Source: Streptomyces sp. NBC_01351
Lineage (GTDB): Bacteria > Actinomycetota > Actinomycetes > Streptomycetales > Streptomycetaceae
Assembly: GCF_036237315.1 (NCBI RefSeq)
Contig: NZ_CP108356.1
Coordinates: 5,151,501 to 5,215,500, forward strand
DNA length: 64,000 bases
Direction of reading: 5' to 3'
The number at the start of each line of letters is the position of its first letter. Within the stretch, counting starts at the first letter, position 1. Both the position numbers and the translations under genes were made by a program. The notes under the pieces are model-generated. The model did no database searches, was not told the origin of the DNA, and saw only the letters and a program-made list of their open reading frames with translations. Shown here in pieces: positions 1 through 64,000 of this stretch.

Positions 1-570
1 CAGGTCCGGGCAGGTGCCGACCACCACCTCGGAGCCCGCCATGCACAGCCGCCGCACCGCCGAGGTGAGGTGGCGGACCGACTGGGTGGGCGGCATGCGC
101 CGGGTCACGTCGTTCGCGCCGATCATGATCACGCATACGTCCGGTGCGGGCCGGTCGCCGTCCAGCAGCAGCCCCACCTGCCGGTCCAGGTCGTCGGACA
201 TGGCCCCCGACTGGGCCACGTTGCGCAGTTCCACCGGCCGCTCGGCCACCGCCGCCAGCCCGGAGGCCAGCAGCGCCGCCGGGGTCTGTCTGGCCCGCCG
301 TACGCCGAGCCCCGCGGCCGTGGAGTCGCCCAGCATGGCCAGCCGGAGCGGGCCCGTACTCTGCTCCGGCCCGTTGAACTCGCTCCCGTACAACCCGTCC
401 GCGCGCGGCGGATCACCCAGCCCGGTGCCCACCGTCCGCTTGGCGAACTGCATCTCAGCCAGCACGAGCCCCACCGTGGCGGCCCCGACCAGCCCGAGCC
501 CGCCCCCGCCGTACGCTGCGCCCGCCGCGATCCGGCGGGCTGTTCTCGCCCTGGACACCCTTCCGGCCAC
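1..570 (-). CDS. SGNH/GDSL hydrolase, 3' end outside window
   Basis: A lipase/esterase-type hydrolase of the SGNH family, running off the left edge. About 190 residues are visible from a GTG start at 570. An N-terminal hydrophobic stretch (residues about 15-40, Gly/Ala/Val rich) suggests a signal anchor. The block I nucleophile motif LAMLGDSTAAG is at about residues 78-87 (Ser83), and the block III-like GANDV follows near the edge. The His-containing block V lies outside the window. It is divergent from cystathionine beta-synthase with a gap of about 125 bases. The family is well supported; the substrate is unknown. Confidence 0.85.
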   Translation of the reverse strand, partial: MAGRVSRARTARRIAAGAAYGGGGLGLVGAATVGLVLAEMQFAKRTVGTGLGDPPRADGLYGSEFNGPEQSTGPLRLAMLGDSTAAGLGVRRARQTPAALLASGLAAVAERPVELRNVAQSGAMSDDLDRQVGLLLDGDRPAPDVCVIMIGANDVTRRMPPTQSVRHLTSAVRRLCMAGSEVVVGTCPDL

Positions 571-694
571 CTCACTTCTCTGACTGGGCCTTCGTTGACC
601 TTCCTGCCCCGTACGGACGGTCGTCCAATCCCTTTCCGCATACTCTGGCCGGACCTCCCGGAGAACCCGTGGAGTCCCGTCCTTGGAGAACATG

Positions 695-2077
695 GTGCAA
701 TTCCACGACTCGATGATCAGCCTCGTCGGCAACACCCCGCTGGTGAAGCTCAACCGTGTGACCGAAGGCCTCACGGCCACCGTCCTTGCGAAGGTCGAGT
801 ACTTCAATCCCGGCGGCTCCGTGAAGGACCGGATCGCCGTCCGGATGATCGAGGCCGCCGAGCAGAGCGGAGCCCTCAAGCCCGGCGGCACCATCGTGGA
901 GCCGACCAGCGGCAACACGGGTGTAGGACTCGCCATCGTGGCCCAGCAGAAGGGCTACAAGTGCATCTTCGTCTGCCCTGACAAGGTGTCCATGGACAAG
1001 ATCAACGTCATGCGCGCGTACGGCGCCGACGTCGTGGTCTGTCCGACCGCGGTCGACCCCGAGCACCCGGACTCGTACTACAACGTGTCCGACCGCCTCG
1101 CGCGCGAGCCCGGCGCCTGGAAGCCGGACCAGTACAGCAACCCGAACAACCCCCGTTCGCACTACGAGACCACCGGCCCCGAGCTGTGGGAGCAGACGGA
1201 CGGGAAGATCACCCACTTCGTCGCCGGTGTCGGCACGGGCGGCACGATCTCCGGCACCGGCAACTACCTCAAGGAGGTCAGCGGCGGGAAGGTCAAGGTC
1301 ATCGGCGCCGACCCCGAGGGCTCGGTGTACTCCGGCGGCTCCGGCCGCCCGTACCTCGTCGAGGGCGTCGGCGAGGACTTCTGGCCGACCGCCTACGACC
1401 CGGACGTCACCGACGAGATCATCGCGGTGTCCGACAAGGACTCCTTCCAGATGACGCGCCGGCTGGCGAAGGAGGAGGGCCTGCTCGTCGGCGGCTCCTG
1501 CGGCATGGCGGTCGTGGCCGCCCTGCGCGCCGCCGAGGGTCTCGGGCCGGACGACGTGGTCGTCGTCCTGCTCCCGGACAGCGGCCGCGGCTACCTGAGC
1601 AAGATCTTCTCGGACGAGTGGATGGCCGGGCACGGTTTCCTGGAGGAGGCCGGTCCGGCGGCGCGCATCGGTGACGTCCTCGCGGACAAGGAGGGCGCGA
1701 TGCCGTCCCTGGTCCACATGCACCCCGAGGAGACGGTGGGCGAGGCGATCGAGGTGCTGCGCGAGTACGGCGTCTCGCAGATGCCGATCGTCAAGCCGGG
1801 CGCGGGCCACCCGGACGTGATGGCCGCCGAGGTCATCGGCTCGGTCGTCGAGAAGGAGCTGCTGTCCGCGCTGTTCGCGCAGCGGGCCTCGCTGGGCGAC
1901 CCGCTGGAGAAGCACATGAGCGCGCCGCTGCCCCAGGTCGGATCCGGCGAGCCGGTCTCCGAGCTGATGGCGGTGCTGGGCGAGGCGGACGCGGCGATCG
2001 TCCTGGTCGAGGGCAAGCCGACCGGCGTGGTCAGCCGCCAGGACCTGCTGGCGTTCCTCGCCAAGTCGGCGAAGTAG
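695..2077 (+). CDS. cbs: cystathionine beta-synthase (CBS-domain containing)
   Basis: PLP enzyme of the beta-replacement family that condenses serine (or O-acetylserine) with homocysteine to give cystathionine in reverse transsulfuration. The catalytic domain covers about residues 1-320. The PLP lysine is in NPGGSVKDR (K44), with the cofactor asparagine loop TSGNTG and the phosphate loop GTGGTISG. Two C-terminal CBS (Bateman) modules occupy about 340-460, as in longer CBS enzymes and unlike plain cysteine synthase. I chose GTG at 695 because GGAGAA ends four bases upstream; TTG 683 and ATG 692 are in frame, but 692 is too close to this RBS. With ahcY at 62.4 kb the window holds two steps of homocysteine metabolism. 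Confidence 0.93.
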   Translation: MQFHDSMISLVGNTPLVKLNRVTEGLTATVLAKVEYFNPGGSVKDRIAVRMIEAAEQSGALKPGGTIVEPTSGNTGVGLAIVAQQKGYKCIFVCPDKVSMDKINVMRAYGADVVVCPTAVDPEHPDSYYNVSDRLAREPGAWKPDQYSNPNNPRSHYETTGPELWEQTDGKITHFVAGVGTGGTISGTGNYLKEVSGGKVKVIGADPEGSVYSGGSGRPYLVEGVGEDFWPTAYDPDVTDEIIAVSDKDSFQMTRRLAKEEGLLVGGSCGMAVVAALRAAEGLGPDDVVVVLLPDSGRGYLSKIFSDEWMAGHGFLEEAGPAARIGDVLADKEGAMPSLVHMHPEETVGEAIEVLREYGVSQMPIVKPGAGHPDVMAAEVIGSVVEKELLSALFAQRASLGDPLEKHMSAPLPQVGSGEPVSELMAVLGEADAAIVLVEGKPTGVVSRQDLLAFLAKSAK

Positions 2078-2175
2078 CTCCCCCGGCTACCGCTGGGAGG
2101 TACCCCCAGCGGCTCGCTCGGCCGGGTCTCCGGGGGTCGGCCCCCGGGCCCTTGGGCCTGCGGCCCCCGTACGGG
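2078..2175. repeat. modular GC-rich repeat, copy 1
   Basis: It starts right after the cbs stop codon with a variant of the module CTCCCCCAGCTACCGCTGGG followed by AGGTACCCCCAG. It continues into G/C palindromic sequence (GGGGGTCGGCCCCC; GGCCCCCGTACGGGGGTC). It probably folds as stem-loops at the mRNA 3' end. The same module recurs near 4810, 10711, 24182, 43721 and 43840. Confidence 0.65.
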
Positions 2176-2710
2176 GGTCTTGCCCATGGGCCGGCCCGGC
2201 CGGGTCCGGGCGCGCGCCGGGGCGTCTCCTCGGGCGTCGAACGTGTCGGGGGGTCGGTGGGCCGAGGGTGGTTGTGTTCGACGCCCTGCGGGGACGCCCC
2301 ACCGCACACCCGGCCCCGTCCGGTCCGGCGGGCACCGGGCGGGGAAGTCGCGCAAACGGTACGGGCCCGTCACGTGACGGCAGCACCGGCTTAACACGGC
2401 TCCGGCACAGTGGTGGTTGTCGGCAGGGAAGCCCGGGAGACCGGATCCCGGCCGGCACCACCGAACGGCGCGAACGCACCTCCGGAGCGGCTCCCGGATC
2501 GCGTGGACGCCACGGACGCGGAACGGCCCTGACCCGGCCCGTGTCCTCCGCGGGGACCGCCGTCGTCCCGCCCCCGGGCAACCGGGGTGCGGCGGTCCCC
2601 GCCTATTCCCTCCCGGGACGGGTGCGCCGGACGGCCTCCTGCACGCGGGCCCGCCTCGCGGCCTTCAGCCGGGCGCTCTCCGGCTTCCTCCAGCCCTGCT
2701 CGCGGGGTGA

Positions 2711-2774
2711 CTCAGCCCCGCCGGCGTTTGAGGCGCGCGGTCTGGGGCGGCGCCCCAGCAGCGGCGCCGCAGCC
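2711..2774. repeat. modular GC-rich repeat, copy 2
   Basis: It contains the core module (CAGCC..GCCGGCGTTTGAGGCGCG) followed by TCTGGGGCGGCGCCCCAGCA and GCGGCGCCGC. It lies just downstream of the minus-strand membrane protein stop at 2784, fitting a 3'-end or terminator-like position. Confidence 0.75.
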
Positions 2775-2783
2775 GAACAGCGG

Positions 2784-3152
2784 TCAGTCCCGCCGGCGCA
2801 GCCCCTTGGCCGCGTGGATGAAGTTCACGCCCACGATCCCGGCCCAGGCCACCAGCAGCCCCGGCAGGCGCGCCTGCGCAGCAGCAATGGCCGAGAGCGG
2901 GATCGCCAGCACCAGCGTGATGATCGCGAAGCCGAAGCGTTCGCCGAAGCCCCCCTCCGTCACGGCAGGACCGGCGGGGCCACGGGCCGCGGACAGGCGT
3001 TCCTCCGCGAGCCGGCGCCGGACCTGCGTGTCGAGCTTCTCGACGAACGAGTCCACCAGCGCGGCCTCGTACTCCGGACCCAGCTCCCGCCGGGCGTCCA
3101 GCGTGGCGCCGAGTTCCTTCTTCAGTTCATGGGTGTGGGCGTGGTCATCCAT
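2784..3152 (-). CDS. small membrane protein, function unknown
   Basis: 122 residues. The N-terminal half (1-70) is hydrophilic and charged, His-rich at the start (MDDHAHTHELKKEL), and predicted cytosolic and helical. Two hydrophobic segments follow at about 75-96 (FAIITLVLAIPLSAIAAAQ) and 98-118 (LLVAWAGIVGVNFIHAAKGL), then a basic tail GLRRRD. The start is ATG 3152 with GGGGA just upstream. It is divergent from the RpiR-type regulator, about 140 bases apart, so the two may share a control region. I do not recognise a named family. Confidence 0.75.
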   Translation of the reverse strand: MDDHAHTHELKKELGATLDARRELGPEYEAALVDSFVEKLDTQVRRRLAEERLSAARGPAGPAVTEGGFGERFGFAIITLVLAIPLSAIAAAQARLPGLLVAWAGIVGVNFIHAAKGLRRRD

Positions 3153-3292
3153 GTCCCCACGGTAGGAACCGCCGGTGCCCCCCGCACTGGGGCTATCCCC
3201 CGTATCCGGATAGCGGGCACGGCTTGCCCGTGTGCATAACCGCATGCAGAGTGCTCCGTGACTGAATATCTCACCGGGACGGAGGGGGCGGC

Positions 3293-4138
3293 ATGAGTGA
3301 CAGCCCGGCGGCGCGGCTGCAGAAGCTGTTCGAGGGGCACCGGCTGACGCCGACCCAGCGGCGGATCGCGCACTGCATGGTGCGCGGGGCCGCGGAGGTG
3401 CCCTTCCTGTCGAGCGTGGAGCTCGCCGAGCTGGCCGGGGTGAGCCAGCCGTCCGTGACCCGCTTCGCGGTGGCGCTGGGCTTCGACGGATATCCCGCGC
3501 TCCGCCGCCACCTGCGCGAGGTGGCGCCCGCCGCCGAGCGGACCGCCACCGCGCACGAGGACGCGTACAACGAGTACCAGCAGGCCGTTCAGGGGGAGAT
3601 CGAGAACCTGCGGCAGCTGTCGGCGATGCTCGCCGACCCCTCGCCCGTCCAGGAGGCCGGCCGGCTGCTCGCCGCCTCGACCCCGCTGCCGGTGCTCGGG
3701 CTGCGGGCGGCGTCCTCGCAGGCGCGCGGTTTCGCGTACTTCGCCTCCAAGGTGCACCCGGACGTACGGCTCCTCGACGAGGGCGGCTCGATGATGGACG
3801 ACCGCATAGACGCGGCCGTCGCCGCCGGGGCGAGCACCCTGCTCTGCTTCGCGCTGCCCCGGCATCCCCGGGAGGTCGTGGAGGCACTGGAGCGCTCCCG
3901 GCGGGCCGGCCTGACCGTGGTGACGGTCGCCGACTCGGCCTTCGCCCCGGTGGCCCGCCACTCGGACCTGCTGATCCCGGCCCCCGTCGGCACCGGCCTG
4001 GCCTTCGACACGGCGTGCGCGCCGATGCTGCTGGGCCGGGTGCTCCTGGAGGCGATGGCGGACGCGCTGCCCGATGCGCAGGCGCGGCTGGAGGCCTTCG
4101 ACGCGCGGGCGGTGTCGCGCGGGCTGTTCGTGGACTGA
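3293..4138 (+). CDS. MurR/RpiR family transcriptional regulator with SIS domain
   Basis: 281 residues. An N-terminal helix-turn-helix of the HTH_6 type (about 1-80) has recognition segment VSQPSVTRFAVALGFDGYP. A C-terminal SIS domain (about 125-265) has the sugar-phosphate loop around LGLRAASSQARG. These proteins usually sense a phosphorylated sugar or amino sugar and control nearby catabolic or peptidoglycan-recycling genes. No sugar-catabolic operon adjoins it, so the ligand is unknown. ATG 3293 is preceded by GGAGGGGGC. The next gene downstream, on the other strand, is a broken monooxygenase. Confidence 0.88.
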   Translation: MSDSPAARLQKLFEGHRLTPTQRRIAHCMVRGAAEVPFLSSVELAELAGVSQPSVTRFAVALGFDGYPALRRHLREVAPAAERTATAHEDAYNEYQQAVQGEIENLRQLSAMLADPSPVQEAGRLLAASTPLPVLGLRAASSQARGFAYFASKVHPDVRLLDEGGSMMDDRIDAAVAAGASTLLCFALPRHPREVVEALERSRRAGLTVVTVADSAFAPVARHSDLLIPAPVGTGLAFDTACAPMLLGRVLLEAMADALPDAQARLEAFDARAVSRGLFVD

Positions 4139-4152
4139 GCCCGCCCCGCCGC

Positions 4153-4733
4153 TCAGCGGTGGTTCAGCTCCGCGAGCTCGGTGGCGAGCGTCGCGCAGCG
4201 CCGGGATGCGCGGCAGGACGGGGAGCAGGGCGTTGCGGACGGCGCGCAGGACCGGGTTGCGGGTGGTCGCGACCCGGGTCATCCGGTCGGTGAGGGCCAC
4301 CACACGCTGGGCGACGGGCCGTCGGCGGGCCTCGTAACCGTCCAGGCTCTCGCCGGCGAAGGCGCGGCCCAGGGCGTACCCGTCCTGGATGCCGGTGTTC
4401 GTGCCCTGGCCGCCGGCCGGGCTGTGCACGTGGGCGGCGTCCCCGGCGAGCAGCACCGCCTCGGTCTCGTACTGGGGGGGCCATCAGCGCGTACGGGTGG
4501 GCCGTGCGCAGACCGCCGAAGGGGATCGTGGTGAGGGGGCGGGCGCCGTCGCGGATCCGGAACCGGGTGACGGGGATGCCGCGGCCGATCAGCTCGCCGT
4601 GCAGGGCGCCGGAGGGGTCGAGCTCGTCGAGCACCTCCAGGGTGCGGGCGTGCACGACGGCGGCGCGGGTGGGGGTCCCCCCGGCGGAGCCAGGGGGAGT
4701 GTTGGCGCCCTCGGCCTGCTTGTCGAGGAGCAC
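4153..4733 (-). pseudogene. FAD-dependent aromatic monooxygenase remnant (PheA/TfdB type)
   Basis: Only fragments remain. Reading from 4733, the frame gives LLDKQAEGANT, then a foreign stretch PPGSAGGTP, then TRAAVVHARTLEVLDEL, a typical post-Rossmann segment. It runs to PYALMAPP, where a run of seven C/G residues (about 4476-4482) shifts the frame. The other frame continues QYETE and jumps directly to LLAGDAAHVHSPAGGQG, the second FAD-binding motif, so about 150-200 central residues are missing. Near the end a second shift is needed to read LATELAELNHR before the stop at 4153. The GxGxxG N-terminus is also absent: repeat copy 3 starts there. Two frameshifts, a deletion and a 5' truncation make function very unlikely. 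Confidence 0.88.
4669..4700. repeat. short repeat-family insertion inside monooxygenase remnant
   Basis: A GTGGGGGTCCCCCC stretch followed by GGCGGAGCCAGGGGGAGT resembles the module seen at 4767, 26540, 43798 and 56962. It interrupts LLDKQAEGANT/TRAAVVHARTLEVL, which is normally contiguous in this enzyme family, and encodes the foreign PPGSAGGTP stretch. Confidence 0.6.
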
Positions 4734-4740
4734 GGGGCTG

Positions 4741-4884
4741 GAAGATCAGCCTCGCCGGCGTTTGAGGCGTGGGGGTCCCCCCGGACGGGGTCTGGTGGGG
4801 GCACTTCCCAGCGGTAGCTGGGGGAGAGGGTCCGGGGCGGAGCCCCGGTTCGGGAAGGGGCGGGGTGGGGGAAGGCCCGCGCAG
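4741..4884. repeat. modular GC-rich repeat, copy 3
   Basis: The modules in order are: the core CAGCCTCGCCGGCGTTTGAG; the GTGGGGGTCCCCCCGGAC arm; CCCAGCGGTAGCTGGGGGAG; the stem GTCCGGGGCGGAGCCCCGG; and the tail TTCGGGAAGGGGCGGGGTGG. It sits exactly where the 5' end of the monooxygenase should be and downstream of the PLP decarboxylase stop. Confidence 0.8.
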
Positions 4885-4887
4885 CGG

Positions 4888-6219
4888 TTACAGCAGGGCA
4901 TCCCCGCAGGCGCCGCCGGCCTCCGCGACGATCTCCGCGGGCCCCTGCGCCGGTCGCGCCATCGAGAAGCGGACCCGGCCCCCGGGAGACACCGCGAAGC
5001 CGTGCACCGCGGGCCGCGGGAGGCTGTTGTAGCCGTAGTGGGCCGTGAAGAAGTACGCCCCCGTGTCCGGAACGCCGATCACGTCCCCCGGATCCAGCCG
5101 CGGCAGCTCGCGCGCCGTCGCCAGGAGGTCGCCCGCGAAGCAGGCCGGGCCCGCGATGTCCTGCGCCACCGGCTCCCCGGCCTTCGCGACGCCCTTCGCG
5201 TCGTACGGCAGGATCCGCACCGGCCAGGACGCCGGCGCGTACGCGGTGCGGGTCGCCAGCTGGACCCCCGCGTGGGTGAGGGCGATCGCACGGCCCCCGC
5301 TGGTCTTGGTGTACTCGACCCGCGCCAGGACCAGGCCGTTCTTGGCCAGCAGGGACCGCCCGAACTCCGTGACGAGCCCGTACGAGCCGTCGAAGAGCCC
5401 CGGGACCGCCTCGCGCAGGGCCGCGACGTACTCCCCGTATGTGGGGACCGCCTCGTCCGAGGTGAAGTTCACCGGCAGGCCCCCGCCGATGTCGAGGGTG
5501 TCGACCTGCCGGCGCCCGGCCGCCGCGTTGATCTCCTCGGCCAGCGCGTGCAGTTCCCGTACGCCCTCGGCGATCAGGGCCAGCGGGACGCCCTGCGAGC
5601 CCGAGTGGGTGTGCAGCCGGGTCAGCCACGGCCGCTCCGCGTAGGCCCGTACGAGCCACTCGCGCGCCCCCGGGTCGCGCAGCGCGATGCCGAACTTCGA
5701 GGTGGCCGTGGCGGTGGACAGCGCGCCGATGGTGCCCGCTCCGGTCTGCGGGTTGATCCGCACCCCGATCGGGGACGCGGGCGGGGTGGGGGCGGAGCCG
5801 ACGAGCGCGTCGAGGCGCTCCAGCTCCTGGCGGTTGTCGGCGTTGACGGCGATGCCCAGCGCCAGGGCCTCGCGCAGCTCGCCCTCGGTCTTGGCGGGGG
5901 AGTCCAGCACGATCCGCCCGGCCGGCAGCCCGGCCGCCCGGGCCAGCGCCAGCTCGCCGGGGCTGGCGACCTCGCAGCCGAGCCCGGCGTCGGCGAGCAG
6001 CCGCAGTACGGGCACGAGCGGGGCGGCCTTGACGGCGAAGGCGTGCAGGACGGGGGTGCCGGGCGCCACCGCGGCGGCGAAGGCGCCGGTCAGGGCGGCG
6101 GCGGAGGCCCGGATCCCGGCGGTGTCCAGCAGGCAGGCCACCGGCTCGGAGTCGAGGAGGCCCTGCGCGACGGCGGCACGTACGACCAGATCCCTGTCCA
6201 TGTCGTCCATGCCCGCCAT
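4888..6219 (-). CDS. type III PLP-dependent decarboxylase (DapDC/ODC-like fold)
   Basis: 443 residues. An alanine-racemase-like TIM barrel carries the PLP lysine in HAFAVKAAP (about K65), the substrate-binding HSGSQG, the glycine-rich phosphate loop DIGGGLPVNF and ExGR-type EFGRSL. A C-terminal Greek-key domain has GPAC in place of the GPxCDS of diaminopimelate decarboxylase, and TGAYFFTAHYGYNSLPRP. Membership of the DapDC/ODC family is clear, but divergence at the specificity motif means the substrate (diaminopimelate, ornithine, arginine or another amino acid) cannot be read off. It is divergent from hutU, about 95 bases apart. The start is uncertain: ATG 6219 lacks a good RBS, and ATG 6210 is an alternative. 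Confidence 0.85.
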   Translation of the reverse strand: MAGMDDMDRDLVVRAAVAQGLLDSEPVACLLDTAGIRASAAALTGAFAAAVAPGTPVLHAFAVKAAPLVPVLRLLADAGLGCEVASPGELALARAAGLPAGRIVLDSPAKTEGELREALALGIAVNADNRQELERLDALVGSAPTPPASPIGVRINPQTGAGTIGALSTATATSKFGIALRDPGAREWLVRAYAERPWLTRLHTHSGSQGVPLALIAEGVRELHALAEEINAAAGRRQVDTLDIGGGLPVNFTSDEAVPTYGEYVAALREAVPGLFDGSYGLVTEFGRSLLAKNGLVLARVEYTKTSGGRAIALTHAGVQLATRTAYAPASWPVRILPYDAKGVAKAGEPVAQDIAGPACFAGDLLATARELPRLDPGDVIGVPDTGAYFFTAHYGYNSLPRPAVHGFAVSPGGRVRFSMARPAQGPAEIVAEAGGACGDALL

Positions 6220-6249
6220 CCCATCATCCGAAGGAGCGACCCGCAGCTG

Positions 6250-6278
6250 TTGACTGAATCTATTCAGGAAGCGAGGAT
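6250..6278 (+). promoter_or_regulatory. predicted hutU promoter with palindromic operator in the spacer
   Basis: TTGACT at 6250-6255 is followed after exactly 17 bases by GAGGAT at 6273-6278, close to a vegetative promoter. The spacer contains a 14-base inverted repeat CTGAATCTATTCAG (6254-6267; six-base arms, two-base centre) overlapping the -35 edge, a natural repressor position. hutU begins 37 bases beyond the -10. Confidence 0.6.
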
Positions 6279-6314
6279 GTGAATGGATTGACCAACATCG
6301 GAGGAGGCACCGCC

Positions 6315-7975
<1,661 letters not shown>

Positions 7976-7979
<4 letters not shown>

Positions 7980-9286
7980 GCGAGGCCGACATCCCGGGTG
8001 CGGCGCCGCTGCCGGGGCTCCGCCCCGGACCCCGCGCGTCAAACGCCGGCGAGGCTGAATCGGCGGGGCGGGGAGAGAGCAGCTCTTTCCACGCCATGTG
8101 GGCCGACCTCGCGCCCATCGGCCGCAACGCGGACTCCGGTGGGTACCGCCGCTATGCGTGGACCGGCGCGGACGCCGACTGCCGGACCTGGTTCCAGGCG
8201 CAGGCAGAGGCCCGCGGGCTGACGTACGAGACCGACCGCAACGGCAACCAGTGGGCCTGGCTCGGCGACCCCCTCGCGGGGGACGCCGTCGTCACCGGCT
8301 CGCACCTGGACTCCGTCCCCGACGGCGGGGCCTTCGACGGCCCCCTCGGGGTGGTGTCCTCCTTTGCGGCCCTGGACGAACTCCGCAGGAGGGGCGCGGA
8401 GTTCGCCAGGCCACTCGCCATCACCAACTTCGGTGACGAGGAAGGCGCCCGCTTCGGCCTCGCCTGCGTCGGCTCCCGGCTCGCCGCCGGGCAGCTGACC
8501 AAGGAGAAGGCGTACGAGCTCCGCGACGCCGACGGCATCAGCCTGCCGCAGGCGATGGAGGCCGCCGGGTACGACCCCGACGCCATCGGGGCCGACCCCG
8601 AACGCCTCGCCCGCATCGGCGCGTTCGTCGAGCTCCACGTGGAGCAGGGCCGGGCCCTCGACCTCTCCGGCGACCGGGTCGGCATCGCCTCCGCGATCTG
8701 GCCGCACGGCCGCTGGCGGTTCGACTTCCACGGCGAGGCCAACCACGCGGGCACCACCCGCCTGGTCGACCGCCGCGACCCGATGCTCACGTACGCGGCG
8801 ACCGTCCTCGCGGCCCGCACCGAGGCGGCCCTCGCCGGGGCCGTCGCCACCTTCGGGAAGATCGCGGTCGAGCCCAACGGGGTCAACGCCATCCCCTCCC
8901 TGGTGCGCGGCTGGCTCGACTCGCGCGCCGCCGACCAGGCGACCCTCGACACGGTGGTCACCGCCATCGAGAAGGCCGCCCGCGAGCGCGCCGGCCAGGA
9001 CGGTATCGACCTCGCGATCGTCCGGGAGTCCTTCACCCCGGTCGTCGAGTTCGAGCACGCCCTGCGCGACGAGATGAACCGGATCCTGGGCGGGTCCGTC
9101 CCCGTCCTCGGCACGGGCGCGGGACACGACGCCGGAATCCTCTCCGCCGCCGTCCCCACCGCGATGCTGTTCGTACGGAACCCGACCGGCGTCTCCCACT
9201 CCCCGCGGGAGTTCGCCGCCGAGGACGACTGCGTGGCGGGCGTCCTCGCCCTCGCCGACGTACTGGAAGGACTCGCGTGCCGGTGA
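7976..9286 (+). CDS. M20-family amidohydrolase (allantoate amidohydrolase/N-carbamoylase type) in the hut operon
   Basis: 436 residues, dinuclear metal-dependent M20 peptidase-fold amidase. Metal and catalytic motifs are [19 protein letters not shown] (His and two Asp), [10 protein letters not shown] (Glu-Glu) and ELHVEQG. The dimerisation/lid region has [10 protein letters not shown], and the C-terminal His is near GVSHSP. The start GTG overlaps the hutU stop (GTGA), and the stop overlaps the start of hutF. Residues about 7-28 ([21 protein letters not shown]) are a translation of the intergenic repeat, not family sequence; homology begins at about [13 protein letters not shown] 8096 is an alternative start but has only a weak RBS. 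The position between hutU and hutF suggests it deformylates N-formylglutamate (inference). Confidence 0.85.
7996..8062. repeat. modular GC-rich repeat, copy 4, inside a coding region
   Basis: In reverse orientation it contains the modules GCGGCGCCGC, CCGGGGCTCCGCCCCGG and TCAAACGCCGGCGAGGCTGA. It lies within the 5' end of the M20 amidohydrolase gene and keeps its reading frame. Confidence 0.85.
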
Positions 9287-10626
9287 CGACGCGTACGACG
9301 TACTGGCTGGAACACGCCTGGCTCGACACGAACGTCGAGCCGGGCGTGGCCCTGGACGTATCCGCCGACGGGCGGATCGCCGCCGTCCGGACCGGGGTCG
9401 AGGCCCCGCCCCCCGGCGCCGAAGTGCTGCGCGGCCTGACGATCCCGGGCCTCGCCAACGCGCACTCCCACGCCTTCCACCGGGCCCTGCGCGGCACGGT
9501 CCAGGTCGGCTCGGGCACCTTCTGGACCTGGCGCGACTTCATGTACAAGGTCGCCCAGAACCTCACCCCCGACACGTACTTCGCGCTCGCCCGCGCCGTG
9601 TACGCCGAGATGGCGCTGGCCGGCATCACCGACGTCGGCGAGTTCCACTACGTCCACCACGCCCCGGGCGGCGCCCCGTACGCCGACCCGAACGCCATGG
9701 GCGAGGCCCTGATCGAGGCCGCGGCCGCGGCCGGCATCCGGATCACCCTCCTCGACACCGCCTACCTGTCGGCAGGCTTCGGGGAGGCCCCCAACCACCA
9801 CCAGCTGCGCTTCTCCGACGGCACCGCCGACGCCTGGGCGGAGCGGGTCAGCGCCTTGAAGCCCCGCGAGCACGCCCTGATCGGCGCCGCGATCCACTCC
9901 GTACGCGCGGTCCCGGCGGGGCAGTTGGCCACGGTCGCCGCGTGGGCGCAGGAGCGCGGGGTGCCGTTGCACGTGCACCTCTCCGAGCAGACCGCGGAGA
10001 ACGACGCCTGCCAGGCCGCGCACGGCCGCACCCCGACCCAGCTCCTCGCCGACCACGGGGTGCTGGGCCCGCGCACCACGGGCGTCCACAACACGCACCT
10101 GACCGACGTGGACATCGCCCTCCTCGGCGGCACCACCACCGGCACCTGCATGTGCCCCACCACCGAACGCGACCTCGCGGACGGCATCGGCCCGGCGGTC
10201 CGCCTCCAGCGGGCGGGCAGCCCGCTCTCGCTCGGCAGCGACAGCCACGCGGTGATCGACCTGCTGGAAGAGGCCCGCGCGATGGAGCTCAACGAGCGGC
10301 TCGCCAGCCGCACGCGCGGCCACTGGACGGCGGCGGCGCTGCTGCGGGCGGCCACGGCCGATGGCCATGCGGCGCTGGGCAGGCCGGATGCGGGCAGCCT
10401 GTCGGCGGGCGGGCTCGCGGACTTCACCACCATCGCCCTGGACTCGGTCCGCACCGCCGGTCCCGTCCCCCGGCTCGGCGCGGAGATGGCGGTCTTCGCG
10501 GCTTCGGCCGCCGATGTCCGGCACACGGTGGTCGGGGGCCGCCACATCGTCCGCGACGGCGTCCACACCCTGGTCCCGGACGTCCCGTCGGCCCTGGCTT
10601 CCACCATCGCCGCCCTCCGCGCCTAG
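9277..10626 (+). CDS. hutF: formimidoylglutamate deiminase
   Basis: 449 residues, amidohydrolase superfamily. It converts N-formimino-L-glutamate to N-formyl-L-glutamate and ammonia. Metal ligands are visible: HxH in [16 protein letters not shown] (about residue 62), His in HVHLSEQ, His in GVHNTHLTD, and the acidic ligand in [11 protein letters not shown]. The start is GTG 9277, six bases after GGAAGG and overlapping the previous stop; GTG 9283 is a second possibility. It is the third gene of the hut unit and is separated from hutI by a repeat-filled gap. Confidence 0.92.
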
Positions 10627-10649
10627 CGGGGGACGCCTGCGGCGGGCCT

Positions 10650-10869
10650 TTCCCCCACCCCGCCCCTTCCCGAAACTGGGGGCTCCGCCCCCAGACCCCC
10701 GCGCCTCAAACTCCCCCAGCTACCGCTGGGAGGTGCCCCCTGGCGAGGCTGAATGGTGCCGCTGCGCGGCACTATCCAGCCCGCCCGGCGTTTGAGGGCA
10801 CGGGCGCGCAGCGCACGTACGGGGTCTGGGGCGGAGCCCCCAGTTTCGGGAAGGGGCGGGGTGGGGGAA
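10650..10869. repeat. modular GC-rich repeat, copy 5 (inverted pair with nested module)
   Basis: Two oppositely oriented copies face each other. The left arm has CCACCCCGCCCCTTCCCG, GGGGGCTCCGCCCCC and CCTCAAA; the right arm has GGCGTTTGAGG, TCTGGGGCGGAGCCCCCAG and TTCGGGAAGGGGCGGGGTGG. In the left arm the module CTCCCCCAGCTACCGCTGGG.. occupies 10711-10741, splitting the normally contiguous CTCAAACGCCGGCGAGGCTG core. The block fills the gap between hutF and hutI. Confidence 0.85.
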
Positions 10870-10903
10870 CAAAAACAACTCGACCACCACGAGGAACCGC
10901 GAC

Positions 10904-12077
10904 CATGACCACCGCAATCACCAACATCGGCAGTCTCGTCACCAACGACCCCGCCCTCGGCGACGGCCCCCTAGGCCTGATCAAAAACTCCACCGTCGTC
11001 ATCGACGGCGACCGCATCGCCTGGGTCGGCCCCGCCGACAAGGCCCCCGCCGCCGACACCGCCTTCGACGCGGCCGGCCGCGCCGTCATCCCCGGCTTCG
11101 TCGACTCCCACTCGCACCTCGTGTTCGCCGGCGACCGCACCGCCGAGTTCAACGCCCGGATGTCCGGCAGCAGCTACGCCGCCGGCGGCATCCGCACCAC
11201 CGTCGCCGCCACCCGCGCCGCCACCGACGCCGAGCTCGAAGCGAACCTGCTGCGCCACCTCGACGAGGCCCGCCGCCAGGGCACCACCACCTTCGAGACC
11301 AAGTCCGGCTACGGCCTCACCGTCGCCGACGAGGCCCGCGCCCTGCGGATCGCCGCCGCGCACACCGAGGAGGTCACCTACCTCGGCGCGCACATCGTCT
11401 CCCCGGACTACGCCGACGACCCGGCCGGCTACGTGGATCTCGTCACCGGCGAGATGCTGGAGGCCTGCGCCCCGTACGCCCGCTGGGTGGACGTCTTCTG
11501 CGAGAAGGGCGCCTTCGACGGGGAGCAGGCCCGCGCGATCCTCACCGCGGGCGCCGCCGCCGGCCTGATCCCGCGCGTGCACGCCAACCAGCTCTCCCAC
11601 GGCCCCGGCGTGCAGCTGGCCGTCGAGCTCGAAGCCGCCTCCGCCGACCACTGCACCCACCTCACCGACGCCGACGTGGACGCCCTCGCCCAGGCCGCGG
11701 GCACCACCGTCGCCACCCTGCTGCCCGGCGCCGAGTTCTCCACCCGCGCCCAGTGGCCCGACGCCCGCCGTCTGATCGACGCGGGCGTGACCGTGGCGCT
11801 GTCCACGGACTGCAACCCGGGCTCCTCCTACACGAGTTCGATGCCCTTCTGCATCGCGCTCGCCGTGCGCGACATGCGGATGACCCCGGACGAGGCCCTG
11901 TGGGCCGCCACCGCCGGCGGAGCCCGCGCCCTGCGGCGTACCGACATCGGCAGGGTCACCCCCGGAGCCCGCGCCGATCTGGCCCTGCTGGACGCTCCCA
12001 GCCACGTCCACCTGGCCTACCGGCCCGGTGTCCCGCTGGTTTCCGCCGTGTGGCAGAAGGGTGTCCGCGCGCACTGA
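10904..12077 (+). CDS. hutI: imidazolonepropionase
   Basis: 390 residues, amidohydrolase superfamily. It hydrolyses 4-imidazolone-5-propionate to N-formimino-L-glutamate, the step between HutU and HutF. The metal-binding HxH is in [15 protein letters not shown], with the family sequences [20 protein letters not shown] and [16 protein letters not shown] (Asp ligand). ATG 10904 follows GAGGA. A 277-base repeat block separates it from hutF, so it may have its own promoter or be read through. hutH (histidine ammonia-lyase) is not in the window. Confidence 0.95.
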
Positions 12078-12160
12078 GAAAGGGCGCTGACGAAGGGTCA
12101 ATTCCGGCCCGTCCTTTGTCTTCCCTCCGTAAGACCCCCGGCGTACCTTGAGCCACCAAT

Positions 12161-12175
12161 CTGATGTGTCGTCAG
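12161..12175. promoter_or_regulatory. imperfect inverted repeat upstream of the surface-protein operon
   Basis: CTGATG TGT CGTCAG has six-base arms with one mismatch and sits about 30 bases before the GTG start at 12204. This spacing would suit an operator near the transcription start or a 5'-leader element. No regulator can be assigned. Confidence 0.4.
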
Positions 12176-12203
12176 TAACTTGTGGCCCGAGGGGAAGACG
12201 AAG

Positions 12204-12884
12204 GTGTCCGACCGGAAACGCTCCACCGCGCTCGCGCTGGCCTCCGCGCTGGCAGCCGGATCGGCGGTCCTGCTGGCCGCCCCCGCCGCGCAGGCCGCCG
12301 TCATCGACGTGGCCTACGACTGCAAGACCCCGATCGGGGACAAGTCGGCGGTATCACCCATCGACATCAAGGCCGTGAAGGAGGGCGACGGGTACAAGCT
12401 GACGATGTCCTTCCAGAAGGGCGTCTCGTCCAGCCCCGTCGAGCTCGGCAAGGGTGCGATGAGCCCCAGCGCCGTCATCCTCGTCGACGGCGCCGAGAAG
12501 GCCTCCGTGCCGGTCTCCGGACCGTCCAACCCGGAGGCCATTCCCGCCAATACGCCCATCAAGATCACCGACCTCTCGGGCACCTACAAGCCCAAGAAGA
12601 GCGGCAAGGTCACCTTCACCGCCGGGGTCCTCACCATCAAGGCGTTGGGCACCACCACCACCTGCACCCCCGGCAACAGCCCCAAGCCGTCCCTCGAACT
12701 GGACGTCACGGGCGCGGGCAGCGGCGGTACACAATCCGGCGGTTCCGCGGGCGGCGAGAGCCTCCCGCAGACCGGACCGACCGACTCCGCCCTCGCGCTG
12801 GGCACCCTCGGAGGCACCGTGCTGCTCAGCGGCGCCGCCGGCGTGCTCTGGCTGACCCGGCGCGGCCAGCGGGCCCGGTCCTGA
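12204..12884 (+). CDS. LPXTG-anchored secreted surface protein
   Basis: 226 residues. The signal peptide (basic SDRKR, hydrophobic 7-25, cleavage near AAPAAQA-AV) is followed by one beta-rich domain (about 30-170) with two cysteines (YDCKT and TTTCTPG). A short Gly/Ser linker then leads to the sorting signal LPQTG, a hydrophobic helix and basic tail TRRGQRARS, the layout for sortase attachment to peptidoglycan. The domain shares LSGTYKPKKSGKVTF with the last gene of this operon. The start is GTG 12204 after GGGGAAG. It heads a four-gene unit; the next gene begins 17 bases later. The ligand or role is unknown. Confidence 0.85.
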   Translation: MSDRKRSTALALASALAAGSAVLLAAPAAQAAVIDVAYDCKTPIGDKSAVSPIDIKAVKEGDGYKLTMSFQKGVSSSPVELGKGAMSPSAVILVDGAEKASVPVSGPSNPEAIPANTPIKITDLSGTYKPKKSGKVTFTAGVLTIKALGTTTTCTPGNSPKPSLELDVTGAGSGGTQSGGSAGGESLPQTGPTDSALALGTLGGTVLLSGAAGVLWLTRRGQRARS

Positions 12885-12901
12885 ACGGAGCACCCCCGGC
12901 C

Positions 12902-13963
12902 ATGCCCGTGCTCCACTCCCTCACGTCCCTCCGGCGCGTGGGCGTCCCGCTCCTGGCGGCCGCCGCGCTGTACGCGACCCCCGCGCACCCCGCGGCGGCC
13001 GACGAGCCCGGCTGGACCGCCGAGCCGGCCGCTGGAACGGCCGCCGCTGGAACGGCCGCCGCCGGAGCGGCCGCCGCCGGGCCCGGGGGTGCCCGCCCGT
13101 ACGCCGCGCGTCCGTACTACTACCTCTCCGGCACCGCCGGCACCGTGCTGGAGGACCGGCTCGCGCTCACCAACACCACCGACACGGAACGCACGGTCAC
13201 CCTGCGCGGGGCCGACGCCTACAACACCACCGAGGGCGCCTTCGCCGTGCGGCCCGCGCAACCCGCGGCCGGAGGCCGCTCAACAGGGCACTGGACCGGC
13301 GCCGGGGCCTGGATCAGCTTCGGCGCCGCGGCCACCGTGAAGATCCCGCCCCGCACCCGCGCGGTGGTCCCCTTCACCGTCACCGTGCCGCCCGCCTCCC
13401 CGCCCGGCGACCACCCCGCCGCCGTGGTCGCCACCGAGGGCGGCCACGAGGTGGGCGTACGGGTCCACCTGCGGGTCGGCGGCCCCACCCTGGCCGCCCT
13501 CACCGTCGAGGACGTCTCCGTACGCGGCAAGGGCGCGGCCTCCGTGATCGCGTACACCCTGGTCAACCGGGGCAACGTGGCCCTCGCCCCCGAGCTGTCG
13601 ATCCGCGCCGAGGGCCGCTTCGGCGAGGTCCCCGGGCGCGGCGCCCGCGCCCTGCCGGTGGAGCTGCTCCCGGGCCAGCGGGTCGAGCTGACCGAGCCCT
13701 GGCCCGGCGCGCCCGTCCTCGACCGGGTCCGCCTCACGCTCACCGTCACCGCCCCCGGCGGGGCCCGCGCCACGGCCGCCACCTCGGCGTGGTTCCTGCC
13801 CTGGCGGCTCGCGCTCTGGCTGGGCGGCGCCCTGCTCGCCCTCGGCGCGACGACCCTGACCGCGCTGTACCTCGTACGCAGCCGGCGCACCCGCCTGGAC
13901 CCCCTGGCGGGCGGCACGCCCGTACCCGAACCGGAACACGAACTGACGGGAGCAGCCAGGTGA
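12902..13963 (+). CDS. secreted/membrane surface protein with Ala/Gly repeat
   Basis: 353 residues. The N-terminal signal peptide ends near AHPAAA. An AAAGTAAAG low-complexity stretch (about 40-60, encoded by 15-base tandem repeats) is followed by a beta-sandwich extracellular region (about 70-285) resembling DUF916/WxL-interacting domains (LALTNTTDTERTVTLRGADAYN; PRTRAVVPFTVTVPPASPPGDH). A C-terminal transmembrane helix (about 298-323) and a short basic cytoplasmic tail complete it. It lacks an LPXTG motif. Its stop overlaps the next GTG (GTGA). It probably forms a surface complex with its operon partners (inference). Confidence 0.78.
   Translation: MPVLHSLTSLRRVGVPLLAAAALYATPAHPAAADEPGWTAEPAAGTAAAGTAAAGAAAAGPGGARPYAARPYYYLSGTAGTVLEDRLALTNTTDTERTVTLRGADAYNTTEGAFAVRPAQPAAGGRSTGHWTGAGAWISFGAAATVKIPPRTRAVVPFTVTVPPASPPGDHPAAVVATEGGHEVGVRVHLRVGGPTLAALTVEDVSVRGKGAASVIAYTLVNRGNVALAPELSIRAEGRFGEVPGRGARALPVELLPGQRVELTEPWPGAPVLDRVRLTLTVTAPGGARATAATSAWFLPWRLALWLGGALLALGATTLTALYLVRSRRTRLDPLAGGTPVPEPEHELTGAAR
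13028..13080. repeat. 15-base tandem repeat (GCTGGAACGGCCGCC units)
   Basis: Two near-identical 15-base units followed by two diverged ones encode AAAGT/AAAGA repeats in the surface protein gene. In-frame copy-number variation is plausible. Confidence 0.7.
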
Positions 13964-15105
13964 GCGCCAAGGCCGGCGGCACGATCCGCCCCCTCCGCCC
14001 CCTCCGTACGCTCCTCGCGGCCGCACTGGCCGCATGCGCCGCGTGCGCCCTCGCGCTGCTCCCCGCAGCCCCGGCCGCCGCCGAGGAGGGCAAACCCACC
14101 GTGGCGCTCTCGCTCCAGGAGGCCGCCAAGGGCACCCAGCTCACCGTCACCGGGACCGGCTGGCGCCCCAAGTCGCTGGTGATGCTGCTGGTCTGCGGGC
14201 AGAACATGATCGGCGGCACCAACAGCTGCGCCAACGCCGACGGCACCGCGGTCTCCGTGGCCGACGACGGGCACTTCACCGCCCAGCTGCCGGTGGTCGC
14301 CCCGCCGAAGCCCTGCCCCTGCATCGTCAACGTCACCTCCGTCAACGGCGACCAGTCCACCGTCGCCGCCGCCCTGAAGATCACCGACCACGAGGTGGCC
14401 GAGCTGCCCGCCGAATCGGGCACGGCCCGCCTCGCGATGCTCACCGGGGTCCGGCTGGAGGGCGAGGACGGGGTGCTCACCTGGTTCGGCGCCCCGCCCA
14501 CCCGGAAGTTCAAGGTGACCGTCGGCAACCTCGGCTCGGCCCCCGTCAAGGACCCGGTCTTCCAGCTCGGCACCACCCGGGGCGTGTTCGCGCCGCTGTG
14601 GGAGGAGGCCCGCTGGAAGGGGACCATCCCGCCGGGTGGCAAGGCGGAGATCGCCCTGGACGTGGCCCTCACGGCCGGCGCCCACGGGGACCACACCCTC
14701 TCCCTCAAGTACGGGGAGACGGTCGTGGCCACCCAGCCGTGGGGCGTGGACCGCCCGTACGGGGTGCTGGTCTTCTGGGGCCTGCTCCTGCTGGTGATCC
14801 CGGCCGCGCTCTTCCGCATCGGCATGGCCGTCGTCGACAAGGTCCGCCCGCGCGAGACGCCCGCGGGCGGCCGCCACCGGGGCGTGCCCCCGGAGTCGCC
14901 CGCGGCCGTGACGACCCGGCTGCCCCGGATCCCGTCGCTACGAGGACCCGCGCGCGCGGCCTCCGGTCCGCCGGAGCCGTCCCCCCAGACCACCACGGCG
15001 GTCCTGCCGTGGTTCACCCCGGACAGCGCACCGGGAACAGCACAGCAATCCGCACGGCAATCCGCACCGTCAGAAGACCATCCGACAACGAAGGGACATC
15101 CGTGA
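13960..15105 (+). CDS. surface-associated membrane protein with Ig-like region
   Basis: 381 residues. The signal peptide (about 12-40, ending PAAPAAAEE) is followed by a beta-rich extracellular region. It has a paired-cysteine segment (LLVCGQNMIGGTNSCANADGT and PPKPCPCIVN) and an invasin/neocarzinostatin-like start (VTGTGWRPKSLVMLLVCG). A transmembrane helix lies at about 270-290 (VLVFWGLLLLVIPAALFRI), then a Pro/Thr-rich cytoplasmic tail of about 90 residues. GTG 13960 overlaps the previous stop and its own stop overlaps the next start, so it is translationally coupled on both sides. No enzyme motif is seen. Confidence 0.75.
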   Translation: MSAKAGGTIRPLRPLRTLLAAALAACAACALALLPAAPAAAEEGKPTVALSLQEAAKGTQLTVTGTGWRPKSLVMLLVCGQNMIGGTNSCANADGTAVSVADDGHFTAQLPVVAPPKPCPCIVNVTSVNGDQSTVAAALKITDHEVAELPAESGTARLAMLTGVRLEGEDGVLTWFGAPPTRKFKVTVGNLGSAPVKDPVFQLGTTRGVFAPLWEEARWKGTIPPGGKAEIALDVALTAGAHGDHTLSLKYGETVVATQPWGVDRPYGVLVFWGLLLLVIPAALFRIGMAVVDKVRPRETPAGGRHRGVPPESPAAVTTRLPRIPSLRGPARAASGPPEPSPQTTTAVLPWFTPDSAPGTAQQSARQSAPSEDHPTTKGHP

Positions 15106-16382
15106 GAACCCAACGGAGGATGAGCGCGGCCGGGGTCGCGTTGATGCTCGGCGGGGCGGGGATCCTGCTGGCGGCGAGTCCCGCCCAGGCCGCCTCGGTC
15201 ACGTTCAAGACAGAGTGCATACCGCCGTCGATCTCCGGGCTGCCGCCGATCCAGGGCGAGACGACCGTGGAGATCACGGCTCCCGCGACGGCCAAGGTCG
15301 GGGACACCGTCGACGTCACCTGGAAGACGGTGAAGGCGGCGTCGAAGAACCCGGACGTGATCGACCTGGAAGCGAACATGGTCGAGCCCAGCGGCGACCT
15401 CAAGGTGGGGGGCGCGCAGACCGGCGTGGTCGCCATGAAGGGGCCGCGGGAGAACCCGCCCATCCCCAAGGGCGGCGACATGAAGCTGTCCACCATGACC
15501 GGCAAGCTCAAGATCGAGAAGGCCGGCGACATCACGCTCACGCCCGACAAGTACGTGATCACGGTCCACCAGATCATGAAGACCGAGACCAAGTGCGCGC
15601 CCAAGGAGGCCGTGAAGGCCTCCGCGACCATCAAGGTCGAGGGCGGCTCGGGCAACGGCGGCAACACGAACGGCGGGACCAACAACGGCGGCACGAACAA
15701 CGGCGGTACCAACAACGGCGGCACCACCGCCGGAGGCGGCGGTCAGACCGACTTCCCCGGCAAGCCCGTCGACGTGAAGTTCGACTGCGGTGAGACCGTG
15801 CCCGGCGGCATCACCACCCCGGTCACCGTCAGCGCCAAGAAGAACGGCGGCAATTTCGACCTGACGGTCAAGACGGCCAAGGGCGCCATGAAGGCCCCGG
15901 TGGCCCTGCCCAAGGGCGCGCTCAAGCCCTCGATGAAGATCAAGCTCGGCGGCGCCGACACCGGCATGGTCAACGTGACCGGCCCGGCCAACGCCGAGGC
16001 CATCGCCCAGGGGGCCGACGTCAGCCTGAGCGAAATGACGGGCACCTACAAGCCGGGCAAGACGGGCAAGGTCACGCTCAGCCCAGCCGACATGTCGATC
16101 GACGTGACGATGGTGGCGGGCTCCACGCCGCTCAACGTCCCCTGCAAGGCGACCAGCACCGGCGTCTCGCTGGAGCTGGACACCGTCGCGCAGGCGGGCG
16201 GCTCGGGCTCGCCCACGACGACCACCACCACCGGCAACGCCACCTCGGGCAACCTCGCCGAGACCGGCGCCGAGGACGAGGGCGGCATCAAGGCCCTCGC
16301 CCTGGTCGCCGGCACCGTGATCCTCCTCGGTGGCGCGGTGTTCACCTTCACCCCGTGGCGCCGCCTGCGCGGCACCCGCTAG
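15102..16382 (+). CDS. LAXTG-anchored secreted surface protein, two domains
   Basis: 426 residues. The signal peptide (cleavage near SPAQA-AS) precedes a first beta domain (about 30-180), a flexible Asn/Gly linker of NNGGT repeats (about 185-212), and a second beta domain (about 215-370). A Thr-rich linker then leads to sorting signal LAETG, a hydrophobic helix and tail WRRLRGTR. LAXTG is the substrate type of class E sortases common in Streptomyces. The second domain (DVKFDCGETVPGG; MTGTYKPGKTGKVTLS) is paralogous to the domain of the 12204 protein. The start is GTG 15102, overlapping the upstream stop. No sortase gene is in the window. Confidence 0.85.
   Translation: MRTQRRMSAAGVALMLGGAGILLAASPAQAASVTFKTECIPPSISGLPPIQGETTVEITAPATAKVGDTVDVTWKTVKAASKNPDVIDLEANMVEPSGDLKVGGAQTGVVAMKGPRENPPIPKGGDMKLSTMTGKLKIEKAGDITLTPDKYVITVHQIMKTETKCAPKEAVKASATIKVEGGSGNGGNTNGGTNNGGTNNGGTNNGGTTAGGGGQTDFPGKPVDVKFDCGETVPGGITTPVTVSAKKNGGNFDLTVKTAKGAMKAPVALPKGALKPSMKIKLGGADTGMVNVTGPANAEAIAQGADVSLSEMTGTYKPGKTGKVTLSPADMSIDVTMVAGSTPLNVPCKATSTGVSLELDTVAQAGGSGSPTTTTTTGNATSGNLAETGAEDEGGIKALALVAGTVILLGGAVFTFTPWRRLRGTR
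15661..15727. repeat. 15-base tandem repeat encoding NNGGT linker
   Basis: Units of about AACAACGGCGGCACG, repeated roughly four times, encode the interdomain linker of the LAXTG surface protein. Confidence 0.75.
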
Positions 16383-16410
16383 CACCCGCCGGCACCCGCC
16401 GGGCAAAGGG

Positions 16411-16446
16411 AACGGCCCGGCACACCTTCCGGTGTGCCGGGCCGTT
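16411..16446. terminator. strong bidirectional stem-loop terminator
   Basis: A perfect 16-base-pair stem, AACGGCCCGGCACACC / GGTGTGCCGGGCCGTT, with a TTCC loop sits between the convergent surface-protein operon and the peptide transporter gene. There is no U-run, as is common in Streptomyces. Confidence 0.85.
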
Positions 16447-16477
16447 CGCCGTTCGGGCGCAGGTCAGGGACGGTGCG

Positions 16478-17974
16478 TCAGTGCACGCCACCCATGAGCG
16501 GCTGGACCTTCTTGCGGTACATGTAGATCGCGATGCCGGCGAGGACGGCGAGCGCGCCCTGGCTGGCGAACCAGCCCTGCGTGTCCGTCGGGGCGCCGAG
16601 CAGCTGGAGCAGCGCGATCGTCGAGTCACCGGCGGTGACCGCGAGGAAGAAGACGCCCATCATCTGGGAGGCGTACTTCTGCGGCGCCAGCTTGGTGGTC
16701 AGCGACAGGCCGACGGGGGAGAGGGTGAGCTCGCCGACGGTCTGGATGAAGTACACGCCGACCAGCCACATCGGGCTGACCTTCGTGTCGCCGGTGGCCA
16801 GGCCCTGGGCCATCATCATGACGCCGAAGGAGATGCCGATCATGACCAGCGCGAAGGAGAACTTCGCGAGGGTGGTCGGCTCCTTGGAGCGCTTGGCGAG
16901 GGCCACCCACAGCATCGCGAAGAGCGGGGCGAGGGCCATCACGAACAGCGGGTTCAGCGACTGGAACCAGCTCTCCGGGAAGTTGAAGCCGAACAGCGTG
17001 CTGTCCGTGCTGTCCTTCGCGAACAGGGCCAGCGTGGAGCCGGTCTGGTCGTAGATCGCCCAGAAGATCGCGGCGGCGGCGAAGAACCACACGTACGCCG
17101 ACATGCGGGACCGCTCGACCGTGGAGAGGTCCTTGTCGCGCTTGATCCGCATGATCGCCCAGGCGGGCAGCACGAGACCGGCGATGGTCAGCGGCCACAG
17201 CGCGTAGTTGATCGTGAAGATGCCGGCCAGGCCGATGATCGCGTAGGCGGCGACGGCGACGCCGAGCCAGATCAGGCCCTTCTTGACGACGGAGGACTTC
17301 TCGGCGGCGCTCAGCGGGCTCGGAACCTGGTTCGAGACCGGGTTCAGGTGGCGGAAGCCGAAGAAGTAGAAGGCGAGGCCCAGGGCCATGCCGACACCGG
17401 CCATGCCGAAGCCGAGGTGCCAGTTGACCTCCTGGCCGACGTAGCCGATGGTCAGCGGGGCGACGAAGGCACCGAGGTTGATGCCCATGTAGAAGATCGT
17501 GAAGCCACCGTCACGACGCGGGTCGTTCTTGTCCCGGTACAGCTGGCCGACCATCGTGGAGATGTTGGCCTTGAGCACGCCCGAACCGGCGGCGATCAGC
17601 GCCAGGCCGATGAAGAACGAGACGGACGACGGCACGGCCAGCAGGAAGTGACCCGTCATGATCACGACACCGGCGACGGCCACGGCCTTGCGGGCACCCC
17701 ACACGCGGTCACCGAGCCAGCCGCCCGGAAGGGCGAGCAGGTAGACCATCGCGTTGTACACGGAGTAGATCGCGACCGCGGTCGCGTCGTTCATCCCGAG
17801 ACCACCGTCGGCCACGTTCGTGGCCAGGTAGAGCACGAGCAGCGCGCGCATGCCGTAGAAGCTGTAGCGCTCCCACATCTCGGTCATGAAGAGGAAGGCG
17901 AGGCCGCTGGGGTGGCCGAGGAAGGTCTTCTCCGCGGACGTGTCCGCCGAGTCCCTCGTCAGGCTGGAAGCCAT
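16478..17974 (-). CDS. POT-family proton-dependent oligopeptide transporter
   Basis: 498 residues with about 14 hydrophobic segments, a bacterial POT/PTR length. Signatures include the helix 1 ExxER motif in FLFMTEMWERYSFYGMRALL, GGWLGDRVWGARKAV (loop 2-3), the PTR2 segment FTIFYMGINLGAFVAPLTIGY and the helix 10 region GELTLSPVGLS. It imports di- and tripeptides with protons across the cytoplasmic membrane. The start is ATG 17974. It is transcribed alone and separated from the divergent two-component system by about 490 bases. It could feed the dipeptidases encoded near 23-25 kb (inference). Confidence 0.93.
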   Translation of the reverse strand: MASSLTRDSADTSAEKTFLGHPSGLAFLFMTEMWERYSFYGMRALLVLYLATNVADGGLGMNDATAVAIYSVYNAMVYLLALPGGWLGDRVWGARKAVAVAGVVIMTGHFLLAVPSSVSFFIGLALIAAGSGVLKANISTMVGQLYRDKNDPRRDGGFTIFYMGINLGAFVAPLTIGYVGQEVNWHLGFGMAGVGMALGLAFYFFGFRHLNPVSNQVPSPLSAAEKSSVVKKGLIWLGVAVAAYAIIGLAGIFTINYALWPLTIAGLVLPAWAIMRIKRDKDLSTVERSRMSAYVWFFAAAAIFWAIYDQTGSTLALFAKDSTDSTLFGFNFPESWFQSLNPLFVMALAPLFAMLWVALAKRSKEPTTLAKFSFALVMIGISFGVMMMAQGLATGDTKVSPMWLVGVYFIQTVGELTLSPVGLSLTTKLAPQKYASQMMGVFFLAVTAGDSTIALLQLLGAPTDTQGWFASQGALAVLAGIAIYMYRKKVQPLMGGVH

Positions 17975-18463
17975 GGGTCGATCCTTGCTTGCTCGGGACG
18001 CTTCGCTTCGTGAGCGGAACAGCGCCCGGGACGAGTGGCCGGCACCGGCGGCGGACCTCCCACCCCACGCCCGGGGGTCTCGCCCCGAGGTGTGGGGGCG
18101 AAGGAACGTCCGTAACCGGGATCCACGCCCGCTCGCGCACCTTCGCGCGGCGGGCCCGGCCCATAGGTCATTCACTGTCATCAAGCCCGGACAGGTGAGT
18201 CCCACAAGACTGCCTGTCCGATCAGGACAGAAATAGAGACCTTCGGCCGTTTTTGGCACAAAGGTCCCTGAGGTAGTGCATCAGGCGTCTCGCCACCATA
18301 CGACACGACAGCGAGGCATATGAAAGGACTTGAGAGATGGATCACAGGTCAACCGGGAACCGTTTGGCCAGATTCGAAGGCGACCACTAGTCCATAAGGC
18401 CAGTTCGGCAGGGGTCTGACAGTGGGCCCCTCGATTCACCCGCCGCGGACTACCATCACCCAC
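17975..18463. other. 489-base divergent intergenic region, transporter / response regulator
   Basis: It is clearly richer in A+T than the surroundings between about 18170 and 18420, as expected for promoters facing both ways. An inverted repeat GGACAG / CTGTCC lies around 18190-18230. No convincing ORF or known RNA motif was found, and I cannot place exact promoter boxes. Confidence 0.5.
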
Positions 18464-19141
<678 letters not shown>

Positions 19142-19154
19142 AGCCTACTGAGCC

Positions 19155-20420
19155 ATGCGCCGCCGCCTGATCAACTCCACGCTCGCCGTGGTGCTCGTCG
19201 TGATCGCCGTCTTCGGGATCTCCCTCGTCATCGTGGAGACCCGGACGATCACCAACAGCGCCCAGGACCGGATCGAGTCCGAGGCGCTGCGCCTGGTGGG
19301 CATCGTCGAGGCGGACGTCCTGGAGAAGACGCCGATCGACGAGGGCGCCCTCGCCGAGCAGCTCGACGCCGGCCACTACGCCCGGATCACCCTCCCCGGC
19401 CGGCCGGCCGTGGAGGTCGGCAACCGGATCACCGACGACGTCATCCGCGGCAGCGCGCGCGGAGAGCAGGGCGAGACGGTCGTCGTCGAGGCGTCCCGCT
19501 CCACCGTGACCGAGGAGGTCGGCCGGACCCTGGCCGTGGTCGGCGCGGTGGCGCTGCTCGCCGTCGTGGCGGCCGTACTGCTCGCCGTACGGCAGGCGAA
19601 CCGGCTGGCCTCCCCGCTCACCGACCTCGCCGAGGCCGCGGAACGCCTCGGTTCCGGAGACCCCAGGCCCCGGCACAGGAGGTACGGGGTACCCGAGCTG
19701 GACCGGGTCGCGGACGTGCTCGACGCCAGCGCCGAGCGGATCGGCAGGATGCTCACCGCCGAGCGGCGCCTCGCCGCCGACGCCTCCCACCAGCTGCGCA
19801 CGCCGCTGACGGCGCTGTCCATGCGGCTGGAGGAGATCACCGTCACCGACGACCTGGAGACCGTACGGGAGGAGGCGTCGATCGCCCTCACCCAGGTGGA
19901 GCGGCTCACGGACGTGGTGCAGCGGCTCCTCACGAACTCGCGCGACCCCCGCACGGGCTCCGCCGTCCCCTTCGACCTCGACGAGGTCGTCAAACAGCAG
20001 GTGGAGGAGTGGCGGCCCGCCTACCGCAGCGCCGGCCGGGCCATCGTGCGCTCCGGCAAGCAGGGCGTACGGGCCGTCGGCACCCCGGGCGCGGTCGCGC
20101 AGGTCCTGGCGACCCTCGTGGAGAACGCGCTCATGCACGGCGGCGGCACGGTCGCACTGCGCACCCGCGTCGTCGGCAACCAGGCGGTGCTGGAGGTCAC
20201 GGACGAGGGCCCCGGGGTCCCGCCCGACCTCGGCAACCGGATCTTCGAGCGGGCCATCAGCGGCCGCAACTCCACGGGCATCGGCCTCGCCGTCGCCCGG
20301 GACCTCGCGGAGGCGGACGGCGGACGCCTCGAACTGCTCCAGGCACAGCCGCCGGTGTTCGCGATCTTCCTCAGCCGGACGGCGCCGGAACGGTCCGAGC
20401 CCGAGGCGACGGTCCGCTAG
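19155..20420 (+). CDS. two-component sensor histidine kinase
   Basis: 421 residues. It has TM1 (about 7-27), a short extracytoplasmic sensor of about 100 residues, TM2 (about 124-146) and a HAMP-like segment. The dimerisation/phosphorylation box is RRLAADASHQLRTPLTALS (H212). The ATPase domain has an N box (LATLVENALMHGG), a G1 box (DEGPGVPP) and a G2 box (GIGLAVARDLAEADGG). It forms an operon with the upstream response regulator. The C-terminus is near the end of the convergent GtrA gene. The stimulus is unknown. Confidence 0.93.
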   Translation: MRRRLINSTLAVVLVVIAVFGISLVIVETRTITNSAQDRIESEALRLVGIVEADVLEKTPIDEGALAEQLDAGHYARITLPGRPAVEVGNRITDDVIRGSARGEQGETVVVEASRSTVTEEVGRTLAVVGAVALLAVVAAVLLAVRQANRLASPLTDLAEAAERLGSGDPRPRHRRYGVPELDRVADVLDASAERIGRMLTAERRLAADASHQLRTPLTALSMRLEEITVTDDLETVREEASIALTQVERLTDVVQRLLTNSRDPRTGSAVPFDLDEVVKQQVEEWRPAYRSAGRAIVRSGKQGVRAVGTPGAVAQVLATLVENALMHGGGTVALRTRVVGNQAVLEVTDEGPGVPPDLGNRIFERAISGRNSTGIGLAVARDLAEADGGRLELLQAQPPVFAIFLSRTAPERSEPEATVR

Positions 20421-20464
20421 CGATCCGGTCGCCCGGCGCGCCTGGCCCTGGTCTTTCGAGGGCC

Positions 20465-21025
20465 CTAGTTGTTCGCGGGCTCCGGCTCGGGGACCGGCTC
20501 CGGACGGCGGTCCGGCTTGGGCAGCGGCGCCGGCTCGGGCATGGGCTCGGCGGGCGTGGCGGACACGGACGCCGCCACGGGCAGCGCCTTGAAGACCCAG
20601 GTGCGGTAGGACCAGAAGCGGAACACGGTGGCCGTCCCGATGCCGATGAACTTGAACACATTGCTGGCGACGGGCCCGTCCCAGCCGAAGCCGTACGTGG
20701 CCACGTACAGCACGCCGTTCTCGATGACCAGGCCGATCGCGCTGAACGCCATGAACAGGACCAGCTCGCGCGTGCGCCCGGCGGGATCGCTCTGGGCGCG
20801 GTCGCGGTAGGCGAAGTAGCGGAAGCCGAGGTAGTTCGTGACGATGGCCACGACGGTGGCTATCACGCTCGCGCGCACCACCTGGAGGTCGGTGGTGCTG
20901 CGGATCAGGTTGAAGACACCCAGATTGACCAGCACACCCAGACCGCCGACCGCCCCGAACTTGGCGACCTCCCGTAGGAGACCGCGTACGCGTTCGAGAA
21001 CAGATCCGTCCCCAGGCGTGCTCAT
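20465..21025 (-). CDS. GtrA family membrane protein
   Basis: 186 residues with four transmembrane helices (about 22-45, 53-73, 90-112, 122-142), starting FGAVGGLGVLVNLGVFNLI and ending SYRTWVFK as in GtrA proteins. These are thought to help flip or translocate polyprenyl-phosphate-linked sugars for cell-envelope glycosylation. A Pro/Glu-rich C-terminal tail (about 155-186, PEPAPLPKPDRRPEPVPEPE) is predicted cytosolic and disordered. I prefer ATG 21025; GTG 21049 in frame is possible. It is divergent from purK and convergent with the histidine kinase. Confidence 0.87.
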   Translation of the reverse strand: MSTPGDGSVLERVRGLLREVAKFGAVGGLGVLVNLGVFNLIRSTTDLQVVRASVIATVVAIVTNYLGFRYFAYRDRAQSDPAGRTRELVLFMAFSAIGLVIENGVLYVATYGFGWDGPVASNVFKFIGIGTATVFRFWSYRTWVFKALPVAASVSATPAEPMPEPAPLPKPDRRPEPVPEPEPANN

Positions 21026-21224
21026 CAGTAGGTCAGTCCTGTCGGTCACCGCCCCACCAGGGGCGTCCGGGGTTCTCCGTCAACCCACCCATGCTAAGTC
21101 TCCCCCCTGTGCTCCGTCTGTGCCTTCCGGCAGCGTGCGACGCACGGCACACCGGGGGAGGCAACCGACAGGTCCGCGCCAGGCCACGTCCATATGGCGG
21201 AATCCCGCCGGATACCCTGGAGGA

Positions 21225-22364
21225 GTGACGTTCCCGGTAGTCGGCATGGTCGGCGGCGGACAGCTCGCCCGCATGACCCACGAGGCGGGTATCCCCCTCG
21301 GCATCAGATTCAAGATCCTCAGTGACACCCCACAGGACTCGGCGGCCCAGGTCGTGAGCGACGTCGTCATCGGCGACTATCGCGATCTGGAGACACTGCG
21401 CGCCTTCGCGCGCGGCTGCGACGTGATCACCTTCGATCACGAGCACGTACCCACCGAACACCTGCGGGCCCTGGAAGCGGACGGCATTCCCGTCCGCCCG
21501 GGGCCCGACGCGTTGGTGCACGCCCAGGACAAGGGGGTGATGCGCGCCAAACTCGACGAGATCGGCGCGCCCAGCCCCCGCCACCGGATCGTGAGCGATC
21601 CGGCGGACGTGGAGGCCTTCGCGGCGGAGGTCGGCGGGTTCCCCGTCATCCTCAAGACCGTGCGAGGCGGCTACGACGGCAAGGGCGTGTGGTTCGTACG
21701 CACCCCGGAGGACGCGGACGCGCCCTTCCGGGCCGGTGTCCCCGTCCTCGCCGAAGAGAAGGTGGACTTCGTCCGCGAACTCGCGGCCAACATCGTCCGT
21801 TCCCCCCACGGCCAGGCCGTGGCCTATCCCGTAGTGGAGTCCGTCCAGGTCGACGGGGTCTGCGACACGGTCATCGCGCCCGCCCCCAACCTCTCCGAGG
21901 AGCTCGCGGGCCAGGCCCAGGCCCTCGCCCTGCGCATCGCCAAGGAACTCGACGTGACCGGCCACCTGGCCGTGGAGCTGTTCGAGACCGCCGACGGCCG
22001 GATCCTGGTCAACGAACTGGCGATGCGCCCGCACAACAGCGGCCACTGGACCCAGGACGGGGCCGTGACCTCCCAGTTCGCCAACCACGTGCGCGCGGTC
22101 CTGGACCTCCCGCTGGGCGACCCGCGCCCCCGCGCCAAGTGGACCGTCATGGCGAACGTCCTGGGCGGGGACTACCCCGACATGTACGCGGCGTACCTGC
22201 ACTGCATGGCCCACGACCCCCAGCTGAAGATCCACATGTACGGCAAGGACGTGAAACACGGCCGCAAGGTCGGCCACGTCAACACCTACGGCGACGACCT
22301 GGACGATGTGCTGGAGCGCGCACGCCACGCAGCCGACTACCTCAGAGGAACGGTCACCGAATGA
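21225..22364 (+). CDS. purK: N5-carboxyaminoimidazole ribonucleotide synthase
   Basis: 379 residues, ATP-grasp enzyme that carboxylates AIR to N5-CAIR with ATP and bicarbonate in purine synthesis. The N-terminal dinucleotide-like start is [12 protein letters not shown]; the ATP-grasp core has [17 protein letters not shown] and the metal-binding [15 protein letters not shown]. The start GTG 21225 overlaps the end of GGAGG, so initiation may use a compressed Shine-Dalgarno sequence. The stop overlaps the purE start (ATGA). It is the first gene of purK-purE. Confidence 0.95.
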
Positions 22365-22897
22365 GCACCTCCGCCGCAGGTCCGATCATCGGCATCGTCA
22401 TGGGCTCCGACTCGGACTGGCCCGTCATGGAGGCGGCCGCCCAGGCGCTCGACGAGTTCGAGATCCCGTACGAGGTCGACGTCGTCTCCGCGCACCGGAT
22501 GCCGCGCGAGATGATCGCGTACGGGGAGCAGGCCGCCGACCGCGGCCTGAAGGCGATCATCGCGGGCGCGGGCGGGGCCGCCCACCTGCCCGGCATGCTC
22601 GCCTCCGTCACCCCCCTCCCCGTGATCGGCGTCCCCGTCCCCCTCAAGTACCTCGACGGCATGGACTCCCTGCTGTCGATCGTCCAGATGCCGGCCGGGG
22701 TCCCCGTCGCCACGGTCTCCGTCGGCGGCGCGCGCAACGCGGGTCTGCTCGCGGCCCGCATCCTGGCCGCGCACGACACCGACCTGCTGGCCCGGATGAA
22801 GGACTTCCAGCAGGAGCTGAACGACCAGGCCACCGAGAAGGGCAAGCGGCTGCGTACGAAGGTCGCGGGCGCGGACTCCTTCGGATTCGCGAAGTGA
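22361..22897 (+). CDS. purE: N5-carboxyaminoimidazole ribonucleotide mutase
   Basis: 178 residues. It converts N5-CAIR to CAIR. The class I PurE signatures are [10 protein letters not shown] (nucleotide phosphate loop), SAHRMPREM (catalytic His) and [16 protein letters not shown] 22361 overlaps the purK stop by four bases (ATGA), and its own stop overlaps the following dipeptidase GTG (GTGA). This places a dipeptidase at the end of a purine operon. Confidence 0.96.
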
Positions 22898-24072
22898 GCG
22901 CGGCGCAGCGCCTGGACGAGGCGCGTGAGCTGCTCGCCGAACACCCGGTCGTCGACGGCCACAACGACCTCCCCTGGGCGCTGCGCGAGCAGGTCCGCTA
23001 CGACCTGACGCAGCGGGACATCGCGGGCGACACGTCCGCCCACCTGCACACCGACATCCCACGGCTGCGCGCCGGCGGGGTCGGCGCGCAGTTCTGGTCG
23101 GTCTACGTCCGCTCCGACTACGCGGGCGACGAGGCGGTCAGCGCCACGCTGGAGCAGATCGACGCGGTCGCCCAGCTGATCGACCGTTACCCCGGCGACC
23201 TGGTGCGGGCGCTGACGGCCGACGATATGGAGGCGGCCCGCCGCGAAGGGCGCATCGCCTCCCTCATGGGCGCCGAGGGCGGCCACTCCATCAACAACTC
23301 CCTCGCCACGCTGCGCGCCCTGCACCGGCTGGGCGTGCGGTACATGACGCTCACGCACAACGACACGATCGACTGGGCGGACTCGGCGACCGACGAGCCC
23401 CGGCACGGCGGCCTCACCGACTTCGGCCGCGAGGTCGTCCGCGAGATGAACCGCGTCGGCATGCTGGTGGACCTCTCCCACGTGGCCGCGACGACGATGC
23501 GCGACGCGCTCGCCGTCTCCACCGCCCCCGTGGTCTTCTCCCACTCCTCGGCCCGGGCGGTCTGCGACCACCCGCGCAACATCCCGGACGACGTCCTCGC
23601 GCTCCTCCCCGCGAACGGCGGGGTCGCCATGGCCACCTTCGTCCCGAAGTTCATCCTCCCGGCGGCGGTGGAGTGGACCCTGGCCGCGGACGAGAACCTG
23701 CGCGCCCACGGCTTCCACCACCTGGACACCACCCCCGAGGCGATGGCCCTGCACCGGGCCTTCGAGGCCGGGCGCCCCCGCCCGGTTGCCACGGCCGCGA
23801 CGGTGGCCGACCACCTGGACCACATGCGCGAGGTGGCCGGCATCGACCACATCGGCATCGGCGGCGACTACGACGGCACGGCCTTCACCCCGTCCGGCCT
23901 GGACGACGTGGCGGGCTACCCGAACCTGGTCGCGGAACTCCTGACCCGCGGCTGGTCCCGCGAGGACCTGGCGAAGCTCACCTGGTCCAACGCGGTCCGC
24001 GCCCTCCGCGACGCGGAAGCGGTGGCCCGCGACCTGTCTGCCACTCTGGGCCCGTCGAACGCGGTCCTGTAG
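22894..24072 (+). CDS. membrane dipeptidase family (M19) dipeptidase
   Basis: 392 residues, renal-dipeptidase family, a zinc-dependent hydrolase of dipeptides (often with D-residues at the C-terminal side). Metal ligands are all present: HxD in [10 protein letters not shown] (H23, D25), bridging Glu in MGAEGGHSI, His in VDLSHVA and His in [11 protein letters not shown], plus [10 protein letters not shown] near the C-terminus. No signal peptide or GPI-like tail is seen, so it is probably cytosolic. It is translationally coupled to purE by a GTGA overlap. A degenerate paralogue follows at 24415. Confidence 0.93.
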
Positions 24073-24414
24073 CGCGGCCCCGCCGCACGGGGCTCCGCCC
24101 CGGCCCCGCGCCTCAAACGCCGGCGAGGCTGGATTTTCCAGCCGTCCGGCGTTTGAGGACCGGGTCTGGGCAGAGCCCTGGGGGCACCTCCCAGCGGTAG
24201 CTGGGGGAGGAACGGTGGAAGGGCGGGGCGGGGAGAGGCTCCGCGCAGCGGCACCCCCGCACCCCGCCCGGCCAGGGCAAGGGCACCACGTCCGGCCAGG
24301 GGAACGGGGTTCGGCCCTGCCACCCGAACGCCACACCCACCAAGCAACACACACGCCCCGCGTGTCACGGTGGCACCATCTCTCCCTGCTGCCTCCGAGA
24401 CCGGAGCGAACGCC
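24073..24414. other. 342-base interval between tandem dipeptidase paralogues
   Basis: It is mostly repeat copy 6 (to about 24245). The rest (24246-24414) is GC-rich with no ORF or clear promoter that I can support; no typical RBS precedes ATG 24415. Confidence 0.55.
24078..24245. repeat. modular GC-rich repeat, copy 6 (inverted pair)
   Basis: Two cores in opposite orientation (CCTCAAACGCCGGCGAGGCT and CCGTCCGGCGTTTGAGG) flank a short TTTTC centre and would form a long stem-loop. Modules CCTCCCAGCGGTAGCTGGGG and AGGGCGGGGCGGGG follow. It lies directly after the first dipeptidase stop, where it could act as a terminator. Confidence 0.85.
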
Positions 24415-25524
24415 ATGGCCGACCTGCAGGATGAACCCCACACCGTGGGCATCGGAGCCGAAGACCCCCCGGCCTCCAACACCACCACCGGCACCACCAC
24501 CGGCGCCAACACCCCCACCCCCGCGACGGCGACCACCGCGCTGGACCGGGCCGCCGCGCTGCTGTCCGTCCATCCCGTCGCGGACGGGTGCAACACGCTC
24601 ATCTGGACCCTGCGCCAGAGCCCGTACCACGACATCGACACCCCGGAAGCCGGTGTGGACACCGACATCCCGCGGCTGCGCGCCGGGGGAGTGGGGGCCC
24701 AGTTCTGGTCCCTGCTCGTCCCGGAGGGCCGGCCGCCCGAGGACGTGGTGTCCGAGACCCTGGAACAGATCGACGTGGCGCTGGCCCTGATGCGCCGCTA
24801 CCCCGACAGCCTGCTCCTCGCGCTCAGCGCCGACGACATGGCCGATGCCCGCAACCGCGGCCGGATCGCCTCGTTCCTCGGCCCCGTGCCCGGCGGCACG
24901 CTCACCGATTCCCTCGGCGTGCTGCGCGCCTTCCACACACTGGGCGTACGGATCCTCGCGCCCGCGGGAGCGACCTGGGCGGAATCGGAGGATGAGGGAG
25001 GCGGCCTGACGGCCTTCGGCCACCAGGTGGTCCGGGAAGCCAACCGGCTCGCGATCCTGCTGGACCTCACCGACTGCGAACCGGCGGTCGCCTGCCGGCT
25101 CGCGGAGGCGTCCAAGGCGCCGGTGATCATCTCGAACACGGGCGCGGCCGCGCTGAACCCGCATCCCGGGAACGTGACCGACGAGGTCCTGCTCGCCCTG
25201 CGCGAGGCCGACGGCCTGGCGATGGTCACCTTCGACACCGCCCGCACCGGGGACTCCCTGCACGCGGTGGCCGACCACATCGACCACGTACGGGCCATCG
25301 CGGGCCCGGGCGGCGTCGGACTCGGCGCAGCCTTCGGCTCCGAACCGGGCAGCCCCCGCCCGACCGGCCTCACCGACCCGTCGGGCTACCCCAGGCTGAT
25401 CGCGGAGCTCCTGGGCCGGGGCTGGTCGGAAGCCGATGTGGCCCTGCTGACCTGGGGCAACGCCCAGCGGGTCCTGCGCGACGCGGAGTTCACGGCCCGC
25501 GCCGCCGGACACCGCCGGACCTGA
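24415..25524 (+). CDS. M19 dipeptidase paralogue lacking metal ligands (pseudoenzyme)
   Basis: 369 residues, clearly homologous to its neighbour over the whole length ([50 protein letters not shown]-terminal LTWGNAQRVLRDAEF). It also has a Thr/Asn-rich N-terminal extension of about 40 residues. Every ligand is changed: HND becomes CNT (C59-T61), the bridging-Glu segment EGGHS becomes PVPGGT, DLSHV becomes DLTDC, SHSSA becomes SNTGA, and GGDYDG becomes GAAFGS. The frame is intact, so it is probably expressed but not a metallopeptidase; a regulatory or binding role is possible. Confidence 0.85.
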   Translation: MADLQDEPHTVGIGAEDPPASNTTTGTTTGANTPTPATATTALDRAAALLSVHPVADGCNTLIWTLRQSPYHDIDTPEAGVDTDIPRLRAGGVGAQFWSLLVPEGRPPEDVVSETLEQIDVALALMRRYPDSLLLALSADDMADARNRGRIASFLGPVPGGTLTDSLGVLRAFHTLGVRILAPAGATWAESEDEGGGLTAFGHQVVREANRLAILLDLTDCEPAVACRLAEASKAPVIISNTGAAALNPHPGNVTDEVLLALREADGLAMVTFDTARTGDSLHAVADHIDHVRAIAGPGGVGLGAAFGSEPGSPRPTGLTDPSGYPRLIAELLGRGWSEADVALLTWGNAQRVLRDAEFTARAAGHRRT

Positions 25525-25550
25525 CGCCCGGCCCGGCCCGCCCGGACCGC

Positions 25551-25913
25551 CTAACAGGCGCAGAGGCAGACGGGGTGCCCGGCCGGATCGGCGTAGACCC
25601 GCCACGAACGCCCGCGGTCCTCCGCGTCCAGGGGCTTGGCGCCCAGGGCGAGGATGTGCTCCTCGGCGGCGTCGAGGTCCTCGACGGTCAGGTCCAGGTG
25701 GAACTGCTGCGAGCCCTCGGGGGAGGGCCAGTTCGGCGGGACGTGCCCGGGGGCCAGCTGGAAGGCGAGCGGTGTGCCCCCGTGGCCCTCCAGGTCCACC
25801 CAGGTCTCGTCCCCGGAGCTCGGGCTGCCGCCGAGCAGACCGGCGTAGAAGGTGGCGAGGGCGAGCGGGTCGGGACAGTCGAGGACGACGGTGCCGAGCT
25901 TGGCGACGGCCAT
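25551..25913 (-). CDS. VOC (glyoxalase/bleomycin resistance-like) family protein
   Basis: 120 residues, one complete beta-alpha-beta-beta-beta pair typical of the vicinal oxygen chelate fold. The N-terminal LGTVVLDCPDPLALATFYAGLLG and C-terminal RSWRVYADPAGHPVCLCAC are characteristic of small actinobacterial VOC proteins. Candidate metal positions include His in QFHLDLTVEDLD. The start is ATG 25913 with a perfect AGGAGG. It is divergent from the CGNR protein across a TTACC/GGTAA-rich region. The substrate is unknown. Confidence 0.9.
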   Translation of the reverse strand: MAVAKLGTVVLDCPDPLALATFYAGLLGGSPSSGDETWVDLEGHGGTPLAFQLAPGHVPPNWPSPEGSQQFHLDLTVEDLDAAEEHILALGAKPLDAEDRGRSWRVYADPAGHPVCLCAC

Positions 25914-25930
25914 GGTTCTCCTCCTGACGG

Positions 25931-26000
25931 TTACCGGCAAGTGCCTCTTACCGGTAACCCCAACCCTACGCGTTACCCCCACTCCCCTCCAAGAGGTAAC
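25931..26000. promoter_or_regulatory. cluster of TTACC/GGTAA half-sites in divergent promoter region
   Basis: TTACCGGCAA (25931), the perfect palindrome TTACCGGTAA (25948-25957), TTACC (25973-25977) and GGTAAC (25995-26000) occur within 70 bases between the divergent VOC and CGNR genes. The last is about 10 bases before the CGNR start, so binding would plausibly control both genes. Confidence 0.6.
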
Positions 26001-26009
26001 GTCGAGGGC

Positions 26010-26498
26010 ATGAGTGGACGCGCACCGGCACCCGGCGGTCTCGCACTGGTGGAGAGCCTCGTCAACACGCTGAGCGTGGACACGGGGGACGACCGCCTCG
26101 CGGCCGAGTTCGGCCTGTCCGGAGCGGCCCTCGCGGAAGCGGCGGAGCTGCGAGAGGCCCTGCGCGGGGCGCTGCTGGCCCACGCGGGCCACGAGCTGCG
26201 TCCCGGCGCCGAGGACCACCTGAACCGGCTCCTCGCCGAGGCCCCGCTGACGGTGCGCATCGACGCGTCGGGCGCCGTGACCCTCGCCCCGGCGGGCGCC
26301 CCGACCCTGCTCTCCCGCATGGCCGAGGCCCTGGCCGAAGCGTCCGCCGCCGGCACCTGGCCCCGCCTGAAGGCCTGCGCGGCGGACGACTGCCAATGGG
26401 CGTACTACGACCGCAGCCCGGGCGGCCGAGGCCGCTGGTGTTCGATGTCGATCTGCGGCAGCCGAGCCAAAATGCGCACGTACAGGGCCCGCGGGTAG
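26010..26498 (+). CDS. CGNR zinc-finger / ABATE-domain protein, predicted regulator
   Basis: 162 residues. The N-terminal ABATE-like helical domain (about 5-115: LALVESLVNTLSVD, EAAELREALRGALLAH) is followed by a C-terminal CGNR zinc finger (about 120-162) with C-x4-C (ACAADDCQWAYYDRSPGG) and SMSICGSRAKMRTYRAR. These proteins are thought to bind DNA through the finger and a small ligand through ABATE. The start is ATG 26010. It is a plausible regulator of the divergent VOC gene through the TTACCGGTAA sites between them (inference). Confidence 0.9.
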   Translation: MSGRAPAPGGLALVESLVNTLSVDTGDDRLAAEFGLSGAALAEAAELREALRGALLAHAGHELRPGAEDHLNRLLAEAPLTVRIDASGAVTLAPAGAPTLLSRMAEALAEASAAGTWPRLKACAADDCQWAYYDRSPGGRGRWCSMSICGSRAKMRTYRARG

Positions 26499-26516
26499 AT
26501 CGTGGCGCGGCTCAAT

Positions 26517-26673
26517 GACCTGGGGCTCCGCCCCAGACCCTCCCCCAGACTCCGTCCGGGGGGACCCCCACTCCTCAAACGCCGGCAGGGCTGGATTGCC
26601 CGCAGGGCAATGTCAGCCTCGCCGGCGTTTGAGGCGCGGGGTCCGGGGCGGAGCCCCGGCAGCGGCGCCGCAC
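26517..26673. repeat. modular GC-rich repeat, copy 7 (inverted pair)
   Basis: The left arm has GGGGCTCCGCCCCAGACC, CTCCCCCAGACTCCGTCCGG and CCTCAAACGCCGGCAGGGCT; the right arm has CAGCCTCGCCGGCGTTTGAG and GTCCGGGGCGGAGCCCCGG plus AGCGGCGCCGC. It fills the convergent gap between the CGNR and UDP-glucose dehydrogenase genes. Confidence 0.85.
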
Positions 26674-26689
26674 CCCGACCCGCAGGGGC

Positions 26690-28033
26690 TCAGGCCCGAG
26701 GGCGCCCCATCGCGCGGTACGTCCACCCGGCCGCCCGCCACCGCTCGGGGGACAGGGCGTTGCGGCCGTCCAGGATGAGCCGGTCGGTCACGACGGACCC
26801 CAGCTCCGCCGGGTCCAGGTCGCGGAACTCGCGCCACTCGGTCAGGTGCAGGACCACCTCCGCGCCCCGCGCCGCCTCCAGCGCGGAGTCCGCGTACCCC
26901 AGCGTCGGGAACACCCGCCGTGCGTTGTCCATGCCCTTGGGGTCGTAGACGGTGACCTGCCCGCCCTGGAGGTGGATCTGCCCGGCCACGTTCAGTGCGG
27001 GCGAGTCCCGTACGTCGTCCGAGTCCGGCTTGAAGGTGGCGCCCAGCACCGCCACCCGCTTGCCCAGGAACGAACCGCCCACGGCGTCGCGCGCCAGCTC
27101 GACCATGTGCCCGCGGCGGCGCATGTTGATGGAGTCGACCTCGCGCAGGAAGGTCAGCGCCTGGTCGGCGCCCAGCTCGCCGGCCCGCGCCATGAAGGCC
27201 CGGATGTCCTTCGGAAGGCAGCCGCCGCCGAAGCCGATCCCGGCCCGCAGGAACTTCGCGCCGATCCGGTCGTCGTAGCCGATGGCCTCCGCCAGCTTGA
27301 CCACGTCCCCGCCGGCGGCCTCGCACACCTCGGCCATCGCGTTGATGAAGGAAATCTTCGTCGCCAGGAAGGAATTCGCGGCGGTCTTCACCAGCTCGGC
27401 GGTCGGGAAATCGGTCACCACCAGCGGAGTCCCCTCCGACATGGGCGTCTCGTACACCTCCCGCAGCAGCTTCTCGCCCCGCTCGCCCTGTACGCCGACC
27501 ACGATCCGGTCGGGGTGCAGGGTGTCCTGCACGGCGTAGCCCTCCCGCAGGAACTCCGGGTTCCACGCCAGCTCCACGTCCGCGCCCGCCGGGGCCAGCT
27601 CCGCGAGCTTCGCCGCCAGCCGCTCCGCCGAGCCCACCGGCACCGTCGACTTGCCGACGACGAGCACCGGCCGCGTCAGGTGCGGAGCGAGCGAGCTCAT
27701 CGCCGCATCCACATACGACATGTCACACGCGTACTCGCCGTGCTTCTGCGGGGTGTTCACGCACACGAAGTGCACGTCGCCGAAGGCGCCGACCTCCTCC
27801 CAGGAGGTGGTGAACCGCAGCCGCCCGCTCGATCCCGGCAGCCCGGCCACGTGCTGGGCCAGCAGTTCCTCCAGCCCGGGCTCGTACATCGGCACCCGGC
27901 CGGAGGCCAGCATCTCGATCTTCTCGGGGACCACGTCGAGCCCCAGTACCTCGAACCCCAGCTCCGCCATCGCCGCGGCGTGGGTCGCGCCGAGGTATCC
28001 GGTGCCGATCACAGTGATCCTGAGGGGGGCCAT
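26690..28033 (-). CDS. UDP-glucose 6-dehydrogenase
   Basis: 447 residues. It oxidises UDP-glucose to UDP-glucuronate with two NAD+. The Rossmann start is ITVIGTGYLGATHAAAMAELG, with GKSTVPVGSA, WNPEFLREG, KTAANSFLATKISFINAMAEVCE and the catalytic cysteine segment GIGFGGGCLPKD (Cys about 264). The C-terminal UDP-binding domain includes GATFKPDSDDVRDSP. The start is ATG 28033 with GGAG five bases upstream. UDP-glucuronate is a precursor of teichuronic-type or capsular polymers, in keeping with the LCP and glycosyltransferase genes nearby. Confidence 0.95.
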   Translation of the reverse strand: MAPLRITVIGTGYLGATHAAAMAELGFEVLGLDVVPEKIEMLASGRVPMYEPGLEELLAQHVAGLPGSSGRLRFTTSWEEVGAFGDVHFVCVNTPQKHGEYACDMSYVDAAMSSLAPHLTRPVLVVGKSTVPVGSAERLAAKLAELAPAGADVELAWNPEFLREGYAVQDTLHPDRIVVGVQGERGEKLLREVYETPMSEGTPLVVTDFPTAELVKTAANSFLATKISFINAMAEVCEAAGGDVVKLAEAIGYDDRIGAKFLRAGIGFGGGCLPKDIRAFMARAGELGADQALTFLREVDSINMRRRGHMVELARDAVGGSFLGKRVAVLGATFKPDSDDVRDSPALNVAGQIHLQGGQVTVYDPKGMDNARRVFPTLGYADSALEAARGAEVVLHLTEWREFRDLDPAELGSVVTDRLILDGRNALSPERWRAAGWTYRAMGRPRA

Positions 28034-28169
28034 GGGTGCTCCAGAGGTGCGGGGCCGTTTGCGGCCACTGAGCATAGTCGGGCCCGTGGACGGGGACGTT
28101 CCCCAGGAGCACCCGTGCTGTCACGCAACTCACGCGGGTCGTCCATACCGCTGCCCCGACGGCGACGAC

Positions 28170-28196
28170 TAAACTTGGGTTACTTAACGGTAGTTA
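28170..28196 (+). promoter_or_regulatory. predicted promoter -10 and overlapping operator of acyl-CoA dehydrogenase gene
   Basis: TAAACT at 28170-28175 is a plausible -10. Immediately downstream TTACT-N7-AGTTA (28180-28196) is an imperfect inverted repeat covering the likely transcription start. TetR-type fatty-acid regulators often bind such sites; the regulator is not identifiable here. Confidence 0.5.
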
Positions 28197-28234
28197 GCAT
28201 CACGCAACGCACCACCCTTGGGGAGTGAGAGATC

Positions 28235-29407
28235 TTGGCGGGTTCTGCCGACTTCGACCTGTACCGCCCGGCCGAGGAGCACGACATGCTCCGCGAGTCC
28301 GTCCGCTCGCTCGCCGAGGCGAAGATCCTGCCGTTCGCGGCCGCGGTCGACGAGGAGTCCCGCTTCCCGCAGGAGGCCCTCGACGCGCTGGTCGCCAGCG
28401 ACCTGCACGCCGTCCACGTGCCCGAGACCTACGGCGGCGCCGGCGCCGACGCGCTCGCCACCGTGATCGTGATCGAGGAGGTGGCCCGCGTCTGCGCCTC
28501 CTCCTCCCTCATCCCGGCCGTCAACAAGCTCGGCTCGCTCCCGGTGATCCTCTCCGGCTCCGAGGAGCTCAAGGCCAAGTACCTCGGCCCGCTGGCCAAG
28601 GGCGACGCGATGTTCTCGTACGCGCTCTCCGAGCCGGACGCGGGCTCGGACGCCGCCGGCATGAAGACCCGCGCGGTCCGTGACGGGGACTTCTGGGTCC
28701 TCAACGGCGTCAAGCGCTGGATCACCAACGCGGGCGTCTCCGAGTACTACACGGTCATGGCCGTCACCGACCCTTCGATGCGCTCGAAGGGCATCAGCGC
28801 CTTCGTGGTCGAGAAGTCCGACGAGGGCGTCTCCTTCGGCGCCCCGGAGAAGAAGCTCGGCATCAAGGGCTCCCCGACGCGCGAGGTCTACCTCGACAAC
28901 GTCCGCATCCCCGCCGACCGCATGATCGGCGCCGAGGGCACCGGCTTCGCCACCGCGATGAAGACCCTCGACCACACCCGCATCACCATCGCCGCCCAGG
29001 CGCTGGGCATCGCCCAGGGCGCCCTGGACTACGCCAAGGGCTACGTCCAGGAGCGCAAGCAGTTCGGCAAGCCGATCGGCGACTTCCAGGGCGTGCAGTT
29101 CATGCTCGCGGACATGGCCATGAAGATCGAGGCCGCCCGCCAGCTGACCTACTCGGCGGCCGCGAAGTCCGAGCGCGTCTCCGCCGGCGGTGACAAGGAA
29201 GACCTCACCTTCTTCGGCGCCGCGGCCAAGTGCTTCGCCTCCGACGTGGCCATGGAGGTCACCACGGACGCCGTCCAGCTCCTCGGCGGCTACGGCTACA
29301 CCCGCGACTACCCGGTCGAGCGCATGATGCGCGATGCCAAGATCACCCAGATCTACGAAGGCACGAACCAGGTCCAGCGGATCGTCATGGCCCGCAACCT
29401 GCCGTAG
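28235..29407 (+). CDS. acyl-CoA dehydrogenase
   Basis: 390 residues, FAD-dependent alpha,beta-dehydrogenation of acyl-CoA thioesters (short/medium-chain type). Signatures include FSYALSEPDAGSDAAGMKTRA (FAD and acyl-CoA binding), ITNAGVSEYY, the GIKGSPTREVYLDNVRIP segment and the C-terminal catalytic Glu in KITQIYEGTNQVQRIVMAR. I accept TTG 235 of this stretch (28235), with GGGGAGTGAGAG upstream, because the family N-terminus (FDLYRPAEEHDMLRESVR) starts right after it. An operator-like inverted repeat lies at 28180-28196 and a 40-base palindromic terminator follows. Confidence 0.94.
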   Translation: MAGSADFDLYRPAEEHDMLRESVRSLAEAKILPFAAAVDEESRFPQEALDALVASDLHAVHVPETYGGAGADALATVIVIEEVARVCASSSLIPAVNKLGSLPVILSGSEELKAKYLGPLAKGDAMFSYALSEPDAGSDAAGMKTRAVRDGDFWVLNGVKRWITNAGVSEYYTVMAVTDPSMRSKGISAFVVEKSDEGVSFGAPEKKLGIKGSPTREVYLDNVRIPADRMIGAEGTGFATAMKTLDHTRITIAAQALGIAQGALDYAKGYVQERKQFGKPIGDFQGVQFMLADMAMKIEAARQLTYSAAAKSERVSAGGDKEDLTFFGAAAKCFASDVAMEVTTDAVQLLGGYGYTRDYPVERMMRDAKITQIYEGTNQVQRIVMARNLP

Positions 29408-29429
29408 CGGCCCGACCCCCGCCGGACGC

Positions 29430-29469
29430 GAGGTCTCCCGGTCCCCCGGCCGGGGGACCGGGAGACCTC
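29430..29469. terminator. perfect 40-base palindromic terminator
   Basis: GAGGTCTCCCGGTCCCCCGG is followed directly by its exact reverse complement, 23 bases after the acyl-CoA dehydrogenase stop. It forms a 20-base-pair hairpin (or cruciform), with no U-run. Confidence 0.85.
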
Positions 29470-29474
29470 GTGTT

Positions 29475-29510
29475 CCGATCGGCGCACCCCTTAGGCTGTG
29501 CGCCGATCGG
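29475..29510. promoter_or_regulatory. 13-bp inverted repeat around a possible -10
   Basis: CCGATCGGCGCAC (29475-29487) and its reverse complement GTGCGCCGATCGG (29498-29510) flank CCCTTAGGCT, which includes TTAGGCT, a possible -10 element. It lies 36 bases before the membrane protein start at 29546. It could be an operator or a second terminator hairpin. Confidence 0.5.
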
Positions 29511-29545
29511 CCCCGGGCGCGGGGTCTCAGGGGGCGGGGAACAGG

Positions 29546-30196
29546 ATGTCCGTAGAACGTCACATAGCGGGGATGCTCCAGCAGATCGCCCGTCAGCAGG
29601 ACGTCGTCGAGATCGCCCCCCAGGGCTCCGCGCGGAAGGCGGCCGCCCTGGCGCACGTGGCGGAGCAGTTCGGCTACACGTACGGCATGGCGTACCGGAC
29701 CGGGTTCAAGAACTCGCTCGTCCAGGTCCGGATGTACCGGGACCCGCGGCCCGAAGCGCGCGTCCGCGAGGCGGCCACCATCACCGCCCATCCGCGGGCG
29801 GGGAGCGGCGGGACGGTGCCCGGGCTGGTGCAGGGTTCGCTGAAGCCGCTCCCCGAGGCGGCCGGCAACGTGGCCGTGCTGAAGGACCTCATCACCTTCG
29901 ACGTCATGGCCATGTACGCCGCCGACCGGAGCCAGAAGGTGAAGAGCTACCTCGCCTGCGCGGCCCTGACCGGCCTCATGCTCATCGAGAGGTCGCCGGT
30001 CGAAGCGCTCGCCTCCGGCGGGGTGCTCGCGCTGCTCCTCACCGTGGCGTTCCAGGTGGGCGCGATCCGCCGCGGGAAGATCGCACGGCGGCTGACGGCC
30101 GCCGGGTACCACGCGGTGCGCGACGAACAGGGCGACCGGCGGTTCCTGAGCCCGGGGCAGCAGTTGCCCGGCCACGCCAACCCGTTCGCCCCTTGA
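29546..30196 (+). CDS. conserved-looking membrane protein, function unknown
   Basis: 216 residues. The N-terminal two-thirds (1-130) is soluble with no motif I recognise (MLQQIARQQDVVEIAP; FGYTYGMAYRTGFKNSLVQVRMY). Two hydrophobic segments follow (about 133-148 and 153-172), then a basic, possibly cytosolic tail (RRGKIARRLTAAGYHAVRDEQGD). The start is ATG 29546 with GGGGA about 5-8 bases upstream. It sits between the acyl-CoA dehydrogenase and a sugar-nucleotide transferase, downstream of a 13-bp inverted repeat. I cannot assign a function. Confidence 0.8.
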   Translation: MSVERHIAGMLQQIARQQDVVEIAPQGSARKAAALAHVAEQFGYTYGMAYRTGFKNSLVQVRMYRDPRPEARVREAATITAHPRAGSGGTVPGLVQGSLKPLPEAAGNVAVLKDLITFDVMAMYAADRSQKVKSYLACAALTGLMLIERSPVEALASGGVLALLLTVAFQVGAIRRGKIARRLTAAGYHAVRDEQGDRRFLSPGQQLPGHANPFAP

Positions 30197-30309
30197 GGCC
30201 CTGGCCTGCGGCGCAGGCGGACGTACACATCAGGCCGGGCGCCCCTGGGGGGCACTCGGATGGGCTAAATTTGGACCTTCGTACGCCGGAATCGGTTGGG
30301 GAGAACGCA

Positions 30310-31392
30310 ATGACGGAAGCGATCCTGCTGGTCGGCGGACAGGGGACGCGGCTGCGACCCGTGACGGTGAACACGCCGAAGCCGATGGTTCCCACGGCAG
30401 GCGTCCCCTTCCTCGCCCACCAGATAGCCAGGGCCGCCGCCGCCGGTGTCACGCACATCGTGATGGCCACCTGCTACCTCGCCGAGGTCTTCGAGCCCTA
30501 CTTCGGCGACGGATCCGACTTCGGCGTCCACCTGGAGTACGTGGTCGAGGACGAGCCCCTCGGTACAGGCGGCGCCATCCGCAACGCGGCGCAGCTGCTC
30601 ACCGGCGGCCCGGACTCCTCCGTCCTCGTCTTCAACGGGGACATCCTCACCGGCCTGGACATCGCCGGACTCGTCGGATCGCACGAGGCGGCCGACGCCG
30701 ACGTCTCCCTGCACCTGGTGCGCGTGGAGGACCCCCGTGCCTTCGGTCTGGTCCCCACCGACCCCGACGGGCGAGTGCTGGCCTTCACCGAGAAGCCGCA
30801 GACCCCCGAAGAGATCATCACCGACCAGATCAATGCGGGCTGCTACGTCTTCCGCCGCAGCGTGATCGACTCCATCCCGGCCGGCCGCCCGGTCTCCGTC
30901 GAGCGCGAGACCTTCCCCGGCCTGCTCGCCGCCGGCGGCAGGCTGCACGGGGTCACCGAGAACACGTACTGGATGGACCTCGGCAAGCCCGAGGCGATCA
31001 TCCAGGCCTCCGCGGACCTGGTCCGCGGCGTCGTCTCCTCCCCGGCCGTCCCCGGACGCCGCGGCGAGTCCCTCGTACTGCCCGGAGCCCAGGTGGCGGC
31101 CGGGGCCAAGCTGTCCGGCGGCACCGTCGTCGGCGCCGGCGCCCGGATCGAGGCGGGAGCGGTCGTCGACGGCTCCATCGTGCTCGACGGCGCCGTCATC
31201 GAGGCGGACGCCCAGGTCGGCGCCAGCCTGGTCGGCGCCGGGGCGAGCGTGGGCGCGCGGACCGTGCTGGACGCCGCCGTCATCGGCGACGGCGCCGTCG
31301 TGGGCGCGGACAACGAGCTGCGCGCCGGCGCCCGGGTGTGGTGCGGGGCGCGGCTGCCGGCAGCCGCGATCCGCTTCTCCCCGGACGCCTGA
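30310..31392 (+). CDS. mannose-1-phosphate guanylyltransferase-like nucleotidyltransferase
   Basis: 360 residues. The N-terminal NTP-transferase domain (about 1-235) has the signature AILLVGGQGTRLRPVTVNTPKPMVP, LGTGGAIRNAA and the metal-binding FNGDIL. The C-terminal part (about 260-355) is a left-handed beta-helix built of hexapeptide-like repeats (GAQVAAGAKLSGGTVVGAGA..). This architecture matches eukaryote-like GDP-mannose pyrophosphorylase and related NDP-sugar enzymes. The nucleotide is inferred, and glucose-1-phosphate specificity is possible. With manB and manA in the same window it would complete mannose activation. The start is ATG 30310. Confidence 0.88.
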   Translation: MTEAILLVGGQGTRLRPVTVNTPKPMVPTAGVPFLAHQIARAAAAGVTHIVMATCYLAEVFEPYFGDGSDFGVHLEYVVEDEPLGTGGAIRNAAQLLTGGPDSSVLVFNGDILTGLDIAGLVGSHEAADADVSLHLVRVEDPRAFGLVPTDPDGRVLAFTEKPQTPEEIITDQINAGCYVFRRSVIDSIPAGRPVSVERETFPGLLAAGGRLHGVTENTYWMDLGKPEAIIQASADLVRGVVSSPAVPGRRGESLVLPGAQVAAGAKLSGGTVVGAGARIEAGAVVDGSIVLDGAVIEADAQVGASLVGAGASVGARTVLDAAVIGDGAVVGADNELRAGARVWCGARLPAAAIRFSPDA

Positions 31393-31397
31393 GGCCG

Positions 31398-31420
31398 GGG
31401 CGCCCGATCCCCGGGCGCCC
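31398..31420. terminator. short GC stem-loop after the nucleotidyltransferase gene
   Basis: GGGCGCCCG / CGGGCGCCC with a 5-base loop lies just past the stop at 31392, between convergent genes. It is short, so less certain than the others. Confidence 0.5.
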
Positions 31421-31468
31421 GATCCCGTACGGCAGTCCCGTACGTCCGTACGTCCGTCCCGTCCGCGG

Positions 31469-32827
31469 TCAGTTTCCGCGGACGGTGACCTTCTCGTCGT
31501 TCTGGATCTGCTTGACCAGCTGCTGCACCTTCGCCTTGTCCCAGACGAGGTTGCCGCCGCGCTGGCCGGAGATCGGCATGTTCATCGAGACGCCGTCACC
31601 GCCGTTGACGCCCTTCATCGCGAAGAACATCTGGCCCATGTCGTACAGGCCCATGTCCTTGTCCACGATCAGGGTGTCCAGGCCCGCGCCCAGCACCGGG
31701 TAGAGCTGGAACGGATTGAGGACCGTGGACGGGGTCGCCGCCTGACTGGCGAGCGCCGCCAGGAACTTCTGCTGGTTCTTCGTCCGCTGCAGATCCGACT
31801 CCGCGAAGGCGTACCGGGTCCGTACGAAGGCCAGGGACTGCTCGCCGTTCAGCGTCTGCTTGCCGGCCTTGAAGTCGGCGCCCGACTTCTCGTCCTTGAA
31901 GCCCTCCTCGATGTCCAGCTCCACCCCGCCCAGCGCGTCCACGATGTTCGCGAAGCCGGCGAAGCCGATCTCCGCGTAGTGGTCGATGCGCAGGCCGGTG
32001 TTGTGCTCCACCGTCCGCACCAGCAGCTCGGGGCCGTCCTCCGCGTACGCCGCGTTGAGCTTGACCCGGCGGCCCTGGGCGGGGAACTTCTTGCCGGACT
32101 GCGAGCCGACGAAGGACGGGATCTCCACGTCCGAGTCGCGCGGCAGCGAGATCATCGTGTTCCCGCTGGAGCACTTCGCCAGGATCATCATCGAGTCGGT
32201 GCGCTTGCCCTCGGCCGAGCCCGTGTGGAGCTTCTTCTTCTCCTCCGCGGACATGCCCTCGCGGCTGTCGGAGCCGACGATCAGGTAGGTCGTGCAGTCG
32301 CCCTCCTTCGGGCGCTCGATGACCTTGGACAGGTCCACCTCGCGGCGCACCTTGGAGTCGGCCCAGAAGTAGGTGGAGACCGTGGTCACCAGCAGCGCGG
32401 AGACCAGCACGATCGAGCCGACCTTGATCCGCTTGCGCCAGTCCGGCGCGGGACCGGCCGGCCGCGTCCCGGATCCGCCAGGCCCGCCAGGCCCGCCAGG
32501 CCCGCCGGGGCCGCCCGGGCCACCGGTGCCGCCGGGTCCGCTCGGGCCGCTGCCCGAGGCGGTGCCGTAGACCTGGCCGGTGTTGTAGCCGCTGTCGTAC
32601 CCGCCGTAGGTGTCGTGGCTCTGACCCTGCTGCGGGGGCACGGACGGGCGCGTGGGCTGCCCGGGGCCCCGGGGCGCCGGGGGGCCCTGCGGGGGCCGCT
32701 GGGGCTGGGGCGGCTGCTGGGGCTGCTGCTGCCGCTGGATGTGCCGCATCCGCTGGGCACCCTCGGGCTGGGGCTGCGCGCTGCCGCGTCCGTACCCGCC
32801 GTCGCGACCTTCTGGCCAGTCATTCAT
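31469..32827 (-). CDS. LytR-CpsA-Psr (LCP) family protein with collagen-like N-terminus
   Basis: 452 residues. A long cytoplasmic N-terminal part (1-130) is Gln/Pro-rich and then has Gly-Pro-Gly-Gly repeats (about 97-119). One TM helix lies at about 136-155, and the extracytoplasmic LCP domain begins at about 178. LCP hallmarks include YLIVGSDSREGM, RTDSMMILAKCSSGNTMISLPRDSDVEIP (catalytic Arg-Asp), KLNAAYAEDGPELLVRTVE, LRIDHYAEIGFAGF and LAFVRTRYAFAESDLQRTKNQQKFL. LCPs transfer glycopolymers from undecaprenyl-diphosphate carriers to peptidoglycan. It has no LytR_C domain and is the first of five LCP genes within 10 kb. The start is ATG 32827. Confidence 0.92.
   Translation of the reverse strand: MNDWPEGRDGGYGRGSAQPQPEGAQRMRHIQRQQQPQQPPQPQRPPQGPPAPRGPGQPTRPSVPPQQGQSHDTYGGYDSGYNTGQVYGTASGSGPSGPGGTGGPGGPGGPGGPGGPGGSGTRPAGPAPDWRKRIKVGSIVLVSALLVTTVSTYFWADSKVRREVDLSKVIERPKEGDCTTYLIVGSDSREGMSAEEKKKLHTGSAEGKRTDSMMILAKCSSGNTMISLPRDSDVEIPSFVGSQSGKKFPAQGRRVKLNAAYAEDGPELLVRTVEHNTGLRIDHYAEIGFAGFANIVDALGGVELDIEEGFKDEKSGADFKAGKQTLNGEQSLAFVRTRYAFAESDLQRTKNQQKFLAALASQAATPSTVLNPFQLYPVLGAGLDTLIVDKDMGLYDMGQMFFAMKGVNGGDGVSMNMPISGQRGGNLVWDKAKVQQLVKQIQNDEKVTVRGN
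32475..32540. repeat. 9-base tandem repeat encoding GPG-type collagen-like stretch
   Basis: CCAGGCCCG-like units repeat several times and then diverge. They encode Gly-Pro-Gly-Gly repeats in the cytoplasmic N-terminus of the LCP protein. A slippage-prone tract. Confidence 0.7.
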
Positions 32828-32932
32828 GTGCCAAGGATGCCTGCCCCGGCGTGTCGTCCGACAGCCCGGGTGAGGTTCCGTACCGGTGCTGTTGCAGAGC
32901 TGATGCCTCCCGTACGGATCTAAGGTGTCCGT

Positions 32933-33469
32933 ATGACTCACATACCGGGCGAGCTGCCCGGGAAGCCGACGGCGGCCTCCCGTACGACCCTCAGCCACAT
33001 CATGACCGCGAACGACACCAACCTCCTCGGGACGGTGCACGGCGGAGTGATCATGAAGCTGGTGGACGACGCGGCGGGTGCCGTGGCCGGCCGCCACTCC
33101 GGGGGTCCGGCGGTCACCGCCTCCATGGACGAGATGGTCTTCCTCGCGCCGGTGCGCGTCGGTGACCTCGTCCACGTGAAGGCCCAGTGCAACTGGACGG
33201 GCCGCTCCTCCATGGAGATCGGCGTACGGGTCCTCGCGGAGCGGTGGAACGAGTCCACCCCCGCCACCCAGGTCGGCACCGCCTACCTCGTCTTCGCGGC
33301 CGTGGACGCCGAGGGCAAGCCCCGGCCGGTCGCGCCCGTCCTCCCGGAGACGGAGCAGGACGAGCGGCGCTACCAGGAGGCCCAGATCCGCCGCACGCAC
33401 CGGCTCGCCCGCCGCCAGGCGATCAAGGCGCTGCGCGAGGAACGGGCCGCCCAGGGCTTCGACGACTGA
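32933..33469 (+). CDS. acyl-CoA thioesterase (hot-dog fold, BACH-like)
   Basis: 178 residues. Hot-dog fold thioesterase hydrolysing acyl-CoA esters. The conserved HIMTANDTNLLGTVHGGVIMKLVDDAAGAVA segment carries the catalytic N/D and GxxHGG elements; TASMDEMVFLAPVRVGDLVHVKAQ and GTAYLVFAAVD follow. The C-terminal tail (RRYQEAQIRRTHRLARRQAIKAL) is strongly basic and helical. The start is ATG 32933. It sits alone on the plus strand between two LCP genes on the minus strand, with the following LCP stop only 6 bases away. Confidence 0.92.
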   Translation: MTHIPGELPGKPTAASRTTLSHIMTANDTNLLGTVHGGVIMKLVDDAAGAVAGRHSGGPAVTASMDEMVFLAPVRVGDLVHVKAQCNWTGRSSMEIGVRVLAERWNESTPATQVGTAYLVFAAVDAEGKPRPVAPVLPETEQDERRYQEAQIRRTHRLARRQAIKALREERAAQGFDD

Positions 33470-33475
33470 GCAGCC

Positions 33476-34954
33476 CTACCGCCCGCAGACCACCTGGTCC
33501 CCGGTGACCACCCCGACGGCGCCGCCCTGGTAGGGGTCCTCCGCCCGCACCGGCACCACCTTGCGGTAGTCCGAGCCCGCGATCACCAGCACCGTGCGCC
33601 CCTGCCCCCGCACCGCCCGCAGTTCGCTGCCGGGCAGCGCCGTCGACACCGACCGGGCGGAGCGGTCCCAGCGCGGGTCGTACGTGACCACCGTGCGCCG
33701 GACCTCGCGGCTGGCGCCGTTGCCCGGGGCCCGGGTGGTGTCGAAGCCGGTGGCGCGCAGTGCGGCGTCGACCCGTCCGCCCAGCCCGTCGATGCGGGTC
33801 CCGTTCTCCACCTGGACCCGGATCTGCTGCGGCGGCACGTCCACCGGAACGGCCGCCGGCCTCGCGGCGGCCTTCCCTGGCCGGACGGGGGCGAGCGGCC
33901 GGTCATGGCGCAGGGCCTCGAAGAGCTTGGCGGCCTTCGGCTCGTCCCACTTCACGGTGGAGCCGATGCCCTTGACCGGGAACGAGGGGCTGCCGATGGG
34001 CACCGAGGCGAACTCGGAGGAGGACGGGGTGAAGTCCCGCATGGCCTGCCCGAGCGCGAGCATCTGCTCCGAGCCGAAGCCCTTGTCGGCGCGGACCGAG
34101 CCGAGCAGGGTGGAGCTGAGCTCCTTGAACTTCACCGGGTTGAGCAGCACCCCGCCGCCGGTCGCCTGCTTGATCAGGGCGGCGATGAACCGCTGCTGGC
34201 GCTGCATCCGGCCGAGGTCGGAGGCCCCGTCCACATGGCGCGAGCGCACGTACTGCAGGGCCTGTCCGCCGGTGAGCCGGTGGGTGCCGGGGAGCAGGTC
34301 CAGGCCGGTGTTCGGGTCGCGCATGGTCTTGGCGGTGCAGATCTCGACCCCGCCCATCGCGTCGACCGTCTTCATGAAGCTGGTGAAGTCGACCTCCAGG
34401 TAGTGGTCGATCTTGACCCGGGTCATGTTCTCGACGGTCCGCACGGTCAGCTGGGGCCCGCCCTCCGCGTAGGCGGCGTTCAGCTTCACGGGGTGGGCCT
34501 TGTGGTTCTTGCCGCTGATCAGGTCGCGGTGCGCGGGCACCTCCGCGTAGCTGTCGCGGGGCAGGCTGATCACGCTCGCCCGTTCCCGGTCCGCGGAGAG
34601 GTGCACGAGCATGATCGTGTCCGTGCAGTGGCAGGGGGCCCCGCCGAGGCGGTACTCGCGCTTCTCCTCCGGGCTGATCTTCTCGCGGCCGTCGGTGCCG
34701 ACCAGCAGGAAGTTCAGGCCGTGCCCGGCCTGCGGGCGGTTCTTCATGTCCTTGAACGGGTCCACGCGCTCGATCCCGGTGTCCAGGCCGGTCATCACGG
34801 CGTGCCCGATGGCTCCGGAGCCCAGCACCACCACGGCCAGCCCGGCCGAGATGCGCACCCCCCACCGGGGCCGGTCGCCCCGGCGCCGTGCGCGCTGCGC
34901 GGGGCGCGGCCCGGCGGGACGGGGGGAACGGTGCGGCTGGGGCACTGGGGACAC
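33476..34954 (-). CDS. LCP family protein with LytR C-terminal domain
   Basis: 492 residues. A basic N-terminus precedes a TM helix at about 33-52. The LCP domain (about 80-245) has FLLVGTDGREKIS, CTDTIMLVHLSADRERASVISLPRDSY, KLNAAYAEGGPQLTVRTVEN, VKIDHYLEVDFTSFMKTVD and LQYVRSRHVDGASDLGRMQRQQRFI. The C-terminal LytR_C domain (about 385-485) has IRVQVENGTRIDGLGGRVDAALRATGF. GTG 34954 abuts GGAGG; GTG 34945, 8 bases after it, may be the real start. It is divergent from the family 2 glycosyltransferase. Confidence 0.93.
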   Translation of the reverse strand: MSPVPQPHRSPRPAGPRPAQRARRRGDRPRWGVRISAGLAVVVLGSGAIGHAVMTGLDTGIERVDPFKDMKNRPQAGHGLNFLLVGTDGREKISPEEKREYRLGGAPCHCTDTIMLVHLSADRERASVISLPRDSYAEVPAHRDLISGKNHKAHPVKLNAAYAEGGPQLTVRTVENMTRVKIDHYLEVDFTSFMKTVDAMGGVEICTAKTMRDPNTGLDLLPGTHRLTGGQALQYVRSRHVDGASDLGRMQRQQRFIAALIKQATGGGVLLNPVKFKELSSTLLGSVRADKGFGSEQMLALGQAMRDFTPSSSEFASVPIGSPSFPVKGIGSTVKWDEPKAAKLFEALRHDRPLAPVRPGKAAARPAAVPVDVPPQQIRVQVENGTRIDGLGGRVDAALRATGFDTTRAPGNGASREVRRTVVTYDPRWDRSARSVSTALPGSELRAVRGQGRTVLVIAGSDYRKVVPVRAEDPYQGGAVGVVTGDQVVCGR

Positions 34955-35104
34955 CTCCGCGAGGCAGCAGGGGAACGGTCGGTGGCTGATTCGTCAGAAC
35001 AGTAGGCCCATACGATCAGCGTCTGTCCGTACTGCTCGCTCGGCGCGCACCCGGTTCCCCCGTACGCGGTAACGTGACACAGATACCCGACCTTGAAGGA
35101 CCAC

Positions 35105-36130
35105 ATGCCCGCCCAGCAGCCCGCAGTCTCGGTGATCATGCCGGTGCTCGATGAGGAGCACTACCTCCGCGATTCCGTCCGCCACATCCTGGAACAGGAG
35201 TACGCGGGCGAGATGGAGGTGGTGATCGCACTCGGGCCGTCCACGGACCGCACCGACGAGATCGCCGCCGAACTGGTCGCCGAGGACCCCCGAGTCCACA
35301 CCGTCCCGAACCCCACCGGCCGGACCCCGGCGGCGCTCAACGCCGCCATCAAGGCCTCGCGTCACCCGATCGTGGTACGCGTCGACGGCCACGGCATGCT
35401 CTCGCCGAACTACATCGCCACCGCGGTCCGCCTCCTGGAGGAGACCGGCGCGCAGAACGTCGGCGGCATCATGCACGCCGAGGGCCAGAACGCCTGGGAA
35501 GACGCCGTCGCCGCCGCGATGACCTCGAAGATCGGCGTCGGCAACGCGCCGTTCCACACGGGCGGCCAGGCGGGCCCCGCCGAGACCGTCTACCTGGGCG
35601 TCTTCCGCCGCGAGGCGCTGGAGCAGCAGGGCGGGTACAACGAGGAGTTCATCCGCGCCCAGGACTGGGAGCTGAACTTCCGCATCCGCGAGGCCGGCGG
35701 CCTGATCTGGTTCTCGCCGGAGCTGAAGGTCCAGTACCGCCCGCGGCGCTCCGTCAAGGCACTGGCCAAGCAGTACAAGGACTACGGGCGCTGGCGCCAC
35801 GTGGTGGCCCGGTACCACTCCGGCTCCATCAACCCGCGCTACCTGGCCCCGCCGACCCTCGTCTGCGCGATGGCCGCGGGCGTGGTCGTGGGCGTGGCCG
35901 TCACCCCGCTGGGCTTCGTCGTTCCGGCCGGCTACTTCGCGGCGATCGTCGCGGGCTCCGTCCCGGCCGGCAAGGGCCTCTCGCTGAAGGCCCGGGCACA
36001 GATCCCCGTCGCCCTGGCGACGATGCACCTGTGCTGGGGCTTCGGCTTCCTGACGAGTCCGCGCGCGCTGGCGAACAAGGTCATCGCGAGCCGCCGCCCG
36101 GCGGTCAAGCGGGACTCCTCGCAGGTCTGA
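35105..36130 (+). CDS. family 2 glycosyltransferase
   Basis: 341 residues. GT-A fold domain (about 5-235) with SVIMPVLDEEHYLRDSVR, a DGHG variant of the DxD metal motif (VRVDGHGMLSPNY), an EGQNAWEDA segment and the ED/QxxRW-like RAQDWELNFRIREAGG and YGRWRHVVA. C-terminal hydrophobic segments (about 257-305) suggest membrane attachment. It is similar in layout to ExoA/succinoglycan-type transferases. The start is ATG 35105 with GAAGGA at 35095-35100. It is flanked by LCP genes and probably builds the polymer they attach (inference). Confidence 0.92.
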   Translation: MPAQQPAVSVIMPVLDEEHYLRDSVRHILEQEYAGEMEVVIALGPSTDRTDEIAAELVAEDPRVHTVPNPTGRTPAALNAAIKASRHPIVVRVDGHGMLSPNYIATAVRLLEETGAQNVGGIMHAEGQNAWEDAVAAAMTSKIGVGNAPFHTGGQAGPAETVYLGVFRREALEQQGGYNEEFIRAQDWELNFRIREAGGLIWFSPELKVQYRPRRSVKALAKQYKDYGRWRHVVARYHSGSINPRYLAPPTLVCAMAAGVVVGVAVTPLGFVVPAGYFAAIVAGSVPAGKGLSLKARAQIPVALATMHLCWGFGFLTSPRALANKVIASRRPAVKRDSSQV

Positions 36131-36175
36131 GCCGCGGCAGGACGCACGGCGGACGCGCGGTCGCACGCGCATACG

Positions 36176-36208
36176 AAGGGGCCCGGTGCTGCAAGCACCG
36201 GGCCCCTT
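36176..36208. terminator. 15-bp stem-loop terminator
   Basis: AAGGGGCCCGGTGCT and its reverse complement flank a GCA loop, between the convergent glycosyltransferase and third LCP gene. Confidence 0.85.
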
Positions 36209-36226
36209 CGCGCGTACGCCGTGCTC

Positions 36227-37918
36227 CTACCAGGTGAAGCCGTCCTGGATCTTCATGCACGCCTGGTCGTTGTCGCCGTTGAGCGCGTTTGCGGAGGTCG
36301 GGGCCACCGTCGGGGCGGGCGGCGGCGAGGTCGGCGCGGTGCCGGTCCGCCAGTCCTTGCCGACGAACAGGACGATCCCGGGGACCTCGGCGGACTTCTG
36401 CACGGAGGTGGCCGGCAGGCCCAGTGCGGTGGCCACGGCGGCGGCGTCGGCCGCCTGCGCGTCGGTGGCGTAGCGGACCACCGTGGTGTCCTCGGCCCCG
36501 GCCTGGACCTCGGCGGTGGCCTTGGTGAACCCCTTGCCGACGAGCAGCGCGGCGACATCGGCCGCCCGGCGCTTGGCCAGGGCCTCGGTGCCGTCCTTGC
36601 CGGAGGTGGCGTTGCGGACAGAGACCGCGATCTTCGAGGGCGCCGAGGCCGGGGCGGTGCTCGGCTGGGCCGGGGCGGAGGGGGTCGGGGAGGTGCCGGC
36701 CGAGGGGGAGGCGCCGTCCGTCGGGGTCCCGGAGTCCTTGCCGTCGAGCGGGAGGTCTTCGCGGACCATCCGGAACACGGCCTCGGCATCGCCGGGCATC
36801 GGCTCCACCCGGCCGTCCAGGCCGGGCTTCGTGCTGTAGACCCACGGCATGGTGGTCATGGTGATCCGCCCCGGCGGGACCTTCTTGAGCTCCATGCTGA
36901 GGTCGTACAGCTTGTCGATCTTGTTCAGGCCGGGGTCGACGACCATGGCGTCGATCGCGGCCTGCGCCAGGCTGTTCATCTTCACGGGGTTGGACAGCTT
37001 GGCGTTCTTGCGGAACTCGCGGGCCAGCGAGTTCATGTACATGTGCTGGCCGTGGGTGCGGGCGATGTCGGTGCCGTCCTCGAAGCCGTAGCGGGTGCGC
37101 AGCCACTGCAGGGCCTGCTCGCCCTGGATGCTGGTCGTGCCCCTCTCCAGCTTCAGTCCCGAACCCTCGCCCTTCTGATTGCGGGAGTGGACGTTCTTCT
37201 CGACGCAGACCGGGACGCCGCCGATGGCGTCCGCCATCGAGACCACGCCCTTGAAGTCGATCATCATGAAGTGGTCGATCGGTATCTTCGTCAGCTCTTG
37301 CCAGGCGGCGACCGTGCAGCCCGGTCCGCCGCGCTGGAGCGACTCGTTGGTCTGGACGAGGCCCTTGCTCGCGGGGTGCACCTTGCCGCCGGGCTCGGTG
37401 CACTTGGGCATCATCAGCATCGTGTCGCGGGGCATGGACACGACGGACAGGTTGCTGCGGTCCGCGGACAGGTGCAGCAGCATCTGCACGTCGGCGAGGG
37501 GCGGTCCGTTGAAGGTTTCCGTGGCCCCGCCGAGAGCCTGGTTGGCCTCGCCGTCGCGCGCGTCGGAGCCGATGAGCAGGATGTTCAGCGGTGTCTGCCC
37601 GAAGGCGTTGGGTTTCGCGCCGCTCAGTTTGTTCTCACCGAGGTTCAGCGGGTCCGTCTTGATGCTGCCGTTCAGGTAGCGGTAGTACAGGTAACCGGCG
37701 CCGGCCGTCCCGAGTATGAGCACCGCCAGCACGGAGGAAACCCAGCGCAGCACCCGCCGCTTGCTCCGCCGGGAGCCGCGGCCACCGCCCGCCCGGCGGG
37801 CGCGGCGCGAGCCGCCCCGCGGTCGTGGCACGGTGCCGGGCGCGTCCGTCCCGCCGCCGGATATGTCACCGGCGGACTGGGCGGTCGCCCCCTCCCCCCG
37901 CATGCTGCTGTGCCTCAC
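36227..37918 (-). CDS. LCP family protein with LytR C-terminal domain
   Basis: 563 residues. A cytoplasmic basic/Gly-rich N-terminus (1-55), TM at about 57-77 and LCP domain at about 105-290 (LNILLIGSDARDGEANQ, LADVQMLLHLSADRSNLSVVSMPRDTML, KIPIDHFMMIDFKGVVSMAD, QALQWLRTRYGFEDGTDIARTHGQHMY). A Pro/Ser/Thr-rich linker (about 395-425) leads to LytR_C (about 427-530) and a C-terminal Pro/Ala tail ending CMKIQDGFTW. An insert with two cysteines (MPKCTEPGG..GGPGCTVAA) is shared with the next two LCPs. The start is GTG 37918 after GGGGGG; ATG 37903 is possible. Confidence 0.92.
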   Translation of the reverse strand: MRHSSMRGEGATAQSAGDISGGGTDAPGTVPRPRGGSRRARRAGGGRGSRRSKRRVLRWVSSVLAVLILGTAGAGYLYYRYLNGSIKTDPLNLGENKLSGAKPNAFGQTPLNILLIGSDARDGEANQALGGATETFNGPPLADVQMLLHLSADRSNLSVVSMPRDTMLMMPKCTEPGGKVHPASKGLVQTNESLQRGGPGCTVAAWQELTKIPIDHFMMIDFKGVVSMADAIGGVPVCVEKNVHSRNQKGEGSGLKLERGTTSIQGEQALQWLRTRYGFEDGTDIARTHGQHMYMNSLAREFRKNAKLSNPVKMNSLAQAAIDAMVVDPGLNKIDKLYDLSMELKKVPPGRITMTTMPWVYSTKPGLDGRVEPMPGDAEAVFRMVREDLPLDGKDSGTPTDGASPSAGTSPTPSAPAQPSTAPASAPSKIAVSVRNATSGKDGTEALAKRRAADVAALLVGKGFTKATAEVQAGAEDTTVVRYATDAQAADAAAVATALGLPATSVQKSAEVPGIVLFVGKDWRTGTAPTSPPPAPTVAPTSANALNGDNDQACMKIQDGFTW

Positions 37919-37977
37919 GAGCCCCCCTAAAGATCCTGATTACTCGGCATTGTGCCGGTACGTCCGGCTGCAGCCCG

Positions 37978-39711
37978 TTATTTGGCGCAGATCGCCTTGT
38001 CGGCCTGCGCCTGCTGGACGTCCTTCGGCAGCTCCTGCGGAACGGGCTGCCCCAGCGGGGCGCCCGGCTGCTGGAAGTCCGGTCCCAGCGTCAGCTTCAT
38101 GGGCGTCCTGGCCGCCGCATCGGCCGTCCCCACTTTCAGCGCGGTGGCGGGCAGCCCCAGCATGTCCGCCAACGCCCGGGCCTGGTCGGCCTGGTTGGGG
38201 GCGTACTCCAACTGGGTGGCGCCGACCTTCGCGGGCGCGTTGCCGAGGTTGCTGGCCTTGGGCACACCCTTGGTGTTCTGCAGCCAGTTCAGCGTGGTGG
38301 ACGCGGCGCCCTTGGGGCCGCCGCCGTTGTACACGTCCACCCTGACGTCCGCGGCGGCCGCCCGGTTGCCCTGGAGCAGCGCGTCCTGCTTGGCCTTCGC
38401 GTCCGCGTCGGCCGCCTCCTTCGCGGCCTGTTCCTGCTTCTCGACCTCCGTGAGCGAGACGTCCCCCCGGATCATCTGCAGCAGCGGGTCGGCCAGCGCC
38501 TGATTGACGACGACGGTCGCCTTCTTGCCCTCCGGTTCGGCCGGATTGTCGAGCACGGGCATGGTGGTGAAGGTGATGTTCTTCATGTCGATGTTCTTCA
38601 ACTCACCTGCCAGATCGGTGAGTTTGGCGATGGAGCCGATCCCCGAGTCCACGCTCAGCGATTTGGTGGCCGCTTCCGCGAGGGAGAGGAACTTCTTGGG
38701 GCTGGTCAGCGTCTCCTTCGACTTCATCTCGCGCATCATCGAACCGAGGAACTGCTGCTGCATCCTGATCCGGTCGAGGTCGCTGTTGTTGCCGAAGCCG
38801 TGCCGGGTGCGGACGAAGGCGAGGGCCTGCTCGCCCTCCAGCCTGTGTTCGCCGGGACCCAGGTTGAGCTGGGAACCCTCCTTGTCGTTCACGGCCTTGT
38901 CCAGGCAGACGGGCACTCCGCCGACCGCCGAGCTCAGCGTCTTCACGGCGTTGAAGTCGGCCATCATGAAGTGGTCGACCTCGATCCCGGTGAGTTCCTT
39001 GACCGTGCGCATGGTGCAGCCCGCGTCCCGACCCTCTTGGCCCAGGCTGTTGTTGAAGCGCGTGCCCTTGGTGGGGGCGATCGTCTTCGTCGAACCGTCC
39101 GGCTGCTTCGTCGGGCAGGAGGGGATGTTGGCGATCAGGTCCCGGGGGATGGACAGCGCGGTCGCGTTCGTCCGGTCCTTCGAGACGTGGAACAGGATCG
39201 TCGTGTCGGCGTGGCCGACGCTGTCCTTGTCCCCGTACTTCTCGTTGCCCGCGCCGGTGCGCTTGTCGGTGCCGATGACCAGGATGTTGATGGGCTGGTC
39301 CTTCTTGAACCCGCCGGTGCCCGCTCCCACGACGTCGGTGACGTTGAGGTTGCCGTTCAGGTGGTCGTAATAGAGGTAACCCGCGATGCCGCCGCCGACC
39401 AGCAGCAACGCCAGCGTCCCGCTGGTGATCAGCAGCGCCTTCTTGCGGCGCCCGCCGCCCGCCTTGCGGGAGCGACCGCCGCGCCGGCCGCCGGGCGGAC
39501 CGTCCCCGCGCCGGGGCTTCGGTACGGAAGGAGAAGTCGCGGGTTCGGTACGGGACGGCGCCGTGCGCGTTGCGCGGGGCGCGGGGCCCGGGGGCCGCTG
39601 CTGCGCTGCGGAGTCGCCCAGTCGCAGTTCGTAGTGGCCCGTACGGGGGTTGAGTACCCACTGGTCTGCGGGGTCGATCTCGTCGGCCCGCCCACGGCTT
39701 TGCGCATCCAC
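37978..39711 (-). CDS. LCP family protein with N-terminal WVLNP-type motif and LytR C-terminal region
   Basis: 577 residues. It starts VDAQSRGRADEIDPADQWVL, an N-terminal motif I recall as typical of one streptomycete LCP subgroup. A basic linker follows, then TM 91-115 and an LCP domain (about 130-330: INILVIGTDKRTGAGNEKYG, ADTTILFHVSKDRTNATALS, IEVDHFMMADFNAVKTLSSA, LAFVRTRHGFGNNSDLDRIR). A helical Lys/Ala-rich segment (about 425-450) and a LytR_C-like C-terminus complete it. GTG 39711 has GGAGG 12 bases upstream, a long spacing. Farther upstream in-frame starts give no family sequence. Confidence 0.9.
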   Translation of the reverse strand: MDAQSRGRADEIDPADQWVLNPRTGHYELRLGDSAAQQRPPGPAPRATRTAPSRTEPATSPSVPKPRRGDGPPGGRRGGRSRKAGGGRRKKALLITSGTLALLLVGGGIAGYLYYDHLNGNLNVTDVVGAGTGGFKKDQPINILVIGTDKRTGAGNEKYGDKDSVGHADTTILFHVSKDRTNATALSIPRDLIANIPSCPTKQPDGSTKTIAPTKGTRFNNSLGQEGRDAGCTMRTVKELTGIEVDHFMMADFNAVKTLSSAVGGVPVCLDKAVNDKEGSQLNLGPGEHRLEGEQALAFVRTRHGFGNNSDLDRIRMQQQFLGSMMREMKSKETLTSPKKFLSLAEAATKSLSVDSGIGSIAKLTDLAGELKNIDMKNITFTTMPVLDNPAEPEGKKATVVVNQALADPLLQMIRGDVSLTEVEKQEQAAKEAADADAKAKQDALLQGNRAAAADVRVDVYNGGGPKGAASTTLNWLQNTKGVPKASNLGNAPAKVGATQLEYAPNQADQARALADMLGLPATALKVGTADAAARTPMKLTLGPDFQQPGAPLGQPVPQELPKDVQQAQADKAICAK

Positions 39712-39935
39712 GGTTGCTCGAATCCTCCGTCGGTGCCTCGCGATGCGCCTCCCCCAAGGCGCCCGGTCAACGATCCGGCTGCAGGCGCCCGGCCTCTGGT
39801 CCGGCCGGGGCACCGGATCGCTCACCTTATCCGTCAGGTGCGGCTGCAAACCATGCTGGTGATGAATTCCACTGCCCTTATAACGGGGCGAACACCCCAT
39901 CCCGCTCGGTTCGGGCACCGGCTTTTGGGATTGCT

Positions 39936-41183
39936 TTACCGGCAGTCCGCGATGCCCGCCGTCGTCCCCGTAAAGGTGGGGACGGGCGTGGGGGTAGCGT
40001 CGGTTCCCTCGCCGGCCCGTCCCGCGGACGGCTGCCCCCCGGAGTCCTCCGCCGGCTCGTTCCCGGTCCCGGAGGTCGCCTCGGTCTCGGCCTCCGTCTC
40101 GGCCTTGGGCTTCGGCGGGGTGATCGTGACCGGCTCGTCCATCCGCAACTGCTGGAACAGCCGGGCCGCGTCCGGTTCATTCAGTTCATCCCGGTTCGGG
40201 TTGGCGGCGTACGGTCGGCGCGGCACGGTAAGGAACTTGATCTGCTCGGTCGGGATGTCCCGTACGCCCCGGACGAGTTCGTACAGCCCGCGCAGCGAGG
40301 CCAGCCCCGGGTCCGTGGTCACCGAGGAGGTCGCCGCGTCCAGCAGCGGGTACAGCCGGGCCGGATTGAGCAGGACCCCGTTGCTCTGCACCTTCTTGAC
40401 CAGCGAGCCGAGGAACTGCTGCTGGCGCTCCATCCGTTCCGTGTCGCTGCCGTTGCCCAGGCTGTAGCGGGCCCGGACGAAACCGAGCGCCTCCTCGCCC
40501 TGGAGCGTCTGCCGCCCCGCGGGCAGCTTCAGGCGGGCCTCGGCGTCGTCCACCGGCCGCTTGAGGCAGACCTCCACCCCGCCGATGGCGTCGACCATCT
40601 GCTTGAACCCGCCGAAGTCGATGACCATGTGGTGGTCGATCCGGATCCCGGTGAGCTTCTCGACCGTACGGATCGTGCAGGCGGCCCCGCCCCACTGGAA
40701 AGCCCAGTTGAACTGGGCGAACCGCTCGCCGCTGCGGGTGCCGTCCGCCTTCAGGCAGGCGGGGATCTCCGCCATCAGGTCCCGCGGTATCGACACCGCG
40801 GTCGCGCTCTTCCGGTCCGCCGGCAGGTGCAGCAGGATCGTGGTGTCCGAGCGCTGGGTGCCCTCGTCCTGCCCGTACCGGGCGTTGTCCTTGCCGGAGC
40901 GCGAGTCCGAGCCGATCAGCAGGATGTTCTGGGCGCCGGTGGCGAAGTTCGCCGGGCGGTCGCGCTCGTAGCGCTGCAGCTCGGCCGCCGCCGAGGTGTC
41001 CTCGGTGATGTTCCCGTCGAGCTTGTTGTAGAGCCACCAGCCGGTGGCCGCACCCATCAGGACCAGCAGCGCCACCCCGAGGCCGATCCAGCGCAGCAGC
41101 CGGCGCCTGCGGCTCCGCGGAGGCCGTGCGTCGCCTCCGGCCGCATCGCTCCCACCGCCGGGTATGCCCGCGCTGTCCGTCAC
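39936..41183 (-). CDS. LCP family protein
   Basis: 415 residues. A short basic N-terminus and TM at about 31-52 precede the LCP domain (about 85-290: NILLIGSDSRSGKDNARYGQ, SDTTILLHLPADRKSATAVS, IPRDLMAEIPACL, LTGIRIDHHMVIDFGGFKQM, LGFVRARYSLGNGSDTERME). There is no LytR_C domain; the tail from about 355 is Glu/Thr/Pro-rich and ends in GIADCR. The start is GTG 41183. It lies about 224 bases upstream of the neighbouring LCP and has the same orientation; the two are close paralogues, consistent with tandem duplication. Confidence 0.92.
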   Translation of the reverse strand: MTDSAGIPGGGSDAAGGDARPPRSRRRRLLRWIGLGVALLVLMGAATGWWLYNKLDGNITEDTSAAAELQRYERDRPANFATGAQNILLIGSDSRSGKDNARYGQDEGTQRSDTTILLHLPADRKSATAVSIPRDLMAEIPACLKADGTRSGERFAQFNWAFQWGGAACTIRTVEKLTGIRIDHHMVIDFGGFKQMVDAIGGVEVCLKRPVDDAEARLKLPAGRQTLQGEEALGFVRARYSLGNGSDTERMERQQQFLGSLVKKVQSNGVLLNPARLYPLLDAATSSVTTDPGLASLRGLYELVRGVRDIPTEQIKFLTVPRRPYAANPNRDELNEPDAARLFQQLRMDEPVTITPPKPKAETEAETEATSGTGNEPAEDSGGQPSAGRAGEGTDATPTPVPTFTGTTAGIADCR

Positions 41184-41359
41184 TGGCGTCCGTCCCCTCG
41201 CCGTTACGACAACCGGCCGTACGGGTGAGTACGGCCACTGCCGATCCTGCCCCCGGGCTGCCGGAGCAGCCCGGGGGCGACGGCGTGTCTAGGGCCATGC
41301 GGGTGACAAATAGCCCGGCGGAGCCATTGAGCGGTGTGGGTGACGGGGCCACCCGATGC

Positions 41360-42109
41360 CTAAACCGTGTGGGTGACGCGCTCGCTCTCCACCCGCTGGG
41401 CCAGCGCCTGCTCCGACAGCTGGTCCAGGTTCCGGCACAGCACCACGGAGCCGCCCGACGCCAGCGCCGCGTACAGACCGGCCGACAGCCCGTCCCAGGT
41501 GTCGTAGCCGAGCCCGGTCAGCACCCGCGAGCCCGCGCCGAGGCCGAGCTTCACCGCGTCCTCGCGGGCGCGCGCGGTCAGCTCCGCGTACGAGAGCTCC
41601 TCGCCGCCGACGACCAGCCCCGGGCCGTCCGCGTCGACGGGGGCGAACGGCGCGAACCGGTCGCCCTGCCCCGGCACCTCCACCGCGTAGTCGGCGAACC
41701 CGGCCGGCGGCTGCGGGAACCGCCCGCCCAGCGGCCGCAGCGCCAGCGCCACGCGCTCACCGGAACAGGCCCGCGCCTCCTCCAGGGTGTCCGGCCCGCT
41801 CACGACGAGGTCGGCGGCGGCCGGATCCCCGCCCACTTCGGCGACGACACCGACCGAGGCGCAGGCGAGCAGCCACACCGCGCTCTGCCAGTGGGCCGGG
41901 AGCAGCAGCGCGAGCCGGTCACCGGGCTCGGCGCCCAGGTCGCCCTGGAGCAGATTCGCGGTCTTGGCCACCCAATTGGCGAAGGTGGCGACGGACAATT
42001 CGACGCGCTCGCCCGTGGCGTCGTCGTAGAAGGTGACGAGCGGGCGGCCCGGATCAGCGGCGAGCGCGGATCGCAGCAGGTCGGCAGGGGTGCGGTCAGT
42101 GGCGTTCAC
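41360..42109 (-). CDS. TIGR03089-type protein (partial adenylate-forming enzyme fold)
   Basis: 249 residues resembling only the N-terminal part of acyl-CoA synthetases: TPADLLRSALAADPGRPLVTFYD, ATFANWVAKTANLLQGDLG, GDRLALLLPAHWQSAVWLLACASVGVV. The P-loop (TSG[ST]TG) and the catalytic C-terminal lysine domain are absent, and the protein ends cleanly at 41360. Such short forms are conserved in actinobacteria, so this is probably a genuine small protein and not a truncation. The start is GTG 42109. It is divergent from the PGRP amidase gene. The biochemical role is unknown. Confidence 0.82.
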   Translation of the reverse strand: MNATDRTPADLLRSALAADPGRPLVTFYDDATGERVELSVATFANWVAKTANLLQGDLGAEPGDRLALLLPAHWQSAVWLLACASVGVVAEVGGDPAAADLVVSGPDTLEEARACSGERVALALRPLGGRFPQPPAGFADYAVEVPGQGDRFAPFAPVDADGPGLVVGGEELSYAELTARAREDAVKLGLGAGSRVLTGLGYDTWDGLSAGLYAALASGGSVVLCRNLDQLSEQALAQRVESERVTHTV

Positions 42110-42230
42110 CCGCCACAGGGTACGCGGGCCCGTCCCCCGTACGGCGGTCACCGGATCCTCCGTACGGGGGAGGGGTACACGAGCGCCATCGGACGGGGCG
42201 TCAGTTCTCGGATGGCGCCGGGTGGTGAGC

Positions 42231-43661
42231 ATGTTCACCATCCTTTTCATGCGTGGATTCCTTGCTTCCTCGATCGGCGTCGCGACGGCAGCGGCCCTGG
42301 CCCTGCCCCTCGTGCTCCCCACCCCGGCCCTGGCCGCCGCGTCCCCGGCCGCGGCCGCCGCAGCCGTGACCCCAGCCGGCTCCACCCAGTCACTGCCCCT
42401 CGCACCCATCGGGCCCGCCACCGCAGACCGCACCCCCGGCGTCCCCGGCATGAGCGCCTCTCCGCGCCTCCCCGAGACGCGCGGCCTGGCCGCACGCGAC
42501 GTCACGACGTTCTCGCTGGTCGGGGTCGTCTGGGACGACGTCGCCACCCAGCTCCACGGCCGCGTCCAGGTCCGCACCCGCTCCACGGCCACCGCCGCCT
42601 GGTCCGACTGGCAGGACGTCGAGACACACAACAGCGAACACGCCGCCGACCCCGACGCCGTGGAACGCGGCTCCGGCCGGATCCGCGGCGCCACCGCCCC
42701 CCTGTGGGTCGGCGAGTCCGACGGCATCGAGGTCCGCGTCCAGGCGGAACCGGGCGCCGACACCGCCACCCGCACCCCCGGCCGGCTGCCCTCCGGCCTG
42801 CGCATCGAACTCGTCGACCCGGGCCTGTCCTCGCCCGGCAGGGGCGCCGACGGCAAGAACGGCCGCCCCGAGGACGACGACAAGGGCGAGATGGTGGTGC
42901 CGGGCATGACCATGGAGATGGCCGAGTCCTCCGCCGCGAACGTCCCGCACGCCCAGCTCGGCGCGAACGAGATCATCGCCCTGGACAAGGCCGACTCCAC
43001 CGCCGACGCGGTCTTCGCGAGCGACGGCACCCTGTCCGAGGCCGCCGCCGCGTACGTCGGCCCGCGCCCGCGGATCGTCACCCGCAAGGGGTGGGGTGCG
43101 GACGAGAGCCTGCGGGAGCCGGGCTTCGTCTACACGAACCGGGTCAAGGCGGCCTTCGTCCACCACAGCGCCTCCGGCAACAACTACGCCTGCAAGGACG
43201 CCCCGGCGGTGCTGCGCAGCCTGTACCGCTACCACGTGGTCAGCAGCGGCTGGCGCGACTTCGGCTACAACTTCGCCGTCGACAAGTGCGGCACGGTGTA
43301 CGAGGGCCGCGCGGGCGGAGTCTCCAAGGCGGTCCTGGGCGCCCACACCATGGGCTTCAACACGGACAGCATGGGCATCGCGGTCATCGGCACCTACACG
43401 TCCACGGCCCCGCCGCAGCCCGCCCTCGACGCGGTGGCGCGCCTCACGGCCTGGAAGCTCGGCCTCTTCGGCGCGGACCCGCGGGCGAAGGCGACCCTGA
43501 AGTCGGGCGGCGGCAACCGCTTCCCGAAGGGCCAGTCGGTCAAGCTGAACGTCATCTCGGGCCACCGCGACGGCTTCGCCACGGAATGCCCGGGCAAGCG
43601 CTTGTACGCGGCGCTGCCCCCCACCCGCACGGCCGCGGCCAAACTCCAGGGCAGGCCGTAG
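42231..43661 (+). CDS. secreted PGRP-type N-acetylmuramoyl-L-alanine amidase
   Basis: 476 residues. The signal peptide (hydrophobic MRGFLASSIGVATAAALALP, Ala-rich cleavage region) is followed by a beta-rich middle region (about 80-200) with VRTRSTATAAWSDWQDVE. A C-terminal peptidoglycan-recognition/amidase_2 domain (about 275-460) begins RIVTRKGWGADESLREPGF. Zinc ligands are plausible in AFVHHSASGN and in the late ISGHRDGFATECPGK (His and Cys), with FNFAVDKCGTVYEGRAGG-like core (GYNFAVDKCGTVYEGR). It likely cleaves stem peptides from glycan strands outside the cell. ATG 42231 is chosen; ATG 42249 also precedes an intact signal peptide. Confidence 0.88.
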   Translation: MFTILFMRGFLASSIGVATAAALALPLVLPTPALAAASPAAAAAAVTPAGSTQSLPLAPIGPATADRTPGVPGMSASPRLPETRGLAARDVTTFSLVGVVWDDVATQLHGRVQVRTRSTATAAWSDWQDVETHNSEHAADPDAVERGSGRIRGATAPLWVGESDGIEVRVQAEPGADTATRTPGRLPSGLRIELVDPGLSSPGRGADGKNGRPEDDDKGEMVVPGMTMEMAESSAANVPHAQLGANEIIALDKADSTADAVFASDGTLSEAAAAYVGPRPRIVTRKGWGADESLREPGFVYTNRVKAAFVHHSASGNNYACKDAPAVLRSLYRYHVVSSGWRDFGYNFAVDKCGTVYEGRAGGVSKAVLGAHTMGFNTDSMGIAVIGTYTSTAPPQPALDAVARLTAWKLGLFGADPRAKATLKSGGGNRFPKGQSVKLNVISGHRDGFATECPGKRLYAALPPTRTAAAKLQGRP

Positions 43662-43673
43662 CCCCCGGCGGTC

Positions 43674-43916
43674 AGTCGGGTGCGGCGCCGCTGTCGGGGG
43701 CGCTGCCCCCGAACCCTCCCCCAGCTACCGCTGGGGGTACCCCCAGCGCCTCAAACGCCGGCGAGGCTGGGGGTTCAGCCCCTCCGGCGTTTGAGGAGTG
43801 GGGGTCCCCCCGGACGGAGTCTGGTGGGGGCACCTCCCAGCGGTAGCTGGGGGAGAGGGGCCGGGCAGAGCCCGGGGAACGGTGGAAGGGCGGGGTGGGG
43901 AACGGCCCCGCAGGGC
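43674..43916. repeat. modular GC-rich repeat, copy 8 (largest, inverted pair)
   Basis: It contains nearly all modules in both orientations: GCGGCGCCGC, CTCCCCCAGCTACCGCTGGG, the core CCTCAAACGCCGGCGAGGCT, CTCCGGCGTTTGAGGAG, GGTCCCCCCGGACGGAGTCT, CCTCCCAGCGGTAGCTGGGG and AAGGGCGGGGTGGGG. It fills the gap between the amidase and glycosylase genes. Confidence 0.88.
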
Positions 43917-43928
43917 TACGCTCGACGC

Positions 43929-44939
43929 ATGGCCGGCCGCTTCGACCCAATCACCCGCACCGCGATCCGCGGCGGCCGCACCCACGTCCCGGCAGGGAAC
44001 GGGCAAGCGATCGGGGCGGGGGCCAAGGCTCGTGTATGGACCCCCGAGGGCCCGGTGGACCTCGGCCTCACCCTCGGCCCCCTCAGACGCGGCCCCGCCG
44101 ACCCCACCTTCCGCACCACCCCCGACGGCTCCGTCTGGAAGGCGAGCCAAACCCCCCAGGGCCCGGTAACCCTCCGCGTCTCCCACCCGGGGACGGGCAA
44201 GATCCACGCCCAAGCCTGGGGCCCCGGCGCCGACTGGATCCTCGAACAGCTGCCCGCCCTCCTCGGCGCCGCCGACGACCCGGCGGCCTTCGTCCCCCGC
44301 CACCGCCTCCTGCACGCCAGCCACCGCCGCCGCCCCGGCCTGCGCCTGACCCGCACCGGCATGGTCATGGAGTCGCTGATCCCGGTGGTCCTGGAGCAGA
44401 AGGTCACCACCGACGAGGCCTACCGCGCCTGGCGCCGCCTCGTACGGCAGTACGGCGAGCCCGCCCCCGGCCCGCAGCAGGTCCAAGCCCTGGACCTGTA
44501 CGTGATGCCCACCCCCCGCACCTGGTCCCGGATCCCGTCCTGGGACTGGCACAAGGCCGGCGTCGACGCCAAGCGCTCCTCGACGATCCTGCGCGCCGCC
44601 CGGGTCGCGGCCCGCCTGGAGGAGGCCGCCGCCATGGAGCTCCCGCAGGCCACCGCCCGGCTGGAAGCCGTCCCCGGCATCGGCCCGTGGACCTCCGCCG
44701 AAACCCTCCAGCGCAGCAACGGCGACCCCGACGCAGTGACCACCGGCGACCTCCACCTCCCCGGCATCGTCGGCTACGCCCTCGCGGGCGACCGCGACGC
44801 CGACGACGCCGTCATGCTGGAGCTCCTCGCCCCCTACGCCGGCCAGCGCCACCGCGCGGCCCGCCTGATCCTCCTCGCGGGCCACACCCCGCCCCGCCGC
44901 ACACCCCGCATGCCCCGCGGCGACATCGGCCGGCTCTGA
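43929..44939 (+). CDS. DNA-3-methyladenine glycosylase 2 / AlkA-like HhH-GPD protein
   Basis: 336 residues. It removes alkylated bases in base-excision repair. The helix-hairpin-helix is LEAVPGIGPWTSAETLQ, followed by the catalytic aspartate in VTTGDLHLPGIVGYAL. The preceding helices MVMESLIPVVLEQKVTTDEA match the AlkA core. The N-terminal region (1-130) corresponds to the AlkA beta domain. The C-terminus is Arg/Pro-rich (HTPPRRTPRMPRGD). ATG 43929 lies just after the repeat block; GGGGAACGGCC upstream is a weak RBS. Confidence 0.87.
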   Translation: MAGRFDPITRTAIRGGRTHVPAGNGQAIGAGAKARVWTPEGPVDLGLTLGPLRRGPADPTFRTTPDGSVWKASQTPQGPVTLRVSHPGTGKIHAQAWGPGADWILEQLPALLGAADDPAAFVPRHRLLHASHRRRPGLRLTRTGMVMESLIPVVLEQKVTTDEAYRAWRRLVRQYGEPAPGPQQVQALDLYVMPTPRTWSRIPSWDWHKAGVDAKRSSTILRAARVAARLEEAAAMELPQATARLEAVPGIGPWTSAETLQRSNGDPDAVTTGDLHLPGIVGYALAGDRDADDAVMLELLAPYAGQRHRAARLILLAGHTPPRRTPRMPRGDIGRL

Positions 44940-44955
44940 CCGCGCGGCCGCCGGA

Positions 44956-45032
44956 TTTCAGCCTCGCCGGCGTTTGAGGCGCGGGGGTTCGGGGGCAGCG
45001 CCCCCGACAGCGGCGCCGCAGGCTGACTCCCC
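44956..45032. repeat. modular GC-rich repeat, copy 9
   Basis: Core TTTCAGCCTCGCCGGCGTTT with GAGGCGCGGG, then TTCGGGGGCAGCGCCCCCGA and CAGCGGCGCCGC. It lies between the convergent glycosylase and fbiB genes. Confidence 0.85.
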
Positions 45033-45053
45033 CGGGCGGGGCCCGCCCGACGG

Positions 45054-46376
45054 TCAGCGAACCTCGATGAAGTCCTCCGGGTCCCGCTCCGCCCGCCCCG
45101 CCGGAGGCGACACGGCATGGCCCACGGCCACCGCCCCCATCGGGTCCCAGCCCTCCGGCAGCCCCAGCACCTTGCGCACCACGTCCCGGCAGAACATCGT
45201 CGAGGACACCCACGCCGAGCCCAGCCGCTCCCCGGCCAGCGCGACCAGCAGGTTCTGCACGCCCGCGCCCATCGCGACGACGAACATCTCCCGCTCGGCC
45301 GCGTCCCGCCGCGCGTGCCCGTAGTCGTGCGCGCCGTCGGTCACCAGGCACGGCACCACCAGGTACGGCGCGTTCCGCAGCACGTCCCCGCGCCGCACCC
45401 GCTTGGCGACGGACTCCTCGGACTTCCCGTCGGCCCGCAGGTCCGCGACCCACGCGTCCCGCATGGCGTCCAGCAGCTCCAGCCGGGCCGCCGCGGACTC
45501 CAGCAGGACGAACCGCCACGGCGTCGTGTGGTGCGGAGCCGGGGCGGTCACCGCCGCGGCCACCGCCCGCCGGACGGCACCCGGGTCCACCGGCTCGTCG
45601 GTGAAGGCCCGTACCGTACGGCGCTGCGTGACGGCTTCCCGTACCGCCTCCGAGGTCCCCAGCCGGAACATGTCGTCGGCCGGGGCGCGCACCAGGTCCC
45701 GCGCCGTCGAGCCCTCGCCCAGCACGTGGCCCAGCCCGCGCACCACGGCCACCGGAAGACCGGCCGCCTTGCCCTTGACCAGATCGCCGGCGGCGGCCAG
45801 CTCGTCCGCCGTCGCGACCACCGTCGCGCTCAGCGGATTGCCGTGGGAGTCCGTGCCGCCGCGCAGGTCGTCGAGGACCCGTACCCCGGCCGAGCCGATC
45901 GCGACATCGGTGAGCCCGGCGCGCCACGGCCGCCCGAAGGTGTCCGTCACGACGACGCCGACCTCCACGCCGAGCGCGTCGCGGACCCCCGCGCGGATCG
46001 CGGCGGCCGAGCCGTCCGGGTCCTCGGGCAGCAGCAGCACCGTTCCGGGGGCGGTGTTGGAGGCGTCGACCCCGGCCGCGGCCATCACCAGGCCCTGCCG
46101 GTTCTCGACGATCCGCAGCGGACCCCGGCGCGCGACGACCCGTACGGTCTCCGCGTCTATCGCGTCCTCGCGGGAATCGGCCTCCACGATCCGGCCCTCG
46201 GCCTTGGAGACGATCTTCGAGGTGACCAGCAGGACGTCCCCGTCCCGCAGGTCCGGCGCGGCCGTCGTGATCAGCTCCGCCAGGTCGTCACCGGGCCTGA
46301 CCTCCGGTATCCCGCCGACGGCCCGGACCTCGTACGAGACCACGCGCGCGGGGTCCGTCGCGTCCGGCGCCGTCAC
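45054..46376 (-). CDS. fbiB: coenzyme F420-0:L-glutamate ligase with C-terminal FMN domain (FbiB)
   Basis: 440 residues. The N-terminal CofE domain (about 1-245) adds gamma-linked glutamates to F420-0: [55 protein letters not shown] (metal/GTP site). The C-terminal nitroreductase-like domain (about 250-440) has [33 protein letters not shown] and [15 protein letters not shown]; in mycobacteria the FbiB C-terminal domain reduces dehydro-F420-0. GTG 46376 overlaps the cofD stop by four bases, so the two are co-translated. This fusion is typical of actinobacteria. Confidence 0.94.
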
Positions 46377-47347
46377 CGGGAGGCCTCGGCCAGCTCCAGG
46401 GCGGCGCGGGCCATCTCGGCGGTCGCGGCCAGGTCGGTCATCATCAGCGGCACCGCACGGCAGGTGATCCCGGCGGCCTCCACCTCGGCGACCGCGTCCG
46501 CGTCGGCCGAGTCCACGAGCCAGCCGTCGAGCAGCCCGGTCCCGTAGTGCAGGGCGACCGCCGCGGCCGTGGACTCGACGCCCACCGCGGCCAGCACCTT
46601 GTCGGCCATCCCGCGCACGGGCGCGCCCCCGACGATGGGGGAGAGGCCCACGACGGGTGCCCCGGCGGCGGCCACGGCCTCCCGGATGCCGGGCACGGAG
46701 AGGATCGTGCCGATCGAGACCACGGGGTTGGACGGCGGGAAGACGATCACGTCGGCGGCGGCGATGGCCTCCAGCACGCCGGGCGCGGGCTTGGCCTGAT
46801 CGGCCCCGACGGGGACGACGGCCTCCGCGTCCACCGAGGCGCGCAGCCGGACCCAGTACTCCTGGAAGTGGATGACGCGGCGCTCTCCCCCAGACTCCGT
46901 CCCAGTCCCGGCCTCGGTGATCGCGACGTGGGTCTCGACCCGGTCGTCGGTCATGGGCAGCAGCCGCACCCCGGGCTGCCAGCGGTCGCACAGGGCCTCG
47001 GTGACCGCGCTCAGCGGGTAACCGGCGCCGATCATCTGGGTACGGACGATGTGCGTGGCGAAGTCGCGGTCGCCGAGGCCGAACCACGTGGGTCCGACCC
47101 CGTACGCCGCGAGCTCTTCCTTGACGGTGAAGGACTCGTCGGTGCGGCCCCAGCCCTGGTCCTCGTTGATGCCACCGCCGAGGGTGTACATCACCGTGTC
47201 CAGATCGGGGCAGACCTTGAGCCCGAACAGGTGAATGTCGTCACCGGTGTTGCCGATGACCGTGATGTCCGCGTCGGGGACTGCCGACTTGAGTCCGCGG
47301 AGGAACCGGGCGCCGCCTATACCGCCGGCCAGAACAACAATGCGCAT
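46373..47347 (-). CDS. cofD: 2-phospho-L-lactate / phosphoenolpyruvate transferase (CofD/FbiA)
   Basis: 324 residues. It transfers the phospho-enolpyruvyl or phospholactyl group to FO, the deazaflavin precursor of coenzyme F420. Signatures are [56 protein letters not shown] and [18 protein letters not shown]. The segment TGTESGGE at about residue 147 is encoded by a short repeat-like stretch (46883-46907) and looks like an in-frame insertion before [13 protein letters not shown]. The start is ATG 47347. It is the first gene of cofD-fbiB; cofC and fbiC are not in the window. Confidence 0.95.
46883..46907. repeat. short repeat-module fragment inside cofD
   Basis: CTCTCCCCCAGACTCCGTCC matches the module seen at about 26545 and 49122 and lies in frame inside cofD, without the flanking modules. 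Confidence 0.55.
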
Positions 47348-47426
47348 GTGGACAGTCTGTCAGCCGCGGGCAGTCGTTCGAGGGGCGGTGGCCGCGCGAC
47401 GGGTGGGCATGCCGGGCCGGTCGGGG

Positions 47427-47945
47427 TCAGGCGGAGACGGATGCCGGTTCGGCCGGGGAGCAGCTGTGCATCGGCATCTCGGTGAGGCCGGGGAAGTAGA
47501 CGTGCAGGCTGACCGCGCCGTCGAGGGTGTCGTTGACGACCTCGTGGGCGTAGCCGGGGGCGAGGACGCGCTGCGCGCCGGGGCGGTGGGTGAGCGGGCC
47601 GCGGGCGGTGTGCTCGGTGAGCTCGCCCTCCAGGACGGTCAGCACGCCGGAGGAGGCGCCGTGGTCGTGCAGGCCGCTGCCCTGGCCGGGGACCCAGCTG
47701 AGCAGCCAGACCTCGTAGCCGGGGCCGGTGCGCAGCCGGTGGTACCAGCGGGTGGTGGCGTCGTAGCGGACGAGGTGCTCCCAGGAGGCGCGGTCCTCGG
47801 CGATGGAGCGGGCCAGGCCGACGAACTCGGCGACGGTGGCCGGGTGTTCGCGGGCGGGCTGGAGGAGGTGCTGGACGGCGAGGATGTCGCCGGCGATCTG
47901 GAGGTCGCTCTCGACAGTGGCCGTGGCGGCGGGGGTGCTGTTCAT
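47427..47945 (-). CDS. cysteine dioxygenase
   Basis: 172 residues, cupin. It oxidises cysteine to cysteine sulfinate with Fe(II). Iron-binding motif SGLHDHGASSGVLTVLEGELTE supplies two His; the third is in LAPGYAHEVVND. The region RWYHRLRTGPGYEVWLLSW is typical of bacterial CDO. The start is ATG 47945. It is transcribed divergently from whiB across a 630-base regulatory region. It links to the cystathionine beta-synthase at the left end through cysteine metabolism. Confidence 0.92.
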   Translation of the reverse strand: MNSTPAATATVESDLQIAGDILAVQHLLQPAREHPATVAEFVGLARSIAEDRASWEHLVRYDATTRWYHRLRTGPGYEVWLLSWVPGQGSGLHDHGASSGVLTVLEGELTEHTARGPLTHRPGAQRVLAPGYAHEVVNDTLDGAVSLHVYFPGLTEMPMHSCSPAEPASVSA

Positions 47946-48327
47946 CGTGGGGGATTCCTCGACGGATGTCAGTGGTGCTGGCGGTCGCTGTGGGGGTGGC
48001 CGGAGCTCAGAGGAGCGGACGCTCCTGGGGCATCAACAGCTGTGACAGCAACAGCGAACCTGGGCAGCGCACAGGAACCCACGAATGGGGGTCCGGGTGG
48101 CGGCTGCGGGCGCTGACATGCGAACAAGGAGAACGGCTCGGGGGCCGGACTGTCAACCCAATGTCCGGTTTGGGGGAAAAGTTTCACCTCATCCGGTTAC
48201 CGTGTGCGGAGAAAGGTTTGTGCAGTCGCCGCCAGGGGATGTGGCGCTATGTCAGGGCTCAAACCTGAACCCGTCACCTCGTGACCGGACTGTGATCTAC
48301 GCCGCTTCTTTGGCCGGATCGCAACCA

Positions 48328-48340
48328 CACCACTGAGTGA
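48328..48340. promoter_or_regulatory. candidate BldD-type box upstream of whiB
   Basis: CACCACTGAGTGA matches the half-core C.C(A/T)GAGT.A of the BldD operator consensus as I recall it (T.AC.C(A/T)G.GT.A), with two mismatches in the left half. BldD is known to repress several developmental genes in Streptomyces; binding here is a prediction. Confidence 0.35.
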
Positions 48341-48472
48341 CACGTCGATTACGGGTGAAGACGGGCATCACGTGACGCCTGTGGCATGTGTCACGATTTT
48401 TGGCGATATGAACACTTTCTGCATAGGCTTGGTTCCGCAGAGTGAATAAGGGGCCCAATAGCAGATCTCGGC

Positions 48473-48502
48473 TTGACTGCGCTGGAGCCACGCACTTGTA
48501 AT
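48473..48502 (+). promoter_or_regulatory. predicted whiB promoter
   Basis: TTGACT (48473-48478), an 18-base spacer and TGTAAT (48497-48502) form a good vegetative-type promoter about 74 bases upstream of the whiB start. The leader includes the inverted repeat CGTTAC/GTAACG at 48514-48535. Confidence 0.6.
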
Positions 48503-48575
48503 TTCACTCGTGTCGTTACGTAGCGATCAGTAACGGCATCACCACGGGGACGCACAGACAGAGCGAGGGGCGCAC

Positions 48576-48839
48576 ATGACCGAGCTGTTTCAGGAACTGC
48601 TGGTCGAGGAAGCGGACGAAGAGCTCGGATGGCAGGAGCGCGCGTTGTGCGCCCAGACCGACCCCGAGTCCTTCTTTCCCGAGAAGGGCGGCTCCACCCG
48701 CGAGGCCAAGAAGGTCTGCCTGGCCTGTGAGGTCCGCTCCGAATGCCTTGAGTACGCCCTCGCCAACGACGAGCGATTCGGCATCTGGGGCGGCCTGTCG
48801 GAGCGCGAGCGCCGCCGTCTGAAAAAGGCCGCCGTCTGA
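48576..48839 (+). CDS. whiB: sporulation regulatory protein WhiB
   Basis: 87 residues, small [4Fe-4S] Wbl protein. Iron-sulfur cysteines are C25, C48, C51 and C57 (RALCAQTD; VCLACEVRSEC), followed by the Wbl turn FGIWGGLSERERRRLKK with the basic C-terminus. The length and the N-terminus MTELFQELLVEEADEELGWQ match the founding WhiB closely. WhiB acts with WhiA to drive growth cessation and sporulation septation in aerial hyphae. The start is ATG 48576 after GCGAGGGGCG. A stem-loop terminator follows about 180 bases downstream. Confidence 0.97.
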   Translation: MTELFQELLVEEADEELGWQERALCAQTDPESFFPEKGGSTREAKKVCLACEVRSECLEYALANDERFGIWGGLSERERRRLKKAAV

Positions 48840-49018
48840 GCCGCGGCCAGACCGCCGGCCAGACCAGCCCGACCCCGGCCCCGCGTACCGGCCCGACCGC
48901 CGGCCCCAGGGCCCGAAGGCGCCGCCCGACCGGCACCTTTCACGCACCACCTGACATATCGCACGGCATATCGACCGCACGGCCGACAAGGCACCCAGCA
49001 CGGCAAAGAGCACGGCAC

Positions 49019-49059
49019 ACGGTCCGCCTCCCGCACCTTCCCCGCAGGAGGCGGACCGT
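49019..49059. terminator. 13-bp stem-loop terminator downstream of whiB
   Basis: ACGGTCCGCCTCC and its reverse complement GGAGGCGGACCGT are separated by a 15-base loop. It would insulate whiB from the downstream glycosyltransferase operon. Confidence 0.75.
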
Positions 49060-49109
49060 CGCTTTGCCAGCCGTTAGGGTGGGGCGCTGTCCAGCAGCCT
49101 CCGAGGGCA

Positions 49110-49160
49110 CACCACCCCCGGACCCTCCCCCAGACTTCGTCCGGGGGGACCCCCAGGCCG
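49110..49160. repeat. modular GC-rich repeat, copy 10 (partial)
   Basis: CCCGGACCCTCCCCCAGACT followed by TCGTCCGGGGGGACCCCCAG: the module shared with 26535-26570 and others, without the GGCGTTTGAGG core. It lies about 15 bases upstream of the glycosyltransferase ATG and so may be in its leader. Confidence 0.7.
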
Positions 49161-49175
49161 GAGGGCCGTACAGCG

Positions 49176-52100
49176 ATGTCCCTGCACAGCCAGTCGGCGG
49201 CCTCCCGCCAGGCCCCCGCCACACCCGAGTTCCCCCGGCACGTCGTCACCGCGGTCCTCGTCGCCCACGACGGCGCCCGCTGGCTGCCCCGGACCCTCGC
49301 CGGCCTGCTCGGCCAGGAACGCCCCGCGCAGAACCACGTCGCCGCGGACACCGGCAGCGCCGACGAGTCCGCGAGCCTCCTCAACCAGGCCTTCGGCGAC
49401 GACCGCGTCCTGCACCTCGCCCGCCGCACCGGATTCGGCGCCGCCGTCGACGAAGCCGTCCGCACCGCCGGCACCCTGACCCCCGAGGACCTCCCGTACC
49501 TCAAGCGCCCCAGCGGCTGGGACCCCGTCAGCCGCACCTGGCGCGACGACCACTACGACCTTCCCGAGCTCCCGCACGGCGAACCGGTCCAGTGGCTCTG
49601 GCTGCTCCACGACGACAGCGCCCCCGAACCGGACGCCCTCACCGAACTGCTCCGCGTCGCCGACGAGAACCCCGACGCCGCCGTCATCGGCCCCAAGCTG
49701 CGCGGCTGGTACGACAAGAAGCAGCTCCTCGAAGCCGGCGTCACCATCGCCCGCAGCGGCCGCCGCTGGACCGGCCTCGACCGCCGCGAACAGGATCAGG
49801 GCCAGCACGACCAGGTCCGCCCCGTCCTCTCCGTCTCCACCGCCGGCATGCTGGTGCGCCGCGACGTCTACGAAGCCCTCGGCGGCTTCGACCGCCGTCT
49901 GCCCCTCATGCGCGACGACGTCGACCTGTGCTGGCGTGCCCAAAGCGCCGGCCACACCGTCCTCGTCGCCCCCGACGCCGTCATGCGCCACGCCGAGGCC
50001 TCCGCCCGCGAACGCCGCACCGTCGACTGCGCAGGCCGTACGAGCGCCAGCCCGCACCGCGTGGACAAGGCCGGCGCCGTCTACACGATGCTCGCCAACA
50101 GCTCCGGCCGCGCGCTCCCGTACGTCCTGCTCCGCGTGCTGCTCGGCACCGTCCTGCGCACCCTCGCCTACCTCGTCGGCAAGGCCCCCGGACAGGCCGT
50201 CGACGAGATCACCGGCCTCCTCGCCACCCTGCTGCGCCCCGGCAGGATCCTCGCCGCCCGCAAGCGCCGCAGCCGCCCCGCGGTCCCCGCCGCCGAACTG
50301 CGCCCGCTCTTCCCGCCGCCCGGTGCCTCCCTGCGCGCCAACGCCGAACAGCTCGCCGGATACTTCGGCGACACCCGCGACACCGACTCCGCCCCCGCGG
50401 GCCGGCACGGCGGCGGCAGCATCCTGAACGCCCCCGGCGAGGACGGCGACTACCCGGTGGCCGAGGAGCGGTTCGCGCGCCTCAAGCGGATCGCCCGCAA
50501 CCCCGCCCCCGCACTCTTCGCCGTCCTCCTGCTCGTCTCCCTCGCCGCCTGCCGCGCCCTGATCGGCGGCGGCTCCCTGATGGGCGGCGCCCTGCTGCCC
50601 GCCCCCGACAGCGGCCCCGAACTCTGGCGGGCCTACACCGCCGGCTGGCAGCCCGTGGGGACCGGTTCCACCGAATCGGCGCCCCCGTACCTCGCCGTCC
50701 TCGGAGCCCTCGCCACCCTGCTCTTCGGATCCACCCAGGCCGCCCTGACCCTGCTGCTCGTCGGATCCGTCCCGCTCGCCGGCCTCGCCGCCTACTTCGC
50801 GTCCCGGCCCCTGGTCGAATCCCGGCTGCTGCGCGCCTGGGCCGCCGTCGCCTACGCCTTCCTGCCCGCCGTCACCGGAGCCCTCGCCGGCGGCCGCCTA
50901 GGCACGGCTCTGCTCGCCGTCCTGCTGCCGCTGATCGCCCGCTCCGCCGTCTCCGCCTTCGGACTCGGCGGGACCCCCGGCAAGACCGACGACCCCGAGC
51001 AGCGCCCCGGCCGGCGCGCGGTGTGGACGTACACCCTCCTGCTGACGCTGGCCACCGCCTTCACCCCCGTCGTCTGGCTGCTCGCCGCCCTCCTCGGCGC
51101 GGCCGCGCTCGCCCACCGCCGCGCGCAGTGGAAGACGTACGGACCGCGCCTGCTCGCCACCCTCGCCGTCCCGGTCCTCGTCCTCGCCCCCTGGTCGCTG
51201 GGCCTGCTCCTGCACCCCGGCCGCCTCCTCGACGAGGCCGGCCTGCCGTACGGAGCCGGCTCCGCGGGCGGCCTCGACCTCCTCGGCATCAGCCCCGGCG
51301 GACCCGGCACCGGAGCCGGCCTGCTCCTCATCGGCATCGTCCTCGCCGCGCTGGCCGCCCTGCTCCGCACCGAGCGCCGGTTCGCCGTCCGCGCCGCCTG
51401 GGCCACCGCCCTGGCCGGCCTGGCCCTCGCCGTCCTCCTCAACCGCGGCTCCTGGGCCGGACCCGCCACCCTCGTCTACGGACTCGCCCTCCTCGCCGCC
51501 GCCGCGGTCGGCGCGGACGGCGCCAGGGAACGCGTCGCCGCCCGCAGCTTCGGCTGGCGCCAGCCGCTGGCCGCGCTCATCGCGCTCGCCGCCGTCGCGG
51601 GCCCGCTGTTCGCCGCGGCCACCTGGATGGTCGCCGGCGCCGACGGTCCGCTGCAGCGCCGCGACCCCGTCCAGGTCCCGGCCTTCGTCGCCGACGCCGG
51701 CGGGGACGACAACCAGACCCGCACCCTGATCCTCGACCTGGACGCGCCCGGCGGCGTCTCGTACAGCCTCGTGCGCGGGGCCGGCGGCCGCCTCGGCGAC
51801 GCCGAGATCACCAGCGCGAGCGGCGGCGACCCCCGCCTCGACAAGGTCGTCTCCAACCTCGTCGCCGGATCCGGCGCCGACCAGTCCAGCCAGCTCAGCG
51901 CCTACGCCATCCGCTTCGTCATGTTCCGCCCCGGCGGCCCCGAAGAGATCCGCCGCGTCCTCGACGCCACCCCCGGCCTCAACCGCCGCCACCAGCAGGA
52001 CGGCACCTCCCTGTGGGGCGTCGAACCCTGGCTGCCCCGCGCCGTCATCGTCTCCGCCAAGCCGGGCGAGGCCCCCGTCCCGGTCGCCGCGGGCCCCGTG

Positions 52101-52859
52101 GAGGCCCACGGTTCCAAGATCCCCAATGGTGAGGCGGGCCGCGTGCTGCGCATCGCCGACCGCGCCGACGCGGGCTGGAAGGCCACCCTCGACGGCACGC
52201 CCCTCAAGCCCAAGACCCTCGACGGCTGGGCACAGGGCTTCGAGCTCCCCGTCGAAGGCGGCCGGCTCGACCTCGTCCACGAGAGCTCGATCCTGCGGAC
52301 CGTCTGGCACTGGGCGCAGGGCCTGCTCGCGCTGGTGCTGCTGGTGATGGCCCTCCCGGGCCGCCGGGCCCGGCTCGACGACGACCTCCCGGAGGAGGAG
52401 GCCACCGCCTCCGAGCCCACCGGCGAGGGCCGTCGCGCCCGCCGCCTGCGCGCGGAGTCCGAGCCGGCCCCGGCGCCGGTGGAGGCAGCGGCCGTCGCCG
52501 ACCCGTACGCGGAGATCCCCGCGCAGCCGTCGTACGGCGAGGACGCGTACGCGTACCAGGCGTACGGCGACCAGAGCGGCTACGCGTACGAACAGCAGCA
52601 GCAGCAGCCGCAGCCGCAGCAGTACGACCAGTACCCGACGGCTGCGTACGACCAGCAGGGCCAACAGCCCCCCCAGCAGGCCTACGAGGACCCGTACCAG
52701 CAGCAGTACGCCCAGCCGTACGGGCAACAGCAGTACGAGCAGCCGTACGAACAGCAGCCGTACGAGCACCAGCAGCCGTACGAGCCCTTCGACGCCTTCC
52801 GCCCGAACGACCCCCACGCACAGCACGACCCGCGTCCTGACGGGAGCCCCCAGCAGTGA
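49176..52859 (+). CDS. giant membrane family 2 glycosyltransferase with Gln/Tyr-rich tail
   Basis: 1227 residues. The N-terminal GT-A domain (about 20-290) has VVTAVLVAHDGARWLPRTLAGLL, the DxD-like LLHDDSAPEPDAL and LPLMRDDVDLCWRAQSAGH. About a dozen hydrophobic segments follow (about 305-345, 440-820), then an extracytoplasmic domain (about 830-1035) and a last TM (about 1050-1070). The tail from about 1110 is dominated by Tyr and Gln (e.g. YEQQQQQPQPQQYDQYP), with YGQQQYEQPYEQQPYEHQ-type repeats. Layout resembles actinobacterial galactofuranosyl/arabinosyl-type transferases. ATG 49176 has GGAGGG 11 bases before it. It is coupled to the DUF5719 gene by GTGA. Confidence 0.9.
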   Translation: MSLHSQSAASRQAPATPEFPRHVVTAVLVAHDGARWLPRTLAGLLGQERPAQNHVAADTGSADESASLLNQAFGDDRVLHLARRTGFGAAVDEAVRTAGTLTPEDLPYLKRPSGWDPVSRTWRDDHYDLPELPHGEPVQWLWLLHDDSAPEPDALTELLRVADENPDAAVIGPKLRGWYDKKQLLEAGVTIARSGRRWTGLDRREQDQGQHDQVRPVLSVSTAGMLVRRDVYEALGGFDRRLPLMRDDVDLCWRAQSAGHTVLVAPDAVMRHAEASARERRTVDCAGRTSASPHRVDKAGAVYTMLANSSGRALPYVLLRVLLGTVLRTLAYLVGKAPGQAVDEITGLLATLLRPGRILAARKRRSRPAVPAAELRPLFPPPGASLRANAEQLAGYFGDTRDTDSAPAGRHGGGSILNAPGEDGDYPVAEERFARLKRIARNPAPALFAVLLLVSLAACRALIGGGSLMGGALLPAPDSGPELWRAYTAGWQPVGTGSTESAPPYLAVLGALATLLFGSTQAALTLLLVGSVPLAGLAAYFASRPLVESRLLRAWAAVAYAFLPAVTGALAGGRLGTALLAVLLPLIARSAVSAFGLGGTPGKTDDPEQRPGRRAVWTYTLLLTLATAFTPVVWLLAALLGAAALAHRRAQWKTYGPRLLATLAVPVLVLAPWSLGLLLHPGRLLDEAGLPYGAGSAGGLDLLGISPGGPGTGAGLLLIGIVLAALAALLRTERRFAVRAAWATALAGLALAVLLNRGSWAGPATLVYGLALLAAAAVGADGARERVAARSFGWRQPLAALIALAAVAGPLFAAATWMVAGADGPLQRRDPVQVPAFVADAGGDDNQTRTLILDLDAPGGVSYSLVRGAGGRLGDAEITSASGGDPRLDKVVSNLVAGSGADQSSQLSAYAIRFVMFRPGGPEEIRRVLDATPGLNRRHQQDGTSLWGVEPWLPRAVIVSAKPGEAPVPVAAGPVEAHGSKIPNGEAGRVLRIADRADAGWKATLDGTPLKPKTLDGWAQGFELPVEGGRLDLVHESSILRTVWHWAQGLLALVLLVMALPGRRARLDDDLPEEEATASEPTGEGRRARRLRAESEPAPAPVEAAAVADPYAEIPAQPSYGEDAYAYQAYGDQSGYAYEQQQQQPQPQQYDQYPTAAYDQQGQQPPQQAYEDPYQQQYAQPYGQQQYEQPYEQQPYEHQQPYEPFDAFRPNDPHAQHDPRPDGSPQQ
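52505..52858. repeat. imperfect Tyr/Gln codon repeats (CCGTACGA.CAGCAG)
   Basis: CCGTACGAGCAGC/CAGCAGTACGAGCAG-type units encode about 118 low-complexity residues at the C-terminus of the glycosyltransferase. Prone to in-frame length change. Confidence 0.65.
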
Positions 52860-54346
52860 AGCAGCGCGCACCCCTGACGCTCGCGGCCGTGGCCGCGGCC
52901 CTCGCCGCCCTCACCGGCATCGCCTCGCTCACCGCACCCGACCCCGCCGGGAACCCGGCCGACGGCAAGGCGGCCGCCGCCTCCCGGATGCCGGTCGAGC
53001 GGTCCCTGCTGGTGTGCCCGGCGCCCAGCTCCTCCGACATCGCCGACACCACGTACACGGCCTTCACCCCGGCCGCCGCCAAGGCCTCCGGGGACGGCAA
53101 GGGCGCGGCCCGGCTGCTCGGCGCGACCGCGGACGCCAAGCCCGTACTGGAGCCCAAGGAGCCCGGCAAGCCCTTCGGGGCCACCTCCACCGGGGCGGAG
53201 GCACCCGCGCTGACGGGCAGCGCCGAGGGCGTCCTTGCCCCCGGCTGGACGGCGCAGCTCACCACCAAGGTGTCGGTGGGCCGCGCCCGGGGCGTCCTGG
53301 GCGCCGCCTGCACCGCGCCCGGCACCGACTTCTGGTTCCCCGCCGTCAGCACCGCCAAGGGCCGCGAGGACTTCGTCCACCTCACCAACCCGGACGACGC
53401 CGCCGCCATCGTCGACATCAGGCTCTTCGGCCCCGACGGCCTCGCCAAGTCCGACGCGGTCACCAGCGAGAGCATCCGGGTCGACCCCAAGTCCAGCAGG
53501 ACCGTCTCCCTCGCCACCCTCGTCCCGGGCACCCAGCTCGCGGACGCCACCGCCCACGTCACCACCCGCGCCGGCCGCGTCGGGGCCTCCGTGCAGGTCG
53601 CCGAGGAGGGCGTCGGAACCGACTGGCTGCCCGCCTCCACCGACCCGGCGGGCTCCCTGGTGCTCCCGGGCATCCCGGCGGACGCGACCTCCGTACGGCT
53701 CGTCGCCTTCGTACCCGGCGAGCAGGACGCGGACCTCACGCTGCGCCTCGCCGGACCGGGCGGCGCCATCAGCCCCGCGGGCAACGAGCAGCTGCACGTC
53801 AAGGCGGGCATGACCGCGAGCGCGGACCTGGGGGACCTGACCCGAGGCGAGCCCGGCTCGCTGCTGCTGACCCCGACGGACGCCAAGAAGGCCGCCCCGG
53901 TCGTCGCCGCGGTACGGGTGGTCCGCGGCAGCGGAGCCAAGCAGGAACTGGGCTTCGTACCGGCCACCGGCCCGGTCGGGGCGCGGGCCACGGCGGCCGA
54001 CAACCGGCCCGAGGAGAACGCGACCCTGCTGTCGCTGACGGCACCGGGCGCCGACGCCAAGGTCAAGGTGACGGCCTCGCCGGGCACCGGCGGCGGCGAA
54101 CCCGCCTCCCAGGAGGTCACGCTCAAGGCGGGCACCACGCAGACGCTGACCCTGGCCCCCGCCGGCGGCAAGGGCGCCTACGCCCTGACCGTCGAAACCC
54201 TCTCGGGCGGCCCGGTCCACGCGGCCCGCACCCTCTCACTCCCGCACGACGGCATCTCGATGTTCACCGTCCAGACCCTCTCGGACGACCGCTCCACGGT
54301 CTCGGTCCCCAGAGCCGCCCAGGACCTCTCGGTCCTGACCAGGTAA
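52856..54346 (+). CDS. DUF5719 family secreted protein
   Basis: 496 residues. The N-terminal hydrophobic segment (about 8-27, LTLAAVAAALAALTGIASLT) is a signal anchor; the rest is a long beta-rich extracytoplasmic protein. Repeated motifs such as FWFPAVSTAKGREDFVHLTNPDDAAAIVDIRLFGPDG and VPGTQLADATAHVTTRAGRVGASVQV match the DUF5719 pattern I recall, commonly encoded next to this glycosyltransferase type. Its GTG overlaps the upstream stop (GTGA), arguing for stoichiometric expression and a shared envelope role. No catalytic motif is seen. Confidence 0.87.
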   Translation: MKQRAPLTLAAVAAALAALTGIASLTAPDPAGNPADGKAAAASRMPVERSLLVCPAPSSSDIADTTYTAFTPAAAKASGDGKGAARLLGATADAKPVLEPKEPGKPFGATSTGAEAPALTGSAEGVLAPGWTAQLTTKVSVGRARGVLGAACTAPGTDFWFPAVSTAKGREDFVHLTNPDDAAAIVDIRLFGPDGLAKSDAVTSESIRVDPKSSRTVSLATLVPGTQLADATAHVTTRAGRVGASVQVAEEGVGTDWLPASTDPAGSLVLPGIPADATSVRLVAFVPGEQDADLTLRLAGPGGAISPAGNEQLHVKAGMTASADLGDLTRGEPGSLLLTPTDAKKAAPVVAAVRVVRGSGAKQELGFVPATGPVGARATAADNRPEENATLLSLTAPGADAKVKVTASPGTGGGEPASQEVTLKAGTTQTLTLAPAGGKGAYALTVETLSGGPVHAARTLSLPHDGISMFTVQTLSDDRSTVSVPRAAQDLSVLTR

Positions 54347-54358
54347 CGCATGCGCCCG

Positions 54359-54452
54359 GAGGGGCTGAAGGTGCCGCGCAGCGGCAAATTCAGCCCCTCC
54401 GGCGTTTGAGGAGCGGGGGCTCGGGGGCGGAGCCCCCGCAACGGCGCCGCAC
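54359..54452. repeat. modular GC-rich repeat, copy 11
   Basis: GGAGGGGCTGAA..GCGCAGCGGC and CAGCCCCTCCGGCGTTTGAG form an inverted core around a CGCGCAGCG loop. GGGGCTCGGGGGCGGAGCCC and CAACGGCGCCGC follow. It is convergent between the DUF5719 and metallopeptidase genes. Confidence 0.85.
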
Positions 54453-54481
54453 CCGACCACAGCCATGGCCGGGCCGAATGG

Positions 54482-54961
54482 TCAGTCCTGCCCGTAACGC
54501 GGATCAACGGTCTCCGGAGACAGCCCCAGCAGCTCCGCCACCTGCTCCACCACGATCTCGTGGACCAGCAGCGCCTTCTCGTCCCGCGTCTTCGTACGGA
54601 TCTCCACCGGCCGCCGGAACACCACGATCCGGGCCGGCCGCCCGCCGTTCGGCTCCGACAGCGCGCCCAGCGGCACCGCCTCGTCGTTCCAGCCGGTGTC
54701 CGGACCGCCCGGCGGGCCCGGTACGTCGCCGACGAGGAACTCCACCTCGGCCAGCTGCGGCCAGCGCCGCTCCAGCCGCTCCACGGAATCCCGGACGAGG
54801 TCCCCGAAGAGCTCCGACCGGCTCGCGGACAGCGGCACCTGCGGAGGCGCCACCGGCCCGCGCATCCCGCGTCCGTGCCGGTCCCGACGGCGCACGCGGG
54901 GTTCGGCCGGGACCCCGGAGGGAGGCTCGGTGGGGAGGGGAGGCAGGGTGCTGTCCGTCAC
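54482..54961 (-). CDS. metallopeptidase-family (minimal zincin-like) protein with altered active site
   Basis: 159 residues. The basic N-terminal half (VRRRDRHGRGMRGPVAPPQVP) is followed by a small zincin-like domain (about 50-159: ELFGDLVRDSVERLERRWPQLAEVEFLVGDVP). The would-be zinc site reads LLVHEIVVEQVAELLG: the first His and Glu are present, but the second His of HExxH is Val. The family resemblance to small actinobacterial metallopeptidase-like proteins is fair, but zinc protease activity is doubtful. The start is GTG 54961. It is divergent from the DUF3499 gene. Confidence 0.8.
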   Translation of the reverse strand: MTDSTLPPLPTEPPSGVPAEPRVRRRDRHGRGMRGPVAPPQVPLSASRSELFGDLVRDSVERLERRWPQLAEVEFLVGDVPGPPGGPDTGWNDEAVPLGALSEPNGGRPARIVVFRRPVEIRTKTRDEKALLVHEIVVEQVAELLGLSPETVDPRYGQD

Positions 54962-55051
54962 CCCCGCAGGGTAGCCCGCACGGCGACACGGGGGAGTGAG
55001 CGGCGGCGGAGTCGTCGCGGCCCGGTCAAGAGTGCGGTACCGTCCAACGTC

Positions 55052-55435
55052 GTGAGCCTTGTACGTCGCTGTTCGCGCACTGCGTGCGGCCGCCCTGCCG
55101 TCGCGACACTGACGTACGTCTACGCCGATTCGACCGCAGTTCTCGGCCCGCTCGCCACCTATGCCGAACCCCACTGCTACGACCTGTGTGCCGAGCACTC
55201 GGAGCGCCTGACCGCGCCGCGCGGCTGGGAAGTCGTCCGCCTGTCCGACGGCTCCGCGCCGTCGCGCCCCAGCGGCGACGACCTCGAAGCCCTCGCGAAC
55301 GCCGTCCGCGAAGCAGCCCGCCCGCCCGGGCGCGCCGCCGAGGCCGGAGGCTCCGGTCGCGGCCAGAACGGCGGCCCCGGCACCGGCGAGACGCGCCGTG
55401 GCCACCTGCGCGTCCTGAGATCGCCCGATTCCTGA
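55052..55435 (+). CDS. DUF3499 family protein, probable zinc-binding
   Basis: 127 residues. The conserved N-terminal core (1-70) contains RRCSRTACGRPAVATLTYVYADSTAVLGPL and EPHCYDLCAEHSERLTAPRGWEVVRL; the four cysteines and His suggest a zinc ribbon. The C-terminal half is disordered (Gly/Arg/Pro-rich). The start GTG 55052 gives the core directly; longer frames add nonconserved sequence. It is a small conserved actinobacterial protein of unknown role, upstream of phosphomannomutase. Confidence 0.87.
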   Translation: MSLVRRCSRTACGRPAVATLTYVYADSTAVLGPLATYAEPHCYDLCAEHSERLTAPRGWEVVRLSDGSAPSRPSGDDLEALANAVREAARPPGRAAEAGGSGRGQNGGPGTGETRRGHLRVLRSPDS

Positions 55436-55525
55436 CGCTCTGATCCCTGACTGCGTCGTCTGTCTGGCCCCTCCGGGTTCAAGGTAGGTTGGCTCGACCG
55501 CACAGGACCTTCAGGAGGGCAGGCA

Positions 55526-56896
55526 GTGGCCGCAGATTTTTCGAACATCGTCAAGGCGTACGACGTACGCGGCGTCGTACCGGACGAGTGGGACGAGCCC
55601 CTGGCGGAACTGTTCGGTGCAGCGTTCGTCGAGGTCACGGGTGCCACGGCGATCGTGATCGGCCACGACATGCGCCCCTCCTCCCCGGGCCTGTCCACCG
55701 CCTTCGCGCGCGGCGCGGCCGCCCGCGGTGTGGACGTCACCCTGATCGGGCTGTGCTCCACCGACCAGCTGTACTACGCATCCGGCTCCCTGAACCTGCC
55801 GGGCGCCATGTTCACGGCCTCGCACAACCCGGCCAAGTACAACGGCATCAAGCTGTGCCGCGCGGGCGCCGCCCCGGTCGGCCAGGACACCGGCCTCTCG
55901 CAGATCCGCGAGCTGGTGGAGAAGTGGACCGACGAAGGCGCCCCCGCCATCCCGGCCGACACCACGCCGGGCACCATCACCGAGCAGGACACCCTCACCG
56001 GTTACTCCGACCACCTGCGCGGCCTGGTCGACCTGACCGCGATCCGCCCGCTCAAGGTCGTCGTCGACGCGGGCAACGGAATGGGCGGCCACACCGTCCC
56101 GACCGTCTTCGAGGGCCTCCCGCTGGACCTCGTCCCCATGTACTTCGAACTGGACGGGACCTTCCCGAACCACGAGGCCAACCCCCTCGACCCGAAGAAC
56201 ATCGTCGACCTCCAGGCCCGCGTCCTCGCCGAGGGCGCCGACCTCGGCATCGCCTTCGACGGCGACGCCGACCGCTGCTTCATCGTCGACGAGCGCGGCG
56301 AGGGCGTCTCCCCGTCCGCGATCACCGCGCTGGTCGCGGCCCGCGAGCTGGCGCGCAACGGCGGCACCGGCACGGTGATCCACAACCTGATCACCTCCTG
56401 GTCCGTCCCCGAGGTCGTCCGCGAGAACGGCGGCACCCCCGTCCGCACCCGCGTCGGCCACTCCTTCATCAAGGAGGAGATGGCCAAGACCGGTGCCATC
56501 TTCGGCGGCGAGCACTCGGCGCACTACTACTTCAAGGACTTCTGGAACGCGGACACCGGCATGCTCGCCGCGCTCCACGTCCTCGCCGCCCTCGGCGGCC
56601 AGGACGGCCCGCTTTCCGGCCTCGTGGTCTCCTACGACCGCTACGAGGGCTCCGGCGAGATCAACTCCACCGTCGCCGACCAGGCCGGCCGCCTGGCCGC
56701 CGTCAAGGAGACCTACGCCGCCCGCGAGGACGTCACCCTCGACGAGCTGGACGGCCTCACCGTGACGGCCGAGGACTGGTGGTTCAACGTCCGCGCCTCC
56801 AACACGGAGCCCCTCCTCCGCCTGAACGTGGAAGCCCGCGACGCGGCCACCCTCGCCAAGGTCCGCGACGAGATCCTGGCCCTCATCCGCGCCTGA
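55526..56896 (+). CDS. manB: phosphomannomutase/phosphoglucomutase
   Basis: 456 residues, alpha-D-phosphohexomutase. It interconverts mannose-6-P/mannose-1-P (possibly also glucose phosphates). The phospho-serine loop is in MFTASHNPAKYNGIK, the Mg-binding loop AFDGDADRCFI, the sugar loop GGEHSAHYYF and the phosphate loop near the C-terminus RASNTEPLLRLNVEA. GTG 55526 has AGGAGGG 9 bases upstream. The product feeds the GDP-mannose enzyme at 30310 for mannolipids, glycoproteins and glycopolymers. Confidence 0.95.
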   Translation: MAADFSNIVKAYDVRGVVPDEWDEPLAELFGAAFVEVTGATAIVIGHDMRPSSPGLSTAFARGAAARGVDVTLIGLCSTDQLYYASGSLNLPGAMFTASHNPAKYNGIKLCRAGAAPVGQDTGLSQIRELVEKWTDEGAPAIPADTTPGTITEQDTLTGYSDHLRGLVDLTAIRPLKVVVDAGNGMGGHTVPTVFEGLPLDLVPMYFELDGTFPNHEANPLDPKNIVDLQARVLAEGADLGIAFDGDADRCFIVDERGEGVSPSAITALVAARELARNGGTGTVIHNLITSWSVPEVVRENGGTPVRTRVGHSFIKEEMAKTGAIFGGEHSAHYYFKDFWNADTGMLAALHVLAALGGQDGPLSGLVVSYDRYEGSGEINSTVADQAGRLAAVKETYAAREDVTLDELDGLTVTAEDWWFNVRASNTEPLLRLNVEARDAATLAKVRDEILALIRA

Positions 56897-56899
56897 CCG

Positions 56900-57028
56900 A
56901 ACGCCGGCGGGGCTGAAGCTGCCGCGCAGCGGCACATTCAGCCCCGCCGGCGTTTGAGGCGTGGGGGTCCCCCGGGACGGAGTCTGGGGGAGGGCCCGGG
57001 GCGGAGCCCCGGCAGCGGCGCCGCACCA
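56900..57028. repeat. modular GC-rich repeat, copy 12
   Basis: GAACGCCGGCGGGGCTGAAG and CAGCCCCGCCGGCGTTTGAG form an inverted core about a CGCGCAGCG loop. GTGGGGGTCCCCCGGGACGG, the stem CCCGGGGCGGAGCCCCGG and CAGCGGCGCCGC follow. It lies between manB and the Trm112-like gene, both on the plus strand. Confidence 0.88.
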
Positions 57029-57149
57029 GACCCCACCACCGCGCCGCACGGCCCACGGCCCAGGCAGAGACACCTTCCAGGCCGCATCGGAGATGACTCG
57101 GCGGTACGCTGACCTCGCCCGACCCATATCCCCGAAGGGAACGCACCAC

Positions 57150-57335
57150 ATGCCGCTCGAAGCCGGTCTTCTGGAGATCCTCGCCTGCCCCGCCTGCCAC
57201 TCGCCCCTCCAGGACGCGTCGGCCGACGAAACGGCCCCCGAGCTGATCTGCACCGGCCAGGACTGCGGCCTCGCCTACCCCGTCCGTGACGGCATCCCGG
57301 TCCTGCTCGTCGACGAGGCCCGCCGCCCCGCCTGA
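57150..57335 (+). CDS. Trm112-like zinc protein
   Basis: 61 residues. Zinc ribbon with CxxC in LEILACPACHSPLQ and C-x5-C in LICTGQDCGLAYPVRDGIPVLLVDEA, the family hallmark. Trm112 proteins activate methyltransferases or bind diverse partners; bacterial forms often sit in envelope or lipid gene clusters. The start is ATG 57150 after AAGGGA. It is short and easily missed. It is followed by the SIS protein 62 bases later, probably in one transcript with manA. Confidence 0.93.
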   Translation: MPLEAGLLEILACPACHSPLQDASADETAPELICTGQDCGLAYPVRDGIPVLLVDEARRPA

Positions 57336-57397
57336 AACAAGGCCGGCCCGACGGCCAGCGCCTGACCCCACCCGCGTCAACACCGCAGGAGGCCGCC

Positions 57398-58531
57398 ATG
57401 CTCGACGAGTCGCTCCTCGACGCACCGGACGATCTCGCCCGCGTAGACCGCCGGGGCCTGCTCCGCGGCGCGGCCGAGGCCGGGGCCCGAGTCCGTACAG
57501 CGGCCCGGCACGCGACCGAGGCCGGCCTCGGCGAGCTCCGCCCCGACGGCCGCCCCCGCGCGGTCCTGATCGCCGGCCCCGGCACCGCCGCCACCGGCGT
57601 CGCCGACCTGCTGGGCGCCCTCGCCGGAGCCTCCGCGCCCGTCATCCGGCTGGACCCCACCGGCGTCGCGCACGCGGCCGGCGCCCTTCGCTGGGTCCTG
57701 CCCGGCTGGGCCGGCCCCGTCGACCTGCTGCTCATCGCCACCACCGACGGAACCGAGCCCGGACTGGCCGTCCTCGCCGAGCAGGCCTACCGGCGCGGCT
57801 GCAGCGTCGTCGCCGTCGCCCCCGAGCGCTCACCGCTGAGCGAGGCGGTGGACGGCGCGCACGGGCTCCACGTACCGATGGCCAAGGCCCCGTACCAGGA
57901 GTACGACGAGTCCGCCGCCGCCGGCCCCGGCGCACTGTGGGCCCTGCTGACCCCGCTGCTGGTGCTCCTCGACAGGGTCGGCCTGATCTCCGCCGACCCC
58001 GCCGCCCTCCAGCTCGTCGCCGACCGGCTCGACCGCACCGCCGAGCGCTGCGGGCCCGCCATCGCCACGTACTCCAACCCGGCCAAGACCCTCGCCGCCG
58101 AGCTGGCCGACTCCCTCCCGCTCATCTGGAGCGAGGGCACCGGAGCCGGACCCGCCGGCCGCCGCTTCGCCGCCACCCTCGCCGAGCTCGCCGGCCGCCC
58201 CGCACTGGCCGCCGCCCTCCCCGAGGCCCTGCCCGCCCACGGCGTCCTGCTCGCCGGCTCCTTCGCCGCCGGCGCCGATCCCGAAGACTTCTTCCGTGAC
58301 CGGGTCGAGGAGCCCCAGGCTCTTCGCGCCCGCATCGTCCTGCTGCGTGACCGGCCGGCCGGCGGCCTCTCCGCCGCCCCCGCCGCACGCGAGCTCGCCC
58401 TCAGCCACGACACGGCCATCAGCGAGCTCGAACCGGAGGAGGGCGTCGAACTGGAACAGCTCGCCGAACTGCTCGCCGTCACGGATTTCGCCACCGCTTA
58501 CCTGGCGTTGGCCTCCGGGGGACACAGCTGA
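57398..58531 (+). CDS. SIS-domain protein (phosphoglucose/phosphomannose isomerase-like)
   Basis: 377 residues. Tandem SIS-like halves: the first (about 50-150) has VLIAGPGTAATGVADLL and LLLIATTDGTEPGLAVLAEQAY; the second (about 200-375) has YSNPAKTLAAELADSLPLIWSEG, a hinge and HDTAISELEPEEGVELEQ. The architecture matches archaeal/actinobacterial bifunctional PGI/PMI relatives, though active-site residues cannot be verified by eye. It lies between phosphomannomutase and mannose-6-phosphate isomerase, so a role in hexose-phosphate interconversion is likely (inference). The start is ATG 57398 after AGGAGG. Confidence 0.87.
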   Translation: MLDESLLDAPDDLARVDRRGLLRGAAEAGARVRTAARHATEAGLGELRPDGRPRAVLIAGPGTAATGVADLLGALAGASAPVIRLDPTGVAHAAGALRWVLPGWAGPVDLLLIATTDGTEPGLAVLAEQAYRRGCSVVAVAPERSPLSEAVDGAHGLHVPMAKAPYQEYDESAAAGPGALWALLTPLLVLLDRVGLISADPAALQLVADRLDRTAERCGPAIATYSNPAKTLAAELADSLPLIWSEGTGAGPAGRRFAATLAELAGRPALAAALPEALPAHGVLLAGSFAAGADPEDFFRDRVEEPQALRARIVLLRDRPAGGLSAAPAARELALSHDTAISELEPEEGVELEQLAELLAVTDFATAYLALASGGHS

Positions 58532-58571
58532 GGTAGACACATGTTGCCCGGCTCTATCCAGGAAGACGACG

Positions 58572-59729
58572 ATGGACCGCCTGACGAACACGATCCGCCC
58601 CTACGCCTGGGGATCGACCACCGCCATCCCCCAGCTCCTCGGAGTCGACCCCACCGGTGAACCACAGGCCGAGATGTGGATGGGAGCCCACCCCGGCGCG
58701 CCCTCCCGCCTCGACCGGGGCGACGGTGAGCGGGCCCTCTCGGACGTCATCGCCGCCGATCCGGAAACCGAGCTGGGCGCCGCCGCCGTCGCCAGGTTCG
58801 GCCCGCGACTGCCGTTCCTCCTCAAAATCCTCGCCGCAGGCGCCCCCCTGTCCCTCCAGGTCCACCCCGACCGTGCCCAGGCGCGGGCCGGGTTCGAGGA
58901 CGAGGAGCGCCGCGGGGTCCCCATGGACGCGGCCCACCGCAACTACAAGGACCCCAACCACAAGCCCGAAATGATCTGCGCGCTCACCCCGTTCGACGGA
59001 CTGTGCGGCTTCCGCCCGCCGCTGGAGGCCGCCGAACTCATCGAGGGTCTGGGTGTGGACAGCCTCAAGCCGTACGTCGACCTGCTGCACGCGCACCCCG
59101 AGGAAGCGGCCCTGCGCGAGGTCCTCACCGCCGTACTGAGCGCGGACCGCGCCGAGATGGCCCACACCGTCGCCGAGGTCGAGGCCGCCGCCGACCGCCT
59201 CGGCGGCCGCTACGCCCCGTACGCCTCCCTCGTGCACCACTTCCCGGGCGATCCGGGAGTCGTCGCGGCCATGCTCCTCAACCACTTCCGACTCCAGCCC
59301 GGCGAGGCCCTGTTCCTCGGCGCGGGCGTCCCGCACGCCTACATCCAGGGCCTCGGCGTCGAGCTGCTCGCCAACTCCGACAACGTGCTGCGCGCCGGAC
59401 TCACCCCCAAACACGTGGACGTACCCGAACTGCTGAAGATCACGAACTTCGAGCCGGGCGACCCGAAGGTGCTGCGCCCCGAGGGCAACGGCGAGGAGGT
59501 CTACGAGGCCCCCATCGACGAATTCCGGCTCTCCCGCTTCGTCCTCGCCCCCGGCGGGGCCTCCCGCGCGCTCCCGGAGGGCACCCCGCAGGTCCTGCTC
59601 TGCACGGCGGGCTCGCCCCGGGCCGGCGAACTGGCCCTGGCGCCCGGGCAGTCGGTCTTCGTACCGGCAGGCGAAAAGGTCGAACTGTCCGGAACCGGCA
59701 CTGTCTTCCGTGCCACTGTGGTGGTCTGA
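58572..59729 (+). CDS. manA: mannose-6-phosphate isomerase, class I
   Basis: 385 residues. It converts fructose-6-P to mannose-6-P, zinc-dependent cupin. Zinc-site segments are LSLQVHPDRAQA (Gln, His), HKPEMICALTPFDGLCGFR (Glu) and GVPHAYIQGLGVELLANSDNVLRAGLTPKHVD (His and catalytic Arg). The start is ATG 58572; GGAAGACGAC precedes it. It is 40 bases after the SIS gene in the same direction, probably co-transcribed with manB-Trm112-SIS. Confidence 0.95.
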   Translation: MDRLTNTIRPYAWGSTTAIPQLLGVDPTGEPQAEMWMGAHPGAPSRLDRGDGERALSDVIAADPETELGAAAVARFGPRLPFLLKILAAGAPLSLQVHPDRAQARAGFEDEERRGVPMDAAHRNYKDPNHKPEMICALTPFDGLCGFRPPLEAAELIEGLGVDSLKPYVDLLHAHPEEAALREVLTAVLSADRAEMAHTVAEVEAAADRLGGRYAPYASLVHHFPGDPGVVAAMLLNHFRLQPGEALFLGAGVPHAYIQGLGVELLANSDNVLRAGLTPKHVDVPELLKITNFEPGDPKVLRPEGNGEEVYEAPIDEFRLSRFVLAPGGASRALPEGTPQVLLCTAGSPRAGELALAPGQSVFVPAGEKVELSGTGTVFRATVVV

Positions 59730-59800
59730 CGTAGCGTCCGTCCCGGCGGCTGCAAGAATGTGCGGCCGGTATCAGTGGCTAGGAAGGACACCCTGCACCC

Positions 59801-60730
59801 ATGAGCGCGTCGGGCGGTACCAAGGCGATCGTGGCGGCACTCGCCGCCAACCTCGCCATCGCTGTGGCCAAATTCGTGGCATTCATCTTCAGCGGCTCCT
59901 CGTCGATGCTCGCGGAAAGCGTCCACTCGCTGGCCGACTCCGGGAACCAGGGGCTGCTGCTCCTCGGCGGCAAGAAGGCCCAGCGCGAGGCGACACCCCA
60001 ACACCCCTTCGGGTACGGGCGGGAGCGCTACATCTACGCGTTCCTCGTCTCCATCGTGCTCTTCTCGGTCGGTGGCATGTTCGCCATCTACGAGGGCTAC
60101 GAGAAGATCAAGGACCCGCACGAGATCACGGCCTGGTACTGGCCCATCGGCGTACTCGTCTTCGCGATCATCGCCGAGAGCTTCTCCTTCCGCACCGCGA
60201 TCAAGGAGTCGAACGAGATCCGCGGCAAGCTGTCGTGGACCGAGTTCATCAGGCGCGCCAAGGCCCCCGAGCTGCCCGTGGTCCTGCTGGAGGACCTCGG
60301 CGCCCTCGTCGGCCTGGTCCTGGCCCTGGCGGGCGTCGGCATCGCCCTCGTCACCGGCAACGGAGTCTGGGACGGCATCGGCACCCTGTGCATCGGCATC
60401 CTGCTGATCATCATCGCGATCGTCCTCGCCGCGGAGACCAAGTCCCTGCTGCTCGGCGAGGCGGCCGGCATCGAAGACATCGAGAAGATCAAGGCCGCGG
60501 TCGTCGACGGCGAGACGGTCACCGGCCTGATCCACATGCGCACCCTGCACCTCGGCCCCGAGGAGCTGCTGGTCGCCGCCAAGATTTCGGTCCAGCACGA
60601 CGGCACCGCGACCGAGATCGCCGAAGCGATCAACGCCGCCGAGGCCCGCATCCGCGAGGCCGTCCCGATCGCCCGGGTCATTTACCTGGAGCCGGACATC
60701 TACCGCCCGGCGACCACCAAGGCGGAGTAG
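59801..60730 (+). CDS. cation diffusion facilitator family transporter
   Basis: 309 residues. Six TM helices in two blocks (about 8-30, 38-48, 80-102, 115-135, 165-188, 192-212) and a cytosolic C-terminal domain (about 213-300). The CDF site HSxxD is in MLAESVHSLADSGNQGLLL; a second metal site is near VLLEDLGALVGLVLAL (Asp in TM5). A likely proton-coupled exporter of Zn2+ or another divalent cation; metal specificity is not certain. The start is ATG 59801 after GGAAGGA. Terminator at 60747-60791. Confidence 0.93.
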   Translation: MSASGGTKAIVAALAANLAIAVAKFVAFIFSGSSSMLAESVHSLADSGNQGLLLLGGKKAQREATPQHPFGYGRERYIYAFLVSIVLFSVGGMFAIYEGYEKIKDPHEITAWYWPIGVLVFAIIAESFSFRTAIKESNEIRGKLSWTEFIRRAKAPELPVVLLEDLGALVGLVLALAGVGIALVTGNGVWDGIGTLCIGILLIIIAIVLAAETKSLLLGEAAGIEDIEKIKAAVVDGETVTGLIHMRTLHLGPEELLVAAKISVQHDGTATEIAEAINAAEARIREAVPIARVIYLEPDIYRPATTKAE

Positions 60731-60746
60731 CCCCGGGTGAACGTAC

Positions 60747-60791
60747 GGAAGGCCCCCGCGAGCCGATGCACTCGGCCCGCGGGGGCCTTCC
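60747..60791. terminator. 14-bp stem-loop terminator
   Basis: GGAAGGCCCCCGCG and CGCGGGGGCCTTCC, with a loop containing a second small stem, sit between the convergent CDF transporter and signal-peptidase-like genes. Confidence 0.85.
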
Positions 60792-60803
60792 TCGTATTCG
60801 TAT

Positions 60804-61502
60804 TCAGGGCGCGGGCCAGGCCGCCGGTACGACGGGCTCCGGCCGCTGCCGTCGGCGCGCCACCAGGGCCACGATCCCCAGCACGCCGCCGGCCAGGAAC
60901 AGGACGGCTCCGAGCACCTGGAGGCCACCCGCGACGATGAGCCCCGTCGGCTCCGCGACGGCCTCTCCGCGCACCGCCGACAGGTCGACGGTGCCCTGGT
61001 CGGCATCGGGGTGCATCGTGGAGTCCGCGGAGTTCATGCGGTTGTCGCCCATCAGGAACATCCGTCCCTCGGGCACCGTCACGTCGAAGGGCACGCTCGA
61101 CGGCTCCGACCGGTTGAGGATGTACGGCTCGTCCAGCGGCTGCCCGTTGAGCCGGAGCGTGGTCTCGCCCCGCCGGTACTCGATCCGGTCCCCGCCGAGC
61201 GCCACCACCCGCGACAGCATGAGCCCGTCCGGCACCCACTCCGGAACCGACACGAGCACCACGTCGCCGCGCGATACCTCGAAGTCCTCGCCGTCGGCGC
61301 CCATGGAGAACCAGGCGCTGTCCCCCGGCTCGTACGTCGGCCGCATGTTCTGGCTCGGGACGATCTCCTTGTTGTAGGCGGCCCAGGTGCCCTGGGCCGC
61401 CAACGCCCCGTAGACCAGTACGCCGAGCACCAGCAGCGAACCGGTCACCAGCAGCCCGATCGCCCAGATACCCCGTCTTCGACCCCGCCTACGCTCCATC
61501 AT
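60804..61502 (-). CDS. signal peptidase I family protein without the Ser/Lys dyad
   Basis: 232 residues. Basic N-terminus (MMERRRGRRRG), TM at about 13-36, S26-like domain (about 45-185), and a second TM near the C-terminus (about 190-213) with a basic tail. Box motifs are recognisable: VPSQNMRPTYEPGD (box B), GDVVLVSVPEWVPDG (box C), LSRVVALGGDRIEYR (box D) and GRMFLMGDNRMNSADS (box E). The catalytic Ser before Met-x-Pro-Thr is Asn52, and the general-base Lys in box D is Ser97. Thus it has the fold but not the canonical active site; a chaperone-like or regulatory role is possible. ATG 61502 or 61499. Confidence 0.86.
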   Translation of the reverse strand: MMERRRGRRRGIWAIGLLVTGSLLVLGVLVYGALAAQGTWAAYNKEIVPSQNMRPTYEPGDSAWFSMGADGEDFEVSRGDVVLVSVPEWVPDGLMLSRVVALGGDRIEYRRGETTLRLNGQPLDEPYILNRSEPSSVPFDVTVPEGRMFLMGDNRMNSADSTMHPDADQGTVDLSAVRGEAVAEPTGLIVAGGLQVLGAVLFLAGGVLGIVALVARRRQRPEPVVPAAWPAP

Positions 61503-61576
61503 CCGCGCAGCGTACGAAACGCGGTCGGGCCCCGCTCCACCGAGGGTGGCGAGGGGCCCCGGCGACTCCCGTCGGC

Positions 61577-61960
61577 CTACCGGATCTCGCGCAGCACGTC
61601 CAGGATCGCCGGCTCGTCCGGAGCCGCCTGCAACCGCTCGCGGAAGCCGGTGTCCATCAGCTTGCGCGACAGTAGCGCCAGGATCCGCAGGTGCTCGTCA
61701 CCGGCCGCGGCCTCCGGCACCGAGATCATGAAGGCGAGGCGGGCCTTCGTCCCGTCCAGCGCACCCCACTCGATGCCCTCGTCCGAGCGGGCGAAGCCCA
61801 CCGTGGGCCGGCTCACCGCATCCGTCTTGGCGTGCGGGATGGCGATCGACTCGCCGAGACCGGTCGTGCCCTGCGCCTCCCGCGCGAGTGCGACCCGTAC
61901 GAGCTCGTCCATGTCCCGGACGACCAGTCCGGCAAGGCCACACGCCCTGCAACGCCGCAC
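61577..61960 (-). CDS. truncated PTS EIIA (fructose-type) domain protein, probable gene remnant
   Basis: 127 residues. The mannitol/fructose-type EIIA domain with active-site His in GLGESIAIPHAKTDAV (H43) and the conserved LAFMISVPEAAAGDEHLRILALLSRKLMD. Full EIIA domains place this His at about 60-68; here an in-frame TGA lies two codons before the GTG start, and the first strand and helix are missing or replaced by MRRCRACGLAGLVVRD. It is unlikely to fold as a complete EIIA without its N-terminus. No EIIB/EIIC gene adjoins it. It may be a pseudogene or may use an undetected start. Confidence 0.7.
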   Translation of the reverse strand: MRRCRACGLAGLVVRDMDELVRVALAREAQGTTGLGESIAIPHAKTDAVSRPTVGFARSDEGIEWGALDGTKARLAFMISVPEAAAGDEHLRILALLSRKLMDTGFRERLQAAPDEPAILDVLREIR

Positions 61961-62365
61961 CGTTCACCCAAAAGAGGTATCCGACGGCAGCCATCCCGGC
62001 CGGTCCCGCGTCGGCACCCGTACCCGCGCCGGTCCTGCGAGATCGCGCATGGGTTCCGATCCACCGGCACCCTGCCCCACGTAAGCGGTGCATCAAAAGT
62101 CCGAAAGGCCCTGAAGATGCCCACCAGAAGGCCCGAACCCGGGCACCGACTTGCCCCCCGGCCAACTGGGGCCCGCTCCGCCGATCGGTGTAGATTCGTC
62201 ATCAGTGTCAGGCGTCGCTGCTGATGGCGGTCGGGCGGTCCCAGGGATCGTGCCGAGGGGAGAGAGGGCCCCCGACGGACTGTGCTCGGTGTGCCGCCTT
62301 GTCTCCACACGGCCGGCGCACGGCTCAGCCGTACCCACCCTCTCGAACCATGAGGAGCAGCACCC
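61961..62365. other. 405-base interval, PTS remnant / ahcY
   Basis: It holds the ahcY leader. A possible -10 TAGATT is at 62191-62196 without a convincing -35. A small hairpin CATCAG..CTGATG follows (about 62199-62226). I looked for an S-adenosylhomocysteine riboswitch (its conserved GAGGAGCG-type core) and did not find it. No coding region is supported. Confidence 0.5.
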
Positions 62366-63802
62366 ATGGACTTCAAGGTCGCAGACCTTTCCCTCGCCGC
62401 CTTCGGCCGCAAGGAGATCACCCTGGCCGAGCACGAGATGCCCGGTCTGATGTCGATCCGTCGGGAGTACGCGGCGACGCAGCCGCTGGCCGGCGCGCGT
62501 ATCACCGGCTCCCTGCACATGACCGTGCAGACGGCCGTGCTCATCGAGACCCTCGTCGCCCTCGGCGCCGACGTCCGCTGGGCCTCCTGCAACATCTTCT
62601 CCACCCAGGACCACGCGGCCGCCGCCATCGCGGTGGGGCCGAACGGCACCCCGGAGAACCCGCAGGGCGTCCCCGTCTTCGCCTGGAAGGGCGAGACGCT
62701 GGAGGAGTACTGGTGGTGCACGGAGCAGGCGCTGACCTGGCCGAACACCCCCACCGGCGGCCCGAACATGATCCTCGACGACGGTGGCGACGCCACCCTC
62801 CTCGTCCACAAGGGCGTCGAGTTCGAGAAGGCCGGCGCCGCTCCGGACCCGTCCACGGCGGACTCCGAGGAGTACGGCTACATCCTCACGCTGCTCAACC
62901 GCACCCTGGGCGAGACCCCGCAGAAGTGGACGCAGCTCGCGTCCGAGATCCGCGGCGTGACGGAGGAGACCACCACCGGTGTCCACCGTCTCTACGAGAT
63001 GATGCAGTCCGGTGACCTGCTCTTCCCGGCGATCAACGTGAACGACGCCGTCACGAAGTCGAAGTTCGACAACAAGTACGGCTGCCGCCACTCCCTGATC
63101 GACGGCATCAACCGCGCCACCGACGTCCTCATCGGCGGCAAGGTCGCGGTCGTCTTCGGCTACGGCGACGTCGGCAAGGGCTGCGCCGAGTCCCTGCGCG
63201 GCCAGGGCGCCCGTGTCATCGTCACCGAGATCGACCCGATCTGCGCCCTGCAGGCGGCCATGGACGGCTACCAGGTCGCGACGCTGGACGATGTCGTCGA
63301 GACGGCGGACATCTTCATCACGACCACGGGCAACAAGGACATCATCATGGCCTCGGACATGGCCAAGATGAAGCACCAGGCGATCGTGGGCAACATCGGC
63401 CACTTCGACAACGAGATTGACATGGCCGGCCTCGCCAAGGTCGAGGGCATCGTCAAGGACGAGGTCAAGCCGCAGGTCCACACCTGGAAGTTCCCCGACG
63501 GCAAGGTCCTCATCGTGCTGTCCGAGGGCCGTCTGCTGAACCTGGGCAACGCGACGGGTCACCCGTCCTTCGTGATGTCGAACTCCTTCGCGGACCAGAC
63601 CCTGGCCCAGATCGAGCTCTTCACGAAGCCCGAGGAGTACCCGACCGACGTCTACGTGCTCCCGAAGCACCTGGACGAGAAGGTCGCCCGCCTCCACCTC
63701 GACGCCCTCGGCGTCCGCCTCACCACCCTCCGCCCCGAGCAGGCCGCCTACATCGGCGTCGACGTGGCGGGCCCGTACAAGCCGGACCACTACCGCTACT
63801 GA
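62366..63802 (+). CDS. ahcY: S-adenosyl-L-homocysteine hydrolase
   Basis: 478 residues. It hydrolyses SAH to adenosine and homocysteine, restoring methylation capacity; the homocysteine can go to cystathionine beta-synthase. The NAD+ Rossmann motif is [23 protein letters not shown]; other signatures are [36 protein letters not shown] (catalytic Lys/Asp), [11 protein letters not shown] and the C-terminal KPDHYRY with Lys/Tyr reaching the neighbouring subunit. The actinobacterial insert near residues 150-190 is present. ATG 62366 after GAGGAG. Terminator 27 bases beyond the stop. Confidence 0.97.
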
Positions 63803-63828
63803 TCCGACCAGCGGTAGCAGAATGTGAA

Positions 63829-63860
63829 GCAGGCCCCCGGCACGTGTGCCGGGGGCCTGC
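63829..63860. terminator. 15-bp stem-loop terminator of ahcY
   Basis: GCAGGCCCCCGGCAC and its reverse complement flank a two-base GT centre, shortly after the ahcY stop and 30 bases before the next gene. Confidence 0.85.
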
Positions 63861-63890
63861 CCCATACGTCCCGACAGAAGTGTGTGCACC

Positions 63891-64000
63891 ATGCCCCGCG
63901 GCCGCTACTCGCTCCACGACCCGCACGACCACGCCCCCCTCGGCGAGGAGCACTTCCACTGCGCCCCGGGACCCTCCGGCTGGCGCTACGTCTCCCAGCT
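63891..64000 (+). CDS. uncharacterised protein, 5' end only
   Basis: 36 residues are visible from ATG 63891: MPRGRYSLHDPHDHAPLGEE then HFHCAPGPSGWRYVSQL, open to the window edge. Coding bias is good and the start follows the ahcY terminator. The His-rich sequence suggests nothing specific. The family is not recognised. Confidence 0.65.
   Translation, partial: MPRGRYSLHDPHDHAPLGEEHFHCAPGPSGWRYVSQ

Follow-up and report, generated by a model that had tools for sequence, protein, structure and literature searches.

A 64,000-nucleotide stretch of the Streptomyces sp. NBC_01351 chromosome (hereafter, the window) contains short modules that recur in varied order, number and orientation, which raises the question of whether they form a single repeat family and whether that family is mobile. 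An initial reading of the letters alone (the sequence-only reading) had proposed both.

A modular repeat family in the window

At three or fewer mismatches, the 20-nt core matched the window 12 times, where 100 shuffles gave an expectation of 0.03, and a 12-mer query matched 13 times, adding one copy that is degenerate in the 20-mer. The G/C stem (10 matches versus 1.8 expected), the GGTAGC hairpin (6 versus 0.27) and the tail (3 versus 0.03) also exceeded expectation. The AGACTCCGTCC arm alone was weaker (6 matches versus 1.5 expected, with 1 of 100 shuffles also reaching 6); its recurrence as a defined unit of about 30 nt is why we regard it as real. With these counts and 322 copies of the core, hereafter the head, across the genome, a genuine modular and dispersed family is directly established.

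All 12 loci listed by the sequence-only reading contain the family, those near 2.1 and 49.1 kb being cassettes without other modules, and one further cassette was found (4671-4699). The list of modules had to be revised: the hairpin module and the arm, previously treated as separate, are two subtypes of one cassette of about 30 nt, and what had been called the tail belongs to the complete element at 10650-10869, as its inverted end. Units are either half-elements, comprising a head, a G/C stem and an end, or two facing heads inside inverted ends; inverted pairs within the window are of the head-to-head kind. The elements of the window are as follows.

2078..2107, minus strand: stand-alone 30-nt cassette, immediately following the stop codon of 692-2077, which encodes a PLP enzyme with CBS domain
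2713..2770, plus strand: half-element of head (loop 2723-2731), G/C stem and GCGGCGCCGC end, 3' of gene 2784-3152 (minus strand)
4671..4699, plus strand: cassette of the CCGGCGGAGCCAGG subtype in a broken FAD-monooxygenase-like gene remnant, in frame, adding PPGSAGGTP
4747..4870, plus strand: half-element of head, a pair of nested cassettes, G/C stem 4834-4846 and inverted-end sequence 4849-4870, 3' of gene 4888-6219 (minus strand)
8000..8057, minus strand: half-element of GCGGCGCCGC end, G/C stem and head, following the stop codon of urocanase gene 6396-7979
10650..10869, no strand assigned: complete element with perfect 42-bp inverted ends 10650-10691 and 10828-10869 (arms 100% complementary), left head split by cassette 10711-10740, right head 10777-10797
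24085..24227, no strand assigned: head-to-head pair (loops 24113-24121 and 24148-24156), stem, cassette 24180-24209 and end 24209-24227; fold z -7.6
26520..26671, no strand assigned: head-to-head pair (heads 26573-26593 and 26614-26634), stems 26522-26534 and 26645-26657, cassette 26540-26569, between convergent genes; fold z -8.6
43682..43894, no strand assigned: head-to-head pair, cassettes 43716-43744 and 43826-43855, end 43876-43894; fold z -9.7
44959..45019, plus strand: half-element of head, stem and GCGGCGCCGC end, between convergent genes
49125..49154, minus strand: stand-alone cassette of the AGACTTCGTCCGG subtype, upstream of gene 49176-52859
54356..54450, plus strand: head-to-head pair lying between convergent genes, its left head truncated, with central mini-hairpin, stem and end; fold z -6.1
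56895..57024, plus strand: head-to-head pair with cassette 56963-56992, stem 56998-57010 and GCGGCGCCGC end; its left head (56895-56915) is decayed and overlaps the stop of 55526-56896; fold z -6.0

The originally listed copies lie between called genes, the calls coming from a simple codon-score script rather than an annotation; the cassette at 4671-4699 lies within the uncalled gene remnant. The proposal that inverted pairs form strong hairpins was borne out by five window pairs, which fold at z of about -6 to -10. Comparison of the window with Rfam gave two sub-threshold matches, neither of them at an element.

The head is a hairpin with a fixed loop and a covarying stem

The core folds into a hairpin whose loop, GGCG(T/A)TTGA, is fixed and whose 4-bp stem varies between copies yet stays paired. 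At 129 GGCGTTTGA loops in 1.66 Mb of the genome, the frequency of pairing was 0.95, 0.95, 0.90 and 0.91 at the four positions next to the loop, and fell to 0.02 at the fifth. Among 80 distinct heads, pairing exceeded that of shuffles at stem pair 3 (0.725 versus 0.393, sd 0.049) and stem pair 4 (0.762 versus 0.480, sd 0.046); stem pair 1 showed no excess (0.863 versus 0.821, largest shuffle 0.887) because it hardly varies. When the partner was slid along the stem, pairing dropped from 0.795 to at most 0.566. The structure and its covariation are direct observations, as is the arrangement of the heads. Adjacent heads at most 300 bp apart comprised 35 head-to-head, 27 direct and 2 tail-to-tail neighbours, the last at 120-200 bp; at most 120 bp apart, the counts were 34, 26 and 0, with 61 of 168 heads single, although short cut-offs favour head-to-head counts because tail-to-tail partners would sit further apart. 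Single heads were no more diverged than paired ones (mean identity 0.927 for 61 single and 0.913 for 68 paired heads), a test limited by the preselection of copies at three or fewer mismatches. A KOPS-like chromosome-orientation signal was considered and rejected, as there was no clear strand bias in three regions (plus/minus heads 46/36 in 2.6-3.4 Mb, 32/42 in 6.0-6.8 Mb and 8/4 in the window).

A nested cassette of about 30 nt

The hairpin cassette nests in heads, in itself and elsewhere, and empty sites are found in relatives. An empty site for the cassette at 4671..4699 is present in L034, and the cassette at 2078..2107 is missing from the orthologous gaps of L033 (S. flavotricini) and L036. 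At three clear empty sites, 3-4 bp are replaced, with no target-site duplication. Eight of 81 cassette matches lie inside called genes, and in-frame copies occur in one NlpC/P60 gene and one transglutaminase-like gene, besides the remnant in the window. In a survey across species that covered one subtype, the cassette had a species distribution separate from that of the heads. Its nesting and separate distribution, both directly established, support the earlier suggestion that modules occur separately; the family is built from two or more smaller hairpin units, each with a history of its own.

Copy number and turnover across genomes

The 322 heads were counted at two or fewer mismatches, where a backwards control gave 0, and five relatives yielded 235, 161, 10, 6 and 1, the last being S. 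flavotricini. Exact CCGGCGTTTGAGG is missing from 46 of 150 Streptomyces genomes. The strict pattern was found in none of 110 non-Streptomyces genomes of the class, and one head-like sequence at 4 mismatches in Actinacidiphila (L071) led us to soften the claim of restriction to Streptomyces. The family is found mainly in Streptomyces, with hundreds of intergenic copies in some species and near none in close relatives.

Presence and absence were observed directly in orthologous gaps. Of 163 gaps shared with NBC_00249, 8 hold heads here alone, 5 in both genomes, 1 there alone and 149 in neither; the 186 gaps shared with S. flavotricini include 16 with heads here alone, none with heads there and 170 with heads in neither. 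Gaps with a head here alone are longer by a median of 190 bp and 250 bp, respectively. By eye, some of the matching S. flavotricini gaps hold other GC-rich palindromes and others nothing alike. For the window, head-like copies were present in 6 of 67 orthologous gaps at 7980-8095, 3 of 68 at 10627-10904, 2 of 19 at 2078-2783 and 0 of 13 at 4139-4887. The half-element at 8000..8057 is absent in S. flavotricini (L033), where the gap is 35 bp, and present in L036. Ends similar to those of the complete element at 10650..10869 occur in relatives; in this gap the ends are common across species and the head types differ, and the element is kept in 11 of 11 close loci, a biased sample of best-scoring matches. 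With only about 88% protein identity, the relatives are too distant for the exact termini and insertion sites of the large unit to be read.

Mobility, as first proposed, survived a test fixed beforehand: orthologous gaps differ in the presence or absence of copies, and copies are far more frequent than by chance. Judged from these comparisons, turnover is fast (322 copies here versus 1 in S. flavotricini), though S. flavotricini may instead have lost copies. The family could also owe its spread and its changes mainly to homologous recombination and to gene conversion among dispersed copies, plus palindrome deletion, with no dedicated transposition. Such exchange fits the gap at 10.7 kb, where the same ends carry different head subtypes across species, the tandem arrays in this genome, G007 and G212, and the 40-mers that occur up to 9 times in 1.66 Mb. 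As the main process, however, we consider it unlikely, since conversion requires a resident copy, and copies at sites where most relatives examined have a short, empty gap, the disparity in copy number and the cassette in unrelated sequence would be left unexplained.

Genomic position of the copies

In 1.66 Mb, 158 of 168 heads lie outside called genes, and head units alone account for about 5% of the intergenic DNA examined in this genome and 10% of that in the window. The proposed bias towards gene 3' ends was directly observed: 40 of 167 convergent gaps contain heads, as do 49 of 581 tandem gaps and 4 of 247 divergent gaps (convergent versus divergent, Fisher 2e-13). Among gaps of 60-150 bp, with 110 bp subtracted per head, the types are alike (convergent 5/75, divergent 4/73, tandem 14/246), and heads in tandem gaps show no orientation bias (41 same versus 41 opposite). 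Most simply, the accumulation at 3' ends reflects selection against copies in promoter regions.

Convergent-gap enrichment and the folding of the five window pairs would also suit structures that are portable but kept because the host uses them at 3' ends, as I-shaped or Rho-assisted terminators or as stabilisers of mRNA 3' ends. A study of S. clavuligerus describes 3' ends as structured and U-poor, which counts in favour of this explanation, and mentions U-less terminators as proposed for GC-rich genomes (PMC8269248). By reading, the window copies have no U-tract after their G/C stems; half-elements have at most a slight folding advantage over shuffles (z -0.3, -0.9, -1.3 and -2.0), S. flavotricini is without all 16 orthologous copies compared, orientation bias is absent from tandem gaps, and promoter avoidance explains the position bias equally well, so that we judge a retained 3'-end function improbable. 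The elements might also, like E. coli BIMEs, be bound by a chromosomal protein (gyrase or a nucleoid protein) that takes up supercoils where genes converge. This would agree with the convergent-gap enrichment, the fixed loop and the arrays, but is very improbable given that the sequence is dispensable, as the Streptomyces genomes without exact CCGGCGTTTGAGG indicate.

Comparison with known palindromic elements

The family resembles REPINs and GTAG-type REPs, as described in PMC3116915, PMC2817692 and PMC3733652, in its hundreds of short, imperfect extragenic palindromes unevenly spread among related genomes, in the predominance of inverted doublets among neighbours, in facing pairs that fold into long hairpins and in stems that change complementarily. 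It differs in combining a constant loop with a variable stem, in having inverted ends and a nested cassette, and in that singles are no more diverged than pairs, whereas in REPINs they are; no repeat-flanked RAYT was found. No terminal unpaired GTAG/GTGG or CGTC tag is conserved beside the head in the copies inspected by eye. The suggested kinship with the GTAG head of REPs is not supported, as GGTAGC lies in the cassette loop and the genome's single Y1_Tnp has no head or cassette in its 3.4-kb locus. The statement that the window has no transposase holds for the 20 of 51 called window proteins scanned with Pfam. Y1_Tnp was present in 6 of 11 high-copy versus 1 of 10 zero-copy genomes tested, a tendency not to be dismissed, and was found in none of the high-copy genomes G002, G063, G075, G098, G133 and G226. 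On the missing tag, the lack of a repeat-flanked RAYT and these high-copy genomes without a Y1 transposase, RAYT/REP membership was rejected.

CGTC-type REPs (PMC3733652) share the predominance of head-to-head dimers, the rarity of tail-to-tail ones and no reported transposase association, but here there is no terminal CGTC tag, the stem is 4 bp versus 8-9 bp, and the loop 9 nt versus 4-5 nt; the main text of that paper does not mention Streptomyces or Actinobacteria. Like MITEs (PMC2817692), the family is nested and dispersed, and its complete copy has terminal inverted repeats and no coding capacity; it differs in that no target-site duplication was seen at the three clear cassette sites, and many copies lack one end. 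The description of the family as unlike a normal MITE is thus apt for the half-elements and wrong for the complete copy.

Enterobacterial BIMEs are likewise mosaics of palindromic modules at gene 3' ends, and form arrays; they differ in sequence, and the present family has in addition a cassette distributed among species in its own way. Rickettsia palindromic elements are small palindromic inserts read in frame inside genes, as are the three in-frame cassettes, but are much longer than about 30 nt, and few cassette matches lie in called genes.

A model of spread

We think it probable, from sequence comparison, that the family consists of non-autonomous REPIN- or MITE-like mobile palindromes, moved in trans by a putative enzyme and with interiors exchanged by recombination. 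It would work like REPINs or palindromic MITEs; we claim membership in neither. The conserved signal is the hairpin loop, with the stem free to change if pairing is kept. The putative enzyme, probably not (or not always) a Y1/RAYT transposase, would recognise an extruded hairpin as a presumed intermediate and copy the unit to new gaps, gain being the presumed direction; recombination between copies would then swap interiors. The second hairpin unit, the cassette, inserts independently. A bolder possibility, which we raise tentatively, is a new Streptomyces-centred class of hairpin mobile DNA, recognised through its loop by a non-Y1 enzyme and parasitised by a self-spreading cassette; if this is true, the cassette would rank with the smallest DNAs known to move independently in bacteria.

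Despite the intensive use and engineering of Streptomyces genomes, the family appears undescribed in the open-access literature searched, including by sequence letters, although absence is not thereby proven. The fixed loop offers a specific bait with which to look for the putative enzyme or a binding protein, the contrast in copy number between this genome and its five relatives makes a genome-association search for the enzyme feasible, and the nested cassette tests the lower size bound of mobile DNA.

Abundance and anatomy of the repeat family

The sequence-only reading had described short modules recurring across the window, and this family proved to be real. The window is 64 kb of a Streptomyces-like chromosome (G000:C1:5151501–5215500), and its urocanase has its closest named relatives in Streptomyces. 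Its 20-nt core, here called the head, matches the window 12 times at up to three mismatches vs 0.03 expected, and the complete 8.9-Mb genome (G000) 322 times at up to two mismatches vs 0 for the reversed pattern. The remaining modules are also above chance in the window, the AGACTCCGTCC arm alone being the least convincing. A single exact copy of the head is found on another contig (G000:C3:28517–28536), possibly a plasmid, in which case it would be a route between strains.

Heads were surveyed in 1.664 Mb of G000 (2.6–3.4 Mb, 6.0–6.8 Mb and the window), yielding 168 at up to three mismatches, every second one of which was used to read the layout. The half-element is AATC-CAGCC(C/T)CG-CCGGCGTTTGAGG-CGCGGGG-TC(C/T)-GGGGCGGAGCCCC, after which the end takes one of several forms (CAGCGGCGCCGCA, TTTCGGGAAGGGGCGGGGTGGGGGAA, GGAACGGTGGAAGGGCGGG... 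or GATCTTTGAGCCGC...). Two half-elements arranged head to head around a short centre, often a mini-hairpin whose arms vary yet pair, form a complete element (18 pairs viewed).

Complete element in the window
10650–10869: the two 42-bp ends are perfect inverted copies of each other

Neighbouring heads at most 120 bp apart are head-to-head in 34 cases, direct in 26 and tail-to-tail in none, and 61 of the 168 heads are single at this limit. Because arms would hold tail-to-tail partners further apart, the limit was widened to 300 bp, giving 35, 27 and 2, respectively. Tandem head arrays occur in G000 and in two other Streptomyces genomes, G007 and G212; the units have periods of ~51 bp in locus L221 of G212 (~9300–9900) and ~93 bp in L218 of G007 (~9700–10250).

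A hairpin with a fixed loop and a covarying stem

The head forms a hairpin whose loop is constant. When alignments were anchored on GGCG(T/A)TTGA alone, pairing at four flanking positions was 0.95, 0.95, 0.90 and 0.91, and 0.02 at the fifth (129 GGCGTTTGA copies in G000). Nine altered loops served as controls: GGCGCTTGA (84 copies) gave intermediate pairing of 0.40–0.50 and GGCGTTCGA (145 copies) 0.27–0.41, both loops being found in degenerate heads too; GGCATTTGA had a single, paired copy, and the others (4–42 copies each) ranged from 0.12 to 0.75. The stems CGCC/GGCG, GTCC/GGAC, CTCC/GGAG and GCGC/GCGC are all present, and 43 of 83 distinct heads pair fully. In a set of 80 distinct heads, the 3' letters were shuffled 300 times without correction for relatedness; pairing at pairs 2, 3 and 4 was higher in the real heads than in every shuffle, unlike at pairs 1, 5 and 6. 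A shift of the partner by one to three positions reduced pairing from 0.795 to 0.286–0.566, the highest of these values resting on one position.

Inverted pairs in the window at 24.1, 26.5, 43.7, 54.4 and 56.9 kb fold far better than shuffles (z of −7.6, −8.6, −9.7, −6.1 and −6.0); folding is no or barely better at 10736–10869 (−0.9), 4747–4870 (−2.0), 44955–45022 (−1.3) and 8000–8060 (−0.3).

Position relative to genes

Only 10 of the 168 heads lie within genes called by codon score. Among gaps of at least 40 bp, heads occur in 40/167 convergent, 49/581 tandem and 4/247 divergent ones (Fisher, 2e-13 convergent–divergent, 8e-5 tandem–divergent, 5e-7 convergent–tandem). After subtraction of 110 bp for each head, gaps of at least 150 bp bear heads in 15/52 convergent and 0/172 divergent cases, and those of 60–150 bp show no difference between gap types (convergent 5/75, divergent 4/73, tandem 14/246). 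Tandem gaps contain 82 heads, 53 of them closer to the stop, with no preferred orientation (41 with transcription, 41 against). A scan of 20 of the window's 51 called genes shows ordinary neighbours: urocanase, M20 and M19 peptidases, amidohydrolases, UDP-sugar dehydrogenase, F420 ligase and phosphomannomutase.

Turnover between relatives

Heads at up to two mismatches
G000: 322
NBC_00249: 235
ISL-87: 161
BR123: 10
S3(2020): 6
S. flavotricini: 1

The family had been proposed to be mobile, and turnover withstood a refutation test on orthologous gaps, copies being present or absent among NBC_00249 and S. flavotricini. Of 163 gaps common to G000 and NBC_00249, 8 have heads in G000 only, 5 in both and 1 in NBC_00249 only; for the 186 shared with S. 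flavotricini, the counts are 16 in G000 only and 0 in S. flavotricini. Where both orthologs exist (140 gaps), heads are found in G000 only in 6, in G000 and NBC_00249 in 4, in NBC_00249 only in 1 and in none in 129.

Across 67 orthologs of gap 7980–8095, which follows the urocanase gene, the median length is 53 bp and 6 contain a head-like copy; by eye, seven close loci show no head. The 68 orthologs of gap 10627–10904 have a median of 59.5 bp, and 3 contain a copy. Convergent gaps 2078–2783 and 4139–4887 have copies in 2/19 and 0/13 orthologs. These lengths and counts suggest a polarity of turnover. Counting against simple mobility, gap 10627–10904 has an element in 11/11 best-matching loci, a biased sample in which L240 and L036, identical in this gap, may be one and the same strain. 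Most of these loci have common outer ends and heads of different stem subtypes, which looks like an exchange of element interiors. In orthologs of gaps 7980–8095 and 10627–10904 in L036, L046 and L054, the head subtype differs by species. Both gaps behave as if they were recurrent targets.

The ~30-nt cassette

The "hairpin" and "arm" modules of the sequence-only reading do recur, as one unit rather than two separate modules. This cassette, (T)GGGGG..CC..[hairpin]..GGGGGAG, spans ~30 nt and has several stem/loop subtypes. A loose pattern found 100 matches in the scanned DNA, part of them chance (in 400 kb, 29 in the unshuffled sequence vs 5, 14 and 6 after block shuffling). Six cassettes interrupt a head, at almost identical positions (three in G000 outside the window, one in the window, one each in NBC_00249 and G018); many sit at the head/stem junction, several within another cassette and others in unrelated sequence.

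Clear empty sites (segment A, G000 DNA from 2.6 Mb)
Segment A 646285 (G000:C1 ~3,246,286): GGGGC[GGG]CGTGG
Window 4671, vs L034: GCGGG[ACG]TGTT
Window 10711, vs the uninterrupted head of L036

At these three sites, 3 or 4 bases are replaced and no target duplication was found. The search covered 24 alignments, many of them repeat against repeat; A353602, A647066/A647087, A731415 and window 2077 are orthologous-looking sites with unclear junctions. At A378157 the relative is ~15 bases longer, so larger replacements than 3–4 bases occur.

Eight of 81 cassette matches in G000 DNA fall in called genes. Cassettes stand in open frame before the Pfam domain of an NlpC/P60 gene (L129 10719–11795) and, near the N-terminus and outside/before the Pfam domain, in a transglutaminase-like gene (L031 18051–18866), both of G000. 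On the minus strand, window 4139–4730 is a frame-shifted gene remnant, presumably FAD-dependent monooxygenase-like from its motif, with a cassette read in frame as PPGSAGGTP; the corresponding gap measures 22 bp in S. flavotricini (L033) and 12 bp in L036. In L055 (14237), L056 (14321) and L061 (196), longer hairpins share the GGGGGTCCCCCC...GGGGGAG frame and have a different core; they may be a related family of cassettes belonging to other species.

Distribution and relation to known systems

The TTTGAGG head occurs in 104/150 Streptomyces genomes, the ATTGAGG variant in 108/199 and one cassette subtype in 39/150. When the two surveys are compared, 39 genomes have at least 20 heads, and 26 of these lack that cassette subtype; neither loop type of the head occurs in G093 (18 cassettes) or G097 (9). 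Matches to CAGCCNNNCCGGCG(A/T)TTGAGG occur in 6/8 same-genus genomes and 0/110 others of the class. Outside the genus, a shorter 12-mer gives stray matches (0–2 per genome), and Actinacidiphila L071 has one head-like sequence with four mismatches.

The enzyme survey covered a single family, PF01797 (Y1_Tnp). G000 has one member, an IS200-like 145-residue frame, with no repeats within its 3.4-kb locus. Y1_Tnp is present in 6/11 high-copy and 1/10 zero-copy genomes, and absent from high-copy G002, G063, G075, G098 and G133; it is present in G224 and G227 and absent in G223, G225 and G226.

Against the definitions of REP, RAYT and REPIN in PMC2817692, PMC3733652 and PMC3116915, the head family does not qualify as REP. 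For Streptomyces 3' ends, the source is PMC8269248. According to PMC4681348, both S. coelicolor and E. coli produce abundant short transcripts at palindromes, often within 3' UTRs; for E. coli it names REP. Among the papers listed in the literature searches, none described the head family.

This hairpin family is real, modular and centred on Streptomyces, and its turnover is rapid. It works like REPINs and MITEs, through a mechanism of movement that we infer. Our confidence in this reading is moderate, slightly reduced by the lack of bias in the 60–150-bp gap class and by the two tail-to-tail pairs.
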